From an uncultured Deferribacteraceae bacterium (GTDB lineage: Bacteria > Chrysiogenota > Deferribacteres > CAMZNJ01), in assembly GCA_947313855.1 (NCBI GenBank), contig CAMZNS010000001.1, positions 1 to 60,358 of the forward strand: a DNA stretch of 60,358 nt. Direction: 5' to 3'. Position numbers and translations under genes: made by a program. Under the pieces are notes generated by a model. The model worked only from the letters and a program-made list of their open reading frames with translations. It searched no databases and was not told where the DNA came from. Positions 1 to 60,358 of this stretch are shown one piece after another; within the stretch, counting starts at the first letter, position 1, and every line of letters starts with the position of its first letter.

Positions 1-10
1 GGAGGACGAA

Positions 11-2590
11 ATGTACTACGACTCAAAACGATGTGACAAAAAATGGCAACAAATATGGGAAGAAACAAACGCTTTCCAACTAAAACAAGAGGCACTCACT
101 AAAAAACTCAACAACTACTACGTGCTCGAAATGCTGCCTTACACATCAGGGTCGCTACACATGGGACATGTTAGCAACTACACCATCGGCGATATCATGG
201 CACGATTCAAAACAAAACAAGGTCTCAATGTCCTGCACCCAATCGGATGGGACGCTTTCGGACTACCAGCGGAAAACGCAGCGCGTGACAAAGGACTACA
301 CCCATGGGACTGGACCTTCAACAACATAAACGAAATGAAAAAAGAACTCAAAACACTCGGATTTAGCTACGACTGGTCAAGAGAAATCGCAACAGCAACA
401 AAAGAATACTACAAATGGGAACAAAAACTCTTCATCGAACTCTACAACAAAAATCTAGCCTACAGAAAAAACTCCAAAGTCAACTGGTGCAACGAATGCA
501 AAACCGTGCTCGCTAACGAACAAGTCGAAGACGGACAATGCTGGAGATGCTCAAGCGAAGTGCAAATATCATCCCTACAACAGTGGTTCCTACGTATCTC
601 AAACTACGCACAAGAACTACTCGACGGACTCGATACTCTAGAACAATGGCCACAACGAGTTATACAGATGCAACGAAACTGGATAGGAAAAAGTAGCGGT
701 GCTAACGTTATCTTCCAAATCAAAGATAGCAACACTCAACAGAATATCACTACCTTCACAACAAGACCCGATACACTGTACGGAGTAACATTCATCTCAC
801 TCTCAATCAACTACAGCAACCTAAACAGTATCACTACCTCCGAACACAAACACAATGTCCACAAATTTATCGCCGAAACAAAAGCAGAAAACGCCAAACA
901 AGATAGGAAAGAAAAAGAACAACTAGGTGTCTTCACAGGAGCACTCGCAATACACCCGATCACAGGCAACGAAATACCCATTTACGTCGCAAACTATGTC
1001 TTAGACGAATACGGCTCAGGAGCACTCATGGGTGTACCCGCACACGACGAACGCGACTACGGCTTCGCAACCAAATACAACCTAAACATTCTACCCGTAA
1101 TCGCACCACACAACAACCATGACGACGACTCCTACCAACTACCATACACCGAACACGGTATCATGGTCAACTCACAACAATTTAACGGACAAACAAGCCA
1201 ACAAAGTGCTGAGCAAATTGTGCTACTACTCGAAAGCAAAGGGCTCGGTAACAGCGAAACCACATACCGACTACACGACTGGGGCATCTCACGACAACGA
1301 TACTGGGGAACACCAATACCGATGATACACTGCAACTCTTGCGGGATTGTCCCTGTTGACTTGGACGACCTCCCCGTTGAGCTACCCAAGGACGTCTCCT
1401 TTGAACAGGACGGCAACCCGCTGGATAGACATGAAGAATTCATCAACACCACATGCCCAAAATGCCAAGCACCTGCCAAACGTGAAACAGACACCATGGA
1501 CACATTTATCAACAGCAGCTGGTACTTCCTAAGATACTGCGACCCCAACAACAACGAATCTATCTTCGACAAAAACGCTGTGGACAGCATCAACCCCGTC
1601 AATATCTACGTTGGCGGTGTGGAGCATGCTGTTATGCACCTCCTGTACAGCAGGTTCTTCGTTCGCGTACTACGCGATCTCGGCTACCTATCATTCGACG
1701 AACCGTTCACACACCTCATCACACAAGGCATGGTTTGCATGACAAGCTACAAATGCCCCAACCACTCTTGGCTTTACCCACATGAAGTTGAAGACGATCG
1801 CTGCATCCACTGTCAAAGCAAGGTTACTGTTGGTCGTGCGGAAAAGATGAGCAAGTCGAAAAATAATGTTGTCAACCCCAAAGAGATTATGGAGCAACAC
1901 GGCGTGGATAGCTGTCGTCTGTTTACCATGTTTGCTGGACCTGTGGACAAGGATATTCAGTGGAACCAAGAGGGTATCGAGGGGATGAAGCGGTTTTTAG
2001 GTCGCGTCTACACCCTCGTGGTGCAAAATAAACAACACGTACAGGAACGAAAATACACTACCACCAACTCCGAAACCAACTCGCACCTACTTTACCACAT
2101 AAACTACACAATCAAAAAAGTTACCAACGATATCGAGTCTGTTGCCTTCAACACTGCCATCGCCGCCATCATGGAGCTTGTCAACGTACTCTACAAGGTG
2201 GACACCAAAACCCTGACCAACGACGATCGCAAACTGTTCGGCTACGCTGTGCACTGTGTAATCGAGCTCTTATCCCCATTTGCACCACATATTTGCGAAG
2301 AGCTCAACGAGATTATCGACGGCCATACCGACAGCTATCAGCTCATCTGCAAAACACCTTGGCTGAAATACGACGACAACCACACCACCCTCAATACCGT
2401 AACCATCGGTGTGCAGATTAATGGCAAGATGCGTTCCACCATTACCATCGACGCTGATGCGTCTGAGGAGGACGCTGTTCAACATGCCCGCCAAGACAGC
2501 AAAATACTCGGGTACATCGATGCCGACGGTGTAACCCTCGTCAAAACTATCTACATTAAAGGTAGAATATTAAACTTTATAGTGAAATAA
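11..2590 (+). CDS. leuS: Leucyl-tRNA synthetase
   Basis: Class I aminoacyl-tRNA synthetase that charges tRNA-Leu with leucine in the cytoplasm. The 859 residues match the usual bacterial length. The ATP-binding HMGH is at residues 50-53 and KMSKS at 612-616. A zinc-type CNEC...CWRC pair lies near residues 160-180. The editing (CP1) domain shows TTRPDTLYG, and a second cysteine-rich insert (CPNH...CIHC) lies just before KMSKS. The start is preceded by GGAGGACGAA, so the gene is complete although it begins 10 bases into the window. It heads a compact run leuS, lptE-like, holA, era. The first 1.3 kb is strongly A+C-rich on the coding strand, after which composition becomes balanced. Confidence 0.97.
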   Translation: MYYDSKRCDKKWQQIWEETNAFQLKQEALTKKLNNYYVLEMLPYTSGSLHMGHVSNYTIGDIMARFKTKQGLNVLHPIGWDAFGLPAENAARDKGLHPWDWTFNNINEMKKELKTLGFSYDWSREIATATKEYYKWEQKLFIELYNKNLAYRKNSKVNWCNECKTVLANEQVEDGQCWRCSSEVQISSLQQWFLRISNYAQELLDGLDTLEQWPQRVIQMQRNWIGKSSGANVIFQIKDSNTQQNITTFTTRPDTLYGVTFISLSINYSNLNSITTSEHKHNVHKFIAETKAENAKQDRKEKEQLGVFTGALAIHPITGNEIPIYVANYVLDEYGSGALMGVPAHDERDYGFATKYNLNILPVIAPHNNHDDDSYQLPYTEHGIMVNSQQFNGQTSQQSAEQIVLLLESKGLGNSETTYRLHDWGISRQRYWGTPIPMIHCNSCGIVPVDLDDLPVELPKDVSFEQDGNPLDRHEEFINTTCPKCQAPAKRETDTMDTFINSSWYFLRYCDPNNNESIFDKNAVDSINPVNIYVGGVEHAVMHLLYSRFFVRVLRDLGYLSFDEPFTHLITQGMVCMTSYKCPNHSWLYPHEVEDDRCIHCQSKVTVGRAEKMSKSKNNVVNPKEIMEQHGVDSCRLFTMFAGPVDKDIQWNQEGIEGMKRFLGRVYTLVVQNKQHVQERKYTTTNSETNSHLLYHINYTIKKVTNDIESVAFNTAIAAIMELVNVLYKVDTKTLTNDDRKLFGYAVHCVIELLSPFAPHICEELNEIIDGHTDSYQLICKTPWLKYDDNHTTLNTVTIGVQINGKMRSTITIDADASEEDAVQHARQDSKILGYIDADGVTLVKTIYIKGRILNFIVK

Positions 2591-2629
2591 TACCACCATG
2601 GCACTTGCCACACTTGGGAGATACTTAAC

Positions 2630-3316
2630 ATGACACTAACAAAACTACGCACCCTTCCCGTTATCCTACTACTTGGGCTCTCCACCACCCTCGTGAGTAG
2701 TTGCGTCAGGTACTCCCTCACCACCACACCGGCACCCCTCACCGACGGATACTACTCCATCGGAACCATATCCAGTGGACTAGAAGATATCAAATACCAA
2801 ATAAGCTTCAACCGGCAAGTGTCCAACTTCCTAGCACAATTCAACATCTACTCACAAAATATCGACTCATTCTACCTAGTAGACAGCACACTGTACACAA
2901 TCGATACCAGTAGTATTCTGAAAAATAACTTCGGAAACGCCGAAATTAGCCAAATCGAACTGCAAGTCATCTTCTCCGTAGTACCCAGCAACAGACAACG
3001 ACAAGGAGGCGTTACTCTCAGACGATTCACCAAAACATACTCCTCCAAAGCATACTACAACATCGACGCAAGCGTTGTACAAACAACCACCAACTCACTC
3101 GACGCATTCCAAAGAGCTCTCGAAGATATACTCTTCGACTTCCGAATAGACCTCATCGATCATGCACTATCCGTAGAAAAAAATATCGAACAGCAAAACA
3201 GGGGCATCAAACAAACAACTAACCCCAAAACAGAAACATCCAAAACAGAAACATCCGAAACAGAAACATCCGAAACAGAAATACCCGAAACATCCAAAGG
3301 AGTCGTGCTCGAATGA
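2630..3316 (+). CDS. lptE: LptE-like LPS-assembly lipoprotein
   Basis: Predicted outer-membrane lipoprotein of 228 residues. A hydrophobic signal peptide ends in a lipobox VSSC with the lipidated cysteine at residue 25. LptE plugs the LptD barrel that delivers lipopolysaccharide to the cell surface. Sequence similarity in this family is weak, so the call rests on the lipobox, the size, the mixed strand/helix body, and above all the position between leuS and holA, which is the classical place of lptE. The last 30 or so residues before the stop are a low-complexity run of (K/S)TET units, a short in-frame tandem repeat. The stop codon overlaps the start of holA by 4 bases. Confidence 0.7.
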   Translation: MTLTKLRTLPVILLLGLSTTLVSSCVRYSLTTTPAPLTDGYYSIGTISSGLEDIKYQISFNRQVSNFLAQFNIYSQNIDSFYLVDSTLYTIDTSSILKNNFGNAEISQIELQVIFSVVPSNRQRQGGVTLRRFTKTYSSKAYYNIDASVVQTTTNSLDAFQRALEDILFDFRIDLIDHALSVEKNIEQQNRGIKQTTNPKTETSKTETSETETSETEIPETSKGVVLE

Positions 3317-4401
3317 AGTATTATATCCATGGCGGACAAGCATTCTGTGCCAGCAATATCAGCCAAATCGAAGACCAATTCTCACTCTCAGAACGACACG
3401 ACAACTGCGAACGTGAAGTGTTCTTCGCCAGCAACAACGACCTCGACACACAAGACATACTCTACTTCCTATCCACAACACCAATCTTCTGCGAAGCACG
3501 ACTCGGTATCATCAAAGACGCCAAAAGCAACCCCAAACTAATGCGTGCAATACTCAACACACCCAACATCGACAACGTACACATCATCGTTGTAGACGTT
3601 GTCGATACACAACCCAAAAAGAAAATTACAAAAAACAAAACAAAAACTAACACACAAAAAAATAGCAAAACAAACAAAACAGTAGCATTCCCACAAACAC
3701 GTACAATCGAAAAAGCAGGATTCACTATCCTAAACGAACAGATATTCAACCGACTCTCTGGACCACAACACATCGCAAACTTTATACGACAAAACTTCAA
3801 CATGAACATGGGCATGAACGACGCCCGAAGCATTTTCGACAGCTACGACCAAAATATGAGCCTGATTATCAACGACCTCAACAACATCCTACTCTACATG
3901 GGACAAATCGAAGACCGAAGCAACAACAATATCGCCAACAAACTCAAACAAGCCAAACCAAAAACAGCAAAAGATATACTCAAATACCTGCCATTCTACA
4001 AAACAACAAACATCTTCCCACTACTCGACGCCTTCTCAGAAAAAAATAAATACACCGCAACACGAATACTACACAATATACTACAAAGCAACATCAACGA
4101 CGCAACTCTCATCGCCCTATTCAACTCCATATTCCGACAAGTCAAACACATCTACGGACTGCACATCGACACAACAATGGTCACAAACAAAAATACACTA
4201 CCAACATTCGCCATTCGATCCCTACAACAAAAATCCGTCAACAAATGGACGATAACACAAATGACACTATTCTTCCACGAAGCAGCAAAACTAGACTTCA
4301 AACAAAAAACCGGTGCCATAACACCACAAGACGCTCTCATCACAATAGTGGAAATGCTACCCTACAACACAACGGATGGACTAACAACATATGAACTTTA
4401 A
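3313..4401 (+). CDS. holA: DNA polymerase III delta subunit
   Basis: Clamp-loader delta subunit, 362 residues, which opens the beta sliding clamp. The ATGA overlap with lptE implies translational coupling. The C-terminal collar-like helix pattern LFFHEAAKLDFKQKTG fits HolA, as does the N-terminal YYIHGGQAF...I start that replaces a Walker motif. A lysine/threonine-rich low-complexity stretch (about residues 98-120) interrupts the first domain. Divergence from well-known HolA is considerable, and the leuS-lptE-holA order strengthens the call. The coding strand is very A+C-rich. Confidence 0.8.
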   Translation: MKYYIHGGQAFCASNISQIEDQFSLSERHDNCEREVFFASNNDLDTQDILYFLSTTPIFCEARLGIIKDAKSNPKLMRAILNTPNIDNVHIIVVDVVDTQPKKKITKNKTKTNTQKNSKTNKTVAFPQTRTIEKAGFTILNEQIFNRLSGPQHIANFIRQNFNMNMGMNDARSIFDSYDQNMSLIINDLNNILLYMGQIEDRSNNNIANKLKQAKPKTAKDILKYLPFYKTTNIFPLLDAFSEKNKYTATRILHNILQSNINDATLIALFNSIFRQVKHIYGLHIDTTMVTNKNTLPTFAIRSLQQKSVNKWTITQMTLFFHEAAKLDFKQKTGAITPQDALITIVEMLPYNTTDGLTTYEL

Positions 4402-5302
4402 AGCAGGATACGTAATGGTCATGGGACTACCCAACGCCGGCAAATCAACCCTAATGAACAGGCTACTACAACAAAAAGTATCCATCGTCACACACAAAGC
4501 ACAAACAACAAGAGCAACAATCACAGGCGTTCTCAATACACCAAACATGCAAGCAATTATGCTCGATACACCCGGATACCAAGAACGACGAGACAAACTC
4601 AACAAAATGATACGCGAATCCTTCAAAACACTAGTGCCATACACCGACGTCGCTCTCATCGTCATCGATCCCATCACAATGAAACTACTCGCAAAAGAAA
4701 AACACAACAACGATGCCACTCCTTTCCACAACCTCATCGATATGGTAAACTCCATGCCCGTACCAAAAATAATCGCTCTCAACAAATGGGACAAATACCC
4801 CAAAAATATGTTCTACCAAGCAGCAACAACACTAGGAGAATACATCCAATACGACGAACTCATACCCATATCTGCAACAAGCCAACGTGCCGGAAACAAC
4901 ATAGACTCACTCGCACAACTACTGGAAAAATACCTCCCCGTTGGCGAAAAAATATGCGACGCCGAAACAATCAGCACAAACAACGAAGGCTTCCTCGCAT
5001 CAGAATTCGTTCGCGAAAAAATATTCCAACACACCAACGAAGAGATACCCTACTCAACAGCCGTTCTAACAACAGCCATGGACGAAACAAACACGGTCAT
5101 ACACCTCAACATGGACATCATGGTGAAAACGAATAGCCAAAAAGGTATCATCATCGGCAAAAACGGACAGATGCTAAAACGAATCGGCGAAGAAGCACGA
5201 CTCGAACTGGAACAACTACTAGGCAAACGCATCTACCTCGAACTATACGTACGCGTCAACGAACGCTGGGACAGGGACATCGAAAGCATCAGCGGGCTCT
5301 AG
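4391..5302 (+). CDS. era: GTPase Era, 16S rRNA maturation
   Basis: Era binds the 3' end of 16S rRNA and couples small-subunit assembly to growth. The 303 residues match the family. G1 is GLPNAGKS at residues 12-19, G3 is DTPGY, G4 is NKWD, and a C-terminal KH domain carries [15 protein letters not shown] followed by LYVRV. The start lies 11 bases inside the end of holA, so the four genes from leuS form one transcription unit. Eight bases after the stop begins a 360-bp array of 9-bp repeats. Confidence 0.96.
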
Positions 5303-5310
5303 CACCCCCG

Positions 5311-5668
5311 TGACGTGGTGAGCGTGGTGGACGTGGTGGACGTGGTGAGCGTGGTGAGCGTGGCGGACGTGGTGAGCGTGGTGAGCGTGGTGAGCGTGGT
5401 GAGCGTGGTGGACGTGGTGGACGTGGTGGACGTGGTGGACGTGGCGAGCGTGGTGGACGTGGCGAGCGTGGTGGACGTGGTGAGCGTGGCGGACGTGGTG
5501 GACGTGGTGGACGTGGTGAGCGTGGTGAGCGTGGCGGACGTGGTGGACGTGGTGGACGTGGTGGACGTGGTGAGCGTGGTGGACGTGGCGAGCGTGGTGA
5601 GCGTGGTGAGCGTGGTGAGCGTGGTGGACGTGGTGAGCGTGGTGAGCGTGGTGAGCGTGGCGGACGTT
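5311..5668 (+). repeat. 9-bp minisatellite array, about 39 copies
   Basis: Tandem units of GTGGTGAGC and GTGGTGGAC, with a minority carrying GTGGCG. The array begins 8 bases after the era stop and ends about 50 bases before the tRNA-Phe promoter. Variant units are interspersed rather than sorted into blocks. All frames on both strands stay open because of the 9-bp period, but none carries a credible start or ribosome-binding site, so I read it as non-coding. Confidence 0.95.
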
Positions 5669-5721
5669 GCCAATAAAATAGCGGGGAATACATGTTAATA
5701 CTAGAAACATTATTAAATACC

Positions 5722-5750
5722 TTGACACCCAAGGAACAACCTGTTATAAT
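5722..5750 (+). promoter_or_regulatory. Sigma70-type promoter of tRNA-Phe
   Basis: TTGACA at 5722-5727 and TATAAT at 5745-5750, both perfect consensus, separated by exactly 17 bases. The -10 ends 9 bases before the mature tRNA 5' end, so transcription starts almost at the tRNA. Confidence 0.93.
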
Positions 5751-5759
5751 GTGTGAGTT

Positions 5760-5832
<73 letters not shown>

Positions 5833-5980
5833 CTTTATAACTTCCGTGGATTACCTTCACGCCGGTTATTTACTGTGCCCTTGCACTTGTGGCAACACCC
5901 TTCTTTTTTCCACTCCAACGTCAACGTCAGTCCCGTCAGCAACCGCCAACCCCCTGCTCCCGTCAGCAACCACGGCACCC

Positions 5981-6295
5981 CTAAGCCTTCCCATCCCCTG
6001 CCATTTGGCTCAGCACCCCTTCCAGCCTTGCTAATGATTTCCCTAGCTCGCTAATGGCTTTGTTTATGTCCTTTAGGTCGCTGCGAAACGATTCCAGTTC
6101 CTCCTTGGCGTAGGATAGCTCCACCCCTTTTTCCAGCGATAGCAGCCGTTCCGACATCTGTTTGTCCCTCTCTCTTAGGTCTGCTTCCACCGATTTTTTG
6201 TCCTCCATTCTGTTCCTTGATGCTCTGTAGTATAGTGCAACAATGGACACAATCGTCCCCAGCGTTAAATATTCATTTATTATTATTGAGTACAT
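5981..6295 (-). CDS. Mu-like phage DUF2730-type membrane/coiled-coil protein
   Basis: A 104-residue protein. One N-terminal membrane segment (about residues 10-26) is followed by a charged coiled coil, including ERLLSLEKGVE and ISELGKSLARLEG, to the end. This architecture and pattern match the small DUF2730 proteins of Mu-like prophages, which sit near lysis and morphogenesis genes; their function is unknown. No other phage gene is adjacent. The nearest are the minus-strand Gam, holin and peptidase genes 23 kb away. A direct repeat built on CCCGTCAGCAACC lies just after the stop (about 5933-5971). A generic XhlA-like or bacterial coiled-coil protein cannot be excluded. Confidence 0.6.
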   Translation of the reverse strand: MYSIIINEYLTLGTIVSIVALYYRASRNRMEDKKSVEADLRERDKQMSERLLSLEKGVELSYAKEELESFRSDLKDINKAISELGKSLARLEGVLSQMAGDGKA

Positions 6296-6395
6296 ATTGT
6301 TCCTGCTTTAATTTTGGTTTGCCAGCCCTATTATTTTTTAGGGCGACCATGGGGTATGCTACATGGAGTAGCGGTTAAAGGGGTTACATCCGTGG

Positions 6396-6440
6396 ACGAG
6401 TTTTTGTCAGTGCGAGTTTTTGTCAGTGCGAGTTTTTGTC
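6396..6440 (+). repeat. 16-bp direct repeat upstream of symporter gene
   Basis: CGAGTTTTTGTCAGTG is repeated twice, followed by a partial third copy. It sits in the spacer between the divergent DUF2730-like and symporter genes. A small hairpin (GCCCTA/TAGGGC, 6325-6344) lies beside it. The position allows a regulatory role, but nothing proves it. Confidence 0.6.
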
Positions 6441-6531
6441 GATAATTATTTTTCTGAAATTATGGTAGTAATCTAGTAAAAGCTAGTGTACAGTATTTAA
6501 TTATCTTACTATTTTCATCGGAGGAGCCACT

Positions 6532-7848
6532 ATGACAACATTCGTTAATATTTGGTCTCGCTACCCCTTGTGGTTACGCATTATTGCTGCTCTTATTTTG
6601 GGCATAGTTGCTGGAATCGTCATACCGAGCATTGCAATTCACTTCAAGATACTTGGAGACCTATTCATTCGCCTCATTCGCATGCTAATTTTGCCTTTGA
6701 TTTTCATTACGATTATTAGTGGAATAGTCAGCATTAAGAGTGATGGTGGTGTGTTGGGTAAAATTTTGGGTGGTTCGGTTGCCCTCTATTTGACCACATC
6801 ATTTTTCGCCATATCGGTGGGATTATTGGTTGCCACCATTGTTCCCATGCCCAACAGTTTGTCCATCCCTTCGAACATGGATTCCGAGGCTCTCCGCGTC
6901 CCCCCGTCCCCTAGCGAGGTTTTCCTCAATCTGTTCCCATCCAACATAGCTGAGTCCATGTCTAGTGGCAACATTATTCAGGTGATTGTGTTTGCCATCT
7001 TTTTGGGAATGGCCATCAAGCTTAGCGGTTCTCACGGTACTCGTATTTCCAAGCTGTTTACAGATGGTAATGTTATCATCATGCGTCTTACCGGTTGGAT
7101 TATCGAGCTGGCACCGTTCGGCGTATTCGGTTTAATCTCCTACACGGTGGCAACTCAGGGAGCTGCTGAGCTTTTGGGCTTAGCGGGATTAATCGGTGTT
7201 GCGTTCCTTGCTTACGCTGTCCATACTCTGGTTGTTATCGGATTGCTGGTTCATTTTGCTGGTGGCGTTCCTGTCTACAACTTTTTTGCTGGCATACGCG
7301 AAGCGATTGTTGTGTCGTTTTCCACTGCATCAAGCTCGGGAACCATCCCTGTGAGCATGCGTAATGTTCGCGACAACCTCAACGTTCCGAACCACGTATC
7401 TGGTATCGTCATGCCCCTTGGTGCCACAGTCAACATGGATGGTACTTCGGTGTTTATGGGTGTCTGCACAGTGTTCCTTGCGGGCGTTTACGGCGTTGAT
7501 CTATCCATGTCGGACTATGTTCTCATTGTTGTGACTGGTGTTCTAGCGTCCATTGGTACTGCTGGTGTTCCTGGTGCTGGTGTGATTATGCTCGGCACAG
7601 TATTGACCGCGGTGGGGTTGCCTGTGGAAGGGGTACTACTCATCATCGGCGTGGAGCGTATCCTTGATATGGGTCGTACGTCGGTTAATGTTATCGGCGA
7701 CTGTGCTGTATCGCGTATTATCTCCTACAAATTCCGCACATTTGCTTCGGAAGTGGATATTGATGCCGCGGATGGTTCTGAGGATATGCCTGTGAACCCT
7801 GTCCAAGTGGAGCGTGACAGGAGGGCTCTGCAACGGGGTAACGCCTAA
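6532..7848 (+). CDS. Dicarboxylate/amino acid:cation symporter (DAACS family)
   Basis: Inner-membrane symporter of 438 residues that takes up dicarboxylates or acidic amino acids with Na+ or H+. Family marks are the serine-rich re-entrant loop SFSTASSSGTIPVSM, the NMDGT motif (GATVNMDGTSVF), and GVPGAGVIM followed by ERILDMGRTSVNVIGD in the last helices. Eight membrane segments plus two hairpins are expected. The start has an ideal GGAGGAG Shine-Dalgarno. The sequence does not settle substrate choice between glutamate/aspartate and C4-dicarboxylates. Unlike the preceding genes, the coding strand is G+T-rich. A 13-bp repeat array starts 25 bases after the stop. Confidence 0.93.
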   Translation: MTTFVNIWSRYPLWLRIIAALILGIVAGIVIPSIAIHFKILGDLFIRLIRMLILPLIFITIISGIVSIKSDGGVLGKILGGSVALYLTTSFFAISVGLLVATIVPMPNSLSIPSNMDSEALRVPPSPSEVFLNLFPSNIAESMSSGNIIQVIVFAIFLGMAIKLSGSHGTRISKLFTDGNVIIMRLTGWIIELAPFGVFGLISYTVATQGAAELLGLAGLIGVAFLAYAVHTLVVIGLLVHFAGGVPVYNFFAGIREAIVVSFSTASSSGTIPVSMRNVRDNLNVPNHVSGIVMPLGATVNMDGTSVFMGVCTVFLAGVYGVDLSMSDYVLIVVTGVLASIGTAGVPGAGVIMLGTVLTAVGLPVEGVLLIIGVERILDMGRTSVNVIGDCAVSRIISYKFRTFASEVDIDAADGSEDMPVNPVQVERDRRALQRGNA

Positions 7849-7872
7849 ACGCCTAGGGGTGCCCTCTGGTTG

Positions 7873-8013
7873 GCGTGGCGGTGTTGCGTGTCGGTGTTGC
7901 GTGTCGGTGTTGCGTGTCGGTGTTGCGTGGCGGTGTTGCGTGGCGGTGTTGCGTGGCGGTGTTGCGTGGCGGTGTTGCGTGGCGGTGTTGCGTGGCGGTG
8001 TTGCGTGGCGGTT
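7873..8013 (+). repeat. 13-bp minisatellite array, about 11 copies
   Basis: Units GCGTGTCGGTGTT (first copies) and GCGTGGCGGTGTT (later copies), in tandem. The unit length is not a multiple of three, unlike the arrays inside genes. It occupies most of the gap between the symporter stop and the terminator at 8079. Confidence 0.93.
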
Positions 8014-8078
8014 ACACGGTTAGCGTAAGCACATAGCAACGCATGGCTCCCCAACAAGGTAGCCAGAAACACAGCATG

Positions 8079-8116
8079 AAAAAAGGGGCATAGCAACACA
8101 ACTATGTCCCTTTTTT
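8079..8116. terminator. Bidirectional rho-independent terminator
   Basis: The stem AAAAAAGGGGCATAG pairs with CTATGTCCCTTTTTT, with one G-U pair and an 8-base loop. The flanking A and T runs make it work on both strands. It lies between the convergent symporter and opuCA genes. Confidence 0.88.
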
Positions 8117-8120
8117 GTGT

Positions 8121-8166
8121 CAGGGGTGCCTGTGCAGGGGTGCCTGTGCAGGTGTGCCTGCTCAGG
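8121..8166 (+). repeat. 14-bp triplicate abutting the opuCA stop
   Basis: CAGGGGTGCCTGTG twice and then a third diverged copy, ending on the stop codon of the minus-strand opuCA gene. This is one of several small arrays located exactly at a stop codon. Confidence 0.85.
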
Positions 8167-9307
8167 TACCACCCTTCTGCCTGCGATATATGCTTCCCAT
8201 GGAGATACTGCCCGCAACCTTACCATTTCGCCGTACGGCTAAGGTATCCGAGCCCGTTTTCAGCATCGTCTGAAGCCCCGCCATTAGCGTTTCTTGGGCG
8301 TCAATGGTGCCCCCTTGCACAGCCGTCGTCGTTTCAGTGTTTAGTTCGTGCTCCAAAATATCTTCAATGGTTGTAACACTTAGGTATGCTGCGAAGCCCT
8401 TGGTTTTGAAGAATCTTTGAGTAAACTCAGACTGACCTGGTGATAAAGCTTGTAAGGCATTACCGCTAAATTCGATATGTCCGTTACTGAGTAGCACAAT
8501 TTTTGAGCCTAAGAAGAACGCTTCTTCAATGTCATGGGTGACAAACACAATGGTCTTCCCTAAAGCTTGTTGTACCTCTTTTATCTCTTGGCGTAGTGAG
8601 TGTCGCACAATTTCATCTACAGCACTAAAGGGTTCGTCCATGAGTAGTATGCTTTGGTCAGAAGCCAGTGCACGTGCAACAGCCACTCTTTGTTGTTGTC
8701 CGCCTGAGAGTTCGTGAGGATACCGCTTCAGGAGCGACATATCAAGACGCAGCACCTCTGCCAGCTCCCACACCCTTTTCAAGGACTTGGCTAACGGTTG
8801 TCCTTGAATGCTCATGGTGTATGCGATATTTTTCTCTACGCTCATGTGGGGGAATAGTGATATCTGTTGCACAACATAGCCGATGCTACGTCGTAGTTCA
8901 ATGATGTTCCAGTCCTTGAGTTTTTTTCCGAGGATGTAGACACTCCCGTCGGTGGGTTCAACGAGTCCGTTGATCATCTTCAGGAGTGTTGTTTTGCCCC
9001 CGCCAGAGGAGCCGAGCAGTGTTACGAATTCCCCTTGGTATATGGCGAGGTTGATATTGTCAAGTACGAGGGGTGCGTTGGCGTTCGTGCCGTTGGCGTT
9101 ACCACTAGAGTACACCTTGGAGGTGCCTTTGAAGTGAATCACAGGCTCGCCGTTGGCGTTCGTGCCGTTGGCGTTGGCGTTCGTGCCGTTGGCGTTGCCG
9201 TTCGTGCCGTTGGCGTTGGTTCCGTTGACGTTGCCGTTGGTGCTACTGCTACTGCCGCTGCTACTACTGCTACTGCCGCTGGTTCCCACCTGAGGGTTAA
9301 TCACCAT
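8162..9307 (-). CDS. opuCA: Glycine betaine/choline-type ABC transporter ATPase
   Basis: ATPase subunit of an osmoprotectant importer, 381 residues. Walker A is GSSGGGKTT, the signature is LSGGQQQRVAVARALA, Walker B is ILLMDEPF, and the H-loop is VFVTHDIEE. A short C-terminal CBS-like region contains DTLAVRRNGKVAGSI. The oddity is at the N-terminus. About 50 residues of (G)SSS and NGTNAN repeats precede the ABC domain, and a second NANGTNAN block interrupts the domain between its first beta strands, where relatives have a short loop. A good GGGGGCAGGG site precedes this start, so the repeats are translated. It is the last gene of the ftsY-opuCB-opuCC-opuCA run. Confidence 0.9.
   Translation of the reverse strand: MVINPQVGTSGSSSSSSGSSSSTNGNVNGTNANGTNGNANGTNANANGTNANGEPVIHFKGTSKVYSSGNANGTNANAPLVLDNINLAIYQGEFVTLLGSSGGGKTTLLKMINGLVEPTDGSVYILGKKLKDWNIIELRRSIGYVVQQISLFPHMSVEKNIAYTMSIQGQPLAKSLKRVWELAEVLRLDMSLLKRYPHELSGGQQQRVAVARALASDQSILLMDEPFSAVDEIVRHSLRQEIKEVQQALGKTIVFVTHDIEEAFFLGSKIVLLSNGHIEFSGNALQALSPGQSEFTQRFFKTKGFAAYLSVTTIEDILEHELNTETTTAVQGGTIDAQETLMAGLQTMLKTGSDTLAVRRNGKVAGSISMGSIYRRQKGGT
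9078..9255 (-). repeat. In-frame repeats of 6/12 bp inside opuCA
   Basis: Plus-strand units built on GTTGGC and GTTCGTGCC encode Asn-Gly-Thr-Asn-Ala tracts on the minus strand. The array is split in two by about 35 bases of ordinary ABC-domain sequence (9113-9148). All units keep the frame. Confidence 0.88.
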
Positions 9308-9334
9308 CCCTGCCCCCTTTCACACTTGTATGTC

Positions 9335-10252
9335 CTAGATTATTTTTTTTGCTTTTAGGAAGTTTTTTGCAATATCGTCATACCTTTTCCCTTCAACTTC
9401 GAGCTGGTAGTTCATCTGTTGCATTTCGCTCACAGTGATGGCATTGTTTAGCATTAGGAGTGCTTTTCGGAGTTCTGGGTACTGGTTGAGCAGTTCTGTT
9501 CGTGCTACAATTCCTGCTTCGTATGGTAGTTCCACATGTTTGTCGTCTTCAAGTATTGTTAGGTTGTACTTGTGTATTTGAGCGTCGGTGGAGTAGCTGA
9601 GTACGATATCGGCTTTCCCTGAGTTGAGTGCTTGGTATCTGAGTCCGTCGCTTACCTCTTTGATATTGTTTCGTGGGAATTTGAGTCCGTACCCGTTGAT
9701 GTATCTTGGGAAGGCGTCGGCACGGGATAGTGAGGATAGTGATCCTACCATACGCAGGTTTTTTTCGTTCCCTTTGATGTCGGATATTTTTGTTAGTCCG
9801 TATTTTTTGATTACACTTTGTGGTGCTGTGAGCACATGGCTATTTTGGAATCCTAGTAGTCCTACCCATTCGATGCCAAATCTGTCTTGGTACTCTTTTT
9901 TCAGTTGTGGGAAGATATTTTCATCAGGTTTTAGGGTATCAGGGTTGTGTTTGAGCACTTCGATCCAGCCGGTGTAAGTGTATTCAACGTACACGTCCAC
10001 TTTTTTGGCAACCATTGCCTGTTGAACAATCCCTGTTGATCCGAGGTTCATCTTCTGTTTTACTTTGAGGTCGGTGTGGGCTTCTATCACCTGCCCCACC
10101 ATGCTTGCTAGTATGTACTGTTCGCTGAAAAGTTTTGATGCTACAACAACTGTTTTGCCATAACCTACTGTGGGTGCAAGCACCAAGATAGCCGCCATTA
10201 CTACCATGTGTATGCTTTTCAATTTCCGTGTATTCTTTGAGGTCTCGCTCAT
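9335..10252 (-). CDS. opuCC: Osmoprotectant ABC transporter substrate-binding protein
   Basis: Periplasmic binding protein (OpuAC domain), 305 residues. A signal peptide with charged start and hydrophobic core ends near GYG-KTVVV. The family pattern is clear: VVVASKLFSEQYILASMVGQVIE, NLGSTGIVQQAM, VDVYVEYTYTGW, and later LTILEDDKHVELPYEAGIVAR. Ligands in this family are glycine betaine, choline or carnitine; the pocket cannot be read from sequence alone. An AAGGAG site lies before the ATG. It sits 27 bases upstream of opuCA. Confidence 0.92.
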   Translation of the reverse strand: MSETSKNTRKLKSIHMVVMAAILVLAPTVGYGKTVVVASKLFSEQYILASMVGQVIEAHTDLKVKQKMNLGSTGIVQQAMVAKKVDVYVEYTYTGWIEVLKHNPDTLKPDENIFPQLKKEYQDRFGIEWVGLLGFQNSHVLTAPQSVIKKYGLTKISDIKGNEKNLRMVGSLSSLSRADAFPRYINGYGLKFPRNNIKEVSDGLRYQALNSGKADIVLSYSTDAQIHKYNLTILEDDKHVELPYEAGIVARTELLNQYPELRKALLMLNNAITVSEMQQMNYQLEVEGKRYDDIAKNFLKAKKII

Positions 10253-10336
10253 AATAAACTCCTTGTTAATGGTACTCGTTGGTACTCGTTGGGATAACTA
10301 GTCTTCAGGTGTTCCGTATTTATATATCTTCAGATT

Positions 10337-10996
10337 TTAGCGATAGTGACGCGTGTACGAAATTCTTCCACCGATAAACCCCACTACTTGATCAACGGCG
10401 ATGCTCAGAATAGCGACCAGAATTGATCCGATAACAACCATATCCATATTGTAAGTTGAGATGCCTCGCCAAATGGGCACACCGAGACCACCAGCACCAA
10501 CAAACGCCGCTATCGCCGTCAACGCAACAGTCATCACAGCCATGGTACGTATCCCCGCAGTAATCATGGGCACACTAAGGGGCAACTTCACACCCATGAG
10601 GATCTGCCACTCGGTGGAACCCATCCCCCGTGCAGATTCGATCAACTGGGGCTCGATGTTGTTCATAGCTGCATGGGTATTGCGTACAACAGGCAACACG
10701 CCGTAAAGAATAATAGCTATCATGGCAGTCGTATTGCCGATACCGGTGAAGGGGAGCAGTAGACCTAGGATAGCAATGGATGGTATTGTGTAGACGAAAT
10801 TGATGACAATGAGTGAATACGTGGCAATACGAGGACGATGGGAGATGTACACACCAAACAAAACACCCACAAAAGAAATAATAACAATGGCCGATACCGA
10901 CAAAGCGATGTGTTGCAATGTCCAATAAACATAGTCGTTACGCAGAAGAACTTCAAAGGCTGTTGATATAAAACCCATATCTGTACTTGTAGCCAT
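10337..10996 (-). CDS. opuCB: Osmoprotectant ABC transporter permease
   Basis: Inner-membrane permease with several helices and the binding-protein-dependent EAA loop SARGMGSTEWQILMGVKLPLS, which docks on the ATPase. I placed the start at the ATG at 10996 because GGGGG precedes it. A TTG 54 bases further upstream lacks such a site. Only one permease is present, so it would act as a homodimer with OpuCA and OpuCC. It lies 71 bases after the ftsY stop, and 84 bases separate it from opuCC. Confidence 0.9.
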   Translation of the reverse strand: MATSTDMGFISTAFEVLLRNDYVYWTLQHIALSVSAIVIISFVGVLFGVYISHRPRIATYSLIVINFVYTIPSIAILGLLLPFTGIGNTTAMIAIILYGVLPVVRNTHAAMNNIEPQLIESARGMGSTEWQILMGVKLPLSVPMITAGIRTMAVMTVALTAIAAFVGAGGLGVPIWRGISTYNMDMVVIGSILVAILSIAVDQVVGFIGGRISYTRHYR

Positions 10997-11067
10997 AAAA
11001 ACCCCCGACGTAGCATGCCAGATATTTTTACAAACTACTCCATACAGCAAAAAATTTCAACAACTAA

Positions 11068-12276
11068 TTAAGTCAAATGTTCAGATACGTCGCCAAGTGC
11101 TCCGCCATGTACCCCTCTAAAGGTGCGAAGATAGCCACTAATGAAGTCGCCAACAAAGGCATACGGCTGAAACGCTGCTAACTGATCCACACCCTCGCCA
11201 TAAGACACAAACCGTATGGGCAAACCCAAACCTTGAACAATCTGAAACAAAGAGCCTGGCTGCAAATGGGCATCAGCCTTTGTCAAAACAATACCAGTGG
11301 GGGCAATGTAGTCTGAAAATACTTTCGCTTGAAGAATGGAATTGCTACCAAGTGTGGCGTCAATCACCAGCAGAACCTCGTGGGGAGCACCCGCAGACAA
11401 CTTCCTCAACACACGAGTAGACTTCTCCAACTCACGCATGAGGTTGTCGTTCCCCTGTAGACGACCAGATGTGTCACACAGCAGTAGGTCAGACTCGGTG
11501 GCTATCCCCCGACTGAGAGCGTCATACATTACTGCAGCCGAATCGGCACCCTGCTGTTGGGAAATCACCTCTACACCAACGGTGTCGCCCCAATGTTGTA
11601 GCTGATCTACCGCCGCTGCACGGTATGTATCCGCCGCCGCAATGAGCACTTTTTTGCCCAAAATGTTTTTGTAGTAATGGGCAAGTTTCGCAAGACTTGT
11701 TGTTTTGCCCACACCGTTGACCCCAACCAGCATTGCCACACTAGGGTGAACACCTCGGCGAAGCAGGGAGAATTCGCCGTTGTCGCTCGCTTGTGTGGTG
11801 GTGTTGGTGGTGTTGGTGGTGTTGGTGGTGTTGGTGGTGTTGGTGGTGTTGGTGGTGTTGGTGGTGTTGGTGGTGTTGGTGGTGTTGGTGGTGTTGGTGG
11901 TGTTGGTGGTGTTGGTGGTGTTGGTGGGCAACTTGAGCATATCTAGCAGGTTTGTGTTGAGCTCCTCCACGAAGTGCATCATATTGTTTATGTTCCCCGT
12001 TAGGATATCGGCTTGCAGTTGTTCCACCGCTTGGGTTGTGGCATCCAGCCCCATGTCGGAGGTGATGAGGAACTCCTCTAGGGGATCGAGGGCTTGTGCC
12101 ATGTTCCCTTTGTTTAGTGTCATCCCTTTGAGTTGCGTTGGCGTTAGTGTTGGCGTTAGTGTTGGCTGTGTTGGCTGTGTTGGCTGTGTTGGCTGATTAT
12201 TGCTGTTGCTACCCTTGCTGTTACGGTTTTCCGTGCCATTAGTTTTGTTCTTTTTGCCAAAGATATTTTTCAACAT
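11068..12276 (-). CDS. ftsY: Signal recognition particle receptor FtsY (divergent)
   Basis: Membrane-targeting GTPase that receives SRP-ribosome complexes, 402 residues. G1 is GVNGVGKTT; DTYRAAAVDQLQHW, G3 DTSGR and a late GEGVDQL are recognisable. Three things are unusual. A (Asn-Thr-Thr)n tract of about 44 residues (roughly 117-160) separates the N and G domains. The N-terminus carries PTQ and TLTP repeats. The normally invariant TKLDGTAKGG region reads TKADAHLQPG: the guanine-specificity Asp is kept but the DGTAKGG closing loop is lost. GGAGACATAACTCA precedes the ATG. The gene heads the run into opuCB, opuCC and opuCA. Confidence 0.9.
   Translation of the reverse strand: MLKNIFGKKNKTNGTENRNSKGSNSNNQPTQPTQPTQPTLTPTLTPTQLKGMTLNKGNMAQALDPLEEFLITSDMGLDATTQAVEQLQADILTGNINNMMHFVEELNTNLLDMLKLPTNTTNTTNTTNTTNTTNTTNTTNTTNTTNTTNTTNTTNTTNTTTQASDNGEFSLLRRGVHPSVAMLVGVNGVGKTTSLAKLAHYYKNILGKKVLIAAADTYRAAAVDQLQHWGDTVGVEVISQQQGADSAAVMYDALSRGIATESDLLLCDTSGRLQGNDNLMRELEKSTRVLRKLSAGAPHEVLLVIDATLGSNSILQAKVFSDYIAPTGIVLTKADAHLQPGSLFQIVQGLGLPIRFVSYGEGVDQLAAFQPYAFVGDFISGYLRTFRGVHGGALGDVSEHLT
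11796..11929 (-). repeat. 9-bp repeat, about 15 copies, inside ftsY
   Basis: Near-perfect GTGTTGGTG units on the plus strand, which encode Asn-Thr-Thr on the minus strand. The array is exactly in frame and falls in the linker between the N and G domains of FtsY. Sequence purity is much higher than in the era-downstream array, which suggests recent expansion. Confidence 0.95.
12128..12196 (-). repeat. In-frame 9/12-bp repeats at the ftsY 5' end
   Basis: Plus-strand GTTGGCGTTAGT (12 bp, two copies) and GTTGGCTGT (9 bp, several copies) encode the Thr-Leu-Thr-Pro and Gln-Pro-Thr tracts near residues 28-47 of FtsY. Confidence 0.85.
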
Positions 12277-12337
12277 TGAGTTATGTCTCCGTTAGTTAAG
12301 CAAGTCTACGTCTACTTTGTGGCGATAGTGTTGCTTC

Positions 12338-12889
12338 TTAGTTTTGGTTGTGTATCACCATTTTTTCCAAGTTGGCTCTTGAGATTTTTTTGGATGGTTG
12401 CAGACTAATTTTGTTCACCTTGCAGAATACCTGTTTTTTTGAGTAGGCGATGTTGTTGTCGAATTCGGAGCTCATTTTGTTGTCGGGTAGTGCCTCCATA
12501 TCGATCAATAGGTTTGTTGTTGCGTCTGCTTTCTGTTCGACTTCATAGGTTAGGTAAACATAGTAGAACCCCTCTGAGACTATGCCTTGGAAGTCGGTTA
12601 CTTGGGCGTTTATGATTGTTGTTGTTGGTATTTGGAACGATATCTCTGATAAGATGACGGTGCGTTTGAATTCCATATCGCACACAGCCACTGCATCTTT
12701 TTCGGAGAGTTTGTATTGGCTACTCATGTATATCCAGTAGATTAGGGGTATTGCCACGGCTGTGACGGCCATGGCAGTTGCGGGATAGACTATAATGCGT
12801 TGTTTGGCAATCAGCATGACAACTCTGGATGTGTCTGTTTTGATATGGTTTAGTATTTCCAGGAAAAAACTTATAAAATCTTTTGACAT
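12338..12889 (-). CDS. Unknown single-pass membrane protein
   Basis: A 183-residue protein I do not recognise. An amphipathic N-terminal part is followed by one membrane helix (about residues 34-53, YPATAMAVTAVAIPLIYWIY), then about 130 residues outside the membrane that look strand-rich. CGGGGATT lies before the ATG. It is transcribed towards ftsY, with a 61-base gap, and could share its transcript. No function is claimed. Confidence 0.75.
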   Translation of the reverse strand: MSKDFISFFLEILNHIKTDTSRVVMLIAKQRIIVYPATAMAVTAVAIPLIYWIYMSSQYKLSEKDAVAVCDMEFKRTVILSEISFQIPTTTIINAQVTDFQGIVSEGFYYVYLTYEVEQKADATTNLLIDMEALPDNKMSSEFDNNIAYSKKQVFCKVNKISLQPSKKISRANLEKMVIHNQN

Positions 12890-12991
12890 AATCCCCGTTG
12901 CTCATACTCCTTGTCCGAGACGTGAAGTATTATTTATAGCATTGTTTGCCGTGTGTATCGGATTGTTGGTGAGGTTGTGAGCGAGCTACAC

Positions 12992-13441
12992 CTACCTACC
13001 TGTTGTGCTGTTATCCGTGCTGTTGCCTGTTGTGCTGTTATCCGTGCTGTTATCCGTGCTGTTATCCGTACTGTTATCCGTACTGTATTTGCTACTTTTT
13101 ATCTTCGTCGGGTCTAATTTTTTAACACTATCCTGTTCAAGATTAAGGTCGTCCATATCTTGGGTAATCTTGGTGTAGGATTCGTGCAGTGTTTTGAATA
13201 GGTTATGATCCAACGCAACACCATCTTGCATACATTGCACGCATTTTAGTCCGATCTTTTGTAAAACTTCAAGTCGTTTCTGTTCTAGATCGCGTTTTTC
13301 CATGGTAATTTTGCCAAGGTGCATGTATTTGAATCCTGCTCCCCTAGCATATTCTACCGCTTTAGTGGCAGTGTTTACAACTTTTTTCGCAGTTTTGGTA
13401 TCTACTGCCCCACCCCTTTTTTCATCATTTTGATTACTCAT
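12992..13441 (-). CDS. Unknown helical protein with STDN-repeat tail
   Basis: A 149-residue soluble protein, mostly helical and charged, with a possible coiled coil (MEKRDLEQKRLEVLQKIG; LEQDSVKKL). The two close cysteines in CVQC are worth noting. The last 30 residues are a Ser-Thr-Asp-Asn repeat encoded by 12-bp units ending at the stop. GGAGGTCTG precedes the ATG. I do not recognise a family. It is transcribed away from clpC. Confidence 0.7.
   Translation of the reverse strand: MSNQNDEKRGGAVDTKTAKKVVNTATKAVEYARGAGFKYMHLGKITMEKRDLEQKRLEVLQKIGLKCVQCMQDGVALDHNLFKTLHESYTKITQDMDDLNLEQDSVKKLDPTKIKSSKYSTDNSTDNSTDNSTDNSTTGNSTDNSTTGR
13003..13085 (-). repeat. 12-bp repeat at the 3' end of the STDN gene
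   Basis: Plus-strand units of TTATCCGTGCTG and close variants (TTATCCGTACTG, TTGCCTGTTGTGCTG) encode Ser-Thr-Asp-Asn. All are in frame and reach the stop codon. Confidence 0.88.
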
Positions 13442-13875
13442 TTTTCAGACCTCCAAAAAAATAGAACAAAAACCGTCAATCTTTATCATAAATACACAGG
13501 AAGACTTGTTGGATACCAGTCTTTCTTACAAACAAGACGGTACAAACATCGAAAACCAAGAAAACCAAAAGGAACGCTACCCTATTAAGTAGCACAAAAG
13601 TTTCTATTTTTCAATTAAATTTACCACTAACGCACCGTTTAAAGAGTTCCAGAAAACCATCCCCACCTATTTCACTACGTTAATGAAAGACCTTTGACGC
13701 AAATTTATTGATGTTGAAATTTTTAAAATATGATATACTAAGTACGATATACTAAATTTGATTTCGAACAAGGGTGAATATTCTAACCATAGGTGTATAT
13801 TCTAACACATACAAACATCCAACGGTAGGGACGGTAGGCAACCAGTAAATACGAAGGCTTAAAGAGGATAGTAAA
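13442..13875. promoter_or_regulatory. Divergent intergenic region with paired direct repeats upstream of clpC
   Basis: 434 bases between two divergent genes, A-rich, with no gene seen. The sequence GATATACTAA occurs at 13732-13741 and 13746-13755. GGTGAATATTCTAAC (13773-13787) and GGTGTATATTCTAAC (13792-13806) differ at one base and are 19 bases apart, about two helical turns. This spacing suits a repressor or activator dimer, and clpC is commonly under stress control (CtsR in Firmicutes), but these sites do not match the CtsR heptad. Confidence 0.5.
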
Positions 13876-16290
13876 ATGTTTGAATTATTTACAGACCGAT
13901 CCAGAAAAGTAGTAATCGCCGCACGGGAAGAAGCAGAAAAAGCAACCTCCCCAACAATAAACACCGAACACATACTAGCTGGACTCATACGCGAACCCTC
14001 TGAACAACTCGAACGACTCTTCCGATTCCTCAAACTCAACACCGAAGAACTACGCATGCAAATCGCAAACAGCTACCCCGAACCCGGATCCTTTCGACGC
14101 AAAACCAACGCCTCCATACCATTCAGTGCCCTCTCACAAAAAGCTCTGCGAAACGCACCACTCGAAGCAACCGAAACACAATCCGATGCCGTCAACCCCG
14201 AACACCTCTTCCTATCACTACTCAACATCAAAGAGGGGAAAGCCGCAATCCTACTAGGAAGCCCAAGCATCGATGTGAAAAGTATGCGAAACAAACTTGT
14301 AAAACTCGAACGACAACATCGAAAAAATAACAGCGACTCCTCAAACACTCCTGTACTCGACGAATACGGCACCAACCTCACAACAATGGCACGCGAAGGG
14401 AAAATCGACCCCGTTATCGGAAGAGACAGGGAGATCGACCAAGTCATTCGATCACTCTCAAGACGACTCAAAAATAACGTCATGCTCGTAGGGGAACCAG
14501 GGGTAGGCAAAACCGCCATCGCTGAAGGACTCGCAAGTATTATCGCTAGCAAAAAATGCCCCATCGAACTCAACAACAAACGTATCATCTCTATCGAAAT
14601 GGGCAAACTCATCGCAGGTACAAAATACCGAGGACTATTCGAAGATAGACTCAAATCCCTCATCGCCGAAGTGGAAACTGATGGCAACATCATCCTGTTC
14701 ATCGACGAAATACACACAATAGTCGGGGCAGGATCAACCGAAGGATCCCTAGACGCATCAAACATGCTCAAACCAGCCCTCGCACGCGGACGTTTCCAAT
14801 GCATCGGTGCCACAACACACAAAGAATACAAAAAACATATCGAAAAAGACCCAGCTCTCGAAAGACGATTCCAAGTCATCGACATACCCGAACCAACAAC
14901 CGACGAAACATTAGCAATTCTACGCGGCATCAAAGAAAACTACGAAACATACCACAACGTCACCGTATCTGAAGAAATACTCAACGAAATCGTCTACCTC
15001 ACAAACAGATACATCACTAACCGATTCCAACCAGACAAATCCATCGACGTACTCGACGAAGCTTGTGCCAACGTTAAAGTACTCAACACAAACCTCACAA
15101 CAGAACTACTCAACTACAAACGCAAAATCATCAGCCTCGAAAACGAACAAGATCTACTACTGCGAAACAACGATTACGACACTGCCGAAGGGGTCGAAGA
15201 GGAACTATCCGCAATCTACGACGCCTACAACCAATCCAAAGAAGACATGAAACGTGGCATCGCACTCAACCCCATCGAACTCACAATGGACGATATCTAC
15301 CTCGTTGTCTCATCCATTAGCAAAATACCCGAAAACTTCATCAAATCTTCCGACTACGACAAAATATCAAAAATGGAAGCAACACTACGTCGCGAAATTG
15401 TTGGACAAGATGACGCCATCGACAATATTGTCAAAACCATCAAACGTGCATTTGTAGGGATAAACTCTCCCGACAAACCCATCGGATCGTTCCTCTTCCT
15501 CGGACCCACAGGTGTCGGCAAAACCGCCATCGCAAAATGCCTCACCGAACAACTACTAGGATCACAAGACTTCCTAATACGCGTGGATATGAGCGAATAC
15601 GGTGAAAAATTCAACGTGTCAAAACTCATGGGAGCACCTCCGGGGTACGTTGGCTTCGACCAAGGGGGAACTCTCACCGAACAGGTACGCAAAAAACCGT
15701 ACTCCGTAATCCTCTTTGACGAAGTGGAAAAAGCACACCACGACGTACTCAATATCATGCTCCAAGTACTCGATGACGGGTATGTTACCGACAGCTACGG
15801 ACATATTGTGAAATTTAACCACTCAATTATCATCTTCACATCAAACCTCGGATCAAAAGAAGCAATATCCGACAACATTATGGGATTCGGTAACGACCCC
15901 GGTGGCAAACATATCGACAAAGAACTCTTCACCAATGCCGCAAACAAAGCACTGGAAAAATACTTCCTACCCGAATTTATCAACAGACTCGACAACATTG
16001 TTGTATTCAACCCTCTGTCCAAAAAAGAACTAAGAAAAATTGTGGACTTGCAAGTCAAAGATCTCAACAAAAGACTGGCTCGCAAAGGGAAATCTGTGAA
16101 GGTTTCAAGCAAGTTCAAAGACCTTATTCTAAACAACGAATACGACTTCAAATACGGTGCAAGACCCATACACCGAATGCTCAGAACGCATCTGGAGGAT
16201 CACCTCAGCAACCTGATTGTCGACGGGGATCTACCCGAAAACGACAAAATCTCAGTATCGGTGAAGGACGGCGAAGTAGTAATGAAGTAA
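13876..16290 (+). CDS. clpC: ClpC-type AAA+ protease ATPase
   Basis: Hsp100 unfoldase that feeds proteins to ClpP, 804 residues. The N-terminal double Clp repeat begins MFELFTDRSRKVV and is followed by AAA1 (Walker A GEPGVGKTA near residue 207). A UVR-like middle segment NDYDTAEGVEEEL marks ClpC rather than ClpA or ClpB. AAA2 has Walker A GPTGVGKTA near residue 543, GAPPGYVGFDQGG and a C-terminal D2-small domain. AGAGGATAGTAAA precedes the ATG. It is transcribed alone. The coding strand is strongly A+C-rich. Confidence 0.96.
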   Translation: MFELFTDRSRKVVIAAREEAEKATSPTINTEHILAGLIREPSEQLERLFRFLKLNTEELRMQIANSYPEPGSFRRKTNASIPFSALSQKALRNAPLEATETQSDAVNPEHLFLSLLNIKEGKAAILLGSPSIDVKSMRNKLVKLERQHRKNNSDSSNTPVLDEYGTNLTTMAREGKIDPVIGRDREIDQVIRSLSRRLKNNVMLVGEPGVGKTAIAEGLASIIASKKCPIELNNKRIISIEMGKLIAGTKYRGLFEDRLKSLIAEVETDGNIILFIDEIHTIVGAGSTEGSLDASNMLKPALARGRFQCIGATTHKEYKKHIEKDPALERRFQVIDIPEPTTDETLAILRGIKENYETYHNVTVSEEILNEIVYLTNRYITNRFQPDKSIDVLDEACANVKVLNTNLTTELLNYKRKIISLENEQDLLLRNNDYDTAEGVEEELSAIYDAYNQSKEDMKRGIALNPIELTMDDIYLVVSSISKIPENFIKSSDYDKISKMEATLRREIVGQDDAIDNIVKTIKRAFVGINSPDKPIGSFLFLGPTGVGKTAIAKCLTEQLLGSQDFLIRVDMSEYGEKFNVSKLMGAPPGYVGFDQGGTLTEQVRKKPYSVILFDEVEKAHHDVLNIMLQVLDDGYVTDSYGHIVKFNHSIIIFTSNLGSKEAISDNIMGFGNDPGGKHIDKELFTNAANKALEKYFLPEFINRLDNIVVFNPLSKKELRKIVDLQVKDLNKRLARKGKSVKVSSKFKDLILNNEYDFKYGARPIHRMLRTHLEDHLSNLIVDGDLPENDKISVSVKDGEVVMK

Positions 16291-16377
16291 AGGGGTGTTG
16301 CGAATATTATCGGCACGCTAGGGGTGCCATGATGATGCTTGGGCATGATCATGGTGCCCTTTTTCGCAAGGCAACAC

Positions 16378-16520
16378 GGGACAAGGTGCACGGAACAAGG
16401 TGCACGGAACAAGGTGCACGGCACACGGTGCACGGCACATGGCAACACCGCACACGCAACACGGAACAAGGTGCACGGCACATGGCAACACCGCACACGC
16501 AACACGGGGCACCGCACACG
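16378..16520 (+). repeat. Compound repeat downstream of clpC
   Basis: Overlapping units of AACAAGGTGCACGG and variants (CACACGGTGCACGG), then a larger unit containing CATGGCAACACCGCACACGC in two copies. The array fills most of the gap between the convergent clpC and acpS stops. I see no gene in it. Confidence 0.85.
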
Positions 16521-16540
16521 CAACCGCACGCAACCGTGTG

Positions 16541-17062
16541 TTACGTGATGGCGATGGTGGCACGAGATACCGCAACAGCATAGGCACGGCAGTGCGATAT
16601 GGACACGTCCACCATAATCCTCGCACCAACCCCAGACGCAATGCTCCCCCTAAGGTGCTCATTGGCAGGCATCGCCAAGAGACGACTGAGGATAACTGCC
16701 TCCGTCTTTTGGGATAGTGTCAGTGTTACTTGTGGGGTCATGGGCATGGGCACAGGTGTCATGGGCATGGGGACAGGTGGTGTCATGGGCATGGGGACAG
16801 GTGTCATGGGCATGGGCACAGGTGGCGTCATGGGCAGAATCTCCATGGAGTGGAACGTTACCCCATTGGTAAGCCCTGTTTGCAGTGTTTTGGAGATGGA
16901 TTCCTTGGCAGCAAACCTCCCAGCAAGGAACGAGATTCGTCTGTTATGTTCGATGAACAGCTCCATCTCGTTGGGTGTGAGAATACGTTGTGCAAACCTA
17001 TCCCCCAACTTGTGGAAGGCGTTTTGAATACGTTGTATTTCGATAATATCACAGCCGATCAT
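16541..17062 (-). CDS. acpS: Holo-[acyl-carrier-protein] synthase with repeat insertion
   Basis: Transfers 4'-phosphopantetheine from CoA to acyl carrier protein. The catalytic Mg-binding DIIEI is at residues 5-9 and FAAKES near 49-54. The C-terminal VSISHCRAYAVAV also fits. Typical AcpS has about 120-130 residues; this one has 173. The excess is a Met-Pro-Met-Thr-Pro repeat (about residues 78-108), in the strand region following the catalytic helix, plus extra sequence after it. GGAGGGCAG precedes the ATG. It is the last gene of the minus-strand run that begins at rpsF. Confidence 0.88.
   Translation of the reverse strand: MIGCDIIEIQRIQNAFHKLGDRFAQRILTPNEMELFIEHNRRISFLAGRFAAKESISKTLQTGLTNGVTFHSMEILPMTPPVPMPMTPVPMPMTPPVPMPMTPVPMPMTPQVTLTLSQKTEAVILSRLLAMPANEHLRGSIASGVGARIMVDVSISHCRAYAVAVSRATIAIT
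16738..16832 (-). repeat. In-frame repeat inside acpS
   Basis: Plus-strand GTCATGGGCATGGG(C/G)ACAGGTG units of about 21 and 24 bp alternate and encode Met-Thr-Pro-(Pro)-Val-Pro-Met-Pro on the minus strand. All units are multiples of three, so the frame survives. Confidence 0.9.
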
Positions 17063-17097
17063 CTGCCCTCCCGTCCCCCTTATTTTCCGACGTTGCC

Positions 17098-17142
17098 TCG
17101 TGTGGCTCCGTGGCTCCGTGGCTCCGTGGCTCGTGTGGCTCT
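17098..17142 (-). repeat. 8-bp repeat ending at the methyltransferase stop
   Basis: CGTGGCTC is repeated about four times, then a 9-bp variant. It lies between acpS and the stop of the upstream methyltransferase gene. The unit length is not a multiple of three, as expected outside a gene. Confidence 0.82.
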
Positions 17143-17740
17143 AGAGTATGCGAATAACAGAGTGTAGCACCCCGAGGTTGTGCAATTCGGCTGCCCCTGC
17201 GAGGAGCACGTATACCACGAGGAACCATACTGTGTCGAATATATTTGGCAGGAGTGATGGTGTTTTCACGCTGTAGTCTTCGGGTGAGTCGATTTTGGTG
17301 CTTCGTGGAAATAGTAGGGGGACACGGTTTTTGTACTGTGTAAATTCATCTCCAAACGCCCCTGTTAGTCGTCTCTCCTCCTCCCGCATGAGTGGTATGT
17401 AGTAGCCTAGGAACGCCGCTGTGACCACGATAAGTATTGTGATACTTCCGAACGCTAGCATTATTCCGATATACCCTAGTAGGCTGAAGAAGTAGAGGGG
17501 GTTGCGGGTGATGGAGTATGGTCCTTGCGTGATTAGTTTTTGTGTTTTGTAGCCTGAGATATAAACAGACGAGTACGCCCGTCCTGCCATTGCGACCCCT
17601 ACTAGCAGTATGCCCACGTACCCCATTAGTGTTTGCAACACCGTACCGGTCAGCACTGGCTCAACAAACAGCAACGCCACAAAGAGACCTATCCCCCCTA
17701 TGAAACTCAACATTTTTCTAAATTTTGTAAATTTATCCAC
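17141..17740 (-). CDS. Isoprenylcysteine carboxyl methyltransferase-like membrane protein
   Basis: Integral membrane protein of about 199 residues with four or five helices. The ICMT/PEMT signature is clear: GPYSITRNPLYFFSLLGYIG, then MREEERRLTGAFGDEFTQYKNRVPLLFP. Bacterial members methylate lipids or unknown small targets using S-adenosylmethionine; no specific substrate can be given. I chose the GTG at 17740 because TTGGGAG lies 8 bases before it. A TTG at 17755 would add five residues. It follows the dapL-like gene by 68 bases. Confidence 0.82.
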   Translation of the reverse strand: MDKFTKFRKMLSFIGGIGLFVALLFVEPVLTGTVLQTLMGYVGILLVGVAMAGRAYSSVYISGYKTQKLITQGPYSITRNPLYFFSLLGYIGIMLAFGSITILIVVTAAFLGYYIPLMREEERRLTGAFGDEFTQYKNRVPLLFPRSTKIDSPEDYSVKTPSLLPNIFDTVWFLVVYVLLAGAAELHNLGVLHSVIRIL

Positions 17741-17808
17741 TAGGCTAACTCCCAATCATTTATGATTTTTTGTATCCAACTACGTCGTTGTTAATATTGT
17801 CAATATCC

Positions 17809-19113
17809 CTAAAACTTAAACTCGAACTGCCCTAAGACATGGGCAACTTTCTGAATAATTCGAGATTCTTCGTCCAAAGTTTCGGCTTCGAATGTTGCGG
17901 AAAAACGTATGTATGCACCAGAATCATCCCACGGAACCGACACAATAAACGCCTCACTAATGAGGAATGTGCAAAACGACTGAGCATCGGGGAAAGTAGT
18001 TACCACACCATCTACTACCACACCTTGTGGTGCCTTGATATAAAGGTAGAATGTGCCCTGCGGAGGCAACACCTCAAACCCCAAACCTGTCATAACGTCA
18101 TGGAGAGCTGTTAGACGACGATGATACTTCGCAACCAAGGGGGGGGTAATCGCCTCGGCGTTGTCCAAGGCATAAGCACCAGCATGCTGAATGGGACGAA
18201 ACTGACCGCTGTCAAAGTTGTCCTTCACCGACGCAAACGCACCAACAACAAGGGGACTACCAACAACAAATCCGAGACGCCAACCTGTCATGTTAAACAT
18301 TTTCGACAGGGAATACACCTCGATGGCACACTCCAACCCTCCCGGAAGGGTGAGGATGGATGGTTGACGTACCTCTGCACCGCCATCGCCACCTGCACCA
18401 CGCCCTGCATCGCCACCGTAAACTAACTCGCCGTAGGCAACGTCGCTTACTATTACAATACCGTTTTTGCGTGCAAAATCTATCGCCCGCTGAAAAAATT
18501 CTGTGGTGGCAACAACTCCTGTAGGGTTGTTCGGGTAGTTGAGATACATGAGCTTCGCACGTTGCAGAATGCTCTTGGGCACAGCATCGAAGTCGGGGAA
18601 AAAGCCGTTCGACGCCTCAAGGGGCATGTTGTAAACCTCCCCCCCAAGATTTTTGGTGGCAGTACCCATAACAGGATAACCCGGAACAGTCATTAATGTG
18701 ACATCACCAGGGTTGATAAACATGAACGGGATCATGGCAAACGCATTCTTCGTGCCAACAACGTGATTTATCTGCGTTGAAGCGTCAACGTCTAAGGCAA
18801 ATCGCCGCTTCAGATAACGACCTGCACTGTTGCAAAACTCGGAAACGCCGTTGTCGGAGTAGAACCTGTTTTCAGGCTTTGAAGCCTCGCGATACAGTAT
18901 CTCCACAATGGCGGGATCCGCACCCTCGTCGGGCTCCCCAATCCCCAAATCTATGAGCTCAGCAGCAGGATTCAACTCCAAAGCAGACCGCTTCGCACGC
19001 TTAATCTTTTCAAACTTGTAAACAGTAGTATCCGTGCCGTATTTATCGCCACCGAGACGTTGAGCAATGTTACCCCGAATAAGGCTCTCCCTTGCACTAT
19101 CAGAACTAATCAT
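17809..19113 (-). CDS. dapL: LL-diaminopimelate aminotransferase-like PLP enzyme
   Basis: Class I/II aminotransferase of 434 residues. The opening VYKFEKIKRAKRSALE and IDLGIGEPDEGADPAIVE resembles the DapL branch that converts tetrahydrodipicolinate directly to LL-diaminopimelate for lysine and peptidoglycan. The PLP lysine lies in SLSKMFNMTGWRLGF. NYPNNPTG and the C-terminal FYLYIKAP are also typical. A glycine-rich GDAGRGAGGDGG insertion sits mid-protein. The ATG at 19113 has GGAGGGGG 3-10 bases upstream and overlaps the previous stop by 8 bases. A longer start at 19137 lacks a site. A related aspartate aminotransferase role is possible. Confidence 0.72.
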   Translation of the reverse strand: MISSDSARESLIRGNIAQRLGGDKYGTDTTVYKFEKIKRAKRSALELNPAAELIDLGIGEPDEGADPAIVEILYREASKPENRFYSDNGVSEFCNSAGRYLKRRFALDVDASTQINHVVGTKNAFAMIPFMFINPGDVTLMTVPGYPVMGTATKNLGGEVYNMPLEASNGFFPDFDAVPKSILQRAKLMYLNYPNNPTGVVATTEFFQRAIDFARKNGIVIVSDVAYGELVYGGDAGRGAGGDGGAEVRQPSILTLPGGLECAIEVYSLSKMFNMTGWRLGFVVGSPLVVGAFASVKDNFDSGQFRPIQHAGAYALDNAEAITPPLVAKYHRRLTALHDVMTGLGFEVLPPQGTFYLYIKAPQGVVVDGVVTTFPDAQSFCTFLISEAFIVSVPWDDSGAYIRFSATFEAETLDEESRIIQKVAHVLGQFEFKF

Positions 19114-20188
19114 CGTCCCCCTCCCCCGAACTATCAACTCCTAATGGTGGAGCTACCCAACGATCGAACTTAACCCAAACAGAAAGTATCCCCACAAATA
19201 AAGACATTATCGCAATAACAATAAGAAAACCCATTATCGAAGCAACCACTAATGCAAAAACCTTGGGCAATGTGTAAGGGCGATTAGAAAACACTATCAC
19301 ACGCATGGTGTCTAAACCGATGTAAAAAAATATGGACACAGGTATCGCAAGCAAAGCATAAGTCAACGGTGTGGGCAGAACGGGAAACTGTGTTGCCATG
19401 AAAAATAGTGCCAAACATAAAGACAGAAGGGCGTAAGACTGATTACGCGTAAAATGAATAGTGAACGGACTAGAAACAGAAACAGAACGAACACCCGTAA
19501 CTCCACCCAAACGCAACAACCTACCAAGACGACCAGTCATAATCAAGGAATGATAAAGAACACCACCAAGATACATGTATGTTACTCCGTTGAACACCAC
19601 TGCCATGTTGATAATAATAAGAAGAAAATCGTACAACGACTCACTAGCAATACCCAACTCTGAAGAAAGATCCGACGCCGACATGTAACCCATAATAGCC
19701 GCAACAAGATCATCGTAACCATGTAGCATCACAGAACCGTAGAGAGCCAACAAAGACGAGACACCAGCAATAATCAAAGGGAATAGCAAATTATACACAC
19801 CACGTGAATAAAGTACGAACAATGCGACGGACGGCGGTACCACAAGAACCAACGAACCTAACGCCGAAACAATACTGAAAGAGGATCCAACAAGAAGAAC
19901 CATCGCCAACACAAGATCTTGCCACACGATGATACCACCAACAAGCTGAGGAGACGATGATGAACCCACAACACCCCTATTGCCCATGGAGATGGAGATG
20001 GAAACAGCACGACCATGCAAATACAGTAGGAGAAGTAGGTTGGAAAATATGGCAAGGTAGACGATTGGAACAGTATTGGACGATATGACCAACATGGACA
20101 ACATGCCGAAAAACAAAAACCTGCTCGAAGAAAGCATACTCGACAACCCACCCGCTTCATTATCCCTATTATTACGACTTGAATCCAT
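19106..20188 (-). CDS. DUF2232-like polytopic membrane protein
   Basis: A 360-residue membrane protein with about eight helices, very rich in Leu, Val and Ser. In many bacteria a DUF2232 (YybS-type) protein follows rpsF-ssb-rpsR, which is the position here. Sequence similarity in this family is loose, so position carries much of the weight. AGAGGCAC precedes the ATG. It is separated from rpsR by 634 bases of repeats, so it may need its own promoter. Its stop overlaps the start of the dapL-like gene. Confidence 0.65.
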   Translation of the reverse strand: MDSSRNNRDNEAGGLSSMLSSSRFLFFGMLSMLVISSNTVPIVYLAIFSNLLLLLYLHGRAVSISISMGNRGVVGSSSSPQLVGGIIVWQDLVLAMVLLVGSSFSIVSALGSLVLVVPPSVALFVLYSRGVYNLLFPLIIAGVSSLLALYGSVMLHGYDDLVAAIMGYMSASDLSSELGIASESLYDFLLIIINMAVVFNGVTYMYLGGVLYHSLIMTGRLGRLLRLGGVTGVRSVSVSSPFTIHFTRNQSYALLSLCLALFFMATQFPVLPTPLTYALLAIPVSIFFYIGLDTMRVIVFSNRPYTLPKVFALVVASIMGFLIVIAIMSLFVGILSVWVKFDRWVAPPLGVDSSGEGDDD

Positions 20189-20294
20189 TGTTAGTGCCTC
20201 TAATTTATTGAATGTGAAACATACAAAATCGTACAGAATGACCGCGAACGAAACACAGCCATGAAATACACGCTAGACGATTATGTACATCAGA

Positions 20295-20610
20295 TTGGGG
20301 CTCGGGGCTCGGGGCTCGGAACCCAGATGCCGGAACCCGACTAAGCATCGGGATGCCAGAACTCAGAACCCAGAACCCGACTAAGCATCGGGATGCCAGA
20401 ACTCAGAACCCAGAACCCGACTAAGCATCGGGATGCCAGAACCCAGAACCCAGAACCCGACTAAGCATCGGGATGCCAGAACCCAGATGCCGGAACCCGA
20501 CTAAGCATCGGGATGCCAGAACCCAGAACCCAGAACCCGGAACCCGACTAAGCATCAGGATGCCAGAACTCAGAACCCAGAACCCGACTAAGCATCGGGA
20601 TGCCAGAAGC
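20295..20610 (-). repeat. 40-bp tandem repeat with internal palindrome, 7 copies
   Basis: Units starting CCCGACTAAGCATCGGGATG occur at 20336, 20376, 20416, 20456, 20496, 20543 and 20583. Spacing is 40 bp except for one 47-bp step. Each unit contains GCATCGGGATGC, a perfect 12-bp palindrome that could form a hairpin. Copies differ at a few sites, with CAGAACCC sub-repeats. There are no unique spacers, so it is not a CRISPR array. Confidence 0.93.
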
Positions 20611-20703
20611 ATGGGGGTGTTCGGGCTTTAATCAGCAAAAAGGGGCACAATACTAAAGCCTAAGTAACACTCATGCTCCACGCCATTGCACCCCCCGTCT
20701 ACC

Positions 20704-20809
20704 CCCGCCCTAAACAGAACCATAAAAGAGCGTCCGCCCGTCGAGAGGTTCGACAACTTCTCGCCATGCAGCTCCCGCCCTAAACAGAACCATAAAAGAG
20801 CGTCCGCCC
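20704..20809 (-). repeat. 36-bp direct repeat, two identical copies 70 bp apart
   Basis: Identical copies at 20704-20739 and 20774-20809, each containing CCATAAAAGAGCGTCC and bounded by CGCCC at both ends. The second ends 13 bases beyond the rpsR stop. A small inverted repeat lies between them. Confidence 0.9.
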
Positions 20810-20822
20810 CTGTGGTATCCGT

Positions 20823-21239
20823 TTATTTTTGTACGATCAAGCCGTAAGGGATAAGTGCTATCGTTCTAGAAGTTTTTATCGCCCTTGTAAGCTGTCTCTG
20901 ATGCCTGTCACAGTTACCTGTTGCACGTTTTGGCAATATTTTACCACGCTCAGTTAGGAACGATTTCAACAGTTTTGCATCTTTGTAATCGATGTCGATT
21001 TTATTTTCGCAAAAACGACAAACCTTCTTCCTAGGGTGCCTGCGTTTGTTGAAACGATACCCCCCACCAGTGGAGCCACCAGTGGAGCCACCACGGGAGT
21101 AACCACCGCCATACCTTGGTGTGCCTGACGTTGGCGTGCTTGATGTGCCTGACGTTGGCGTGCTTGATGTGCTTGATGTGCTTGATGTGCTTGATGTGCT
21201 TTCTTGATTGGCAACACTGCCAGTACTATGTTCAGTCAT
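20823..21239 (-). CDS. rpsR: 30S ribosomal protein S18 with repeat N-terminus
   Basis: Small-subunit protein S18, which pairs with S6 on 16S rRNA. The core [47 protein letters not shown] is unmistakable, with CxxC and later Cys of the zinc-binding form. It has 138 residues against the usual 70-90. The extra N-terminus is a (SST)n/TPTSG repeat followed by a Gly-Ser-rich stretch. AGGA precedes the ATG at 21239 (spacer 6), and no better internal start is visible, so the extension is probably translated. It follows ssb by 46 bases. Confidence 0.96.
21112..21200 (-). repeat. In-frame repeats in the rpsR N-terminus
   Basis: Plus-strand TTGATGTGC (9 bp, several copies) and a longer CCTGACGTTGGCGTGC block (two copies) encode Ser-Ser-Thr and Thr-Pro-Thr-Ser-Gly tracts of S18. 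Confidence 0.87.
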
Positions 21240-21285
21240 AGCTAGTCCTCGCTTTTCTCTGTTCTTTTTCTTAATTTAAGTTTAG

Positions 21286-21717
21286 TTAAAATGGCAAGTC
21301 GGATTCGTCAATATCGCTCGGTGGTGGAGTGTTGTGGTTAGGTTGCGACTGAGTTTGCTGTTGAGCCGGTGCACCGCCAGCATTATCTTGTCGACCGCCT
21401 AGCATTTGGAAGTTTTCTACAATAACTTCATGTTTGCTACGTTTGGAGCCATCGTTTTTGTCTTCCCACTGCGAGTAGTTGAGGCGTCCTTCGACAAGTA
21501 TTTGTCGTCCTTTGCCCATGTAGTCCCGCATTACTTCTGCTTGACGTCCAAAGGCAACTATGTCGATAAACATTACCTCTTCACGTTGTGATCCATCGGC
21601 AGCTTTCCACCTGCGATTAACCGCAATAGCTGTTCGCACGTTGGTTGTTCCACTATTTGGCAGTGTTCTCACGTCCAAATCCCTTGCAATATTTCCGAGT
21701 AAAATAACTTTGTTCAT
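21286..21717 (-). CDS. ssb: Single-stranded DNA-binding protein
   Basis: OB-fold protein that coats single-stranded DNA at forks, 143 residues. It starts MNKVILLGNIARDLDVR and continues VNRRWKAADGSQREEVMFIDIVAFGRQAEVMRDY. After a Gln/Pro-rich linker it ends in the acidic tip DESDLPF that recruits partner proteins. It lies between rpsF and rpsR, as in many bacteria. GGGATGAGTT lies before the ATG. It is free of the repeat expansions seen in both neighbours. Confidence 0.97.
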   Translation of the reverse strand: MNKVILLGNIARDLDVRTLPNSGTTNVRTAIAVNRRWKAADGSQREEVMFIDIVAFGRQAEVMRDYMGKGRQILVEGRLNYSQWEDKNDGSKRSKHEVIVENFQMLGGRQDNAGGAPAQQQTQSQPNHNTPPPSDIDESDLPF

Positions 21718-21791
21718 AACTCATCCCATATTTAACTTAAAGTTTAGGCTTCGCTTATTCGGCTGTAGCCTTGGGTCTAATGTTTAGTGTT

Positions 21792-22283
21792 TTACGATTC
21801 GGAGCTTTCGCTTTTGTCCGACTCGGTGGTAGCAGACTCGGGTGCTTCGGCAACAGGTGCTTCGGTTGCAGGTGCTTCGGTTGCAGGTGCTTCGGCAACA
21901 GGTGCTTCGGTTGCAGGTGCTTCGGCAACAGGTGCTTCGGCAGCAGGTGCTTCCTCTTTAATGTTAAACTGCACTTTGCTATCCATTTTGAATTTTTTGC
22001 CGTCAATGCGTACAACAATGTTCCTTAGGACATCATCGTCGTAGCTGTATCGACGTGCAAGTTCGGTGAGTGCTTCCCCTTCGCCTTGGAATTGTACAAG
22101 GTAGTAGAATGCTTGTGAGTATTTTTGGATAGGGTAGCTAAGGTTCAGCTTGCCCCAGTATTTTTCGTCAACGATTTTCCCACCGTTTTGTGTGATAACC
22201 CCTTTGAAGAATTCCACCTTCTCCGTTTGTGCGTTGGCGTCCAGCGTTGGTGCCAACAAGAAAACTGTTTCATATGTATTCAT
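21792..22283 (-). CDS. rpsF: 30S ribosomal protein S6 with Ala-Pro-Glu repeat tail
   Basis: Small-subunit protein S6. The core MNTYETVFLLAPTLD ... SYPIQKYSQAFYYLVQF ... DDDVLRNIVVRID is clear over about 105 residues. The C-terminus adds a run of EAPVA/EAPAT pentapeptides (about residues 110-149) and an acidic Ser-rich end. AGGAGGTACGG precedes the ATG. It is the first gene of the minus-strand ribosomal run, behind a strong promoter and a structured leader that may bind S6:S18. Confidence 0.96.
   Translation of the reverse strand: MNTYETVFLLAPTLDANAQTEKVEFFKGVITQNGGKIVDEKYWGKLNLSYPIQKYSQAFYYLVQFQGEGEALTELARRYSYDDDVLRNIVVRIDGKKFKMDSKVQFNIKEEAPAAEAPVAEAPATEAPVAEAPATEAPATEAPVAEAPESATTESDKSESSES
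21838..21955 (-). repeat. 15-bp repeat in the rpsF 3' end
   Basis: Plus-strand units GGTGCTTCGGTTGCA and GGTGCTTCGGCAACA, eight copies in irregular order, encode Glu-Ala-Pro-Val/Ala-Ala/Thr. Period 15, in frame, ending close to the S6 stop. Confidence 0.93.
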
Positions 22284-22312
22284 GAAACCGTACCTCCTGG
22301 TCTGTTTTATTC

Positions 22313-22384
22313 AGGTTGGCAACCTCTGTTTTGCTTGGTTATTCATGGATTATTTAGCGTTATCCAGCCTTGTTGCCAACAAGG
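22313..22384 (-). promoter_or_regulatory. Structured rpsF leader, candidate S6:S18 autoregulatory element
   Basis: The leader, read on the minus strand, has two perfect hairpins with 3-base loops: CCTTGTTGGCAACAAGG (22368-22384) and AGGTTGCCAACCT (22313-22325). Their GTTGGCAAC and GTTGCCAAC cores are complementary to each other. The RNA can therefore fold either as two local hairpins or as one long-range helix, a switch-like arrangement. The start of rpsF lies 29 bases beyond. S6:S18 binding to rpsF leaders is known in other bacteria; I cannot show that this is the same motif. Confidence 0.6.
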
Positions 22385-22390
22385 ACTATT

Positions 22391-22419
22391 ATTTTACCAC
22401 ACCCATTATTCGATGTCAA
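22391..22419 (-). promoter_or_regulatory. Sigma70-type promoter of the rpsF run
   Basis: On the minus strand TTGACA (22414-22419) and TAAAAT (22391-22396) are separated by exactly 17 bases. Transcription would begin just ahead of the leader hairpins, giving a 5' leader of about 100 bases. Confidence 0.88.
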
Positions 22420-22574
22420 GGGTAACCATACGTTGTCATCTTCAGCCCGCTCGAGTAAATCTACAACCGTGGGGTTGGCTTATTTTATAAACTGTGCTAC
22501 CCTGTCATATTAATACTAGATTTGTCCCCCTACTTTAAATCAATCAAGCTCTAAATCAACCAAGGTGGTGTCCC

Positions 22575-24044
22575 ATGTTCTCACATAAATTCCTGCCCTC
22601 CCAAGGGTTAACATTCGATGATGTTCTGCTTGTCCCTAATGAAAGTTCCGTGTTGCCTTCAGAGGTCGACACCGCAACATACCTCACCCACAATATCAAA
22701 CTCAGCATCCCACTGATTAGTGCCGCAATGGATACTGTTACCGAGTCTGATATGGCACGCGTGCTGTCCCAAGAGGGGGGGATGGGGATTATTCATAAAA
22801 ACATGCCCATCGAAATACAGGCTCAAGAGGTGAACCGTGTTAAGAAATCTGAAAGCGGTATGATTACCGATCCCTTCACCGTCACACCCTACCAAACCGT
22901 TGGCGATGCGTTGAACCTCATGCGTTTGTACAAAATTAGTGGTGTACCCGTTGTGGAGGGCACCAAGCTCAAGGGGATACTCACCAACAGAGACCTACGA
23001 TTTGTGACTGATACCTCCGCCAAGGTTGAAACCTACATGACCAAAGAGAACCTCATTACCGTACCCGTTGGCACATCCCTAGACGATGCCTTGGAATACT
23101 TCAAAAAAACCAAGGTGGAGAAACTACTCGTCGTCAACGATAACTTCGAACTCAAAGGGCTCATCACCATCAAAGACATCAACAAACGAAACAAATACCC
23201 TAACGCCTCAAAAGACTCTTTCGGTCGACTACGCACCGGTGCCGCCCTCGGCGTTACACCCGACACGCTACAACGAGCATCAGCCCTCATCGATGCCGGT
23301 GTGGACGTACTCGTTGTCGACTCAGCACATGCACACTCAGCTGGCGTTATCCGTACCGTTGAAGAGATACGAGCATCATACCCCGACATCGACCTCATTG
23401 CAGGCAACCTCGTCACACCCGAGGCGGTACGTGCCCTTGCCAAAGCAGGCGTCGACGCTGTGAAGGTCGGCATCGGACCCGGCTCAATATGCACAACACG
23501 CATTGTTGCCGGTGTCGGTATGCCGCAACTCAGTGCCATCCTCGCATGTGCCCAAGAAGCACACAAACACGGTATCAAAGTTATCGCTGACGGGGGTATC
23601 CGATACTCCGGCGACATCGCCAAAGCATTATCCGCCGGTGCCGACACCGTCATGATAGGCTCACTATTTGCCGGCACAAAAGAATCCACAGGGGATATGG
23701 AACTCTTCCAAGGAAGACAATACAAAACTTACCGCGGAATGGGCTCTGTAGGGGCAATGACAGGGGGCAAAGGGGATAGGTATTTCCAAGAAGACTCCGG
23801 AAACAACAAACTCGTACCCGAAGGGATTGAAGGACGTGTTGCCTACAAAGGACCCGCAAGCGAACTCATCAACCAACTAATGGGCGGTATCAAAGCAAGC
23901 ATGGGGTACCAAGGAACACCAACAGTCGAACTCATGCAAAAAGAGAGCCGTTTTGTGCAAATATCACTAGCAGGACTCTCCGAAAGCCACGTACACGGTG
24001 TCTCAATCACCAAGGAGGCACCAAACTACTGGCGAGGACAGTAA
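22575..24044 (+). CDS. guaB: Inosine-5'-monophosphate dehydrogenase
   Basis: Oxidises IMP to XMP with NAD+, the first committed step to GMP. The 489 residues match bacterial IMPDH. The catalytic loop [15 protein letters not shown] has its cysteine at residue 306. Two CBS domains lie in the first third (about residues 95-200), and the flap ends [13 protein letters not shown]. It begins [16 protein letters not shown] after AAGGTGGTG. It is followed by guaA after 94 bases and is divergent from rpsF. Short repeats (ATCGCACCAA twice, AGAAAAC three times) lie between the two gua genes. Confidence 0.97.
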
Positions 24045-24138
24045 CGTGCCACGTACACCAACATCGCACCAATATCGCACCAACAGAAACAGCCCTAAGC
24101 AGAAAACAGAAAACAGAAAACACAGGACTCAACACGCA

Positions 24139-25722
24139 ATGAATAACCATAACAACCAAAAAACACAACCGCAAACCATCCTTGTTATCGACTACGGCTC
24201 GCAATACACCCAGATTATACTGAGACGACTACGCGAATCATACATCCATAGCGAAATCGCATACCCTAGCATCACCCTAAACGAAATTGTACGCAAAAAA
24301 TACCTCGGCGTAATACTCTCCGGCGGACCAAACAGCGTCGACGATAACGGTGCACCACAGATACCACACGGTCTGCTCCAAAGCGGTATCCCCATCCTAG
24401 GCATCTGTTACGGACTACAACTCATCGTCCATAACGAAGGGGGACGCGTTGCCTCTGGGGGCAAACACGAATACGGCGACGCAACCCTCATCGTGCCACC
24501 AAGTAGCCCACACACACAAGCACACCCCCTTTTACAGGGTATCCCACACGAAAGCCGAGTATGGATGAGCCACGAAGATGAAGCACACACGTTGCCGCCC
24601 CATTACCGTGCCATCGCCTCCACAGACAACACCACCAATGCTGCCATTGAGCATGTTAGCAAACCCATTTACGGCATCCAATTCCACTGTGAAGTTGCCC
24701 ACACCGAATACGGCACCCTGCTCCTCGAAAACTTTGCGAAAAACATATGCAACGCACCCCAAACATGGACGCCGAGCAACCTTGTTGACACCTCTGTGAA
24801 GCAGATACGTGCAGAATCGAACGGCAAGAAGGTTTTGTGCGGTGTTTCAGGGGGGGTGGACTCCACTGTTGCTGCAGCACTTGTGCACAAAGCCATCGGC
24901 AACAACCTCACATGCATGTTCATCGATAACGGCTTGCTCCGCGAAGATGAGGTTGCCAATGTGCAAGCCATGTTTCGTGATGTGCTCAAACTGGAGCTCC
25001 ACACCATCAATGCCAAAGACAGATTCCTCAACGCCCTTGCTGGCATAACCTCCCCCGAGGAGAAGCGTAAAATTATCGGTGAAATGTTTATTCGTGTGTT
25101 TGAGGAGCACGCTCGCAAGCTTGGTGAGTTCCACTACCTTGTACAGGGCACCCTCTACAGCGACGTAATCGAGTCCCTTGCTAGCAAGGAGGGGGTCTCC
25201 CAAACAATCAAGAGCCACCACAACGTTGGCGGATTACCCGAGAATATGCAGTTTGAGCTGATTGAGCCCTTGCGTCATCTGTTTAAGGATGAGGTACGCC
25301 TCCTCGGCAAGGAGCTCGCCATACCCCACAACACCCTATGGCGACACCCGTTCCCCGGTCCCGGTCTTGCTGTTCGCATCCTTGGTGCGGTGGACGACGA
25401 AAGTTGTCGTATCTTGCGTCAGGTGGACAAGATATTTACCGAAGAGCTCCACAACGCCAACCTGTACCACCAAATATGGCAAGCGTTAGCAGTACTCCTC
25501 CCCGTCTACACCGTCGGCGTCATGGGGGATCAACGCACTTACGAACGTGTTGCTGTTTTGCGTGCCGTTGAGAGTACCGATGCCATGACTGCAACATGGT
25601 TTCACATGCCCCACAAAACGTTGGAAACCCTTTCCAATCGCATTGTTAACGAGGTACGCGGCGTCAACCGTGTTGTGTACGATATCTCCTCCAAGCCACC
25701 CTCAACCATCGAGTGGGAGTAA
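24139..25722 (+). CDS. guaA: GMP synthase (glutamine-hydrolysing)
   Basis: Converts XMP to GMP using glutamine and ATP. The N-terminal class I amidotransferase has the nucleophile in GICYGLQ (Cys 90) and GIQFHCEVAHTEYG. The PP-loop of the ATP-pyrophosphatase is SGGVDST near residue 237. The C-terminal dimer domain ends PPSTIEWE. I set the start at 24139 (MNNHNNQ), giving 527 residues, the usual length. The frame extends upstream into low-complexity sequence with no conserved residues. A 6-bp ACGCAG repeat follows the stop. Confidence 0.96.
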   Translation: MNNHNNQKTQPQTILVIDYGSQYTQIILRRLRESYIHSEIAYPSITLNEIVRKKYLGVILSGGPNSVDDNGAPQIPHGLLQSGIPILGICYGLQLIVHNEGGRVASGGKHEYGDATLIVPPSSPHTQAHPLLQGIPHESRVWMSHEDEAHTLPPHYRAIASTDNTTNAAIEHVSKPIYGIQFHCEVAHTEYGTLLLENFAKNICNAPQTWTPSNLVDTSVKQIRAESNGKKVLCGVSGGVDSTVAAALVHKAIGNNLTCMFIDNGLLREDEVANVQAMFRDVLKLELHTINAKDRFLNALAGITSPEEKRKIIGEMFIRVFEEHARKLGEFHYLVQGTLYSDVIESLASKEGVSQTIKSHHNVGGLPENMQFELIEPLRHLFKDEVRLLGKELAIPHNTLWRHPFPGPGLAVRILGAVDDESCRILRQVDKIFTEELHNANLYHQIWQALAVLLPVYTVGVMGDQRTYERVAVLRAVESTDAMTATWFHMPHKTLETLSNRIVNEVRGVNRVVYDISSKPPSTIEWE

Positions 25723-25790
25723 ACGCAGACGTAGACGCAGACGCAGATTAAATTAAAATAAATTCAACATCAAAGCAGGTAGCACAAACT

Positions 25791-26147
25791 ATGGACATGG
25801 TACTAATCATCACACAAGTGGCCCTTTTCACATCCCTCATCATCATCGTGGCAATCCTCAAAAAATATTTTATCTCAGACTGGGCAACCCTCATCAGAGT
25901 CTGGGGGTGGGCGATGATAGGCATAGCCTCCCTCACCATGCTAACAGTATCCATCATGCTACTATTCATGGGCAACACAACCTCAGTTTTGCTCCCCATG
26001 GTTATCGGCTCCATGGCCGGCATAATATTTTCGTCCCGAAAGTTTTTCCCACGCCTATTTCGTCGCGTACAATCGTTCGTTATTGTTGCCTATGTTGCTG
26101 TGTCGTTGGGGCTGGTGGCGTTCCTCTACAATAGCGGCTCGTTTTGA
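25791..26147 (+). CDS. Small unknown membrane protein
   Basis: A 118-residue protein with four predicted membrane helices (about residues 4-23, 36-58, 62-80 and 92-113). A basic patch RKFFPRLFRR lies between helices 3 and 4. The ATG at 25791 has AGG 12 bases before it. It sits between guaA and the feo promoter. I recognise no family. Confidence 0.65.
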   Translation: MDMVLIITQVALFTSLIIIVAILKKYFISDWATLIRVWGWAMIGIASLTMLTVSIMLLFMGNTTSVLLPMVIGSMAGIIFSSRKFFPRLFRRVQSFVIVAYVAVSLGLVAFLYNSGSF

Positions 26148-26173
26148 TACGCATGATTTGTGTTGAATTCCCC

Positions 26174-26202
26174 TTGACTTATCCCCACTAGTTGGGTATT
26201 AA
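26174..26202 (+). promoter_or_regulatory. Sigma70-type promoter of feoAB
   Basis: TTGACT (26174-26179) and TATTAA (26197-26202) with a 17-base spacer, 53 bases before the feoA start. I see no clear Fur box across it, although iron control would be expected for feo genes. Confidence 0.7.
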
Positions 26203-26254
26203 TACTTAAGTGGTGTTAATTAGGCGACAAAACAACCACCCTAGGAGATATATT

Positions 26255-26482
26255 ATGATGACCTTATTCGACCTCAAAAAAGGGGACACCGCAACTGTCG
26301 TACAAATAGACGCCGATACCGAACTTCGTGACCGACTATTCTCCTTTGGCGTCCGTAGCGGTGCCGTTCTGAGTGTCCAAGAGGTGTCACTCACTCGCCA
26401 AACAGTCAAAGCCAAAGTCGGTGCCAGCATGATAGCTCTACGCAGATCAGAAGCACGTAGTATCATGGTGATAGCATCATGA
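26255..26482 (+). CDS. feoA: Ferrous iron transport protein A
   Basis: Small SH3-like cytosolic partner of FeoB, 75 residues from the ATG at 26255. The pattern LFDLKKGDTATVVQID ... RLFSFGVRSGAVLSVQEVSL ... IALRRSEARSIMV is typical. TAGGAGATA precedes this start; a GTG 45 bases upstream would give an atypical extension. It overlaps feoB by 4 bases (ATGA), implying coupled translation. Confidence 0.93.
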   Translation: MMTLFDLKKGDTATVVQIDADTELRDRLFSFGVRSGAVLSVQEVSLTRQTVKAKVGASMIALRRSEARSIMVIAS

Positions 26483-28596
26483 TCTCCTACAAAATAGTCA
26501 TGGTGGGGCAACCCAACGTCGGCAAGAGCATGCTCGTCAACGCCATGTCCAACTCCCGCTTCAAAATCGGCAACTTCTCCGGCGTCACAGTAGACAAAGC
26601 ACAATCAAGTGTTGTCCACAACAACAACACCAACCTCTGCTTCATGGATCTACCCGGAACATACGCCCTCACAAACTACTCCCAAGAGGAACGCATCACC
26701 AACGAATTCATCAACGAATACGAGTACGACCTCATCATCAACGTTGTGGACTCCACAAACCTAGAACGGAACCTTCTACTCACCGCTCAACTGTTGGAGA
26801 AAAACCGCAATATGATCATCGTCCTAAACATGGACGACGAAGCGGAGAAGGAGGGTATCAACATCGATGCCAACCTACTTAGTCGCACCCTCGGTGTGCC
26901 GTGCATCAAGGTTTCCGCCACCACCAAGGAGGGTATCCCGAAACTACTCGACACCATCATCCAAGTCTGCAAATCCCCCAAACCTACCTATAAGCTTGTT
27001 TACAGCAACACTGTGGAGCAGGAGATTGGCAAGATAATCGCGGTTCTGCAAAACAAAGGGTTCAAGGACAACCTCGACTATCGCACCCTAGCCATTGCCC
27101 TGTTGAAAGAGAACCCTGACGTTTTCAAACGACTCCACAGCCACCCCATATGGCTAGAGCTTTCGCGGGTGGTGCAGAAATCCTTGGAGCATTTATACGT
27201 CCACTACAACACCAAAATTGTTCGCGATATCTTTGCTGACGAGATATCCGCATTTGCCAAAGGGACGGCAACAGGTGTAACGAAGTCTGTCCATGGCAAA
27301 CATACTGCTACCTCTCAACAATCTATCACCAGTAAAATCGATGCCCTTTTGATACAGAAAATTGTTGGTCTCCCCATATTTTTATTTTTGATGTGGGGTC
27401 TGTTCCAGCTCACGTTCCGCCTTGGACAGATACCCATGGACGGCATTGAATACGTATTCGCCACACTTGCCAACTACACCAAAGCTACCCTCGGCAACAG
27501 CCAATTCAGCTCCCTCCTTGCCGACGGTATCATCACCGGTGTTGGTGCTGTGATTATGTTTTTGCCCAATATTCTTATCCTCTTTTTGGGTATCGCCCTG
27601 CTAGAGACAACGGGTTACATGGCACGAGTGGCATTTTTGTTGGACGGATTTTTCAACCGCTTTGGTCTCCATGGCAAAAGTTTTATTCCCTTAGTTACAG
27701 GTTTTGGTTGCTCCGTGCCCGCCTACATGAGTGCCCGCACCCTGAAGAATGATCGCGATCGCCTCCTCACCATGTTTATTATTGGGTTTATGAGTTGTGG
27801 TGCCAAGCTCCCCATTTATGTTCTGTTCGCTGGAGCCTTATTCGGGGTGGAAAACGCTGGTAACGCCCTATTCGGCATTTATATCCTTGGTGTTGTGTTC
27901 GGTCTTGTGTCGTCAAAGATACTCAAAGTATTTGTGTTCAAGGGCAAAGACGAGCCGTTTGTTATGGAGATGCCCAAATACCGCCTCCCATCCCTCAAGC
28001 TTGTGTGGCATATGGTTACCCTGAAAGGTATCATGTACATCAAAAAGGCAGGAACATTCATTCTACTTGCGAGTATTCTGGTGTGGTTTGCGAGCAACTA
28101 CCCGAACCAACCTAAACTAGAAGCCTTGTACGATGCTCAAATCGCGTCTGCTCAAACTATTCAGGAGCAGGATATGCTCGCCAAGGAGTATGAAGAGGCA
28201 AGGCTGAGCAGTAGCTATTTAGGAACCTTGGGGCGGGTTGCGACTCCGTTGTTTGCCCCATTAGGTTTTGATTGGAAGCTAACAGTCTCTATCTTTACCG
28301 GTTTGGCTGCCAAAGAGGTTGTTGTTGCAACCATGGGCGTTCTCTACACCCTCGGTGCGGACGTGGATGCGAATAGTGATAAGCTACTGTCGGCGGTGTC
28401 TGAGAATGTTCCTCCGGCGGTGATGGTATCGTTTATCCTGTTTGTGATGATCTACCTCCCCTGCATGTCTGCAATTGCTGTGTTTACCAAGGAGGCGGGT
28501 GGGGTTAAATACGTCTTCTACCTATTTGTGTTTACCTCTGTGGCAGCTTGGTTGGTGTCGTTTGTTGGTTACAACTTGGCACGTTTGTTTATTTAG
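26479..28596 (+). CDS. feoB: Ferrous iron transporter FeoB
   Basis: Fe2+ importer of the inner membrane, 705 residues. The cytosolic GTPase domain has G1 GQPNVGKS (residues 10-17), G3 DLPGT and a G4 in NMDD. The membrane part shows TGYMARVAFLLDGFFNRFGLHGKSFIPLVTGFGCSVPAYMSARTL and a second gate with LPCMSAIAVF. FeoC is absent. A 15-bp duplication (TAGCTCTGTGTTGCC) lies between its stop and the convergent gam-like gene. Confidence 0.96.
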   Translation: MISYKIVMVGQPNVGKSMLVNAMSNSRFKIGNFSGVTVDKAQSSVVHNNNTNLCFMDLPGTYALTNYSQEERITNEFINEYEYDLIINVVDSTNLERNLLLTAQLLEKNRNMIIVLNMDDEAEKEGINIDANLLSRTLGVPCIKVSATTKEGIPKLLDTIIQVCKSPKPTYKLVYSNTVEQEIGKIIAVLQNKGFKDNLDYRTLAIALLKENPDVFKRLHSHPIWLELSRVVQKSLEHLYVHYNTKIVRDIFADEISAFAKGTATGVTKSVHGKHTATSQQSITSKIDALLIQKIVGLPIFLFLMWGLFQLTFRLGQIPMDGIEYVFATLANYTKATLGNSQFSSLLADGIITGVGAVIMFLPNILILFLGIALLETTGYMARVAFLLDGFFNRFGLHGKSFIPLVTGFGCSVPAYMSARTLKNDRDRLLTMFIIGFMSCGAKLPIYVLFAGALFGVENAGNALFGIYILGVVFGLVSSKILKVFVFKGKDEPFVMEMPKYRLPSLKLVWHMVTLKGIMYIKKAGTFILLASILVWFASNYPNQPKLEALYDAQIASAQTIQEQDMLAKEYEEARLSSSYLGTLGRVATPLFAPLGFDWKLTVSIFTGLAAKEVVVATMGVLYTLGADVDANSDKLLSAVSENVPPAVMVSFILFVMIYLPCMSAIAVFTKEAGGVKYVFYLFVFTSVAAWLVSFVGYNLARLFI

Positions 28597-28628
28597 TTGT
28601 TGTGTGCGTTCTTTTAGCTCTGTGTTGC

Positions 28629-29141
28629 CTAGCTCTGTGTTGCCTGTAGCAGATCCTGTATTTTGCTGTTGGAGAGTTCGATGCGAAAGGAGTCTTTGTA
28701 CTTGCGTTTGAGTCCTACTTTGACCAGTTCGCCGTCAGTTAGTTTGTCCAGTTCTTTGCGTGAGACTGAAGGCACATTTTCGATACAGCTCAGGTGTCCA
28801 TAGCTTTCCAGGTTTTTGATTAGGTCGGCAACTTTTTCTTTGGATCGTGGCACAGCTAGGGATGTTTTTTGGTGAAATCCTACGATTCCGTAAACCATCT
28901 CTTTGGCACGTTTTTTGGCGAACGCCGATTTATTGTCTTCGCAGAACCCTTCTACTAGTTGTTGCATTCGTTGTTGTTCTTTGATTAGTGGTTTAGCTTC
29001 GTTCCCGTATTTCTCTTTAGTTTCGCCTATTTCTTTTGTTTGTTGGTATTCGATATTTGTGATTGCGGCATTGAGTGCACATAGTTCTTTCAGTATTTTG
29101 TCGACGTCGTCGAAGTTGTTGATTTTATTTTCGTTGTTCAT
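28629..29141 (-). CDS. Mu Gam-like host-nuclease inhibitor protein
   Basis: About 170 residues. Long N-terminal coiled coil (LKELCALNAAITNIEYQQTKEIGETKEKYG), then the Gam core with FAKKRAKEMVYGIVGFHQK and a C-terminal LTDGELVKVGLKRKYKDSFRIEL. Phage Mu Gam binds DNA ends and blocks exonucleases, and is related to Ku. I placed the start at 29141 because AGGGAAAAT precedes it. A frame extension to 29183 consists only of a duplicated NNTGK segment with no good site. It lies 48 bases after the holin gene in a three-gene minus-strand group with no capsid or transposase genes. Confidence 0.8.
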   Translation of the reverse strand: MNNENKINNFDDVDKILKELCALNAAITNIEYQQTKEIGETKEKYGNEAKPLIKEQQRMQQLVEGFCEDNKSAFAKKRAKEMVYGIVGFHQKTSLAVPRSKEKVADLIKNLESYGHLSCIENVPSVSRKELDKLTDGELVKVGLKRKYKDSFRIELSNSKIQDLLQATQS

Positions 29142-29189
29142 TATTTTCCCTGTGTTGTTTGTTGTTTTCCCTGTGTTGTTCATTATTTG

Positions 29190-29579
29190 TTATGTTTTTG
29201 CGACCCCTTTGATTTTTTCGAATGTACGCAATCCACCCATTCCGAGTAGTGCCATTGTTAGTGTCATGAGGTCTGAGCTGTCGTCCAACCTTGGTACGTT
29301 TTCCAGTCCGATGAAGAGTCCTAGCCACAGGGATAGTAGGAACTGCCATGCTAGTGCGGCCATGCAGACTATCCCTATCCCTGGACGCCACATGGATGCT
29401 AGTCCGCCCCGTTTCCCTTCCGCTTTGTTTATTTCTAGTTGTAGTGCATCCACTCCTACTTGCAGTTTCATCGCTTCGAGTGCGATTTTGTCTTTTTGTA
29501 TCTCCACCCCTTCGCCTGTGATTGCTTCTCGAATATTCACTGCACTTTCGCTAAGGTCTCGTACTACTCTTCCAAACAT
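29190..29579 (-). CDS. 3TM-type holin (phage/GTA family)
   Basis: A 129-residue protein. An amphipathic coiled-coil N-terminus (KDKIALEAMKLQVGVDALQLEINKAE) is followed by a membrane region starting at RPGIGIVCMAALAWQFLLSLWLGLF, then LLGMGGLRTFEKIKG. The order matches the 3TM holin family of Mu-like phages and gene-transfer agents, which release the lytic enzyme through the inner membrane. It lies 16 bases after the peptidase gene. Confidence 0.82.
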   Translation of the reverse strand: MFGRVVRDLSESAVNIREAITGEGVEIQKDKIALEAMKLQVGVDALQLEINKAEGKRGGLASMWRPGIGIVCMAALAWQFLLSLWLGLFIGLENVPRLDDSSDLMTLTMALLGMGGLRTFEKIKGVAKT

Positions 29580-29595
29580 AGTTTTGCTCCATATT

Positions 29596-29964
29596 TTATT
29601 TGCTGTATCGGTAGTAGTCCCACTCTAGTTCTTGTACTTTGTCTTGATCGATGTCCACGTGGATGAATTTTTCACCTATTCCGAATCGAACAAACCCCAC
29701 CCTGTCTAGTGATCGATGGATTCGTCGTCTTGTTCTTGCGTTGGGTGTTGCAATGTCCACTGCTAGCCCTTTGCAGTGTGAGCTTGTTTCTTTTGCTCCA
29801 ATGGCGTCGTTGTGTTGGAAGCACCGGAATCCGCTAGTAATGACAAACGGCACCTTTGCTAATCGTCTTGCATCGTCGAGCATCTCTTGTAGTTTTGGTA
29901 CAATCCCACCGCCAGCACATTTTCCGCACCTGCACTTAAATTCTTCCTCTTTGAAGTATTTCAT
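29596..29964 (-). CDS. M15-family peptidase (endolysin-like)
   Basis: A 123-residue zinc peptidase of the kind found in Mu-like phages, expected to cut peptidoglycan peptides. Zinc ligands and the catalytic acid fit: His 63 and Asp 70 in SSHCKGLAVDI, His 102 and Asp 104 in FIHVDID, and SGFR with Arg 47. The N-terminus carries CRCGKC. No signal peptide is seen, so export would depend on the adjacent holin. GGAGGAGAGG precedes the ATG. It is the first gene of the peptidase, holin, gam-like group. Confidence 0.88.
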   Translation of the reverse strand: MKYFKEEEFKCRCGKCAGGGIVPKLQEMLDDARRLAKVPFVITSGFRCFQHNDAIGAKETSSHCKGLAVDIATPNARTRRRIHRSLDRVGFVRFGIGEKFIHVDIDQDKVQELEWDYYRYSK

Positions 29965-30315
29965 CCTCTCCTCCTCGTTTGAGTATCTTGGTTGAGGCTA
30001 CTACTTTGCGGGTCTATTGTTGTTGTCGTTCTTGGATAGTTGTGTTGGCTGTTGTTTTTTATTACAGAATATTTCTTACAATTTGTGCAATTTTTTCATT
30101 ATATTTTCTCATAAAGTGAACTTTTTCCATTATGCTTAATCAGACCTTTAACATTGTTCGTAAAATAATTAGTCAATATTAAAACTTATCCAAATATGAA
30201 TATTACTTTCAGGGGTAAGATTTTTCGTTGCCTGCATTTACGCACATTGTGTTTAAAGTATAAAAATAGTAGTACCCTGAATATTCCATATCTTTGATTT
30301 TCTGGAGGACGAACT
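29965..30315. other. AT-rich divergent spacer
   Basis: 351 bases between the divergent peptidase and lipoprotein genes. Positions 30050-30260 are notably AT-rich. Apart from the candidate promoter at 30237-30264 and the GGAGGACG site before 30316, I see no gene or RNA in it. Confidence 0.6.
30237..30264 (+). promoter_or_regulatory. Possible promoter of the surface lipoprotein gene
   Basis: TTTACG (30237-30242) and TATAAA (30259-30264) with a 16-base spacer, 51 bases before the start. It is a reasonable but not perfect match. Confidence 0.5.
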
Positions 30316-32878
30316 ATGACAACAACCGTAAACAAAAAGACTGTAACCCGCCTAGGGCTTATTGCCCTAGCAATTCTCACAGTACCATTGGTGCTTGCAT
30401 CTTGTGGTAAGACAAATAAAGATGATGGCAAAGAATCTGTTATCCCTGCCTCTTCAGAAGTATTCCCCGCAAGTTACCGCGATGGCACTGACGGTAGCCC
30501 CTACAGTATTGTGAATATTCACATCGATCAGGACAACAGCCTCAAAAGCTCCCGTGTGCTCCCCATAAACTTACTGCCAATGGGTAGCAACAGCGTTAAC
30601 CTTAGTGTTATGAACGGCAACGCCGTATCCACTGCACTCACTGCTGCCCTTGAAGGGGATGTGGTGACCTTTACCCGCATTAGTGCTGACGTTACAGCAA
30701 CTAGCCCTGCCGAAACCCTAACACTCAGCGTAACTGCTGGTGCTAACACAGAAACCCTTCCACTAAAGCTTGTGGACGATGCACAGTGGGTGACCTTTGA
30801 CAAGGTAACCGTAAACGCTATCGGTGCTGGTGGTGTTGGTACTGTTGGGGATGTGGTGAGTGTTGCAACCGAAGCTGATCTTTCTGGTGCAACTGTTAGC
30901 GACGTGCCCATTGTTACTGCTCCTGTTGCGGAAAACAAGTTCCGTGTGTTTTACGACCAAGGCACAGCTTCCATCAACCCTTCCAACCCCGACATCTACG
31001 TAACCAACAGCAACCCAGCTTTCTTCAACACCAAACTAGTTTTTGCTGGTGGCGAAGGTGTTGGTAAAGGTTGGTATTTTATCGTGTTGCCTAAGGCAAA
31101 CTCTGCCGACAAGACTGCTACCTTCACGGTGAAAACTGTTGAGGGCAATCTTGTGGCTATGTTTAAGGTGAAATCAGTTCAGTCTGATGGCATCGATAGT
31201 GCTGACCTACCAAGCAGCTACGTTACTGGCACACCTGAACTCTCCGTACGCCTTGACAGCACAAACACAACAACACCTGTGTTCTCCGATATCGACGTAA
31301 GGGTTCCCACAGCTACCGGAAAGAGTTCCCGTACTCTCCCCGTATCGTTCTTCCCCGAAGGCACCAACATAGACCAGCTTGAGCTCACCCTGTACAACAA
31401 CAGCACAACAGGAACAATGCCAACCAATATTGTTGCTGAGTACGATAAAGCAACAGGGCTGATTTCATTTGACTTCAAAGACGCAACCCCTGCAACCGAC
31501 TTAGACAGCTACTACACCCTCAAACTTACCCTTGCTGAGAATAAGTTCTTACGAGTAGGTATTCAGCCTGTGTTGGACAGCAGTTGGAAAGCAGTAACAT
31601 CCTTGGACTTGGTGCAAGCTAAAGACCGTAAGAGAAGCACCGCTGAAGGTGGTGGATTAACTGATGCCCCCGCGGTAAGCAAGGCTACTGCCGCCGACTT
31701 TGCTGCTGGTGATGAGATTATGGTCAACTACTACGCAGCTGGCGACAAAGGCGTACAATCTCCAACTACCACTAACGGCGACCTCAAAAATGAACCGGGT
31801 GAAGTTGACGTTACCAACAAATTCCTTGTTCGCTTCAACAACAAGGATGTGGAAAATAGGGCTGAATCCAACAACCCTGACGTGAAGGTTGTTATCTCCG
31901 GTACGGATGCTTCGTCGTTTACATACGACCTGTTCCAAATAGGGGACCACTCGTACTGGTTAAACATTGCCGCAAGTGGTGCCAACAAAGAGGCTACTGT
32001 TACCGTTACATCCCTTGAAGATAGCACTAAGGTGGCTGTACTCAAGATAAAATCTCAGCAGTACTCGTCAGGATCATCAACCACAGCTGTAACTGTAGCT
32101 CCTGTATCCCCAATCATCTACTCCAAATCAGGTATATCAACCTCAGGGTCAATCTCCATCGGATTTACCGTTAATAACGCCCCATCTGGAGCAAAACTCA
32201 AGATAGCAACCAAAAGTGGTGGTACAGATTATTTCACATTTGCAACTGACGACAGTAATGGTAGGGCAATTAGCAGTAACAGCGTTGTTTTCCCCCTTAA
32301 ACCTAAAGCAACAACTGCCACTGGCAACTCCGCCTCCCTCACCGCGACCCTAGTGGATAGCAGTACAAACTATTGTTAGCCTCGACGGTAGCCAAAAAGT
32401 TGCAACTGGTGGTTCTGTTACCAACAAAGGTGCTTTCCTTTGCCTAAAAGATGAAACCGGAGCTAAGAAACTTACCTCTGGAGCAAAAGATTACAAAGCA
32501 ACCTTCAAGCTATCCAACGCGCCACAAGCTCTTGGCAGTAACAACAAGCAGAGCATTACTGCCGTGCTCAACCTAAAACTTGGTGCTATCTCCAGTGGTG
32601 CTCTCGTTGAGAATAGCGAGCACACAATCCCTCTAACAGTTGGCGTACAGTACGATGGAACCACTACCATCGATGTGGTAAGAGGCGGTACTACAGCAAT
32701 ATTTGCCACTGGTGCTGACGCCCCCTCAGTTCAGGGCAATGCTGGCTCCCGTACAGTAAAGTTTAAGCTTGCGGCGAAAACTCAGTACACTTCCAGCGAG
32801 AAAGGTACCCTCAAAGCCAAAGTAGGTAGCGTGGAAAGTAACGCCGTTGAAGTTGCCCCAACTGATGGCACAAAATAG
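30316..32878 (+). pseudogene. Large surface lipoprotein gene, frameshifted near 32368
   Basis: Predicted secreted lipoprotein with lipobox LASC (Cys near residue 30), then Asp/Lys residues. The first frame ends at 32379 after 687 codons. The +1 frame continues without a stop to 32878, with the same Thr/Val/Gly-rich composition. Removing one A from the AAA at about 32367-32369 joins them into one protein of about 854 residues. Two long internal repeats are visible: a strand-rich block near residues 40-295 (FPASYRDGTDG; ENKFRVFYDQ; TFTVKTVEGNLVAMFKVKS) is echoed near 296-590 (LPSSYVTGTPE; TNKFLVRFNN; TVTVTSLEDSTKVAVLKIKS). I do not know the family. It could be a real mutation, a phase-variable state or a sequencing error. 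Confidence 0.8.
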
Positions 32879-33287
32879 CCCAACCCCGTCGGTTGTGGTT
32901 CATGCAGTTTAGTTGCACGAATACACAGCCACAACCACTGCAGGGGTGTCCAAGGTGATTTATTCCCCATGGGCACCCCGTTTTTGCGTTAACCAGCGAG
33001 CTTCGTTAGGCATGAATATTGCTAGGTAATACGCATTATTACCAGCAAGCCAGCTCCACCAACAAACACAGCACCAACCAACACACCGCTGTAACCGCTG
33101 TACCACTCCCCCACCCCAACACAGTACTACCCAACACAGCACTACCCTACACAGCACTACCCTACACAGTACCACCCAACACGGTACACAGCTACTTCGC
33201 TGATAAGAACACAAGTTTAGGCAAAATAACCCCACCCAAACAGGTATTTTATCTAAACTATTACAAAATAAGGGCGATGGTATTACT
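32879..33287 (+). other. Intergenic region with long stem and tandem repeat
   Basis: 409 bases without a convincing gene. An 8-bp stem GGTTGTGG/CCACAACC (about 32893-32937) closes a long loop that has an inner TGCA pairing, just after the lipoprotein stop. It has no T-run. The repeat at 33105-33190 follows. Upstream of 33288 I see no strong promoter. Confidence 0.55.
33105..33190 (+). repeat. 15-bp-type repeat upstream of an unknown gene
   Basis: Imperfect tandem units of CCAACACAGTACTA / CCTACACAGCACTAC, five or six copies. It lies upstream of a gene rather than after a stop, which is the less common arrangement here. Confidence 0.8.
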
Positions 33288-34229
33288 ATGATGGGTACGC
33301 TTCATGCTAAGGAAGATTATTCTCAATACCCTATCAGCGATAGTCAGAACGACCACGATCAAAACAACTTCGGTCAAAACGATCACGGTCTTGCTGGCTT
33401 CAACACTCAGGGTGAGACCGCAATCCCTGCACAGCTTGAACATCACACAGAAACCGATCAGGTTTCTGAACGTGTGCGTTCTATCATCGGTGGTAAAAAC
33501 ATGTTTCGTGTGCATACCCCCAGCGATGACAGTACGTGGCAGGACGCCACACAAAAAACTGCACACTGGGGCGAATTAAGTGAGGGTGGGGGTCATGCAG
33601 GGACGCTCCCCACCCCTCCTAATACACACAACCTCACAACACACAACCTCACAACATTAACCTCACAACATCAACCTCACAACATCAACCTAAAATCAAG
33701 CATGCTAGAAGCAACCATCAACAACTACTGCATCGCCGAGCAGTTACAGTTGCGTTCCGACAATTCCCAGTGGGAATTGCTCCCCAAGGGGTGCACCGAC
33801 GCCATGATCAACAGCGAGTTTTGCTACGGCGATAGTAGCATCATGGGAGCACGGCTCCAAGGAGCACAGCCACACGGAGCACAGCCACACGATTACGATT
33901 CACAGCCACACGGAGCACAGCCACACGGAGCAGAGTCACACGGAGCAGAGTCAGAGAGTATCGGTAAGTATCTGTTGGATATTGGTAGTCCCCAAGATGT
34001 TGCTGCGGCTTACTCGTCTATGTCGTCCGCGTCAGGTGCGTCGTCCGCGTCGGTTGCGTCGTCTTCAACGCTGTACCGAACTCTGTCCAAAACTCTGTCC
34101 AAGGTTATGACGTCCTACACTGAGTCCACGGACGCACATGGTTCCATTTCCAACAATCGCCATGCCTTGGAGCTTGTCCGCGATATTGAGCGATCGTTCC
34201 ACGGCAAGACAATTACTGTTAGTGCCTAG
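33288..34229 (+). CDS. Unknown repeat-rich protein
   Basis: A 313-residue soluble protein I cannot assign. The N-terminal 100 residues are rich in Asp, Asn, Gln and His. A better-conserved-looking core is LEATINNYCIAEQLQLRSDNSQWELLPKGCTD. Four repeat patches interrupt it: HNLTT (about 113-130), GAQPH/GAESH (about 190-223), SSASxAS (about 243-260) and LSKT. There is no signal peptide or membrane helix. AAGGGCGATGG lies before the ATG. Its composition suggests a disordered protein; continuous coding with a usable start supports a real gene. Confidence 0.55.
   Translation: MMGTLHAKEDYSQYPISDSQNDHDQNNFGQNDHGLAGFNTQGETAIPAQLEHHTETDQVSERVRSIIGGKNMFRVHTPSDDSTWQDATQKTAHWGELSEGGGHAGTLPTPPNTHNLTTHNLTTLTSQHQPHNINLKSSMLEATINNYCIAEQLQLRSDNSQWELLPKGCTDAMINSEFCYGDSSIMGARLQGAQPHGAQPHDYDSQPHGAQPHGAESHGAESESIGKYLLDIGSPQDVAAAYSSMSSASGASSASVASSSTLYRTLSKTLSKVMTSYTESTDAHGSISNNRHALELVRDIERSFHGKTITVSA
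33850..33962 (+). repeat. In-frame 15-bp repeat in the unknown gene
   Basis: Units of GGAGCACAGCCACAC and GGAGCAGAGTCACAC, interrupted by GATTACGATTCACAGCCACAC, encode Gly-Ala-Gln-Pro-His and Gly-Ala-Glu-Ser-His. Confidence 0.88.
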
Positions 34230-34234
34230 CGGTT

Positions 34235-34262
34235 GCACCACGCACCACGCACCACGCACCAC
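34235..34262 (+). repeat. 7-bp repeat just after a stop
   Basis: GCACCAC repeated four times, beginning 6 bases after the stop at 34229. The 7-bp unit would break a frame, which fits its non-coding position. A 15-bp duplication (GGTTGTCGCGGTCAT) at about 34302-34331 forms the recX stop region. Confidence 0.85.
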
Positions 34263-34293
34263 GCAACGGCACCGCCACCCACAAACGTGCACC

Positions 34294-34995
34294 CTACTCA
34301 TGGTTGTCGCGGTCATGGTTGTCGCGGTCAATATTCTTCATGGTTTTTGACGTTACCGTTGTTGCAATTTCGGAGGAGAACCCTCTGTATGTTAGGTGTG
34401 AGTAGATACCTGCTCGAATCTTGTCCACACTTTTACGGCGATTTTTTGTTGCATATTTTTGTGCCAGCGATTCGGCGACTTCCGTCTCAGCGTTCGACTC
34501 TTCAAAATGTTCAAACATCTGTGCATTCGGTTCAATGCCTTTTCTTTTCAGATTTTGTCGTATTCTGTATTCGCCGTATTTCTTGCTTTGCGACCTTACG
34601 AATTCTTGTGCAAACCTCTCGTCATCGATGTACCCACGCCCTTTCAGCTCGGTCATAATCCTGTTTACGGCATCGTCCATTATGTTTGCGTCGGGTGTGT
34701 CGGGTGTGTCGGGTGCGTCGGGTGTGTCGGGTGCGTCAAGCGTGTCAAGCGTGTCAAGCGTGTCGGGTGTGTTTGTTGTTTGTTGTTTATTGTAGCTGTC
34801 TAGGAAGTCTAGCCCCGTGAAAATCTCCCTTTGTTCCTGTTTTTCCCTCTCCCGCTCCACCATATTTTTGTACAGTTTGTCGTATTTCTGATAAAGTTTT
34901 TGCGTCATCTGTTCTTCGGAATAATCTTTCTTCATCAGTATACGCAGGGCATACCCCAAGCATTTCTTTTCAATTTTGCTATATTTTTTGTGCAT
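34294..34995 (-). CDS. recX: RecA regulator RecX with Asp-Thr-Pro insertion
   Basis: Three-helix-repeat protein that modulates RecA filaments. RecX features are ALRILMKKDYSEEQMTQKL in the first repeat, ELKGRGYIDDERFAQEFVRSQSKKYGEYRIRQNLKRKGI in the second, and SHLTYRGFSSEI near the end. It has 233 residues against about 150-200 usual. The excess is a DTLDTLDAPDTPD tract (about residues 74-103) between repeats one and two. The C-terminus ends in a duplicated RDNH unit. AGGGGAC precedes the ATG. It lies 15 bases after cinA. Confidence 0.85.
   Translation of the reverse strand: MHKKYSKIEKKCLGYALRILMKKDYSEEQMTQKLYQKYDKLYKNMVEREREKQEQREIFTGLDFLDSYNKQQTTNTPDTLDTLDTLDAPDTPDAPDTPDTPDANIMDDAVNRIMTELKGRGYIDDERFAQEFVRSQSKKYGEYRIRQNLKRKGIEPNAQMFEHFEESNAETEVAESLAQKYATKNRRKSVDKIRAGIYSHLTYRGFSSEIATTVTSKTMKNIDRDNHDRDNHE
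34684..34772 (-). repeat. 9-bp repeat inside recX
   Basis: Plus-strand GTCGGGTGT, GTCGGGTGC and GTCAAGCGT units, about ten copies, encode Asp-Thr-Pro, Asp-Ala-Pro and Asp-Thr-Leu. All are in frame. Confidence 0.9.
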
Positions 34996-35010
34996 TTGGG
35001 TGTTTGTCCC

Positions 35011-36711
35011 CTAGTTGTTTACGGTTGTGAAGTGTGTTTGCAGTAGTTGGGTAGTGTTGAGGATGGCTCTGTTGGCACTGGCGTTTCGAATGGTATCCCG
35101 TCCTAGGACCTTGAGGTGTTCGGGCACCTTAGTATTTCCATGGAGCATTGTTGGCATGGTCTGAAAGTTGTACTGACAGCCGTATTCCGCCAATACCTCC
35201 GGTTTGTTCGAGCTGTTGCCACGGGAACATATTGCCACATGGATAAACACCAACCCCACAGGCTTGCCACCCTTTTCGGTATCAGAGTCGGGTCCAGCGA
35301 TGCCGGTGATGCTCACAGCAACCACATGACGCCTACGACCACTTTCCGCAACATGCTCGTCAACATGCTCGCCACCATGCTCGCCACCATGCTCAGCACT
35401 GTTGAGGGCAGTTTTCGCCACACCTAATGCCATCTCTTGTGCACACTGCTCACTTACGGCACCATGTTCGACGAGTGTACGTGTTTTTACCCCGAGCAGG
35501 CTCTGTTTGATGCTGTTGGAGTATGCTACAACGCCGCCGGCAAAGACCTTTGAGGCTCCCGGCATGTGTGTCATCATCCCCGCAACCAGCCCACCGGTAC
35601 AGCTCTCCGCCACAACCATCTCCACATTGTGCTTATTTAGTGTGTCCATTAGTATCTGTACTAACGTGCCACCACCCTTGATAACAGGGGGGTAGGGGAG
35701 TTCGCTGTTGGTGGTACTGTTCACAGTAACTTTTGTTGGCGGTGCAATCCCAACCCCACGACCCTGAGTAACACTATCCTGCACCCTATCCTGCACCCTA
35801 TCCACAATATTGTTAAACATGGTTGGCGTAATATTTGTGCCTTGTGCAACACTAGTGGCGTGGGGGATATTGAGACGCATGTAAGCCCCATAGGGGTAGG
35901 CGTTGATGGTTATTTGGCTTTCGTCATAGTTGGCAAACTCGCCACCGCGGGCAAACAGGGCATCCATGGCGTTGGCAATAGCCGATTCCCGCACACCCAT
36001 GAAAAACCCTTCAGCAAGCTCAGTGTTGTGTGCAACGTGAGGCGTCGTTGTATCGTGATTCAGAATATGGGGGACCACAAACGTGTGTAGTAGGTAGTCC
36101 ATCTCCCGCGGGACGCCCGGCAAAACGTAGATGCGTGTTGTGCCAGTGCCAACACGGTCGGACGACACAACATAACCGTGAACCAGCCCCATACCGCGTG
36201 AAGAGACTGTCGCCCCCTTGGGTAGCATGTATGTTTTTTTGTACTGTACGGGGATGGTCGTCTCCAAGTTGTGGGCAGTAGCGTTACCGTGAGCAGTAGC
36301 GTTACCGTGGGCAGTAGCGTTACCGTGGGCAGTAGCGTTACCGCCACCATTACCATTGCCCGCCAGCCCCTTGGCGATGATGGTGTTCATCACGTCAGCA
36401 GAGGGTTCGAGATCGAGCCCACACAGCTTTGCCACACATTGTGTTGTAATGTCGTCGTGTGTTCCCCCCAGTCCACCGGTAACGATGATAATGTCCACCC
36501 GTTTCGCCCACCCATCCAAGGACTGCACAATCCCCTCTTCGTCATCGAGTATGGAGGTGTTTGCAATATTTTTGACCCCGATGCGTCTTAGAGCACGGGC
36601 GATCTCCACCGTATTGGTATCCATTACGTCGCCAGCGACAAGTTCGTTGCCGATGGTGACAATCGCAGCTGTGCTCCATGGCTTGGTGGTGGTTTGATTT
36701 TTGTCCTTCAT
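35011..36711 (-). CDS. cinA: CinA-family protein (MoCF domain + nicotinamide-nucleotide amidase)
   Basis: Two-domain protein of NAD salvage (pyridine nucleotide deamidation). The N-terminal MoCF-like domain reads AAIVTIGNELVAGDVMDTN ... VTGGLGGTHDDIT ... GVPREM. The C-terminal amidase reads VVAESCTGGLVAGMM ... GVVAYSNSIKQSLLGV ... SITGIAGPDSDT. It has 566 residues against about 410-420. Two repeat insertions account for part of the excess: NATAHG in the first domain (about 121-148) and EHGGEHGGEHVDEH in the amidase (about 438-456). It lies between pgpA and recX, a conserved neighbourhood. Confidence 0.93.
   Translation of the reverse strand: MKDKNQTTTKPWSTAAIVTIGNELVAGDVMDTNTVEIARALRRIGVKNIANTSILDDEEGIVQSLDGWAKRVDIIIVTGGLGGTHDDITTQCVAKLCGLDLEPSADVMNTIIAKGLAGNGNGGGNATAHGNATAHGNATAHGNATAHNLETTIPVQYKKTYMLPKGATVSSRGMGLVHGYVVSSDRVGTGTTRIYVLPGVPREMDYLLHTFVVPHILNHDTTTPHVAHNTELAEGFFMGVRESAIANAMDALFARGGEFANYDESQITINAYPYGAYMRLNIPHATSVAQGTNITPTMFNNIVDRVQDRVQDSVTQGRGVGIAPPTKVTVNSTTNSELPYPPVIKGGGTLVQILMDTLNKHNVEMVVAESCTGGLVAGMMTHMPGASKVFAGGVVAYSNSIKQSLLGVKTRTLVEHGAVSEQCAQEMALGVAKTALNSAEHGGEHGGEHVDEHVAESGRRRHVVAVSITGIAGPDSDTEKGGKPVGLVFIHVAICSRGNSSNKPEVLAEYGCQYNFQTMPTMLHGNTKVPEHLKVLGRDTIRNASANRAILNTTQLLQTHFTTVNN
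35343..35400 (-). repeat. 12-bp repeat in the cinA amidase domain
   Basis: Plus-strand ATGCTCGCCACC and variants (ATGCTCGTCAAC), four or five copies, encode His-Gly-Gly-Glu. In frame. Confidence 0.85.
36268..36345 (-). repeat. 18-bp repeat in the cinA MoCF domain
   Basis: GTGGGCAGTAGCGTTACC and one-base variants, four copies, encode Asn-Ala-Thr-Ala-His-Gly. In frame and nearly perfect. Confidence 0.92.
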
Positions 36712-36723
36712 CGGGTAGCCGTT

Positions 36724-37239
36724 TTAGAAGATGAAAGTGATAATGGCGTAGGCGACCAGTGTTGCAGCAGCAGCGGCAATATCGTCCATCATTACGCCCA
36801 ACCCGCCGTCGATTTTTTTGTCCACCCATATAATGGGGAACGGTTTTACTGCATCAAAAAACCTAAACAGGGCGAATGTGAGAATAAACATCCACATTGT
36901 TGGTGCGAGGAAGATGGTTATGAGTAGGTACGCCACAAATTCATCGATGATTACTTCTGATGGATCGTGGCTCCCCTTTGCGTCCATGTATTTGTTGGTT
37001 GCGACGGTTCCTAGTGCGAAGATGATTGCGACGATGAATAAGGATACCATAAATGGCACGTATGCGAGTATTATGGCGAACGGTATTGCTAGCAGTGTTC
37101 CGACGGTTCCGGGTACTGGCACCGATTTGCCGTGCAGGAAGCATGTGGCAACAAGGCTTGAGACGCTCATTGGCACTTCTTTTGTGGATGATTCCCCTTT
37201 TAGTTTGTCTTTCGAGAAGTTGTTAAAGTAGTTACTCAT
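36724..37239 (-). CDS. pgpA: Phosphatidylglycerophosphatase A
   Basis: Membrane phosphatase that makes phosphatidylglycerol, about 171 residues. The PgpA signature is complete: PGTVGTLLAIP, SEVIIDEFVAYLLI, ALFRFFDAVKPFPI and GGLGVMMDDIAAA. I set the start at 37239 (MSNYFNNF) because AAAGGGGAC lies 7 bases before it. The frame reaches 37302 without a better site. First gene of pgpA-cinA-recX, 12 bases from cinA and divergent from secA. Confidence 0.92.
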   Translation of the reverse strand: MSNYFNNFSKDKLKGESSTKEVPMSVSSLVATCFLHGKSVPVPGTVGTLLAIPFAIILAYVPFMVSLFIVAIIFALGTVATNKYMDAKGSHDPSEVIIDEFVAYLLITIFLAPTMWMFILTFALFRFFDAVKPFPIIWVDKKIDGGLGVMMDDIAAAAATLVAYAIITFIF

Positions 37240-37501
37240 GTGTTGTCCCCTTTTTAGCGTTTCACTCATGTACATTTTACAAGGTAATAATATGTTTTTC
37301 AAGTTAATTATTTCCTGACACCGTTAAATTACAGAAATTTGTATTATGTTTCATATTTTTGTTGCTAGCTATTCCATTACCTTGCGGTGTGTGTTATTAT
37401 GACTGTTTGTAAGTACTGTTTGCATACCTTTCGTCGCATCTACGTACTGAATGAACTAAAAACATCCTAATGTTTCTTTATTTTTCAAGGGGAATACAGC
37501 C

Positions 37502-40216
37502 ATGATTGCCATATTTACGAAGGTTCTTTTTAAATCGTACCAGGATCGTATCCTAAAAACTGCCAACCCCATTGTTGACAAGGTCAACTCCTTCGAAGCA
37601 TCCATCCGAGAGCTATCCGACGACGAACTTGCCGCGAAAACCGTGGAATTTCAACAACGTCTTGCCGATGGCGAAAAACTTAACAACATTATGCCTGAAG
37701 CGTTTGCCGTTGTTCGCGAAGCCTCTGTTCGCACCATCGGAATGCGTCACTACGACGTTCAGGTTGTCGGCGGCTACTTCCTCAACAAAGGCAACATCGC
37801 TGAAATGAAAACCGGTGAAGGGAAAACCCTCGTCGCATCCCTCGCCCTGTACCTCAATAGCCTCACAGGCAAAGGGGCACACCTTGTTACGGTGAACGAC
37901 TACCTTGCACGACGTGACGCCACTTGGATGGGCCCCATCTACAAATTCCTCGGCATGAGCGTCGGCATTGTCCAGAGCAACAACACCTCCTACATACTCG
38001 AATCCGACACCAACAACAAACACACCACCACAGCCGTCGAAGCAACTCGCACACAAGCTTACGCCGCCGATATCACTTACGGCACCAACAACGAATTCGG
38101 CTTCGACTACCTACGCGACAACATGAAACACTCCACCGAAGAATACCTCCAACGGGGACACAACTTCGCCATTGTTGATGAAGTTGACTCAATCCTGATA
38201 GACGAAGCCCGCACACCTCTGATTATCAGCGGTACTGCACCATCGGATTCCGAAGGGTTTATCATGGCAAACGATATCGCTAAAAACCTCATTCGCGACA
38301 CCCATTACGAAGTCATCGAAAAAACCAAAACAATCAAACTACTAGACGCAGGTATCGATGAAGCTCAAAAACAGCTCGGCGTCGACAACCTCTACCACAC
38401 CTCAAATGTGGACAAAATACACTACATTAGCAACGCACTACGTGCTCACGGTGCCTACAAACTCGACGTTGACTACGTTATCGACGACAACAAAATAGTC
38501 ATTGTCGACGAATTCACAGGCAGGATGATGCCCGGTAGACGATACGGCGAAGGTCTCCACCAAGCCATCGAAGCCAAAGAGGGGATAATCATCGAAAGCG
38601 AAAACCAAACCCTCGCCTCCATCACCTTCCAAAACTACTTCCGCATGTACGACAAACTCGCCGGAATGACCGGTACAGCACTCACCGAAGCAGAAGAATT
38701 CCAACAAATCTACAAGCTGGGCGTTATCTCAATACCCACAAACGTACCCGTTACACGCACAGACGATGTTGACGTCATCTACAAAACTCAAACAGCCAAA
38801 TTCAACGCCATCATCAAAGATATTGTCCATATCCACGAACAGGGTCGACCAATACTAATCGGAACCGTATCCATCGAAACATCAGAATTCATCAGCTCCC
38901 TACTCAAAAAACACAGCATAGCACACAAAGTTCTGAACGCCAAACACCACACCCAAGAAGCACACATTATCGAAAGTGCAGGACAACTCGGAGCTCTCAC
39001 CATCGCCACAAACATGGCAGGACGTGGTACCGATATTAAACTTGGCGACGGCGTTGCCGCAATCGGCGGACTCCACATCATCGGAACAGAACGACACGAA
39101 TCACGACGCATCGACAACCAACTCCGCGGTCGTGCCGGCCGACAAGGAGACCCCGGCTCATCACGCTTCTACATCTCCATGGAAGACACACTCATGAGGA
39201 TATTCAACGGCGACAAAGTGAAATCACTCATGAACACTCTACGCATCCCAGACGACGAACCTATCCAAAATAAACTAATCTCACGATCCATTCAATCCTC
39301 ACAAAAGAAAGTTGAAGCTCACAACTTCGAAATCCGCAAACACCTACTCGAATACGACAACATCAATAACGAACAACGACACGTTATCTACGCCATGCGT
39401 AAAGAAGCCATCAACAGCAATAGCGTCGACTACATCAACGAAGTTACAACAGAATTCCTCAACAACGTTGTCGACACCATCGTACAAGAATACACAACAC
39501 AAGGCACACCCAACTACCACAACAAAGACTGGCTGAGGGAACAACTACTCTTACAATTCGGCATACAGGTGGACGAAAATGGCAACAACCTAAACACCGA
39601 CGCCGACGCCGACGACAACCTCAACCTGTCAAACGGTGCCACACTAGCCTCAGATATCATCAAAATCGTCGAAAAACAGATACTGTCACAAAAATCCATG
39701 ATGGGAAGCCTCTACCTCGAAGTTGGCAAGGATATTATGCTCCGTTGCATCGATACCAAATGGATAACCCACCTACAAAGCATGGCTCACCTACGCGACA
39801 GCGTCTCACTGCGTGGCTACGGACAAAAAGATCCACTCATCGAATACAAAAAAGAGGCGTACGGCATGTTTGTCGAACTCCTGCAATCCATCGAAAGCGA
39901 ATACCTACGCCTACTCCTTAGTGTACGACTAACACAAGGAACACCACCACAAAATAGCAACACCCTCAAAGCAGCCAACGCCAAAGCTACACACCAATCC
40001 CACGGCTCACTACTAGCACCATCCGCCGGCGGAAACCCAAACACCAATGGTAACAGTAGCAGTGGCAGTAGCAGTAGCAGTGGCAATCAACCCGAAAAGC
40101 CGAAAGGGGTAACAATTCGCAACACCGGTCAGAAGATCGGGCGAAACCAACCATGCCCATGCGGTAGCGGTAAGAAATACAAGAACTGCCACGGCTCCCT
40201 CACCACCAAGGGGTAG
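37502..40216 (+). CDS. secA: Preprotein translocase ATPase SecA
   Basis: Motor of Sec secretion, 904 residues. Walker A is MKTGEGKTLVA (about 103-109) and Walker B is VDEVDSILIDEARTPLIISG. GRMMPGRRYGEGLHQAIEAKE, the NMAGRGTDI motif and QLRGRAGRQGDPGSS are present. It ends in the zinc-binding SEC-C motif CPCGSGKKYKNCHG that contacts SecB and lipids. A short Ser-Gly repeat (about 849-861) extends the disordered linker before SEC-C. AAGGGGAA precedes the ATG. A tandem repeat begins right at the stop. Confidence 0.97.
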   Translation: MIAIFTKVLFKSYQDRILKTANPIVDKVNSFEASIRELSDDELAAKTVEFQQRLADGEKLNNIMPEAFAVVREASVRTIGMRHYDVQVVGGYFLNKGNIAEMKTGEGKTLVASLALYLNSLTGKGAHLVTVNDYLARRDATWMGPIYKFLGMSVGIVQSNNTSYILESDTNNKHTTTAVEATRTQAYAADITYGTNNEFGFDYLRDNMKHSTEEYLQRGHNFAIVDEVDSILIDEARTPLIISGTAPSDSEGFIMANDIAKNLIRDTHYEVIEKTKTIKLLDAGIDEAQKQLGVDNLYHTSNVDKIHYISNALRAHGAYKLDVDYVIDDNKIVIVDEFTGRMMPGRRYGEGLHQAIEAKEGIIIESENQTLASITFQNYFRMYDKLAGMTGTALTEAEEFQQIYKLGVISIPTNVPVTRTDDVDVIYKTQTAKFNAIIKDIVHIHEQGRPILIGTVSIETSEFISSLLKKHSIAHKVLNAKHHTQEAHIIESAGQLGALTIATNMAGRGTDIKLGDGVAAIGGLHIIGTERHESRRIDNQLRGRAGRQGDPGSSRFYISMEDTLMRIFNGDKVKSLMNTLRIPDDEPIQNKLISRSIQSSQKKVEAHNFEIRKHLLEYDNINNEQRHVIYAMRKEAINSNSVDYINEVTTEFLNNVVDTIVQEYTTQGTPNYHNKDWLREQLLLQFGIQVDENGNNLNTDADADDNLNLSNGATLASDIIKIVEKQILSQKSMMGSLYLEVGKDIMLRCIDTKWITHLQSMAHLRDSVSLRGYGQKDPLIEYKKEAYGMFVELLQSIESEYLRLLLSVRLTQGTPPQNSNTLKAANAKATHQSHGSLLAPSAGGNPNTNGNSSSGSSSSSGNQPEKPKGVTIRNTGQKIGRNQPCPCGSGKKYKNCHGSLTTKG

Positions 40217-40262
40217 GGGTCACGGGGGTCACGGGGGTCACGGGCATCGTGGCATCGTGGGC
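40217..40262 (+). repeat. 9/10-bp repeat at the secA stop
   Basis: GGGGTCACGG units followed by GGCATCGT copies, starting at the base after the secA stop. Short and degenerate. Confidence 0.8.
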
Positions 40263-40315
40263 AACATGCTGAGCACGCTGAACACACTCAACCCTCGCCA
40301 CCCCCAACTCCCCCC

Positions 40316-40344
40316 TTGACGTATGATCAAATATGTGCAATAAT
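40316..40344 (+). promoter_or_regulatory. Sigma70-type promoter of rpsU
   Basis: TTGACG (40316-40321) and AATAAT (40339-40344) with a 17-base spacer. The leader of about 80 bases contains CCTAGGGTAACCTAGG (40383-40398), able to form a short hairpin before the ribosome-binding site. Confidence 0.7.
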
Positions 40345-40431
40345 AAGTGTCTGACAGTGTTAACACACTCGAAAAACATGCTCCTAGGGTAACCTAGGTC
40401 ATCTAAAATTTTAAAAAAGGTGGTGATTGTT

Positions 40432-41887
<1,456 letters not shown>

Positions 41888-41911
41888 TAACTATTTCAAG
41901 GAGACTATCTT

Positions 41912-42352
41912 ATGCTTTTCACATCTGTAGCCTACGCAGCCGAACCAACGGCAGCAACATCCCCATTAGTGTCATTTATGCCACTTATACTTATCGTCTT
42001 GGTATTTTACTTCCTCATTATCCGACCAAACTCCAAGAAGAACAAACTCCAACGTGACATGCTCAATGCCCTGTCAGCTGGCGACGAAATCCTCACTATC
42101 TCCGGTATTCACGGCAAAATTATTACCGTTCTTGACGACGGCAATCTTATTGTTGAAATCGCCCCCAAGATAAATGTTAAGCTTGCACGTAAGGGTGTTA
42201 GTGGCAAAGTTGCCCCTACTGCTCCCGCTCCTGCTAAGGAAGCTCCTGCCAAGAAAAAGAATTCCAAGAAGAAAGGGGATTCGGGCAGTGATAGCGACAA
42301 CAGTAGCGACAACTCTAACGACAGCAATGACAGCAACGACAGCGACAAGTAG
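41912..42352 (+). CDS. yajC: Preprotein translocase subunit YajC
   Basis: Single-pass membrane partner of SecDF, 146 residues. SFMPLILIVLVFYFLIIRPNSKKNK is the membrane helix and its basic end, followed by MLNALSAGDEILTISGIHGKI. The tail is abnormally long, with Lys/Ala then (Asp/Asn-Ser)n encoded by GACAGCAA(C/T) repeats up to the stop. It lies 24 bases after tgt. Confidence 0.95.
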   Translation: MLFTSVAYAAEPTAATSPLVSFMPLILIVLVFYFLIIRPNSKKNKLQRDMLNALSAGDEILTISGIHGKIITVLDDGNLIVEIAPKINVKLARKGVSGKVAPTAPAPAKEAPAKKKNSKKKGDSGSDSDNSSDNSNDSNDSNDSDK

Positions 42353-42393
42353 GCTTTTGGCACACTAATCCATCGCTTCGTTTAGGCAACCCT

Positions 42394-42450
42394 GCCACAC
42401 CCATCAGAACTGTACGCCCCTTGCAACTGCGTCTTTTCTGATGGTGTGGC
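42394..42450 (+). promoter_or_regulatory. Long hairpin in the yajC-secD spacer
   Basis: GCCACACCCATCAGAA (42394-42409) pairs with TTCTGATGGTGTGGC (42436-42450), 15 bp with one bulged C and a 26-base loop. No T-run follows, so it is not a standard terminator. The position between yajC and secD suggests attenuation, mRNA processing or differential expression. A 12-bp CACCTGTGCCG duplication follows. Confidence 0.7.
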
Positions 42451-42584
42451 ACCTGTGCCGAGACACCTGTGCCGTAATGGCAAATGGTATTTGTGTAGCA
42501 TACCCTTCAAATATTTACATAAATGTTTGATTGATATATTATATAAAGAATCATCGGTGTATATTGAACACAACCCCTCGAAGG

Positions 42585-42620
42585 CGGGTCAGCACCTGCA
42601 AACGGGTCAGCACCTGCAAA
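42585..42620 (+). repeat. 18-bp perfect duplication upstream of secD
   Basis: CGGGTCAGCACCTGCAAA occurs twice in direct succession, 33 bases before the secD start. The secD frame is open through it, but the AAGGAGCT site and normal SecD start lie downstream. Confidence 0.9.
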
Positions 42621-42653
42621 CGAATGATACAAAAAACTAAGGAGCTCCATATT

Positions 42654-44210
42654 ATGAAATTATTACAACGATGGGTGGTCATCGTCGCGATTATCTCCAC
42701 CGCTCTTTACCTCATGTACCCCCTGAGCGAAAAAATAAAGCTTGGACTCGACCTCCAAGGGGGTATCCAACTTATCCTCTCCGTTGATCTCGACAAAAGT
42801 GTGGAAAGTGCCCGCGACAACCTCATCCAACAGCTCCAACGCGACTTACGCAACGAACGTATCTCCTACTCACGCATTCAACCTGGTGGCAGTATCGACT
42901 CTGTTGTTATCCGCCTCACCGGTCGACCTGGCGACAAGCTTGAAGACTACGTTACCCGCAACTACCGTGGGATACTCAACCCCCCAGTCTCCACGCCACG
43001 CCAACTAACCTACACCTTCACCGATAACTACACCAGCAACAGCAAACGTTTCGCTGTGGAGCAATCCATCGTTGTTATCCGCAACCGTGTTGATGCTTTC
43101 GGCGTCAACGAACCTGTTATCCAAAAGCAAGGTGTTGACGAGATTGTTGTTGAGCTTCCCGGCATAGACAACCCTGAGCGTGCTGTTGAGCTCATCGGTA
43201 GAACCGCGTTCCTTGCGTTCCGTCTTGTCAACCAGAGTGCTTCTCAGGCTGCTCAACGCAATCCTAACTTCCGTCCAAGTGGCGACGAGATAATCATGTA
43301 CGAGGATATTGTTGATCCCTCCACAGGCAAGGTTACCGGCTCTATCCCCTTTGTTGTGAGCGGCACACCACTCCTCACCGGTAGCAACCTCCTTGATGCC
43401 TCCACCACTGTTTCTCGTTCCAACAACGAACCTGCTGTTAGTCTCACCTTTGACAGCACTGGTGCGAAGATATTCGGCGAAGTAACCTCGCAAAACACAG
43501 GTGGCGTGCTCGCTATTACTTTGGACGACAAGGTTTTCTCCACCCCAAACATCAACGAACCCATTTACGGTGGTAACGCTCAGATTAGCGGTGCCATGAA
43601 CTACACAGAGGCTCACGATCTTGCCATTGTGTTGCGTAGCGGTGCCCTTCCCACGAAAGTTGTTATCGAGCAGGATACGACCATCGGTGCCTCCCTCGGT
43701 GAGGACTCCATCCGCATGGGTATACGTGCTATTATTGTTGGTACAGCCTTGGTCATGCTTTTTGTGTTAGTCTACTACCGTTTGTTCGGTATTGTTGCCA
43801 ACATCGCCCTCATTCTCAATTTCGTGTTGGTTATGGGAGCCCTGTCGGTAATCGGTGCTGCCCTTACCCTCCCGGGTATTGCTGGTTTGATTCTGACCCT
43901 CGGTATGGCTGTTGATGCGAACGTGTTGATATTTGAGCGAATACGGGAGGAGCTTCGCCTTGGCACCCCCCCCGAAGAGGCGATCGATTTGGGTTACGCC
44001 AAAGCCTTTTCGTCCATTTTTGATGCCAACGTTACCACCCTCATTGCGGCATTGGTGCTGTTTAGTTTCGGCACAGGTCCTGTTCAGGGGTTTGCGGTTA
44101 CGCTGTCCCTTGGAATTATCGCGTCCATGTTTACCTCCATCTTTATTACCAAAACCATTATCCATTCCGTAATAAAACGTAAAACAACCATAAGCAAGCT
44201 GTATATTTAA
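42654..44210 (+). CDS. secD: Protein-export membrane protein SecD
   Basis: Uses the proton gradient to complete Sec translocation, with SecF. 518 residues from ATG 42654, which follows AAGGAGCT. LGLDLQGGIQLILSV and the periplasmic P1 domain (VVIRNRVDAFGVNEPVIQKQGVDEIVVELPGI) come first. Six membrane helices follow, with GMAVDANVLIFERIREEL. The frame extends 41 codons upstream into repeats and lacks a site there. Confidence 0.96.
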   Translation: MKLLQRWVVIVAIISTALYLMYPLSEKIKLGLDLQGGIQLILSVDLDKSVESARDNLIQQLQRDLRNERISYSRIQPGGSIDSVVIRLTGRPGDKLEDYVTRNYRGILNPPVSTPRQLTYTFTDNYTSNSKRFAVEQSIVVIRNRVDAFGVNEPVIQKQGVDEIVVELPGIDNPERAVELIGRTAFLAFRLVNQSASQAAQRNPNFRPSGDEIIMYEDIVDPSTGKVTGSIPFVVSGTPLLTGSNLLDASTTVSRSNNEPAVSLTFDSTGAKIFGEVTSQNTGGVLAITLDDKVFSTPNINEPIYGGNAQISGAMNYTEAHDLAIVLRSGALPTKVVIEQDTTIGASLGEDSIRMGIRAIIVGTALVMLFVLVYYRLFGIVANIALILNFVLVMGALSVIGAALTLPGIAGLILTLGMAVDANVLIFERIREELRLGTPPEEAIDLGYAKAFSSIFDANVTTLIAALVLFSFGTGPVQGFAVTLSLGIIASMFTSIFITKTIIHSVIKRKTTISKLYI

Positions 44211-44224
44211 GCAAGGGGAGCAAT

Positions 44225-45217
44225 ATGTTTCAACTGATTAAACCGGGAACGCATATCGATTTCCTCGGTCACATAAAAAAATTCTACATCCTATCGGCAA
44301 TACTACTAATAGGCTCAGCAGGTCTAATCGCTGTTAAAGGGTTCGACTACGGCATAGATTTCGCTGGAGGCACACTTGTCCATATTCGTGCGGAAAACAC
44401 CACCCTCGATCTCAACCAAATCCGCTCTGAACTCAACGACAAAGGGTACAATAGCGTGACCCTTCAGTCTGCTGGTGGCAACAAAGAGGAACTTATCATC
44501 CGCATCCCCACACTGGATCAACCCCTCAACATCACCAAGTCACAAGTATCCGATGCACTTCACTCATCCATCGGTGGCGACAACTATGAACTCCTACAAA
44601 GCAGTCAAGTGGGACCTCGTGTTGGCGATGCCCTGAAAAAGCAGGCACTACTCGCAACCCTTTACGCCCTACTCGGTATCCTCATCTACGTTACCATACG
44701 GTTTGAAGTTCTCTACGCTTTCGGTGCCATCGTTACCCTCGCCCACGATATTGTTATTCTCATGGGATTCTACTCCCTCTCATCCTTGGAGATAAATCTC
44801 ACCGTTGTTGCTGCTGTTCTCACCGTCGTCGGCTACTCCCTCAACGACACGATTATTATTTTGGACAGAGTTCGAGAGATGAAGGTAAAGTTTACCACCG
44901 AAAACCTCGACTCCGACACACCCATGGACGTCAAAGCTGTCATGAACGACGCCATCAACAGCACCCTCAACCGTACCATCCTCACCTCCTTCACAACCCT
45001 CATGGCATCGGGTGTCATACTCATCCTTGGTGGACCCGCATTACGAGGTTTTTCCGCCGGTATCACCATCGGCGTTGCCATCGGTACATACTCGTCCATT
45101 GCTGTTTCTTGCGGTGTGATTTACCACTTCTCCAAGAAGTATGGATCGAAAATTGTGGATAAAACCAACAAGAAGCATTCTGAGGTAGAGGAACACGCCG
45201 ACGGTGCACGCATCTAG
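44225..45217 (+). CDS. secF: Protein-export membrane protein SecF
   Basis: Partner of SecD, 330 residues. GFDYGIDFAGGTLVHI, then the membrane core with VGYSLNDTIIILDRVRE and LNRTILTSFTTLMA. AAGGGGAGC lies before the ATG, 14 bases after secD. A 12-bp duplication (GGTGCACGCAT) spans the stop codon. Confidence 0.96.
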   Translation: MFQLIKPGTHIDFLGHIKKFYILSAILLIGSAGLIAVKGFDYGIDFAGGTLVHIRAENTTLDLNQIRSELNDKGYNSVTLQSAGGNKEELIIRIPTLDQPLNITKSQVSDALHSSIGGDNYELLQSSQVGPRVGDALKKQALLATLYALLGILIYVTIRFEVLYAFGAIVTLAHDIVILMGFYSLSSLEINLTVVAAVLTVVGYSLNDTIIILDRVREMKVKFTTENLDSDTPMDVKAVMNDAINSTLNRTILTSFTTLMASGVILILGGPALRGFSAGITIGVAIGTYSSIAVSCGVIYHFSKKYGSKIVDKTNKKHSEVEEHADGARI

Positions 45218-45284
45218 GTGCACGCATATTTCTGCTAACTACAAAAAGGGGGTGGGCATGATACTTTTCAAAGGAGTTGCTACA

Positions 45285-46244
45285 ATGAGCAAGCAGTATT
45301 TCGGTGGTTTGAGGCTGATTTCCGTAGTCGGTCGCCCCATTGTTGCGAGCATTGTAGCGAGCATTGTTATCGCAACCCTTGTTGTTGCGAGCATTGTTGT
45401 TGCGAGCATTGTTGCGACCCCTGCCCCCGCCCTTGCCAACACCGTGGATATTACCACAAGCCACATTGTTACCCCTTTTGCCACCCCCCCCAAGGCATCC
45501 CTCAACGTGTCCGACCTCTACTACGGCGGCAATATTGTGGCCATCGGTCATGCCCCTTACAGTATCCCCCTCGGGAGCTCCTACTACCAAGCCAAATCCA
45601 ACGCCCAGGATCAGCTTTATTCCTCCCTCAAGGGTATTACCATTGCGGGTTCCCTCACGGTGGAGAAGGGTGTCAAGCTTTTGGATGTGCCCCCCCACAG
45701 GCTCCTTGGGAACCCCATCCTTTGCCATACCCCCTACGGCTCGGGCATTAGTCACAACTTCACGGTAGCAGACATTTGCCTGTCTACTAGTTACGCCAAA
45801 ATCGCCACACAACTACTGAGCAGTGCTGAAATATCTCAAGGTATTTTCAATCTTCTTCCTGCCTACAAGGGTGATACGCGTTACTCTATTTCACAAACGG
45901 TTAGCGTCTCCACCTACGATGCCATTGTTATCGATGCACGCGGTTTGAATGCCTCCATCTCCATCTTGCCTCGCGTTGTTACAACCGATGGTGATGTTGT
46001 TTTTACCCCCCTTGCACTCAACTCCACTATCCTTAATCAGGGGCGATACTACACCTTCCAGACTCAAGGCAACTCTTTTGTTGGCAATGATAATCGCTAT
46101 CGTCGCCCACTGCGTATCAAGGCTTCTGCAATACGCAACAACTCCGACTTTGTTGTTAGCGAATACAGTGCACTCCTGATTCTCTCTGCCAATCGCAGGT
46201 TCGGCATGCTTAGTGATGGCTCCGTATTTTTTATTATCGACTAG
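45285..46244 (+). CDS. Secreted LPP20/FlgT-like protein
   Basis: A 319-residue exported protein. The signal peptide core is built from VASIV repeats and ends near ALA-NT. The mature part begins DLYYGGNIVAIGHAPYSIPLGSSYYQAKSNAQDQLYSSLKGITI. This A/R-rich helix after a GNIVAxG strand resembles LPP20/FlgT N-domains, found in envelope and flagellar accessory proteins. A second strand-rich domain follows. I chose ATG 45285 because AAAGGAG lies 9 bases before it. Family assignment is tentative. Confidence 0.6.
   Translation: MSKQYFGGLRLISVVGRPIVASIVASIVIATLVVASIVVASIVATPAPALANTVDITTSHIVTPFATPPKASLNVSDLYYGGNIVAIGHAPYSIPLGSSYYQAKSNAQDQLYSSLKGITIAGSLTVEKGVKLLDVPPHRLLGNPILCHTPYGSGISHNFTVADICLSTSYAKIATQLLSSAEISQGIFNLLPAYKGDTRYSISQTVSVSTYDAIVIDARGLNASISILPRVVTTDGDVVFTPLALNSTILNQGRYYTFQTQGNSFVGNDNRYRRPLRIKASAIRNNSDFVVSEYSALLILSANRRFGMLSDGSVFFIID
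45339..45418 (+). repeat. Repeats encoding the signal-peptide core
   Basis: Degenerate GCGAGCATTGTTGTT units (15 bp, also 12 bp), five copies, encode Ala-Ser-Ile-Val-Val. In frame. The hydrophobic stretch of the export signal is made of the repeat itself. Confidence 0.85.
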
Positions 46245-46313
46245 ACAGATCCCCCCTCCCTGCATATATTTCATATTCTGTTGGTTGTAGACTATTTAAA
46301 TAGGTATATTTTA

Positions 46314-48500
46314 ATGAAAAGGTTTAGGCTCAAGTTCCCCTCCGAGAAGACTTTGAAAAAATACCGCTACCGCGAAGCTCTCCTTATCGCCTTAGTCAGC
46401 TTTTTTGTGTGGCTACCTAGTGTTCAAGTATCCTTTATTCAATCCCCCATGCTCCGTGAGGCAGATTTTCGTTTCACCCTACGCAACCTGCTTGGTATCG
46501 AGTTTTTGCCTAACCCCAACGTTGTTGCCGTTGAGATAGACGAGCATGCTGTGAGCCAAGTTGGTCGTTGGCCATGGGACAGGCGAATTATTGGCGACCT
46601 ACTGAGCAACATGAGCGAAGCGAACTCCGTTGCCATGGATATACTTTTCTCCGAGCCGAGCAATGAGGCGTCCGACGCCTACCTCGCCAACAAGATGATT
46701 GATGCCAACAACGTTATTTTGGGTTACATCCTCCTCAACGACAACACTACCAGTACTGTTTCCAGCGATCAGATATCGTCTCTGCTAAGTTGTGCGTACA
46801 GTAATATCGACTTGGAGTCTGAAACCACCAACATCACCCTCATTACCAACAGCCAGCTGAGTCTTAGTCGCTTTCTCAACTCAGCCATGACCTGCGGTTA
46901 TTTCACCATCCTTCTCGACAGCGACGGCATCTATCGTCGATACGCCACCGCCCTTGTTTACGAGGAGTACCTCCTTGCCCCCCTTGCCATCCAATCTGTT
47001 CGTTACGGTCAGAATCAGCTTGAGCACATTATTTTGAATGAACGCGGTGTTAAGAAGTTTGAGTTGGGCAACACCTCTCTTACCGATGCCAACTCCATAC
47101 TGGTGAATTTTTACAACAAGGAGGACGTTCAGAAAGTCTCCGCATACGATATTTATACGGGTGCCATCAGTCCGTCGTTTTTCAGGGGTAAGTATGTTGT
47201 TATGGGTGTGACCGATCTTGGTAGCTACGATATTCGTCCCACCCCCATCTCCAAGATCTATCCCGGTTTGTACGTTCATTACTCCATGCTGTCCAACCTC
47301 CTAGACAACACTATTTTGGTGACGAAACCCTACTTCACTAGTCTTCTTATTACCCTTGCCATATTTTTTGCGTACCTTGCTAGTTTTATCCGCCAAACTG
47401 GTCGTCGTGTTGCCATGTATTTCGTGGTGATTCTGGGTGTTGCCCTCATTAGCAACCTTCTGTTTTTCACCAACCTCTACCTTGTTTACGCCTTTTATGC
47501 TTACGTTGGTGTTATTTCTTTCGCATTGTTTAAGGAGTTTTTGAATATTCTCATCACGGAGATAAAGTCTTCCAACCTGCGTAAAACCTTTGAGACTTAT
47601 GTTTCCACCGAAGTTGTTTCCGATATTTTGAAGAACCCTAGTAAGCTGAAGCTTGGAGGTGTGTCCAAGGAGATTAGTATTCTGTTTTTGGATATTCGCG
47701 GGTTCACCTCCATCTCTGAGCGTTCCACCCCTGAAGGTCTTGTTAAGGTCATCAACCACATCTTTAACCGCTTTACCCACGAGATTGTGAATAATGAAGG
47801 TCTGCTGGACAAATACATCGGCGACGCCATCATGGCACTGTACAACGCTCCCCTCGATATTGAGAACCATGGCGACAAAGCCGTTATCTCCGCACTGAAT
47901 ATTATGAGTGCACTTGACGAGCTCAACAAGGAGTTTGAAGCCAACGGAACACCCCACATCGGCATCGGTATCGGCATCAACACCGACGAATGCATTATCG
48001 GCAATATCGGTAGCGACTTCCGATTTGTTTACACAGCCATGGGTGACGGCGTCAATCTCGCTGCACGCCTCGAAAGCATTACCAAGTTCTACCAATGCAA
48101 CATCCTCATCTCCGACAACACCTACAACAAGCTGTCTAACCCATCAGCCTTTCATATTCGCATGCTGGACAAGATAGTTGTCAAAGGACGCACCGAGCCC
48201 ACATCCATCTACGAGGTTCTTGCACACAGCAACACGAACAACAACACGAACAGCAACACGAACAGCAACACGAACAGCAACACGAACAACAATTACGACG
48301 AACTCATACGCCTCTACCAACAAGCCCTTCACCTCTACATGAATCGAGACTTTGTTGGGGCGTCTAAGATATTCATCCACCTCTACCGCACCCACAACGA
48401 CTACCCCTCAGGGATATTCATCAGCCGATGCAAATACTTCTTGCAAGGGAATATGCCACCCGACGACTGGAACGGTGCATACGTGATGACTAGCAAGTAG
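46314..48500 (+). CDS. CHASE2-domain class III adenylate/guanylate cyclase
   Basis: Membrane sensor that makes cAMP (or cGMP), 728 residues. A short cytosolic start and first helix are followed by an extracytoplasmic CHASE2 domain (VVAVEIDEHAVSQVGRWPWDRRIIGDLL, SVAMDILFSEPS). Three helices follow (about residues 345-430), then the cyclase domain. The metal aspartates lie in FLDIRGFTS and DKYIGDAIMALYN. The Lys of LDKYIGD favours ATP. GDGVNLAARLES is present. An (SNTN)n tract (about 638-660) separates it from a helical tail. The ATG at 46314 has a weak AGG; a TTG 33 bases earlier is the alternative. Confidence 0.92.
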   Translation: MKRFRLKFPSEKTLKKYRYREALLIALVSFFVWLPSVQVSFIQSPMLREADFRFTLRNLLGIEFLPNPNVVAVEIDEHAVSQVGRWPWDRRIIGDLLSNMSEANSVAMDILFSEPSNEASDAYLANKMIDANNVILGYILLNDNTTSTVSSDQISSLLSCAYSNIDLESETTNITLITNSQLSLSRFLNSAMTCGYFTILLDSDGIYRRYATALVYEEYLLAPLAIQSVRYGQNQLEHIILNERGVKKFELGNTSLTDANSILVNFYNKEDVQKVSAYDIYTGAISPSFFRGKYVVMGVTDLGSYDIRPTPISKIYPGLYVHYSMLSNLLDNTILVTKPYFTSLLITLAIFFAYLASFIRQTGRRVAMYFVVILGVALISNLLFFTNLYLVYAFYAYVGVISFALFKEFLNILITEIKSSNLRKTFETYVSTEVVSDILKNPSKLKLGGVSKEISILFLDIRGFTSISERSTPEGLVKVINHIFNRFTHEIVNNEGLLDKYIGDAIMALYNAPLDIENHGDKAVISALNIMSALDELNKEFEANGTPHIGIGIGINTDECIIGNIGSDFRFVYTAMGDGVNLAARLESITKFYQCNILISDNTYNKLSNPSAFHIRMLDKIVVKGRTEPTSIYEVLAHSNTNNNTNSNTNSNTNSNTNNNYDELIRLYQQALHLYMNRDFVGASKIFIHLYRTHNDYPSGIFISRCKYFLQGNMPPDDWNGAYVMTSK
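48228..48294 (+). repeat. 12-bp repeat in the cyclase gene
   Basis: AGCAACACGAAC and AACAACACGAAC units, six copies, encode Ser-Asn-Thr-Asn between the cyclase domain and the C-terminal tail. In frame. Confidence 0.92.
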
Positions 48501-48575
48501 CAGGTAGACAACAGCTCCACAGCGTACAAGCCACAGCGTACAAGCCATGGACAAGATAAGTAAGGAGATATTTTT

Positions 48576-49550
48576 ATGCTAAAACTTTTAACCAGTATCG
48601 TCGTACTGCTAATATTTTTAGTCATCGGTATGCTATTCCTCATACCTTCAGACTTCACACGCAAAAATATCGACCTCACCACAGGGAAAATTAGCCAGTA
48701 CTACGACATCAACAACAACATGCTCACACCCCTACTCAACACCATCAGCTACAACGACCCCATGGTCGACACCATCGCACAAAGAGTGCAATCCACCTGC
48801 CAACTCATGGACAATACCTGTCTCACGTTCGAAACATTTAAACTTCTGCACAACGAAATAACGTACAATAATACGCAGGAACGCATCATCAAGTTCCCCT
48901 CAGGAACAATACGCACCGGTCAAGGCAGCGATAAAGATCTCACCGTTTTGACCGCCTCAGTCCTCACATCCCTAGGTGTGCCCAACTACCTAGTCTACAA
49001 CGGACAAACTTACCACAACATGGTGTGCAAAGTGCCACGCGACAAACTCTACAAACTCATCGATCAAGATATCAACAACAACACCCTCGTCAACACCAAC
49101 CTCACCCTCAACCGATCAGAAGTATGGCAAGCAAGCCCTGAACCCAATATTGTAGGGAACTACCAGTTTAAAATCAACGCCAGTGCACCCGTAACCTTCG
49201 CTCTATTCCTCAACACCGACCTAATGTCAGCATACCTCAGCAACAGAAACGAACTCGGACTAACAACATGCATCGCCGAAGGACAAAACATTAGCCTCAC
49301 ATGCACAATCACATCCCAACGCAATACCATGGTCATCATTGCAGGCACCAAGGTCACAACAGTCAACTTACGCATGCTCGATGAAAAACTCCTACTTGGC
49401 GACCTAAAAACCTACAACGTCAAAGGGGAACAGTGCCTACCACTAGACCTAAGCCTACAAAAAGGGTACGCATACCCCGGACGAAACGACAACAACAACA
49501 AAGGACTCATTATCATGAAGGTTCCACCCGAACCTATTACCCTAAAATAA
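48576..49550 (+). CDS. Membrane-anchored transglutaminase-fold-like protein without catalytic Cys
   Basis: 324 residues with one N-terminal helix (3-24). The segment GTIRTGQGSDKDLTVLTASVLTSLGVPNYLVYNG resembles the CxDxAxLLxALLRALG(I/V)PA core of transglutaminase-like proteins. In that alignment the nucleophilic Cys position is Ser, so it would be non-catalytic or differently active. A His (YHNMVC) follows at plausible spacing. AAGGAGATA precedes the ATG. The assignment rests on one segment and is tentative. Confidence 0.5.
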   Translation: MLKLLTSIVVLLIFLVIGMLFLIPSDFTRKNIDLTTGKISQYYDINNNMLTPLLNTISYNDPMVDTIAQRVQSTCQLMDNTCLTFETFKLLHNEITYNNTQERIIKFPSGTIRTGQGSDKDLTVLTASVLTSLGVPNYLVYNGQTYHNMVCKVPRDKLYKLIDQDINNNTLVNTNLTLNRSEVWQASPEPNIVGNYQFKINASAPVTFALFLNTDLMSAYLSNRNELGLTTCIAEGQNISLTCTITSQRNTMVIIAGTKVTTVNLRMLDEKLLLGDLKTYNVKGEQCLPLDLSLQKGYAYPGRNDNNNKGLIIMKVPPEPITLK

Positions 49551-49596
49551 GCCAAATCTGTAGCAAGCCAAATCTGCATCAAAACTAAATTTTGGT

Positions 49597-49625
49597 TTGA
49601 TTAATAAATAAAGTTTCTTTATACT
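49597..49625 (+). promoter_or_regulatory. Sigma70-type promoter of mqnA
   Basis: TTGATT (49597-49602) and TATACT (49620-49625) with a 17-base spacer, 18 bases before the start codon. The leader is therefore very short, with GGGGTAA as the only site. Confidence 0.75.
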
Positions 49626-49642
49626 AGTTTCGGGGTAACAAA

Positions 49643-50626
49643 ATGATTTCAGCTGAGGGGCACATGACACATTCAGTTAATAGTACCGAGCCTAACACCA
49701 CCGAGCCTAACACCAAAATAACCATCGGATCCATGGAATATATCAACATCTTCCCGCTATACTACTATCTCAAAGACAACCCCCGATTAGAGTTTGTAAA
49801 GGGAACCCCACAAAAACTCAACAGCATGCTCGATAATGGCGAAATCTCATGTGCCTTTGCCAGTGCTGTTACTTACCTGAACTCCCCAGAAAGATACGAC
49901 ATACTACCCTTCTGCATCGGTTCCTACCAAAAAGTTGAGTCTGTCACTCTTTTCAGCCAAGAGCCCATCGAATTCCTACACGATAAAAGTATTTACCTTA
50001 CCGGAGAATCCGCAACCAGCTCCCTACTACTCAAACTCATCATCAAAAAATTCATAGGGATACAACCAAACTACACCACCAATGTGGAGAATCGTAACAG
50101 CAGCGTTGCACAGCTACTCATCGGCGACAGTGCCTTGGCACGCTACCACAACGATCGAGCACCCTACACCTACGATATCTCTGAGCTATGGAACCTCCTC
50201 ACAGGACACTCATCAGTTTTTGGACTGCTCCTCGTCACCAAAAATACCCCTGTGGAGGTTAAGAAATACCTGCACCAAGCACTCACAACAGCGTACGACC
50301 AACACCTTAACGACCTCGACCTGTGCTACGATTCGCTCGACGAAAAAGACAAGTTTCTGCCCAAAAGCACCATCGTCAACTACTGGAAACTACTGGAATA
50401 CCAACTCAATCCGGTAATGCTGTCTTCGCTTCTAGGGATGTTTGCCATGATTGAAAGTAATATTTTGCAGCACCTCGACGCATCGCAAACAGCTTACACC
50501 CTCACCGGTGCCGTATGCAAGGGCAGTCAGCTTCAGCCACCCCAGCAGTTTGAGAAGGAGGACGATAGCAAGCCATCACCTAAGCTTAGCCTGATTGATG
50601 AGCATGGTGAGACGTACACTATTTAG
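49643..50626 (+). CDS. mqnA: Chorismate dehydratase (futalosine menaquinone pathway)
   Basis: Converts chorismate to 3-[(1-carboxyvinyl)oxy]benzoate, the entry to futalosine-type menaquinone synthesis. 327 residues. The MqnA opening IGSMEYINIFPLYYYLKD is followed by GTPQKLNSMLDNGEISCAFASAVTYL, with the substrate-pocket Ser run ESATSSLLLKLI. The N-terminal NSTEPNTTEPNT is a small duplicated insert. The last 40 residues look disordered. No mqnB-D lies nearby, so the pathway is dispersed. Confidence 0.9.
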   Translation: MISAEGHMTHSVNSTEPNTTEPNTKITIGSMEYINIFPLYYYLKDNPRLEFVKGTPQKLNSMLDNGEISCAFASAVTYLNSPERYDILPFCIGSYQKVESVTLFSQEPIEFLHDKSIYLTGESATSSLLLKLIIKKFIGIQPNYTTNVENRNSSVAQLLIGDSALARYHNDRAPYTYDISELWNLLTGHSSVFGLLLVTKNTPVEVKKYLHQALTTAYDQHLNDLDLCYDSLDEKDKFLPKSTIVNYWKLLEYQLNPVMLSSLLGMFAMIESNILQHLDASQTAYTLTGAVCKGSQLQPPQQFEKEDDSKPSPKLSLIDEHGETYTI

Positions 50627-50627
50627 G

Positions 50628-50733
50628 TTGCGTGTGCGTGTGCGTGTGCGTGTGCACCGCCTTGCGTGTGTGCGTGTGCGTGTGCACCGCCTTGCGTGTG
50701 CGTGTGCGTGGTTGCGTGCAATGTGTGCACCCA
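50628..50733 (+). repeat. GTGTGC repeat between convergent mqnA and truA
   Basis: GCGTGTGCGTGT runs punctuated twice by GCACCGCCTT, starting 2 bases after the mqnA stop and reaching the truA stop. Unit 6 bp within longer 27-33 bp blocks. Confidence 0.88.
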
Positions 50734-50737
50734 CCGT

Positions 50738-51742
50738 CTATCCCATTTCTGGATTGTTGTCGTAGTTCACACTGTGCAGGTACAAGCCGTTCGGCGGTGC
50801 CCCATACCCTGCTTTCGCCCTATTTCGCTGACTAAATACCTCGTCCATTCGTGCCTTTAGCTGATCATCTGTTTGGTAGTCCCTCATGTTGACCACTGCT
50901 AGCCCCACCATGGAACGCACCATTCTATGCATAAATCCATCCCCTGTAATGAATATGTCTATGGTGTATCCGTTTGCGGTGTATCCGTTTGCGGTGTGTC
51001 CGTTCGTGCCACAGCCACCATCAACGCCACAGCCACAGCCACAGCCACAGCCACAGCCACCATCGTCATAACTAGTTTTCACTAAAGAGGCACGTGCACT
51101 GATTATTGTGCGGTAGGTATTGTCCCCTTTGAGGCTCCTCGAGGCACAGAACGACGCGTAGTCTTTTTCCCCTTGGTAGAGTGCCAGTATTTTGTTGAGT
51201 CTGTTGAGCACCAAGTACTGTTCGTCATGGTGTTGTCCTTCGTTCAAGTACCTTTTTGGTAGCATTGTTTTGAGTGGGTAGTGCCATGCGTATCGGTAGT
51301 TAAAGGGTGAGGCATCGTTGTATGATTGAGAGTTTACCAGTCGATATTTGTATGTTTTTGAGGTTGCACTCCTTGATGCGTGAAAGTTGTCATCCACGTC
51401 CACGGTTTTGAGTATTCGGATGGTTGGTGGCAGTTTTGTGTTTAGAGCTTTTGTGAGTGCTTCTGCATGGATATTGTAGTTTACGGGGTCGAAGTGGAAC
51501 ACCTGTCCGAGAGCATGTACTCCAGCATCTGTCCGTCCCGACCCCATAATTTTAATGTTCCCTTTGTAGATAGTGTTGAGTGCGTTGGTGATGGTATCGG
51601 CAACAGTTGTTCTTGGACTTTGATGTATGGATTGGGTTTGCCATCCGTTGAATATGGCTCGATCCCCATCGTATGCTACCACACACGCTTTGCGTTTCAG
51701 TTGTTGTACGCCTTTTGTTTCTGTTGCCATTTCTGTTGCCAT
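50738..51742 (-). CDS. truA: tRNA pseudouridine synthase A with Gly-Cys repeat
   Basis: Makes pseudouridine at tRNA positions 38-40. The catalytic Asp lies in GSGRTDAGVHALGQV. YDGDRAIFNGWQTQ and the later GDGFMHRMVRSMVG are typical. It has 334 residues against 250-270. The main extra is a (Gly-Cys)n tract followed by TANGY repeats (about 227-257), just before the GDGF strand. A small duplication MATEMATE opens the protein. It lies 53 bases after the MATE gene and is probably co-transcribed. Confidence 0.93.
   Translation of the reverse strand: MATEMATETKGVQQLKRKACVVAYDGDRAIFNGWQTQSIHQSPRTTVADTITNALNTIYKGNIKIMGSGRTDAGVHALGQVFHFDPVNYNIHAEALTKALNTKLPPTIRILKTVDVDDNFHASRSATSKTYKYRLVNSQSYNDASPFNYRYAWHYPLKTMLPKRYLNEGQHHDEQYLVLNRLNKILALYQGEKDYASFCASRSLKGDNTYRTIISARASLVKTSYDDGGCGCGCGCGCGVDGGCGTNGHTANGYTANGYTIDIFITGDGFMHRMVRSMVGLAVVNMRDYQTDDQLKARMDEVFSQRNRAKAGYGAPPNGLYLHSVNYDNNPEMG
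51005..51062 (-). repeat. 6-bp repeat in truA
   Basis: Plus-strand CCACAG repeated about five times, plus neighbouring CCATCAACGCCACAG, encodes alternating Gly and Cys. Next to it a 15-bp unit GGTGTATCCGTTTGC (50960-51000) encodes TANGY. Confidence 0.9.
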
Positions 51743-51794
51743 CTGAGCTGCTACTCCCTGAGCTGCTACCCCCTACTTTATTGCTACTTCCTAC

Positions 51795-53222
51795 CTACTT
51801 GCCAAATAAATATCGTAAAAATGTCTTCTCTGAAAGCATCATCACAAGACCCAAAAGTATAAACACTGTCTCCGCAACAGGCATCACAAGTATGATTACT
51901 ATCGGCGACCCAAACTCCAAAGCAAGAAACAGCAGCGGTACCTGAACAACTATCTTCACCATCTGGATACTACCACCCAAAACTCCACGACCCAAAGCAA
52001 CTAAATAATTAATATACAAATCAATGAAACCCATAAAAAGAAAGATGGGAGACGCTATTCGCAATGAACGACCAACAATATCCACAACCTCTGAATCCCT
52101 AATGAAAAACTCAACAATCTGATAAGGAAACACCATAAACATAGTAAATATACACAAACCAATAAAACCGCTTGAAATAGTCGCAAACCGAATAGTCGAC
52201 CGAACCCTAACAAAATTCCTCGTACCAAGGTTGTAACTCAGAAGAATACGAACAGCATGGGAAAAACCCCAAACTATAAACATGGGAAGCATCGTAATCG
52301 ATAAAAAAAGACCGTAAGACGCAATAATATCATCACCATAAATCGCCGCAAACGCCAAACCGATACCCATCACAACGCCCTCGAGCATGCCACCAGAAAA
52401 CTCAGGAAAACCACGACGAAACGACTCCCTAATAAACTTCCGATTCCACGAAATACGTGACCGAAACCGAACCATGGAACCACCAAATACATAAAAAGCA
52501 ACCATACCAAATATGGCTATCAAATGGGAGGAAACTGTCCCCAAAGCAGCACCAACAATCCCCCAACCGAACACAAACATCATAATCGGAGTAAGAACTG
52601 TGTTCAACAACACCGACGCAACAAGGGAAAATGTTACAACATTAACAGCACCCTCACCCTTCACAAACATACTCATACCGATAAACAGATAGATCACAGG
52701 CAAACCAGCAAGCATCGCGTAAGTGTAAGACCGAGTCGCATTGTAGAGAGCAGCATCGGGGGTGAAAAGGGCAACCCACGGCTCGAACAAAGCAAACGCC
52801 AGCAAGGAATAGATGATACCAACAGCAACCATGAAAACGATACCATTGAAACGTACCGAACTAGCTCGTGTTTTGTTGATGCCAAGAACATACGTGAAGT
52901 AGGACGAAGACCCAAACATAAACACGCTCACCAAACCAAACCCAAGCATAAACACGATGCTGAAAAGGTTGGAAGCAGCAACCTCGATGGAACCAAGTTT
53001 GCCGAGGTAAAACTTGTCAACGGCCATGTTTGCACCTTCCACAACCATGGCCAGCACCGACGGCACGCCAAGCACCATCAACGCCCTCCCCACTGATACG
53101 TCCCGCATTAGGGCTTCCCGAGAAACCGATCCCTTCGAAACCGCTCCCCGCGTATTGCCCCGCGTATTGCCCCGACTCTTTCCACCCCCATTTGCGGATC
53201 TCTTGTTCGTTCCCTTATTCAT
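51795..53222 (-). CDS. MATE-family multidrug/sodium antiporter
   Basis: Inner-membrane exporter with about 12 helices, 475 residues. It has MATE pattern PSVLAMVVEGANMAVDKFYLGKLGSIEVAASNLF and the second-half equivalent with a GFSHAVRILLSYNLGTRN loop. The first 40 residues are basic and low-complexity (RGNTRGNTRG), an in-frame repeat. The coding strand is strongly G+T-rich. Substrates cannot be inferred; a lipid flippase of the wider MOP superfamily is less likely. Confidence 0.88.
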   Translation of the reverse strand: MNKGTNKRSANGGGKSRGNTRGNTRGAVSKGSVSREALMRDVSVGRALMVLGVPSVLAMVVEGANMAVDKFYLGKLGSIEVAASNLFSIVFMLGFGLVSVFMFGSSSYFTYVLGINKTRASSVRFNGIVFMVAVGIIYSLLAFALFEPWVALFTPDAALYNATRSYTYAMLAGLPVIYLFIGMSMFVKGEGAVNVVTFSLVASVLLNTVLTPIMMFVFGWGIVGAALGTVSSHLIAIFGMVAFYVFGGSMVRFRSRISWNRKFIRESFRRGFPEFSGGMLEGVVMGIGLAFAAIYGDDIIASYGLFLSITMLPMFIVWGFSHAVRILLSYNLGTRNFVRVRSTIRFATISSGFIGLCIFTMFMVFPYQIVEFFIRDSEVVDIVGRSLRIASPIFLFMGFIDLYINYLVALGRGVLGGSIQMVKIVVQVPLLFLALEFGSPIVIILVMPVAETVFILLGLVMMLSEKTFLRYLFGK

Positions 53223-53412
53223 AGCTTACACCGCTACCTTGCTTGTATTATATTTTGTGCTTGTTTGTATTATATTTTGTGTTAAATTGAGCCAATTCGT
53301 TCTAAATTAATCGACACCTACCTCACGTCACAGTACCATTTCTTTCTCATGAAACAAGGTCCTAGCCTTGTATTATACCTTTCACGTAAATTTAAGTAAA
53401 GTAAAAACTGTG

Positions 53413-53441
53413 TTTACATCTTGCGTTGTATTTTGTAGAAT
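53413..53441 (+). promoter_or_regulatory. Promoter placing the start codon at the transcript end
   Basis: TTTACA (53413-53418) and TAGAAT (53436-53441) with a 17-base spacer. The first ATG is at 53450, 8 bases after the -10, so the mRNA could be leaderless. Confidence 0.65.
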
Positions 53442-53449
53442 GGTGTATT

Positions 53450-54544
53450 ATGCACCGTCTATATTTACGCACCCAACATTTATCGCTTTTGCCCAACATA
53501 GCATACCGCATCTGCATCGTCGCCTTAATGCTCCTTGCTAGCAACATGCTCCTTGGTGCGACGCCATCGCCAACACCCCTGAAAACACTGCCCCAAGCAG
53601 GCACTAACGTCACCAGCTCTGCAACTAGTAGCCCCGTGTTCATCATTAGCAACACCTACAAGTGTCCGGTGTACCTTCAAATCGATGTACGTCTATCCCC
53701 CCCAGTGCCACGAACTCCGCAACCTGTGGCAGGTGTGAGAAATACGCCAACGCCCACCCCTGAAAACTCTTCACCCGACAGGAGCATTCTCATCGGAAAA
53801 TATGCTGGCGGTTGCCTTGCCCCTCGCCTTGCGTCGCAGTATTTGAGCAGTACCTTGCTCGAGGTTGACAGCACCCCCATCCCACCACTACAGCTAACCT
53901 CCATTGTAGACAACAGCAATCGCGAAGTGTCCACCTGTGAAGGCTTTTTGATGAGCACTCAGGAGGGGTTCCGCCCAAGATCCCGTGCCAACCTCAACAC
54001 ATACTACCAGTACGCCCGCATCTGCAAAGCACTTGGTGCGGCAACCCTTGGTCAGCAGGGCAGTATCCCCATCTTCCCACAGTTCACCCTCGAGGCACTC
54101 CACTTCATCCCCGTAAGCATCATCCCCCCCCTCACAGTTGCTGAGCGTCGCACTCTCATGGATGATGCCAACAGCAACGAAACCCTGTTTACATACCACA
54201 TCCGCGGGCTCATCAACTTCACCTCCCCCGACAATACCCGCAATATCGCCGCCACAACACCCACAAAAGACACCCTCTCGTTTACCTACAAGGGTCGCGA
54301 AACCAACATCAGCATCCTCGCTGTATCCGACTTCAACCACGACGGCGTAAAGGAGTACCTCCTTGCAACAGAGTCTAAGTCCAACTACGGCACACTACAC
54401 AAACTTAACCTATCCCTCCTGTGGCTACCAGCCTACAACCAAACTGTTGCCAACTTTGAGTCCGCCTCGATCCTCTGCCAATACGAAGGTCTCAACTACC
54501 GCTGTCGTAAAAAATTAGCTAATTCGTTAAAATACTTGGACTAA
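53450..54544 (+). CDS. Exported protein of unknown family
   Basis: 364 residues from the ATG at 53450. A basic start and hydrophobic segment (IAYRICIVALMLLASNMLLGA) look like a signal peptide. The mature part has several Cys (about eight) that may form disulfides. A late DFNHDGVKEYLLA resembles calcium-binding DxNxDG loops of FG-GAP or dockerin type. Pro/Thr-rich linkers lie near the start. No Shine-Dalgarno is seen, in line with a leaderless transcript. I do not recognise the family. Confidence 0.65.
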   Translation: MHRLYLRTQHLSLLPNIAYRICIVALMLLASNMLLGATPSPTPLKTLPQAGTNVTSSATSSPVFIISNTYKCPVYLQIDVRLSPPVPRTPQPVAGVRNTPTPTPENSSPDRSILIGKYAGGCLAPRLASQYLSSTLLEVDSTPIPPLQLTSIVDNSNREVSTCEGFLMSTQEGFRPRSRANLNTYYQYARICKALGAATLGQQGSIPIFPQFTLEALHFIPVSIIPPLTVAERRTLMDDANSNETLFTYHIRGLINFTSPDNTRNIAATTPTKDTLSFTYKGRETNISILAVSDFNHDGVKEYLLATESKSNYGTLHKLNLSLLWLPAYNQTVANFESASILCQYEGLNYRCRKKLANSLKYLD

Positions 54545-54666
54545 CATGCCGAATAACCATAAAATAGAAGCAGAATAATTATTTGAAAAATATGCACCTT
54601 AGGGGAACGGGGAGGGTATCGCAAGCCACCCTGCCCCAAGGCAACATCATTGAGGAGTTAATACCT

Positions 54667-56067
54667 ATGGAATTCTTACCTATGAGAGAACGGATGAAAA
54701 TCGAACGCACAGACAGACAACGCACCCCTGTGGAGCCCCGAATCAGATCCAACTCACCAACTGTTGTGGAGTTCACCCTCGAGGAAGCACAGCTAGAGGC
54801 AAGCAGGTGCCTACTCTGCAAAAACCCCGGCTGTACCAAAGGTTGCCCCTTCTCCAACGATATCCCCGGATTCCTCACCGCTGTCGTTGAAGGGGACTTG
54901 GACAAGGCTAGCGAAGTTCTAAGACGCACATCAGCCATGGCATCCGTATGTTCCCGCGTTTGTCCCCATGATGAAGTTTGCGAAGGCTCATGCATCCTAA
55001 AGAAAACCTCTCGTCCACTCAATATCGGTGCCGTTGAATCGTTTATCACCGAATACGAACAACAAAAAGCCCTTCTCAGTAGCACCACCGCACCCAACAA
55101 CAACAAACGTATCGCCATCGTCGGAGCTGGTCCTGCCGGCATGTGTGCCGCCAGCCGACTACTCAAGCTAGGGTACAACGTCAACCTCATCGATCGCCAT
55201 GAAAAACTCGGCGGACTACTTGAATACGGCTTACCACCATTCCGACTACCACGTCACGCCGTAAACCACGAAGTTGCTCGGTTGGAAAGCTTTGACCGAT
55301 TTGAGTTCCAAGGGAACACCACCCTCGGCGTCGATGTCCAACTAGACAACCTTGCCAACAGCTACGACGGCGTACTCATCGCCACCGGCACCTCCCTACC
55401 CCTCTCATCTCGTGCAAAAGGTGAAGAGCTCAGTGGCGTTCTGTCTGCCATCGACCACCTCGAAAAATACAATACTTTTACCTCTTTCGATGACCTTATC
55501 GCATCCCCCTTTGCAGAACAATTCAAAGGGAAAGATACAGCTGTTATCGGTGCGGGCGACACCGCCATGGACACTAGTCGATCCCTGATTCGCCTCGGTG
55601 CCAAATCCGTGTCTATCTACTACCGACGCACCCTCGATGAAGCACCAGCCTCTGAAGCAGAGATCGCTTCCATCAAAGAGGAGGGGATTACCTTCCGCGA
55701 ACTCGTCAACCCTGTGGAATTCCTAGGCAACGACGGCGTACTGCAATCTGTCAAACTCGAAATCATGGAGCTAGGCGAAGAAGACGACTCAGGACGACGC
55801 TCACCTGTAGGCACAGGCAGATACATCCAAGAAAACATCGACTACGTTATCACATCACTCGGCTTCAAAGTTGACCCCGAATACATTACACAAATTAACC
55901 TTGCACCCGGAAAATATGGCGAACTGCAAACGGATGACAACTACCGAACATCGATGAACAACGTTTTCGGTGCCGGCGACATCGCCTACCATGGTGCACT
56001 GGTCTCCAAAGCTGGTGCCGCCGGTACACGTGCCGCTATCTCCATGGACGAATACTTATCGTCGTAG
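54667..56067 (+). CDS. GltD-like NADPH oxidoreductase (FeS + FAD)
   Basis: 466 residues, like glutamate synthase small chain. The N-terminal double 4Fe-4S region shows CLLCKNPGCTKGCPFSNDIPGF and CSRVCPHDEVCEGSC. FAD site: IAIVGAGPAGMCAASRLLKLG. NADPH site: AVIGAGDTAMDTSRSLIRLG. It ends GAGDIAYHGALVSKAGAAGTRAA. GAGGAG lies before ATG 54667, and the frame extends upstream without conservation. No large GltB subunit is nearby. It could be the partner of a remote GltB or an NfnB-type transhydrogenase subunit. Confidence 0.88.
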   Translation: MEFLPMRERMKIERTDRQRTPVEPRIRSNSPTVVEFTLEEAQLEASRCLLCKNPGCTKGCPFSNDIPGFLTAVVEGDLDKASEVLRRTSAMASVCSRVCPHDEVCEGSCILKKTSRPLNIGAVESFITEYEQQKALLSSTTAPNNNKRIAIVGAGPAGMCAASRLLKLGYNVNLIDRHEKLGGLLEYGLPPFRLPRHAVNHEVARLESFDRFEFQGNTTLGVDVQLDNLANSYDGVLIATGTSLPLSSRAKGEELSGVLSAIDHLEKYNTFTSFDDLIASPFAEQFKGKDTAVIGAGDTAMDTSRSLIRLGAKSVSIYYRRTLDEAPASEAEIASIKEEGITFRELVNPVEFLGNDGVLQSVKLEIMELGEEDDSGRRSPVGTGRYIQENIDYVITSLGFKVDPEYITQINLAPGKYGELQTDDNYRTSMNNVFGAGDIAYHGALVSKAGAAGTRAAISMDEYLSS

Positions 56068-56131
56068 GAAACACGTGACTCCATGTGACTCCATACTCGC
56101 ACAAGCAAACAAACTTTAGGGTGGTGACTTA

Positions 56132-57202
56132 GTGGCAACAACAGCTATCGGATTTGATATCGGAACATCTTCAATCAAAATGACCGAAATATCCATCGGG
56201 CGTCGTAGTGCGTCCATCACCCGCTTTTTTAGCATCCCCTTGGACATAAACATCATGATAGACGAAGAGGACGGACACTTCGAATACCTAACAAACCTCA
56301 TAACAAACGCTATCCAAAGCATGGATGCACAAGGGGACGACGCTTACGGCTCTATCAAAGGGAAACATGTTGCCGCAAAACGAGTTATCCTACCCGCACG
56401 TAGCAAAAAAGAGTTGCAAGAAACTCTGCTGTGGGATATTTGGCAGTACTCACCCTTCAAAGGGGACGAATACATACACGAATACACCATCAGCAACGAA
56501 CCGTACGATCGAAAACACTCAGAAATCACCCTCTTCTCGGCACGAAAAGAATCCATCATCAACAACATCGCCATACTTACCGCCGCAAACCTAAATGTTG
56601 TCTCCGTCGAACCCGAATCCATGGCTCTCGCACGCCTCTACTCACTAGGCTACTCCACCAATAGCACCATCAAAAGCCGTGCCGACCTCTCCTCGCGTGG
56701 CAACCACAGCACTGTTATCGCATGCATCGGACAAGAAACGACCACGTACGCTTTTGTGCAAAACCACAAACTACTACTCACTCTCACAACAAACTTCGGA
56801 GGCTCAATACTAACCAACTCCCTTTGTGACGAAATCGACCTCACACCCGAAGAAGCAATTATGGCACAGGTCAACAGTAACGTCATCGAAGAGGAGGTCG
56901 AAAATATTGACGCCATCAAAGAGAAATTCTTTGCCGCTTTCGCCACAGACCTCAACAAAGTCATATCACTGCACAATAATCGCGAAAAAGGGGACAAAAC
57001 CAACGTTAAACTAGCTCTACTCACAGGACGTGCAAGCACCGACATCAATATGGTCAATAGTGTCAACGACAAGATGGACATCCCCGTCGAAATGTTTGAT
57101 CCCATCACAGGCATACCCAAAATGTCCATACCCGATGGGTACAACTCCAATATCTTCGACGTATCCCTAGGACTTGCACTCAAAAAATTCACCCAAAAAT
57201 AA
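56132..57202 (+). CDS. pilM: Type IV pilus assembly protein PilM-like
   Basis: Actin-like cytosolic protein, 356 residues. AIGFDIGTSSIKMTEIS is the PilM phosphate-1 region; LLWDIWQYSPF replaces the usual AxxxEAxxxIPF. ESMALARLY and LTTNFGGSILTNSL follow, and it ends PDGYNSNIFDVSLGLALKKF. It starts with GTG after GGTGGTGA. PilM normally precedes pilN, pilO, pilP and pilQ. Here the next genes are an AMIN-like exported protein and lpxB, so it stands alone. Confidence 0.85.
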   Translation: MATTAIGFDIGTSSIKMTEISIGRRSASITRFFSIPLDINIMIDEEDGHFEYLTNLITNAIQSMDAQGDDAYGSIKGKHVAAKRVILPARSKKELQETLLWDIWQYSPFKGDEYIHEYTISNEPYDRKHSEITLFSARKESIINNIAILTAANLNVVSVEPESMALARLYSLGYSTNSTIKSRADLSSRGNHSTVIACIGQETTTYAFVQNHKLLLTLTTNFGGSILTNSLCDEIDLTPEEAIMAQVNSNVIEEEVENIDAIKEKFFAAFATDLNKVISLHNNREKGDKTNVKLALLTGRASTDINMVNSVNDKMDIPVEMFDPITGIPKMSIPDGYNSNIFDVSLGLALKKFTQK

Positions 57203-57260
57203 CAGTAGCAGTAGCATGACCACAACCAACCACCGCTACACCACAAACCTGAAGGGAACA

Positions 57261-58754
57261 ATGATGCGAAAAAACTCACCGAAATACATACGCCATAACC
57301 TACACAACACCATAACCCTCACAACCATGCTCATGCTCATGCTCATGCTCACACTCGCTTGGAGCAACACCACCATGGCAGCACAAGCAGGTGGCATCTT
57401 CTACTCCACCGATACCGATACATTCCACGCAAGACTAACCAAACCCAAAACAACACTAGCCGAAGGGGAAAAACTCTTCAACCTATACCGATACGCCAGC
57501 TCACCAAACACCGTCATCCCCCTCAACAACACACTGCCCTACATACTCACAACCGACCGACGATCACGAAAACTTGCCAAAATCGCCAAAGAATGGGGGG
57601 TTCTCAACGGAACCTTCAACATCTACAACGGATCAACACACCTAAACTACGGCGACGACCTACTCCCAAACAACAACCAAACATACACCAAAGTCTACAG
57701 CCTCGGACTCAACGCCGTTTTCATCAAAACACACCTCAAAGGCGAAAACGACTACATCATCTACAACCACGATAAACAAAATCACACCATCGAACTACTA
57801 TTCCACTCCCAAGACATACCAAAAATATACGGTGCTCCAAACTACAACACAGCCATCGTCACCAACCTCACACTACAAACAAAAAATCTCCCGCGTACAG
57901 CATCAAGCAAACTTATCCTAACATACACAAAACGTGCACCCGTGGAGATAACTCAAGGACGATACTGGCTAAACATAGGAATAGGACGATTCCAAACCGA
58001 AGAAATACTGCCACCAACATACAACTCCAACCTCATCAACACCACAATCCCAACACCACAAGAACTCAACCTACACCAATTCCTACCACCATCAAAAATA
58101 ACACACGGTACAGGTATCAAACACGTCTCACTACTACCCTCAGGCGTACTGCAAGTCAAACTCGACGGCATGCCGCAATACTCCCTCAAACGCATCAACG
58201 CACTCAAATACCGACTCGAACTCCGAAACATTACATTCATCGACAACCCAATCAACATACTCCAAATGTCGGAAAACACCACCATCGCCGCCGTAACACC
58301 TCTAAGAAGCATCAACAACAACGCAACCACCCTCGCACTCATCATCGATACACACAAACAGGTCCAACTGCAAATAAAACAAGCCGGCAACTCACTCTTC
58401 ATCTTCGACAACAACGCTCCCGAACTCATCAAAAACATGCGAACCTCCGTCAGCGTGGTCAACACCAACATGGAACTAACAAACAACGGCATCAAACTAA
58501 CATACACCATGAGTGCACCAATCTCCATCGACACACACATGGTCGGACGACAACTATTCATCAGACTAAGCAACAATATCGACCTCTCAGACAGCATCAC
58601 AAACCCGCAACTACTACTCAACAACTACGTCGACCTCACCGCTTTCGGAATCCTATACGGACAAGCAACACTCACAATACTATTCCGACACGACGTGGAC
58701 GTAACTGTCAGCGGAAAAAATAGCCAACTCATCATCAACATCAAAGGGGCATAA
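57261..58754 (+). CDS. Exported AMIN-like protein, possible pilus or envelope factor
   Basis: About 497 residues from ATG 57261, preceded by AAGGGA. The signal peptide core is MLMLMLMLTLAW, encoded by CTCATG repeats. The mature protein is strand-rich. LDGMPQYSLKRINALKYRLELRNITF and VDVTVSGKNSQLIINIKG resemble AMIN-type sandwiches found in PilQ and AmiC, which localise to peptidoglycan. No secretin domain is present. The gene follows pilM, so a role in pilus or envelope assembly is a reasonable guess only. Confidence 0.55.
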   Translation: MMRKNSPKYIRHNLHNTITLTTMLMLMLMLTLAWSNTTMAAQAGGIFYSTDTDTFHARLTKPKTTLAEGEKLFNLYRYASSPNTVIPLNNTLPYILTTDRRSRKLAKIAKEWGVLNGTFNIYNGSTHLNYGDDLLPNNNQTYTKVYSLGLNAVFIKTHLKGENDYIIYNHDKQNHTIELLFHSQDIPKIYGAPNYNTAIVTNLTLQTKNLPRTASSKLILTYTKRAPVEITQGRYWLNIGIGRFQTEEILPPTYNSNLINTTIPTPQELNLHQFLPPSKITHGTGIKHVSLLPSGVLQVKLDGMPQYSLKRINALKYRLELRNITFIDNPINILQMSENTTIAAVTPLRSINNNATTLALIIDTHKQVQLQIKQAGNSLFIFDNNAPELIKNMRTSVSVVNTNMELTNNGIKLTYTMSAPISIDTHMVGRQLFIRLSNNIDLSDSITNPQLLLNNYVDLTAFGILYGQATLTILFRHDVDVTVSGKNSQLIINIKGA

Positions 58755-58758
58755 ACAA

Positions 58759-59937
58759 ATGAAAGTGTACCTAGTAGCAGGGGAACAAAGCGGCGATACG
58801 CACGGAAGCGAAGTCATCGCACAACTACTGAAAATACACCCAAATATCAACCTCAGAGGCGTCGGCGGACAACAACTCGAAAAACTAGGACAACATCAAA
58901 TCTTCAACATCAAACAGATGGAACTCGTCGGAATCTCGCAAGTACTACGCAACGTCGCGAATATCTACTACATGCTCAACGAAATAAACAAAGACATGGA
59001 CAACTTCAAACCCAACATCATTCTACTCATCGACTACCCCGGTTTCAACCTCAGACTAGCACAACGAATCAGAAAACATACCAAACACATCAACAACACA
59101 ACCATAATCTACTACATACCACCAAAAATATGGCTCTGGGGATACAGACGCGTTTTCGACCTCAAACAATACGCAAACAAAGTCTTCTGCATCTACCCAC
59201 ACGAACAAAAAATACTGCAAAACGAAGGCGTGAACGCAACTTACGCTGGCAACCCCGCAGCGAGTAACAGTGATACAAACAACACACGCCACAACAACAC
59301 CGAAACTCGCACGGAACTCGCAAAACACATACAGTTCCACAACAACGAACAAAAACAACTACTCAACAAAGGAACAAAAATACTCGGCTGGTACCCCGGA
59401 AGCAGACAAAAAGAGATTGACAGCAACTACAAAGAAATTCTCAAAAGCATCGAACTACTCAACAACTACTACATCGTCGTCGCCGCACTACCAATCAACA
59501 TCTCAACAGAACAATTCCACAACATCATAGGCACAACAAACATCAACACCATTCACAACAAAACACACTTGCTCATGCAAAATACGCACACAGCGTGGGC
59601 AGCATCAGGCACCGTAACACTAGAACTCGCCATGCACAAAGTACCAACCATACTCTACTACCACATCTCGCAACCATCTCTCACCATCGGAAAAACCATC
59701 ACCGGAATCAAACGCATCGGCATCGTCAACATCATACTCGACAAAAATATCATGCCCGAACTCATCAACTCACAACTCAACGCAAACAACCTACTCAAAC
59801 ACACCGAACAACTAGAAAAACAACGCACAGCAATTCAACAAGACCTACAAGAAGTCGCAACACTACTCGGAAACCACAACCCAGCTCAAACTGTGGCACA
59901 ATGGATAAGCGACTCGCAACAAAACACGCATCGCTAG
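58759..59937 (+). CDS. lpxB: Lipid-A-disaccharide synthase
   Basis: Joins UDP-diacylglucosamine and lipid X to give the lipid A disaccharide, 392 residues. [15 protein letters not shown] opens the protein, followed by [40 protein letters not shown] and [12 protein letters not shown]. Usual spellings are changed in places: GNPAASNSD instead of (G/A)HP at the donor loop, next to an Asn-Thr-rich insert (about 175-190). Composition is strongly A+C-rich. It is the last gene in the window. Confidence 0.93.
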
Positions 59938-60212
59938 CACGCACGGTTGTGGCACGGCTCGCACGGTTGTGGCACGGTTCGCACGGTTGTGGCACGGTTC
60001 GCACGGCTCGCACGGTGGCACGGTTCGCACGGTTCGCACGGCTCGCACGGTTGGCACGGTTCGCACGGTTCGCACGGTTCGCACGGCTCGCACGGTTCTC
60101 GCACGGTTGACACGGCTCGCACGGTTCGCACGGTTCGCACGGCTCGCACGGTTCGCACGGTTCGCACGGTTGGCACGATTGGCACGGTTGTGGCACGGTT
60201 CTCGCACGGTTG
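59938..60212 (+). repeat. 9-bp minisatellite array after lpxB, about 30 units
   Basis: TTCGCACGG, CTCGCACGG and TTGGCACGG units (9 bp), with 12-bp TTGTGGCACGG-type variants at both ends. It starts at the base after the lpxB stop. Variants are mixed along the array. The open frames it creates have no start site. Confidence 0.95.
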
Positions 60213-60358
60213 ACACCCCAAACGCAAAAAAGGGGAGCAGAACGCCCCCCTCATGGTCACAAAAGTCCCTCGCACACAAACGTGTCGCAAGACTCCGCTA
60301 CTGGTTACTCGAAAATACTAGTATTCGAAAATATTCTCACCCTCAGGGATAATACTAT
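60213..60358. other. Window end with perfect palindrome
   Basis: No gene seen. AATACTAGTATT (about 60316-60327) is a perfect 12-bp palindrome in AT-rich sequence just before the window edge, and could be an operator for the next gene. A weak GGGG/CCCC stem at 60232-60250 has no T-run. Confidence 0.45.

Follow-up and report, generated by a model that had tools for sequence, protein, structure and literature searches.

Short tandem duplications are about thirty times denser in this bacterium's genus than in reference bacteria. Perfect tandem duplications (period 10–60) number 504 per Mb in this genome and 420 per Mb in a sister species, against 16 per Mb in 80 reference loci, and tandem arrays detected by TRF at a score of at least 50 make up 4.7% of 1.02 Mb of this small genome, likewise 4.7% of 1.02 Mb in the sister species, and 0.37% of the 1.37 Mb of the reference loci, which come from diverse genomes. 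We consider it probable, at roughly three chances in four, that slippage at short repeats is hyperactive across the genome and that selection on reading frame and promoters filters its products. In this model, short segments, mostly of 6–25 bp and preferentially in sequence with an A+C-rich and a G+T-rich strand, would frequently be duplicated in tandem throughout the genome, genes included, by misalignment between short direct repeats; the duplications would afterwards grow, acquire mutations, expand anew from sub-units and be lost, a cycle that would leave sister species with few of each other's units. Selection would purge most of them, including nearly all of those in genes that are not multiples of 3 and, in front of genes, the ones that interfere with promoters and ribosome-binding sites. 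Constraint would be weakest past the stop codon, particularly where two genes converge, and arrays would fill the space there up to the stop. Repeats would thus crowd after gene ends mainly because they do least harm there, and not because stop codons attract them.

Coding arrays, although filtered for frame, were nearly as numerous as intergenic ones (253 versus 285 in this genome and 237 versus 291 in the sister), which indicates that the process strikes genes too. Their periods were divisible by 3 in 94% and 97% of cases, respectively, versus 37% and 38% for intergenic arrays, whose periods were at most 25 bp in 228 of the 285 cases in this genome. By bases, arrays occupied 18.6% of intergenic versus 2.1% of coding DNA. 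The repeats are real. Both assemblies are fragmented and incomplete (49 contigs here; about 70 in the sister, which is 86% complete) and some arrays lie at contig ends, as an assembly or binning artefact might produce, but such an origin is extremely improbable: an assembler is blind to the frame that nearly all coding arrays keep, array density is equal in two separate assemblies, and 324 of 366 intergenic arrays (period 9–40, at least 2.5 copies) are over 400 bp away from sequence ends. No 16S gene was found in this genome by a search that detected only 9 of 14 controls. Gene calls for all position statistics came from a greedy in-house hexamer model, not a published gene finder, which read 843,310 of 1,009,198 bases as coding in this genome and 829,591 of 1,000,870 in the sister. 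ORFs that were more than 40% repeat were excluded (10 of 799 and 13 of 786), as were gaps shorter than 30, 60 or 80 bp and gaps with N from various counts, and gaps longer than 1,200 bp from the divergent-centre and two-copy-gradient counts.

An earlier note on the window, the whole 60,358-nucleotide stretch analysed here, had described tandem repeats at most stop codons. TRF recovered the long arrays that it named after era, the symporter, secA, 'mqnA' and lpxB, although the one at secA has just 3.2 copies, together with short ones, among them the three in Table 1. Among 48 merged arrays (score at least 50), 17 lay within 30 bp of a stop codon, compared with 5.4 ± 2.1 for shuffled positions, and 7 within 30 bp of a start, compared with 5.5 ± 2.1. 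The excess near stops is confirmed, but it reaches about a quarter of stop codons instead of most, 31 of the 48 arrays are farther than 30 bp from any stop, and 26 are intragenic, several of them N-terminal or central; a number of these had been omitted from the earlier listing. As for gene names, among ten proteins tested against NCBIfam, Era, SecA, GuaA, S21 and AcpS matched above cut-offs; LpxB, the DctA/GltP-type symporter and the ProV-like ABC ATPase gave significant matches below them; and neither the protein named 'mqnA' nor the product of the gene ending at 34229 had a match at E ≤ 1e-5.

Table 1 Tandem arrays of the window, with their setting and their counterparts in the sister species
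Array	Position	Strand	Setting and comparison	Detected by	Earlier note
9/18/45-bp GT-rich, 39 copies of GTGAGCGTG	5310–5660	+	first base 8 bp past era end; sister orthologous gap: different unit, 28 bp	TRF	named
13-bp GCGTGGCGGTGTT ×10.8	7873–8012	+	3' of DctA/GltP-type symporter gene; sister gap without GCGTGGCGGTGTT unit, weak CACACAC stretch only (score 33)	TRF	named
14-bp	8116–8160	-	end of convergent ABC ATPase gene, past terminator-like hairpin 8079–8116	TRF	
in-frame arrays	9149–9283	-	N-terminal part of ProV-like ATPase (gene start); best profile match starts at residue 82	TRF	omitted
10-bp duplication TGGTACTCGT ×2.3	10270–10292		sister has single copy		
9-bp ×14.7	11796–11927	-	gene interior	TRF	omitted
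28-bp	16371–16524		convergent gap; sister unit 17 bp, other sequence	TRF	
21/45-bp	16732–16836	-	within holo-ACP synthase-like gene; TIGR00516 match spans residues 1–76 of 173	TRF	omitted
40-bp ×7.1	20319–20608		sister orthologous gap: TGTGTGTGCGTCGAC ×17.7	TRF	
ACGCAG, short	25723–25747			TRF	named
four separate arrays	33343–34063	+	interior of gene 33291–34229	TRF	omitted
GCACCAC, short	34235–34265			TRF	named
18-bp ×4.1	36271–36343	-	within gene; nearest start 368 bp, nearest stop 381 bp	TRF	omitted
9-bp GGGGTCACG ×3.2	40216–40244	+	touches secA stop; sister: CGTGGTCGG ×25.6; 40305 to 40537, extending into rpsU, 98% identical to sister DNA	TRF	named
6/30-bp GT	50628–50710	+	convergent gap; sister: TGCAGGTGTG ×13.4	TRF	named
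GTGACTCCAT, short	56075–56094			TRF	named
9-bp GCACGGTTC ×27.9	59941–60211	+	3' of lpxB; sister: 11-bp unit, common core GCACGGTT	TRF	named

The excess after stops extends beyond the window. An array touched the 50 bp after the stop in 193 of 780 genes in the part of this genome that was read and 194 of 756 in the sister; for the 50 bp upstream of the start, the counts were 65 of 771 and 73 of 747. The note had proposed a process acting at gene ends, and several observations speak against a stop-directed process as the main cause. Coding arrays were evenly distributed along the length of genes (KS p = 0.20 and 0.23), with 25 within 60 bp of the stop versus 30 within 60 bp of the start in this genome, and 27 versus 24 in the sister. 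Array coverage right at the stop was lower than about 100 bp away. In co-directional gaps, fractions of 0.40 and 0.48 of edges in the two species lay within 10 bp of the stop, and uniform placement that barred arrays from the 60 or 100 bp ahead of the next start gave 0.32–0.46 and 0.43–0.55. Random placement in the remaining space reproduces this abutment; for the most part, stop codons are probably not what is targeted. In convergent gaps of the sister, edges were nearer to stops than under uniform placement (0.67 versus 0.46 ± 0.05); the values for this genome were 0.52 versus 0.43 ± 0.06. Confinement of arrays between stop and terminator was also rejected, as they occurred on both sides of terminator-like hairpins in the 21 and 20 co-directional gaps with a recognisable one (0.32 and 0.30 in the 100 bp after the hairpin; 0.24 and 0.20 before it).

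It is also conceivable, if unlikely, that most duplications originate in transcribed 3' regions, through termination, R-loops or replication–transcription collisions, so that gene ends are true hot spots. Such an origin would fit the gradient of arrays across gap classes, which in both species fell from 46–47% of convergent gaps through 17% of co-directional gaps to 5–7% of divergent gaps. It would also fit the scarcity of repeats (4.5% and 7.9%) in DNA that is separated by over 100 bp both from a preceding terminator-like hairpin and from the start that follows, the 3–4-fold drop in isolated two-copy duplications from convergent gaps to divergent centres, and the divergent centres themselves: these contained 4–9% repeats, compared with 31–34% in co-directional DNA 50–200 bp after a stop, both at least 120 bp from any start. 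Divergent-gap centres are thus poorer in repeats than shadowing by starts accounts for. Constraint measured by substitutions was rejected as the cause of this deficit, since non-repeat bases in the two settings were similarly conserved (84–86% of aligned bases). However, the even spread of coding arrays, the frequency of arrays after hairpins, which is as high as before them, and the lower coverage at the stop itself all argue against birth in 3' regions. Selection near divergent starts acts on duplication length: up to 120 bp from a divergent start, isolated two-copy duplications stood at 27% of the convergent level (0.50 versus 1.83 per kb) and arrays of at least 80 bp at 3% (0.06 versus 2.30). 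We infer that selection, not supply, lies behind most of the 3' bias, although part of the excess downstream of genes remains and may reflect a link with transcribed 3' regions.

Slippage, which the note had offered as a possible explanation, is the likely mechanism of duplication. Isolated two-copy duplications lay between direct repeats of k ≥ 3 in 117 of 194 and 82 of 135 cases in the two species, whereas chance predicts 12–13%. When these 329 duplications were compared with the sister species, 46 were single-copy there, 28 of them with k ≥ 3; 97 were duplicated there too, 7 were ambiguous, 113 had poorly conserved flanks, 60 were without an ortholog and 6 were messy. The k distribution is flatter than simple slippage predicts, and some two-copy cases may have arisen by contraction of arrays. 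Replication slippage is the probable maker, in preference to template switching or unequal recombination. Loss of the flap nuclease, MutS, RecJ, ExoVII or RecA was rejected as the cause: mutS, recA, recJ, xseA and the Pol I 5' nuclease are all present in this genome, so we found no defect among the tested repair genes that explains the density. The mutS1 match exceeded its cut-off in both species; the Pol I nuclease domain 5_3_exonuc_N was found in this genome but not in the sister, whose assembly is 86% complete.

Units turn over between the two species. Among orthologous gaps with arrays in both species, units were closely similar in 2 of 66, and one gap retained its unit at 2.8 versus 5.8 copies, whereas most gaps carried other units in this comparison of sister species, not of strains. 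Total replacement is nevertheless too strong a description, because 34 of 69 orthologous array pairs shared an 8-mer (null 5.1) and 22 a 10-mer (null 0.8). The note's view that this is not one mobile repeat was supported, as units differ from locus to locus. Of 99 gaps with an array in only one species, 30 had unit-like sequence in their counterpart in the other species (null 11%), and for 69 of 99 the unit was untraced there. One shared motif was rejected: in lists of the 16 most frequent k-mers at each k = 5–8, none was far above Markov expectation, in a rough comparison of observed arrays with expected occurrences. A tie between array orientation and gene strand was also rejected, as G+T on the upstream-gene strand was broadly distributed without clear polarity (means of 0.43 and 0.46 in co-directional gaps).

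Some units recur at unrelated loci and may need something beyond local slippage. Among 324 internal intergenic arrays, 48 had a match of at least 35 bp and 88% at a non-orthologous internal place, compared with 2–6 in five Markov-3 unit controls, and 300 intergenic arrays yielded 13 pairs with exact unit sharing (null mean 0.1–0.2), several at contig ends. Two 10-bp arrays of the sister, about 2.5 kb apart, were 90% identical over 207 bp. The 13-bp array next to the symporter matched, at 88–91%, an unrelated sister site (G001:C10:49754–49916), and its unit was absent from the orthologue of each site. This is not a case of two clean empty sites, as this genome's C10 counterpart carries a weak, related 11-bp GT-rich array (GCTGTGGCGTG ×3.8, score 47); the sister array may be a product of local growth whose likeness to the one in the window is coincidental. 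We therefore think it very unlikely that pieces of arrays are copied to new sites and then expand, which would make the arrays in part a mobile minisatellite family: 276 of the 324 arrays were unmatched, the matched set still includes likely orthologs left unmapped, and half of orthologous pairs share local 8-mers. Slightly less doubtful is partial seeding in trans of AC/GT-rich array pieces into unconstrained sites, followed by expansion; if true, gene 3' ends would be places where mobile minisatellites of a class with flexible sequence land.

With hyperactive slippage filtered by selection as the preferred reading, a genus with such dense duplications is a natural experiment on where a genome tolerates new DNA; it displays directly how frame is filtered, how starts cast a shadow and how 3' space stays open. 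A pattern of repeats at stop codons can emerge largely without targeting, which bears on similar patterns elsewhere, and, as the tested repair genes are present, the lineage offers a chance to find the cause of minisatellite hyperactivity. The arrays resemble minisatellites (VNTRs) in their head-to-tail units of about 6–100 bp and in gene periods divisible by 3, but exceed the 80 reference loci about 13-fold in array coverage and 26–31-fold in perfect-duplication density. Repeat units in Ehrlichia ruminantium are about 150 bp. That species has intergenic tandem repeats (Collins 2005 and Frutos 2006, as cited in PMC10710844) and, in the account given there, shares with this one a small genome, noncoding repeats and an active process, there expansion and contraction and here unit turnover. 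Its coding ratio is about 64% according to the same account (PMC10710844), whereas about 83% of the sequence here was read as coding. Here, too, repeats are mainly noncoding by bases, although array numbers are near equal; periods are mostly at most 25 bp, genic arrays nearly as many as intergenic ones, and strands biased to AC/GT, unlike in E. ruminantium. The REP/BIME elements of E. coli prefer gene 3' ends. These palindromic units are described as intergenic and often clustered (PMC2884548), a location common to them and the arrays here, but they form one palindromic sequence family, whereas units here vary by locus. Small dispersed repeats, as summarised from Elhai et al. in PMC2884548, are tandemly repeated, roughly 20 bp long and perhaps mobile; the arrays here are likewise short tandem units, some recurring at unrelated loci, but show no dominant sequence family among the commonest k-mers listed.

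The abundance of tandem repeats is a real, strong, unusual and genome-wide feature. We analysed 1,017,588 bases of this genome (G000), a 1.34-Mb assembly of 49 contigs with a completeness of 90.7% whose contig C1 is the window, and 1,020,034 bases of the sister species G001 (about 1.3 Mb, completeness 86%, SecA 93% identical), the sole same-genus relative compared; the remaining 38 listed relatives are related at class level only. An RF00177 search of the G000 assembly found no 16S rRNA (control detection, 9 of 14). Genes were called with a hexamer-based script (799 in this genome and 786 in the sister, of which 789 and 773 were kept; paired values follow this order throughout), and TRF was run with one match, mismatch and indel setting. 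Arrays scoring at least 50 covered 4.7% of each genome (559 and 542 arrays). Coverage was 0.37% in 80 diverse bacterial loci (1.37 Mb, 73 arrays), which all surround secA and so serve as a reference, not a random sample, and 0.27% in eight class relatives, a small sample around secA (3 arrays in 44 kb). Perfect tandem duplications with periods of 10–60 occurred at 504 and 420 per Mb; the diverse loci had 16 per Mb.

An earlier note had claimed that repeats sit at most stop codons and had suggested a process acting at gene ends as a possible explanation. The long arrays that it named after era, a symporter gene, secA, mqnA and lpxB are present in the window by TRF, and the excess at stops is real, although it involves about a quarter of stops, not most. 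Within 30 bp of a stop lay 17 of the 48 merged window arrays, versus 5.4 ± 2.1 at shuffled positions; for starts, the figures were 7 of 48 versus 5.5 ± 2.1. An array touched the 50-bp stretch downstream of the stop for 193 of 780 genes (sister, 194 of 756) and the 50-bp stretch upstream of the start for 65 of 771 (sister, 73 of 747), and 26 of the 48 window arrays lay inside genes. Repeats made up 18.6% and 18.1% of intergenic bases and 2.1% and 2.0% of coding bases, with shares of 46% and 47% in convergent gaps, 17% and 17% in co-directional gaps and 5.5% and 7.4% in divergent gaps. Co-directional gaps 200 bp or longer had a coverage of 0.20 over the 20 bp immediately following the stop, a maximum of 0.36 (sister, 0.35) at 80–100 bp and only 0.03 (sister, 0.01) in the final 20 bp before the next start.

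Four results argue that the stop codon itself is mostly not the target. First, there were 253 coding versus 285 intergenic arrays (sister, 237 versus 291), and periods were divisible by 3 in 94% and 97% of coding arrays, versus 37% and 38% of intergenic ones. Coding arrays are thus nearly as many and mostly keep the frame; therefore, the process acts on genes too, with frameshifts removed by selection. Second, the coding arrays in genes no shorter than 450 bp (238 and 228 arrays) were uniformly positioned from start to stop (KS p 0.20 and 0.23), with 30 and 24 within 60 bp of the start and 25 and 27 within 60 bp of the stop. Third, in a simulation that closed the 60 or 100 bp immediately upstream of the start and placed arrays randomly in the rest of each co-directional gap, 32–46% of gaps had an edge no more than 10 bp from the stop (observed, 40%), and 43–55% for the sister (observed, 48%); leaving the start side open gave 13% and 15%. 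Convergent gaps showed a mild excess of edges near a stop (52% versus 43 ± 6%; sister, 67% versus 46 ± 5%). Fourth, terminator-like hairpins were flanked on both sides by arrays (before the hairpin, 0.24 and 0.20; over the 100 bp beyond it, 0.32 and 0.30), a comparison resting on 21 of 263 and 20 of 254 gaps. The earlier note tied a genome-wide feature too closely to stop codons.

Extra homology of at least 3 bp, in the form of a short direct repeat, was found at 117 of 194 and 82 of 135 isolated perfect two-copy duplications (n = 329), compared with 12–13% of random hypothetical duplications nearby. The sister was single-copy at 46 of the 329, and 28 of these 46 had such homology; the rest were duplicated in both species (97), ambiguous (7), poorly conserved in their flanks (113), without an ortholog (60) or messy (6). 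For arrays present in one species only (99 gaps), the other species' gap held unit-like sequence in 30 (null, 11%). The duplication data fit a putative misalignment between short direct repeats 10–20 bp apart.

Among 501 syntenic gaps, two counts put the number with an array in both species at 66 and 69. Units were closely similar (score at least 0.7) in 2 of the 66, between in 13 and below 0.5 in 51, yet orthologous array pairs often had an 8-mer (34 of 69; null, 5.1) or a 10-mer (22 of 69; null, 0.8) in common. Arrays therefore seem to be re-made, often out of local sequence, instead of preserved. Beside the changed post-secA array, 233 bp extending into rpsU are 98% identical to the sister. 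Non-orthologous internal matches (at least 35 bp, at least 88%), a set containing some likely unmapped orthologs, occurred for 48 of 324 internal intergenic arrays, compared with 2, 3, 5, 5 and 6 in five Markov-3 controls. Exact unit sharing also exceeded chance: 300 intergenic arrays yielded 13 pairs (null, 0.1–0.2), but several of the arrays involved were at contig ends. One 13-bp array resembles a sister array at an unrelated site, and its unit is absent from the orthologue of either site. Because this genome has a weak array at the counterpart of the sister site, growth from similar local sequence is a fair alternative to copying.

Features of the window and their counterparts (window positions unless a contig is named)
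Feature	Position	This genome	Sister (G001)
13-bp array	7873-8012	88-91% identical to sister array	C10:49754-49916, behind different gene
Counterpart of C10 site		weak GT-rich array, GCTGTGGCGTG x3.8, score 47	
Hairpin, likely a two-way terminator	8079-8116	A and T tracts on either side; between two arrays of convergent gap	counterpart exists
Two-copy duplication	10270	duplicated	single-copy
Holo-ACP synthase-like gene, 173 aa	16541-17062 (minus)	array mid-gene, 16732-16836; TIGR00516 match, residues 1-76	
312-aa gene	33291-34229	four separate arrays, one more in 3' flank; protein without NCBIfam match	
Array after secA		GGGGTCACG x3.2	CGTGGTCGG x25.6
Upstream of and within rpsU (S21)	40305-40716	directly adjoins fully changed array	96-98% identical (secA stretch, 85%)
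Array after lpxB		GCACGGTT core; 9- and 11-bp units in the two species	core kept

Some observations stand against a filter by selection on reading frame and promoters. At least 120 bp from any start, repeats made up 31–34% of co-directional DNA 50–200 bp past the stop and 4–9% of divergent centres, and non-repeat bases were about equally conserved in the two settings (84–86% of aligned bases); fourfold sites were 72% conserved between the species. Repeats were also scarce (4.5% and 7.9%) in DNA lying over 100 bp downstream of a hairpin and likewise over 100 bp upstream of the following start. Arrays of at least 80 bp fell from 2.30 per kb in convergent gaps and 1.54 on the co-directional stop side to 0.34 in divergent centres and 0.06 near divergent starts, and this steeper drop near starts is a prediction of purifying selection. 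For isolated two-copy duplications, the corresponding densities were 1.83, 1.62, 0.47 and 0.50 per kb; this shallower drop may reflect selection on 10–20 bp insertions or a true difference in birth rate.

Units had one A+C-rich strand: G+T content varied about one half with a variance of 0.054–0.068, versus 0.020–0.022 expected for independent bases, and purine content varied less than expected (0.012–0.013). Reference arrays (n = 66) lacked this contrast (0.018 versus 0.024). Purine/pyrimidine alternation in units was 0.62–0.63 versus 0.52 in shuffled units. The same patchiness, weaker, was found in the rest of the genome (40-mer variance 0.016–0.018, versus 0.007 in diverse loci). This strand asymmetry is strong and patchy outside repeats in both species; on contig C17, mean third-codon-position G+T was 0.29 in plus-strand and 0.59 in minus-strand genes.

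Among candidate causes of the high density, loss of repair genes was examined: mutS, recJ, recA and xseA were found in both species, and this genome also has the Pol I 5' nuclease domain. Proteins tended towards greater length. The open frames of SecA (918 and 907), RecA (377 and 378) and Pol I (890) ranked first in length among best matches from the genomes searched, and RecJ, ExoVII and MutS had frames close to the top, not longest. Such lengths are as expected if in-frame duplications add length, six proteins being few. A literature search covering few subscription journals found no paper on bacterial gene-end repeat concentration through a selective filter of this kind; we conclude that these genomes probably have a hyperactive short-repeat duplication process, the products of which survive where they are least harmful.
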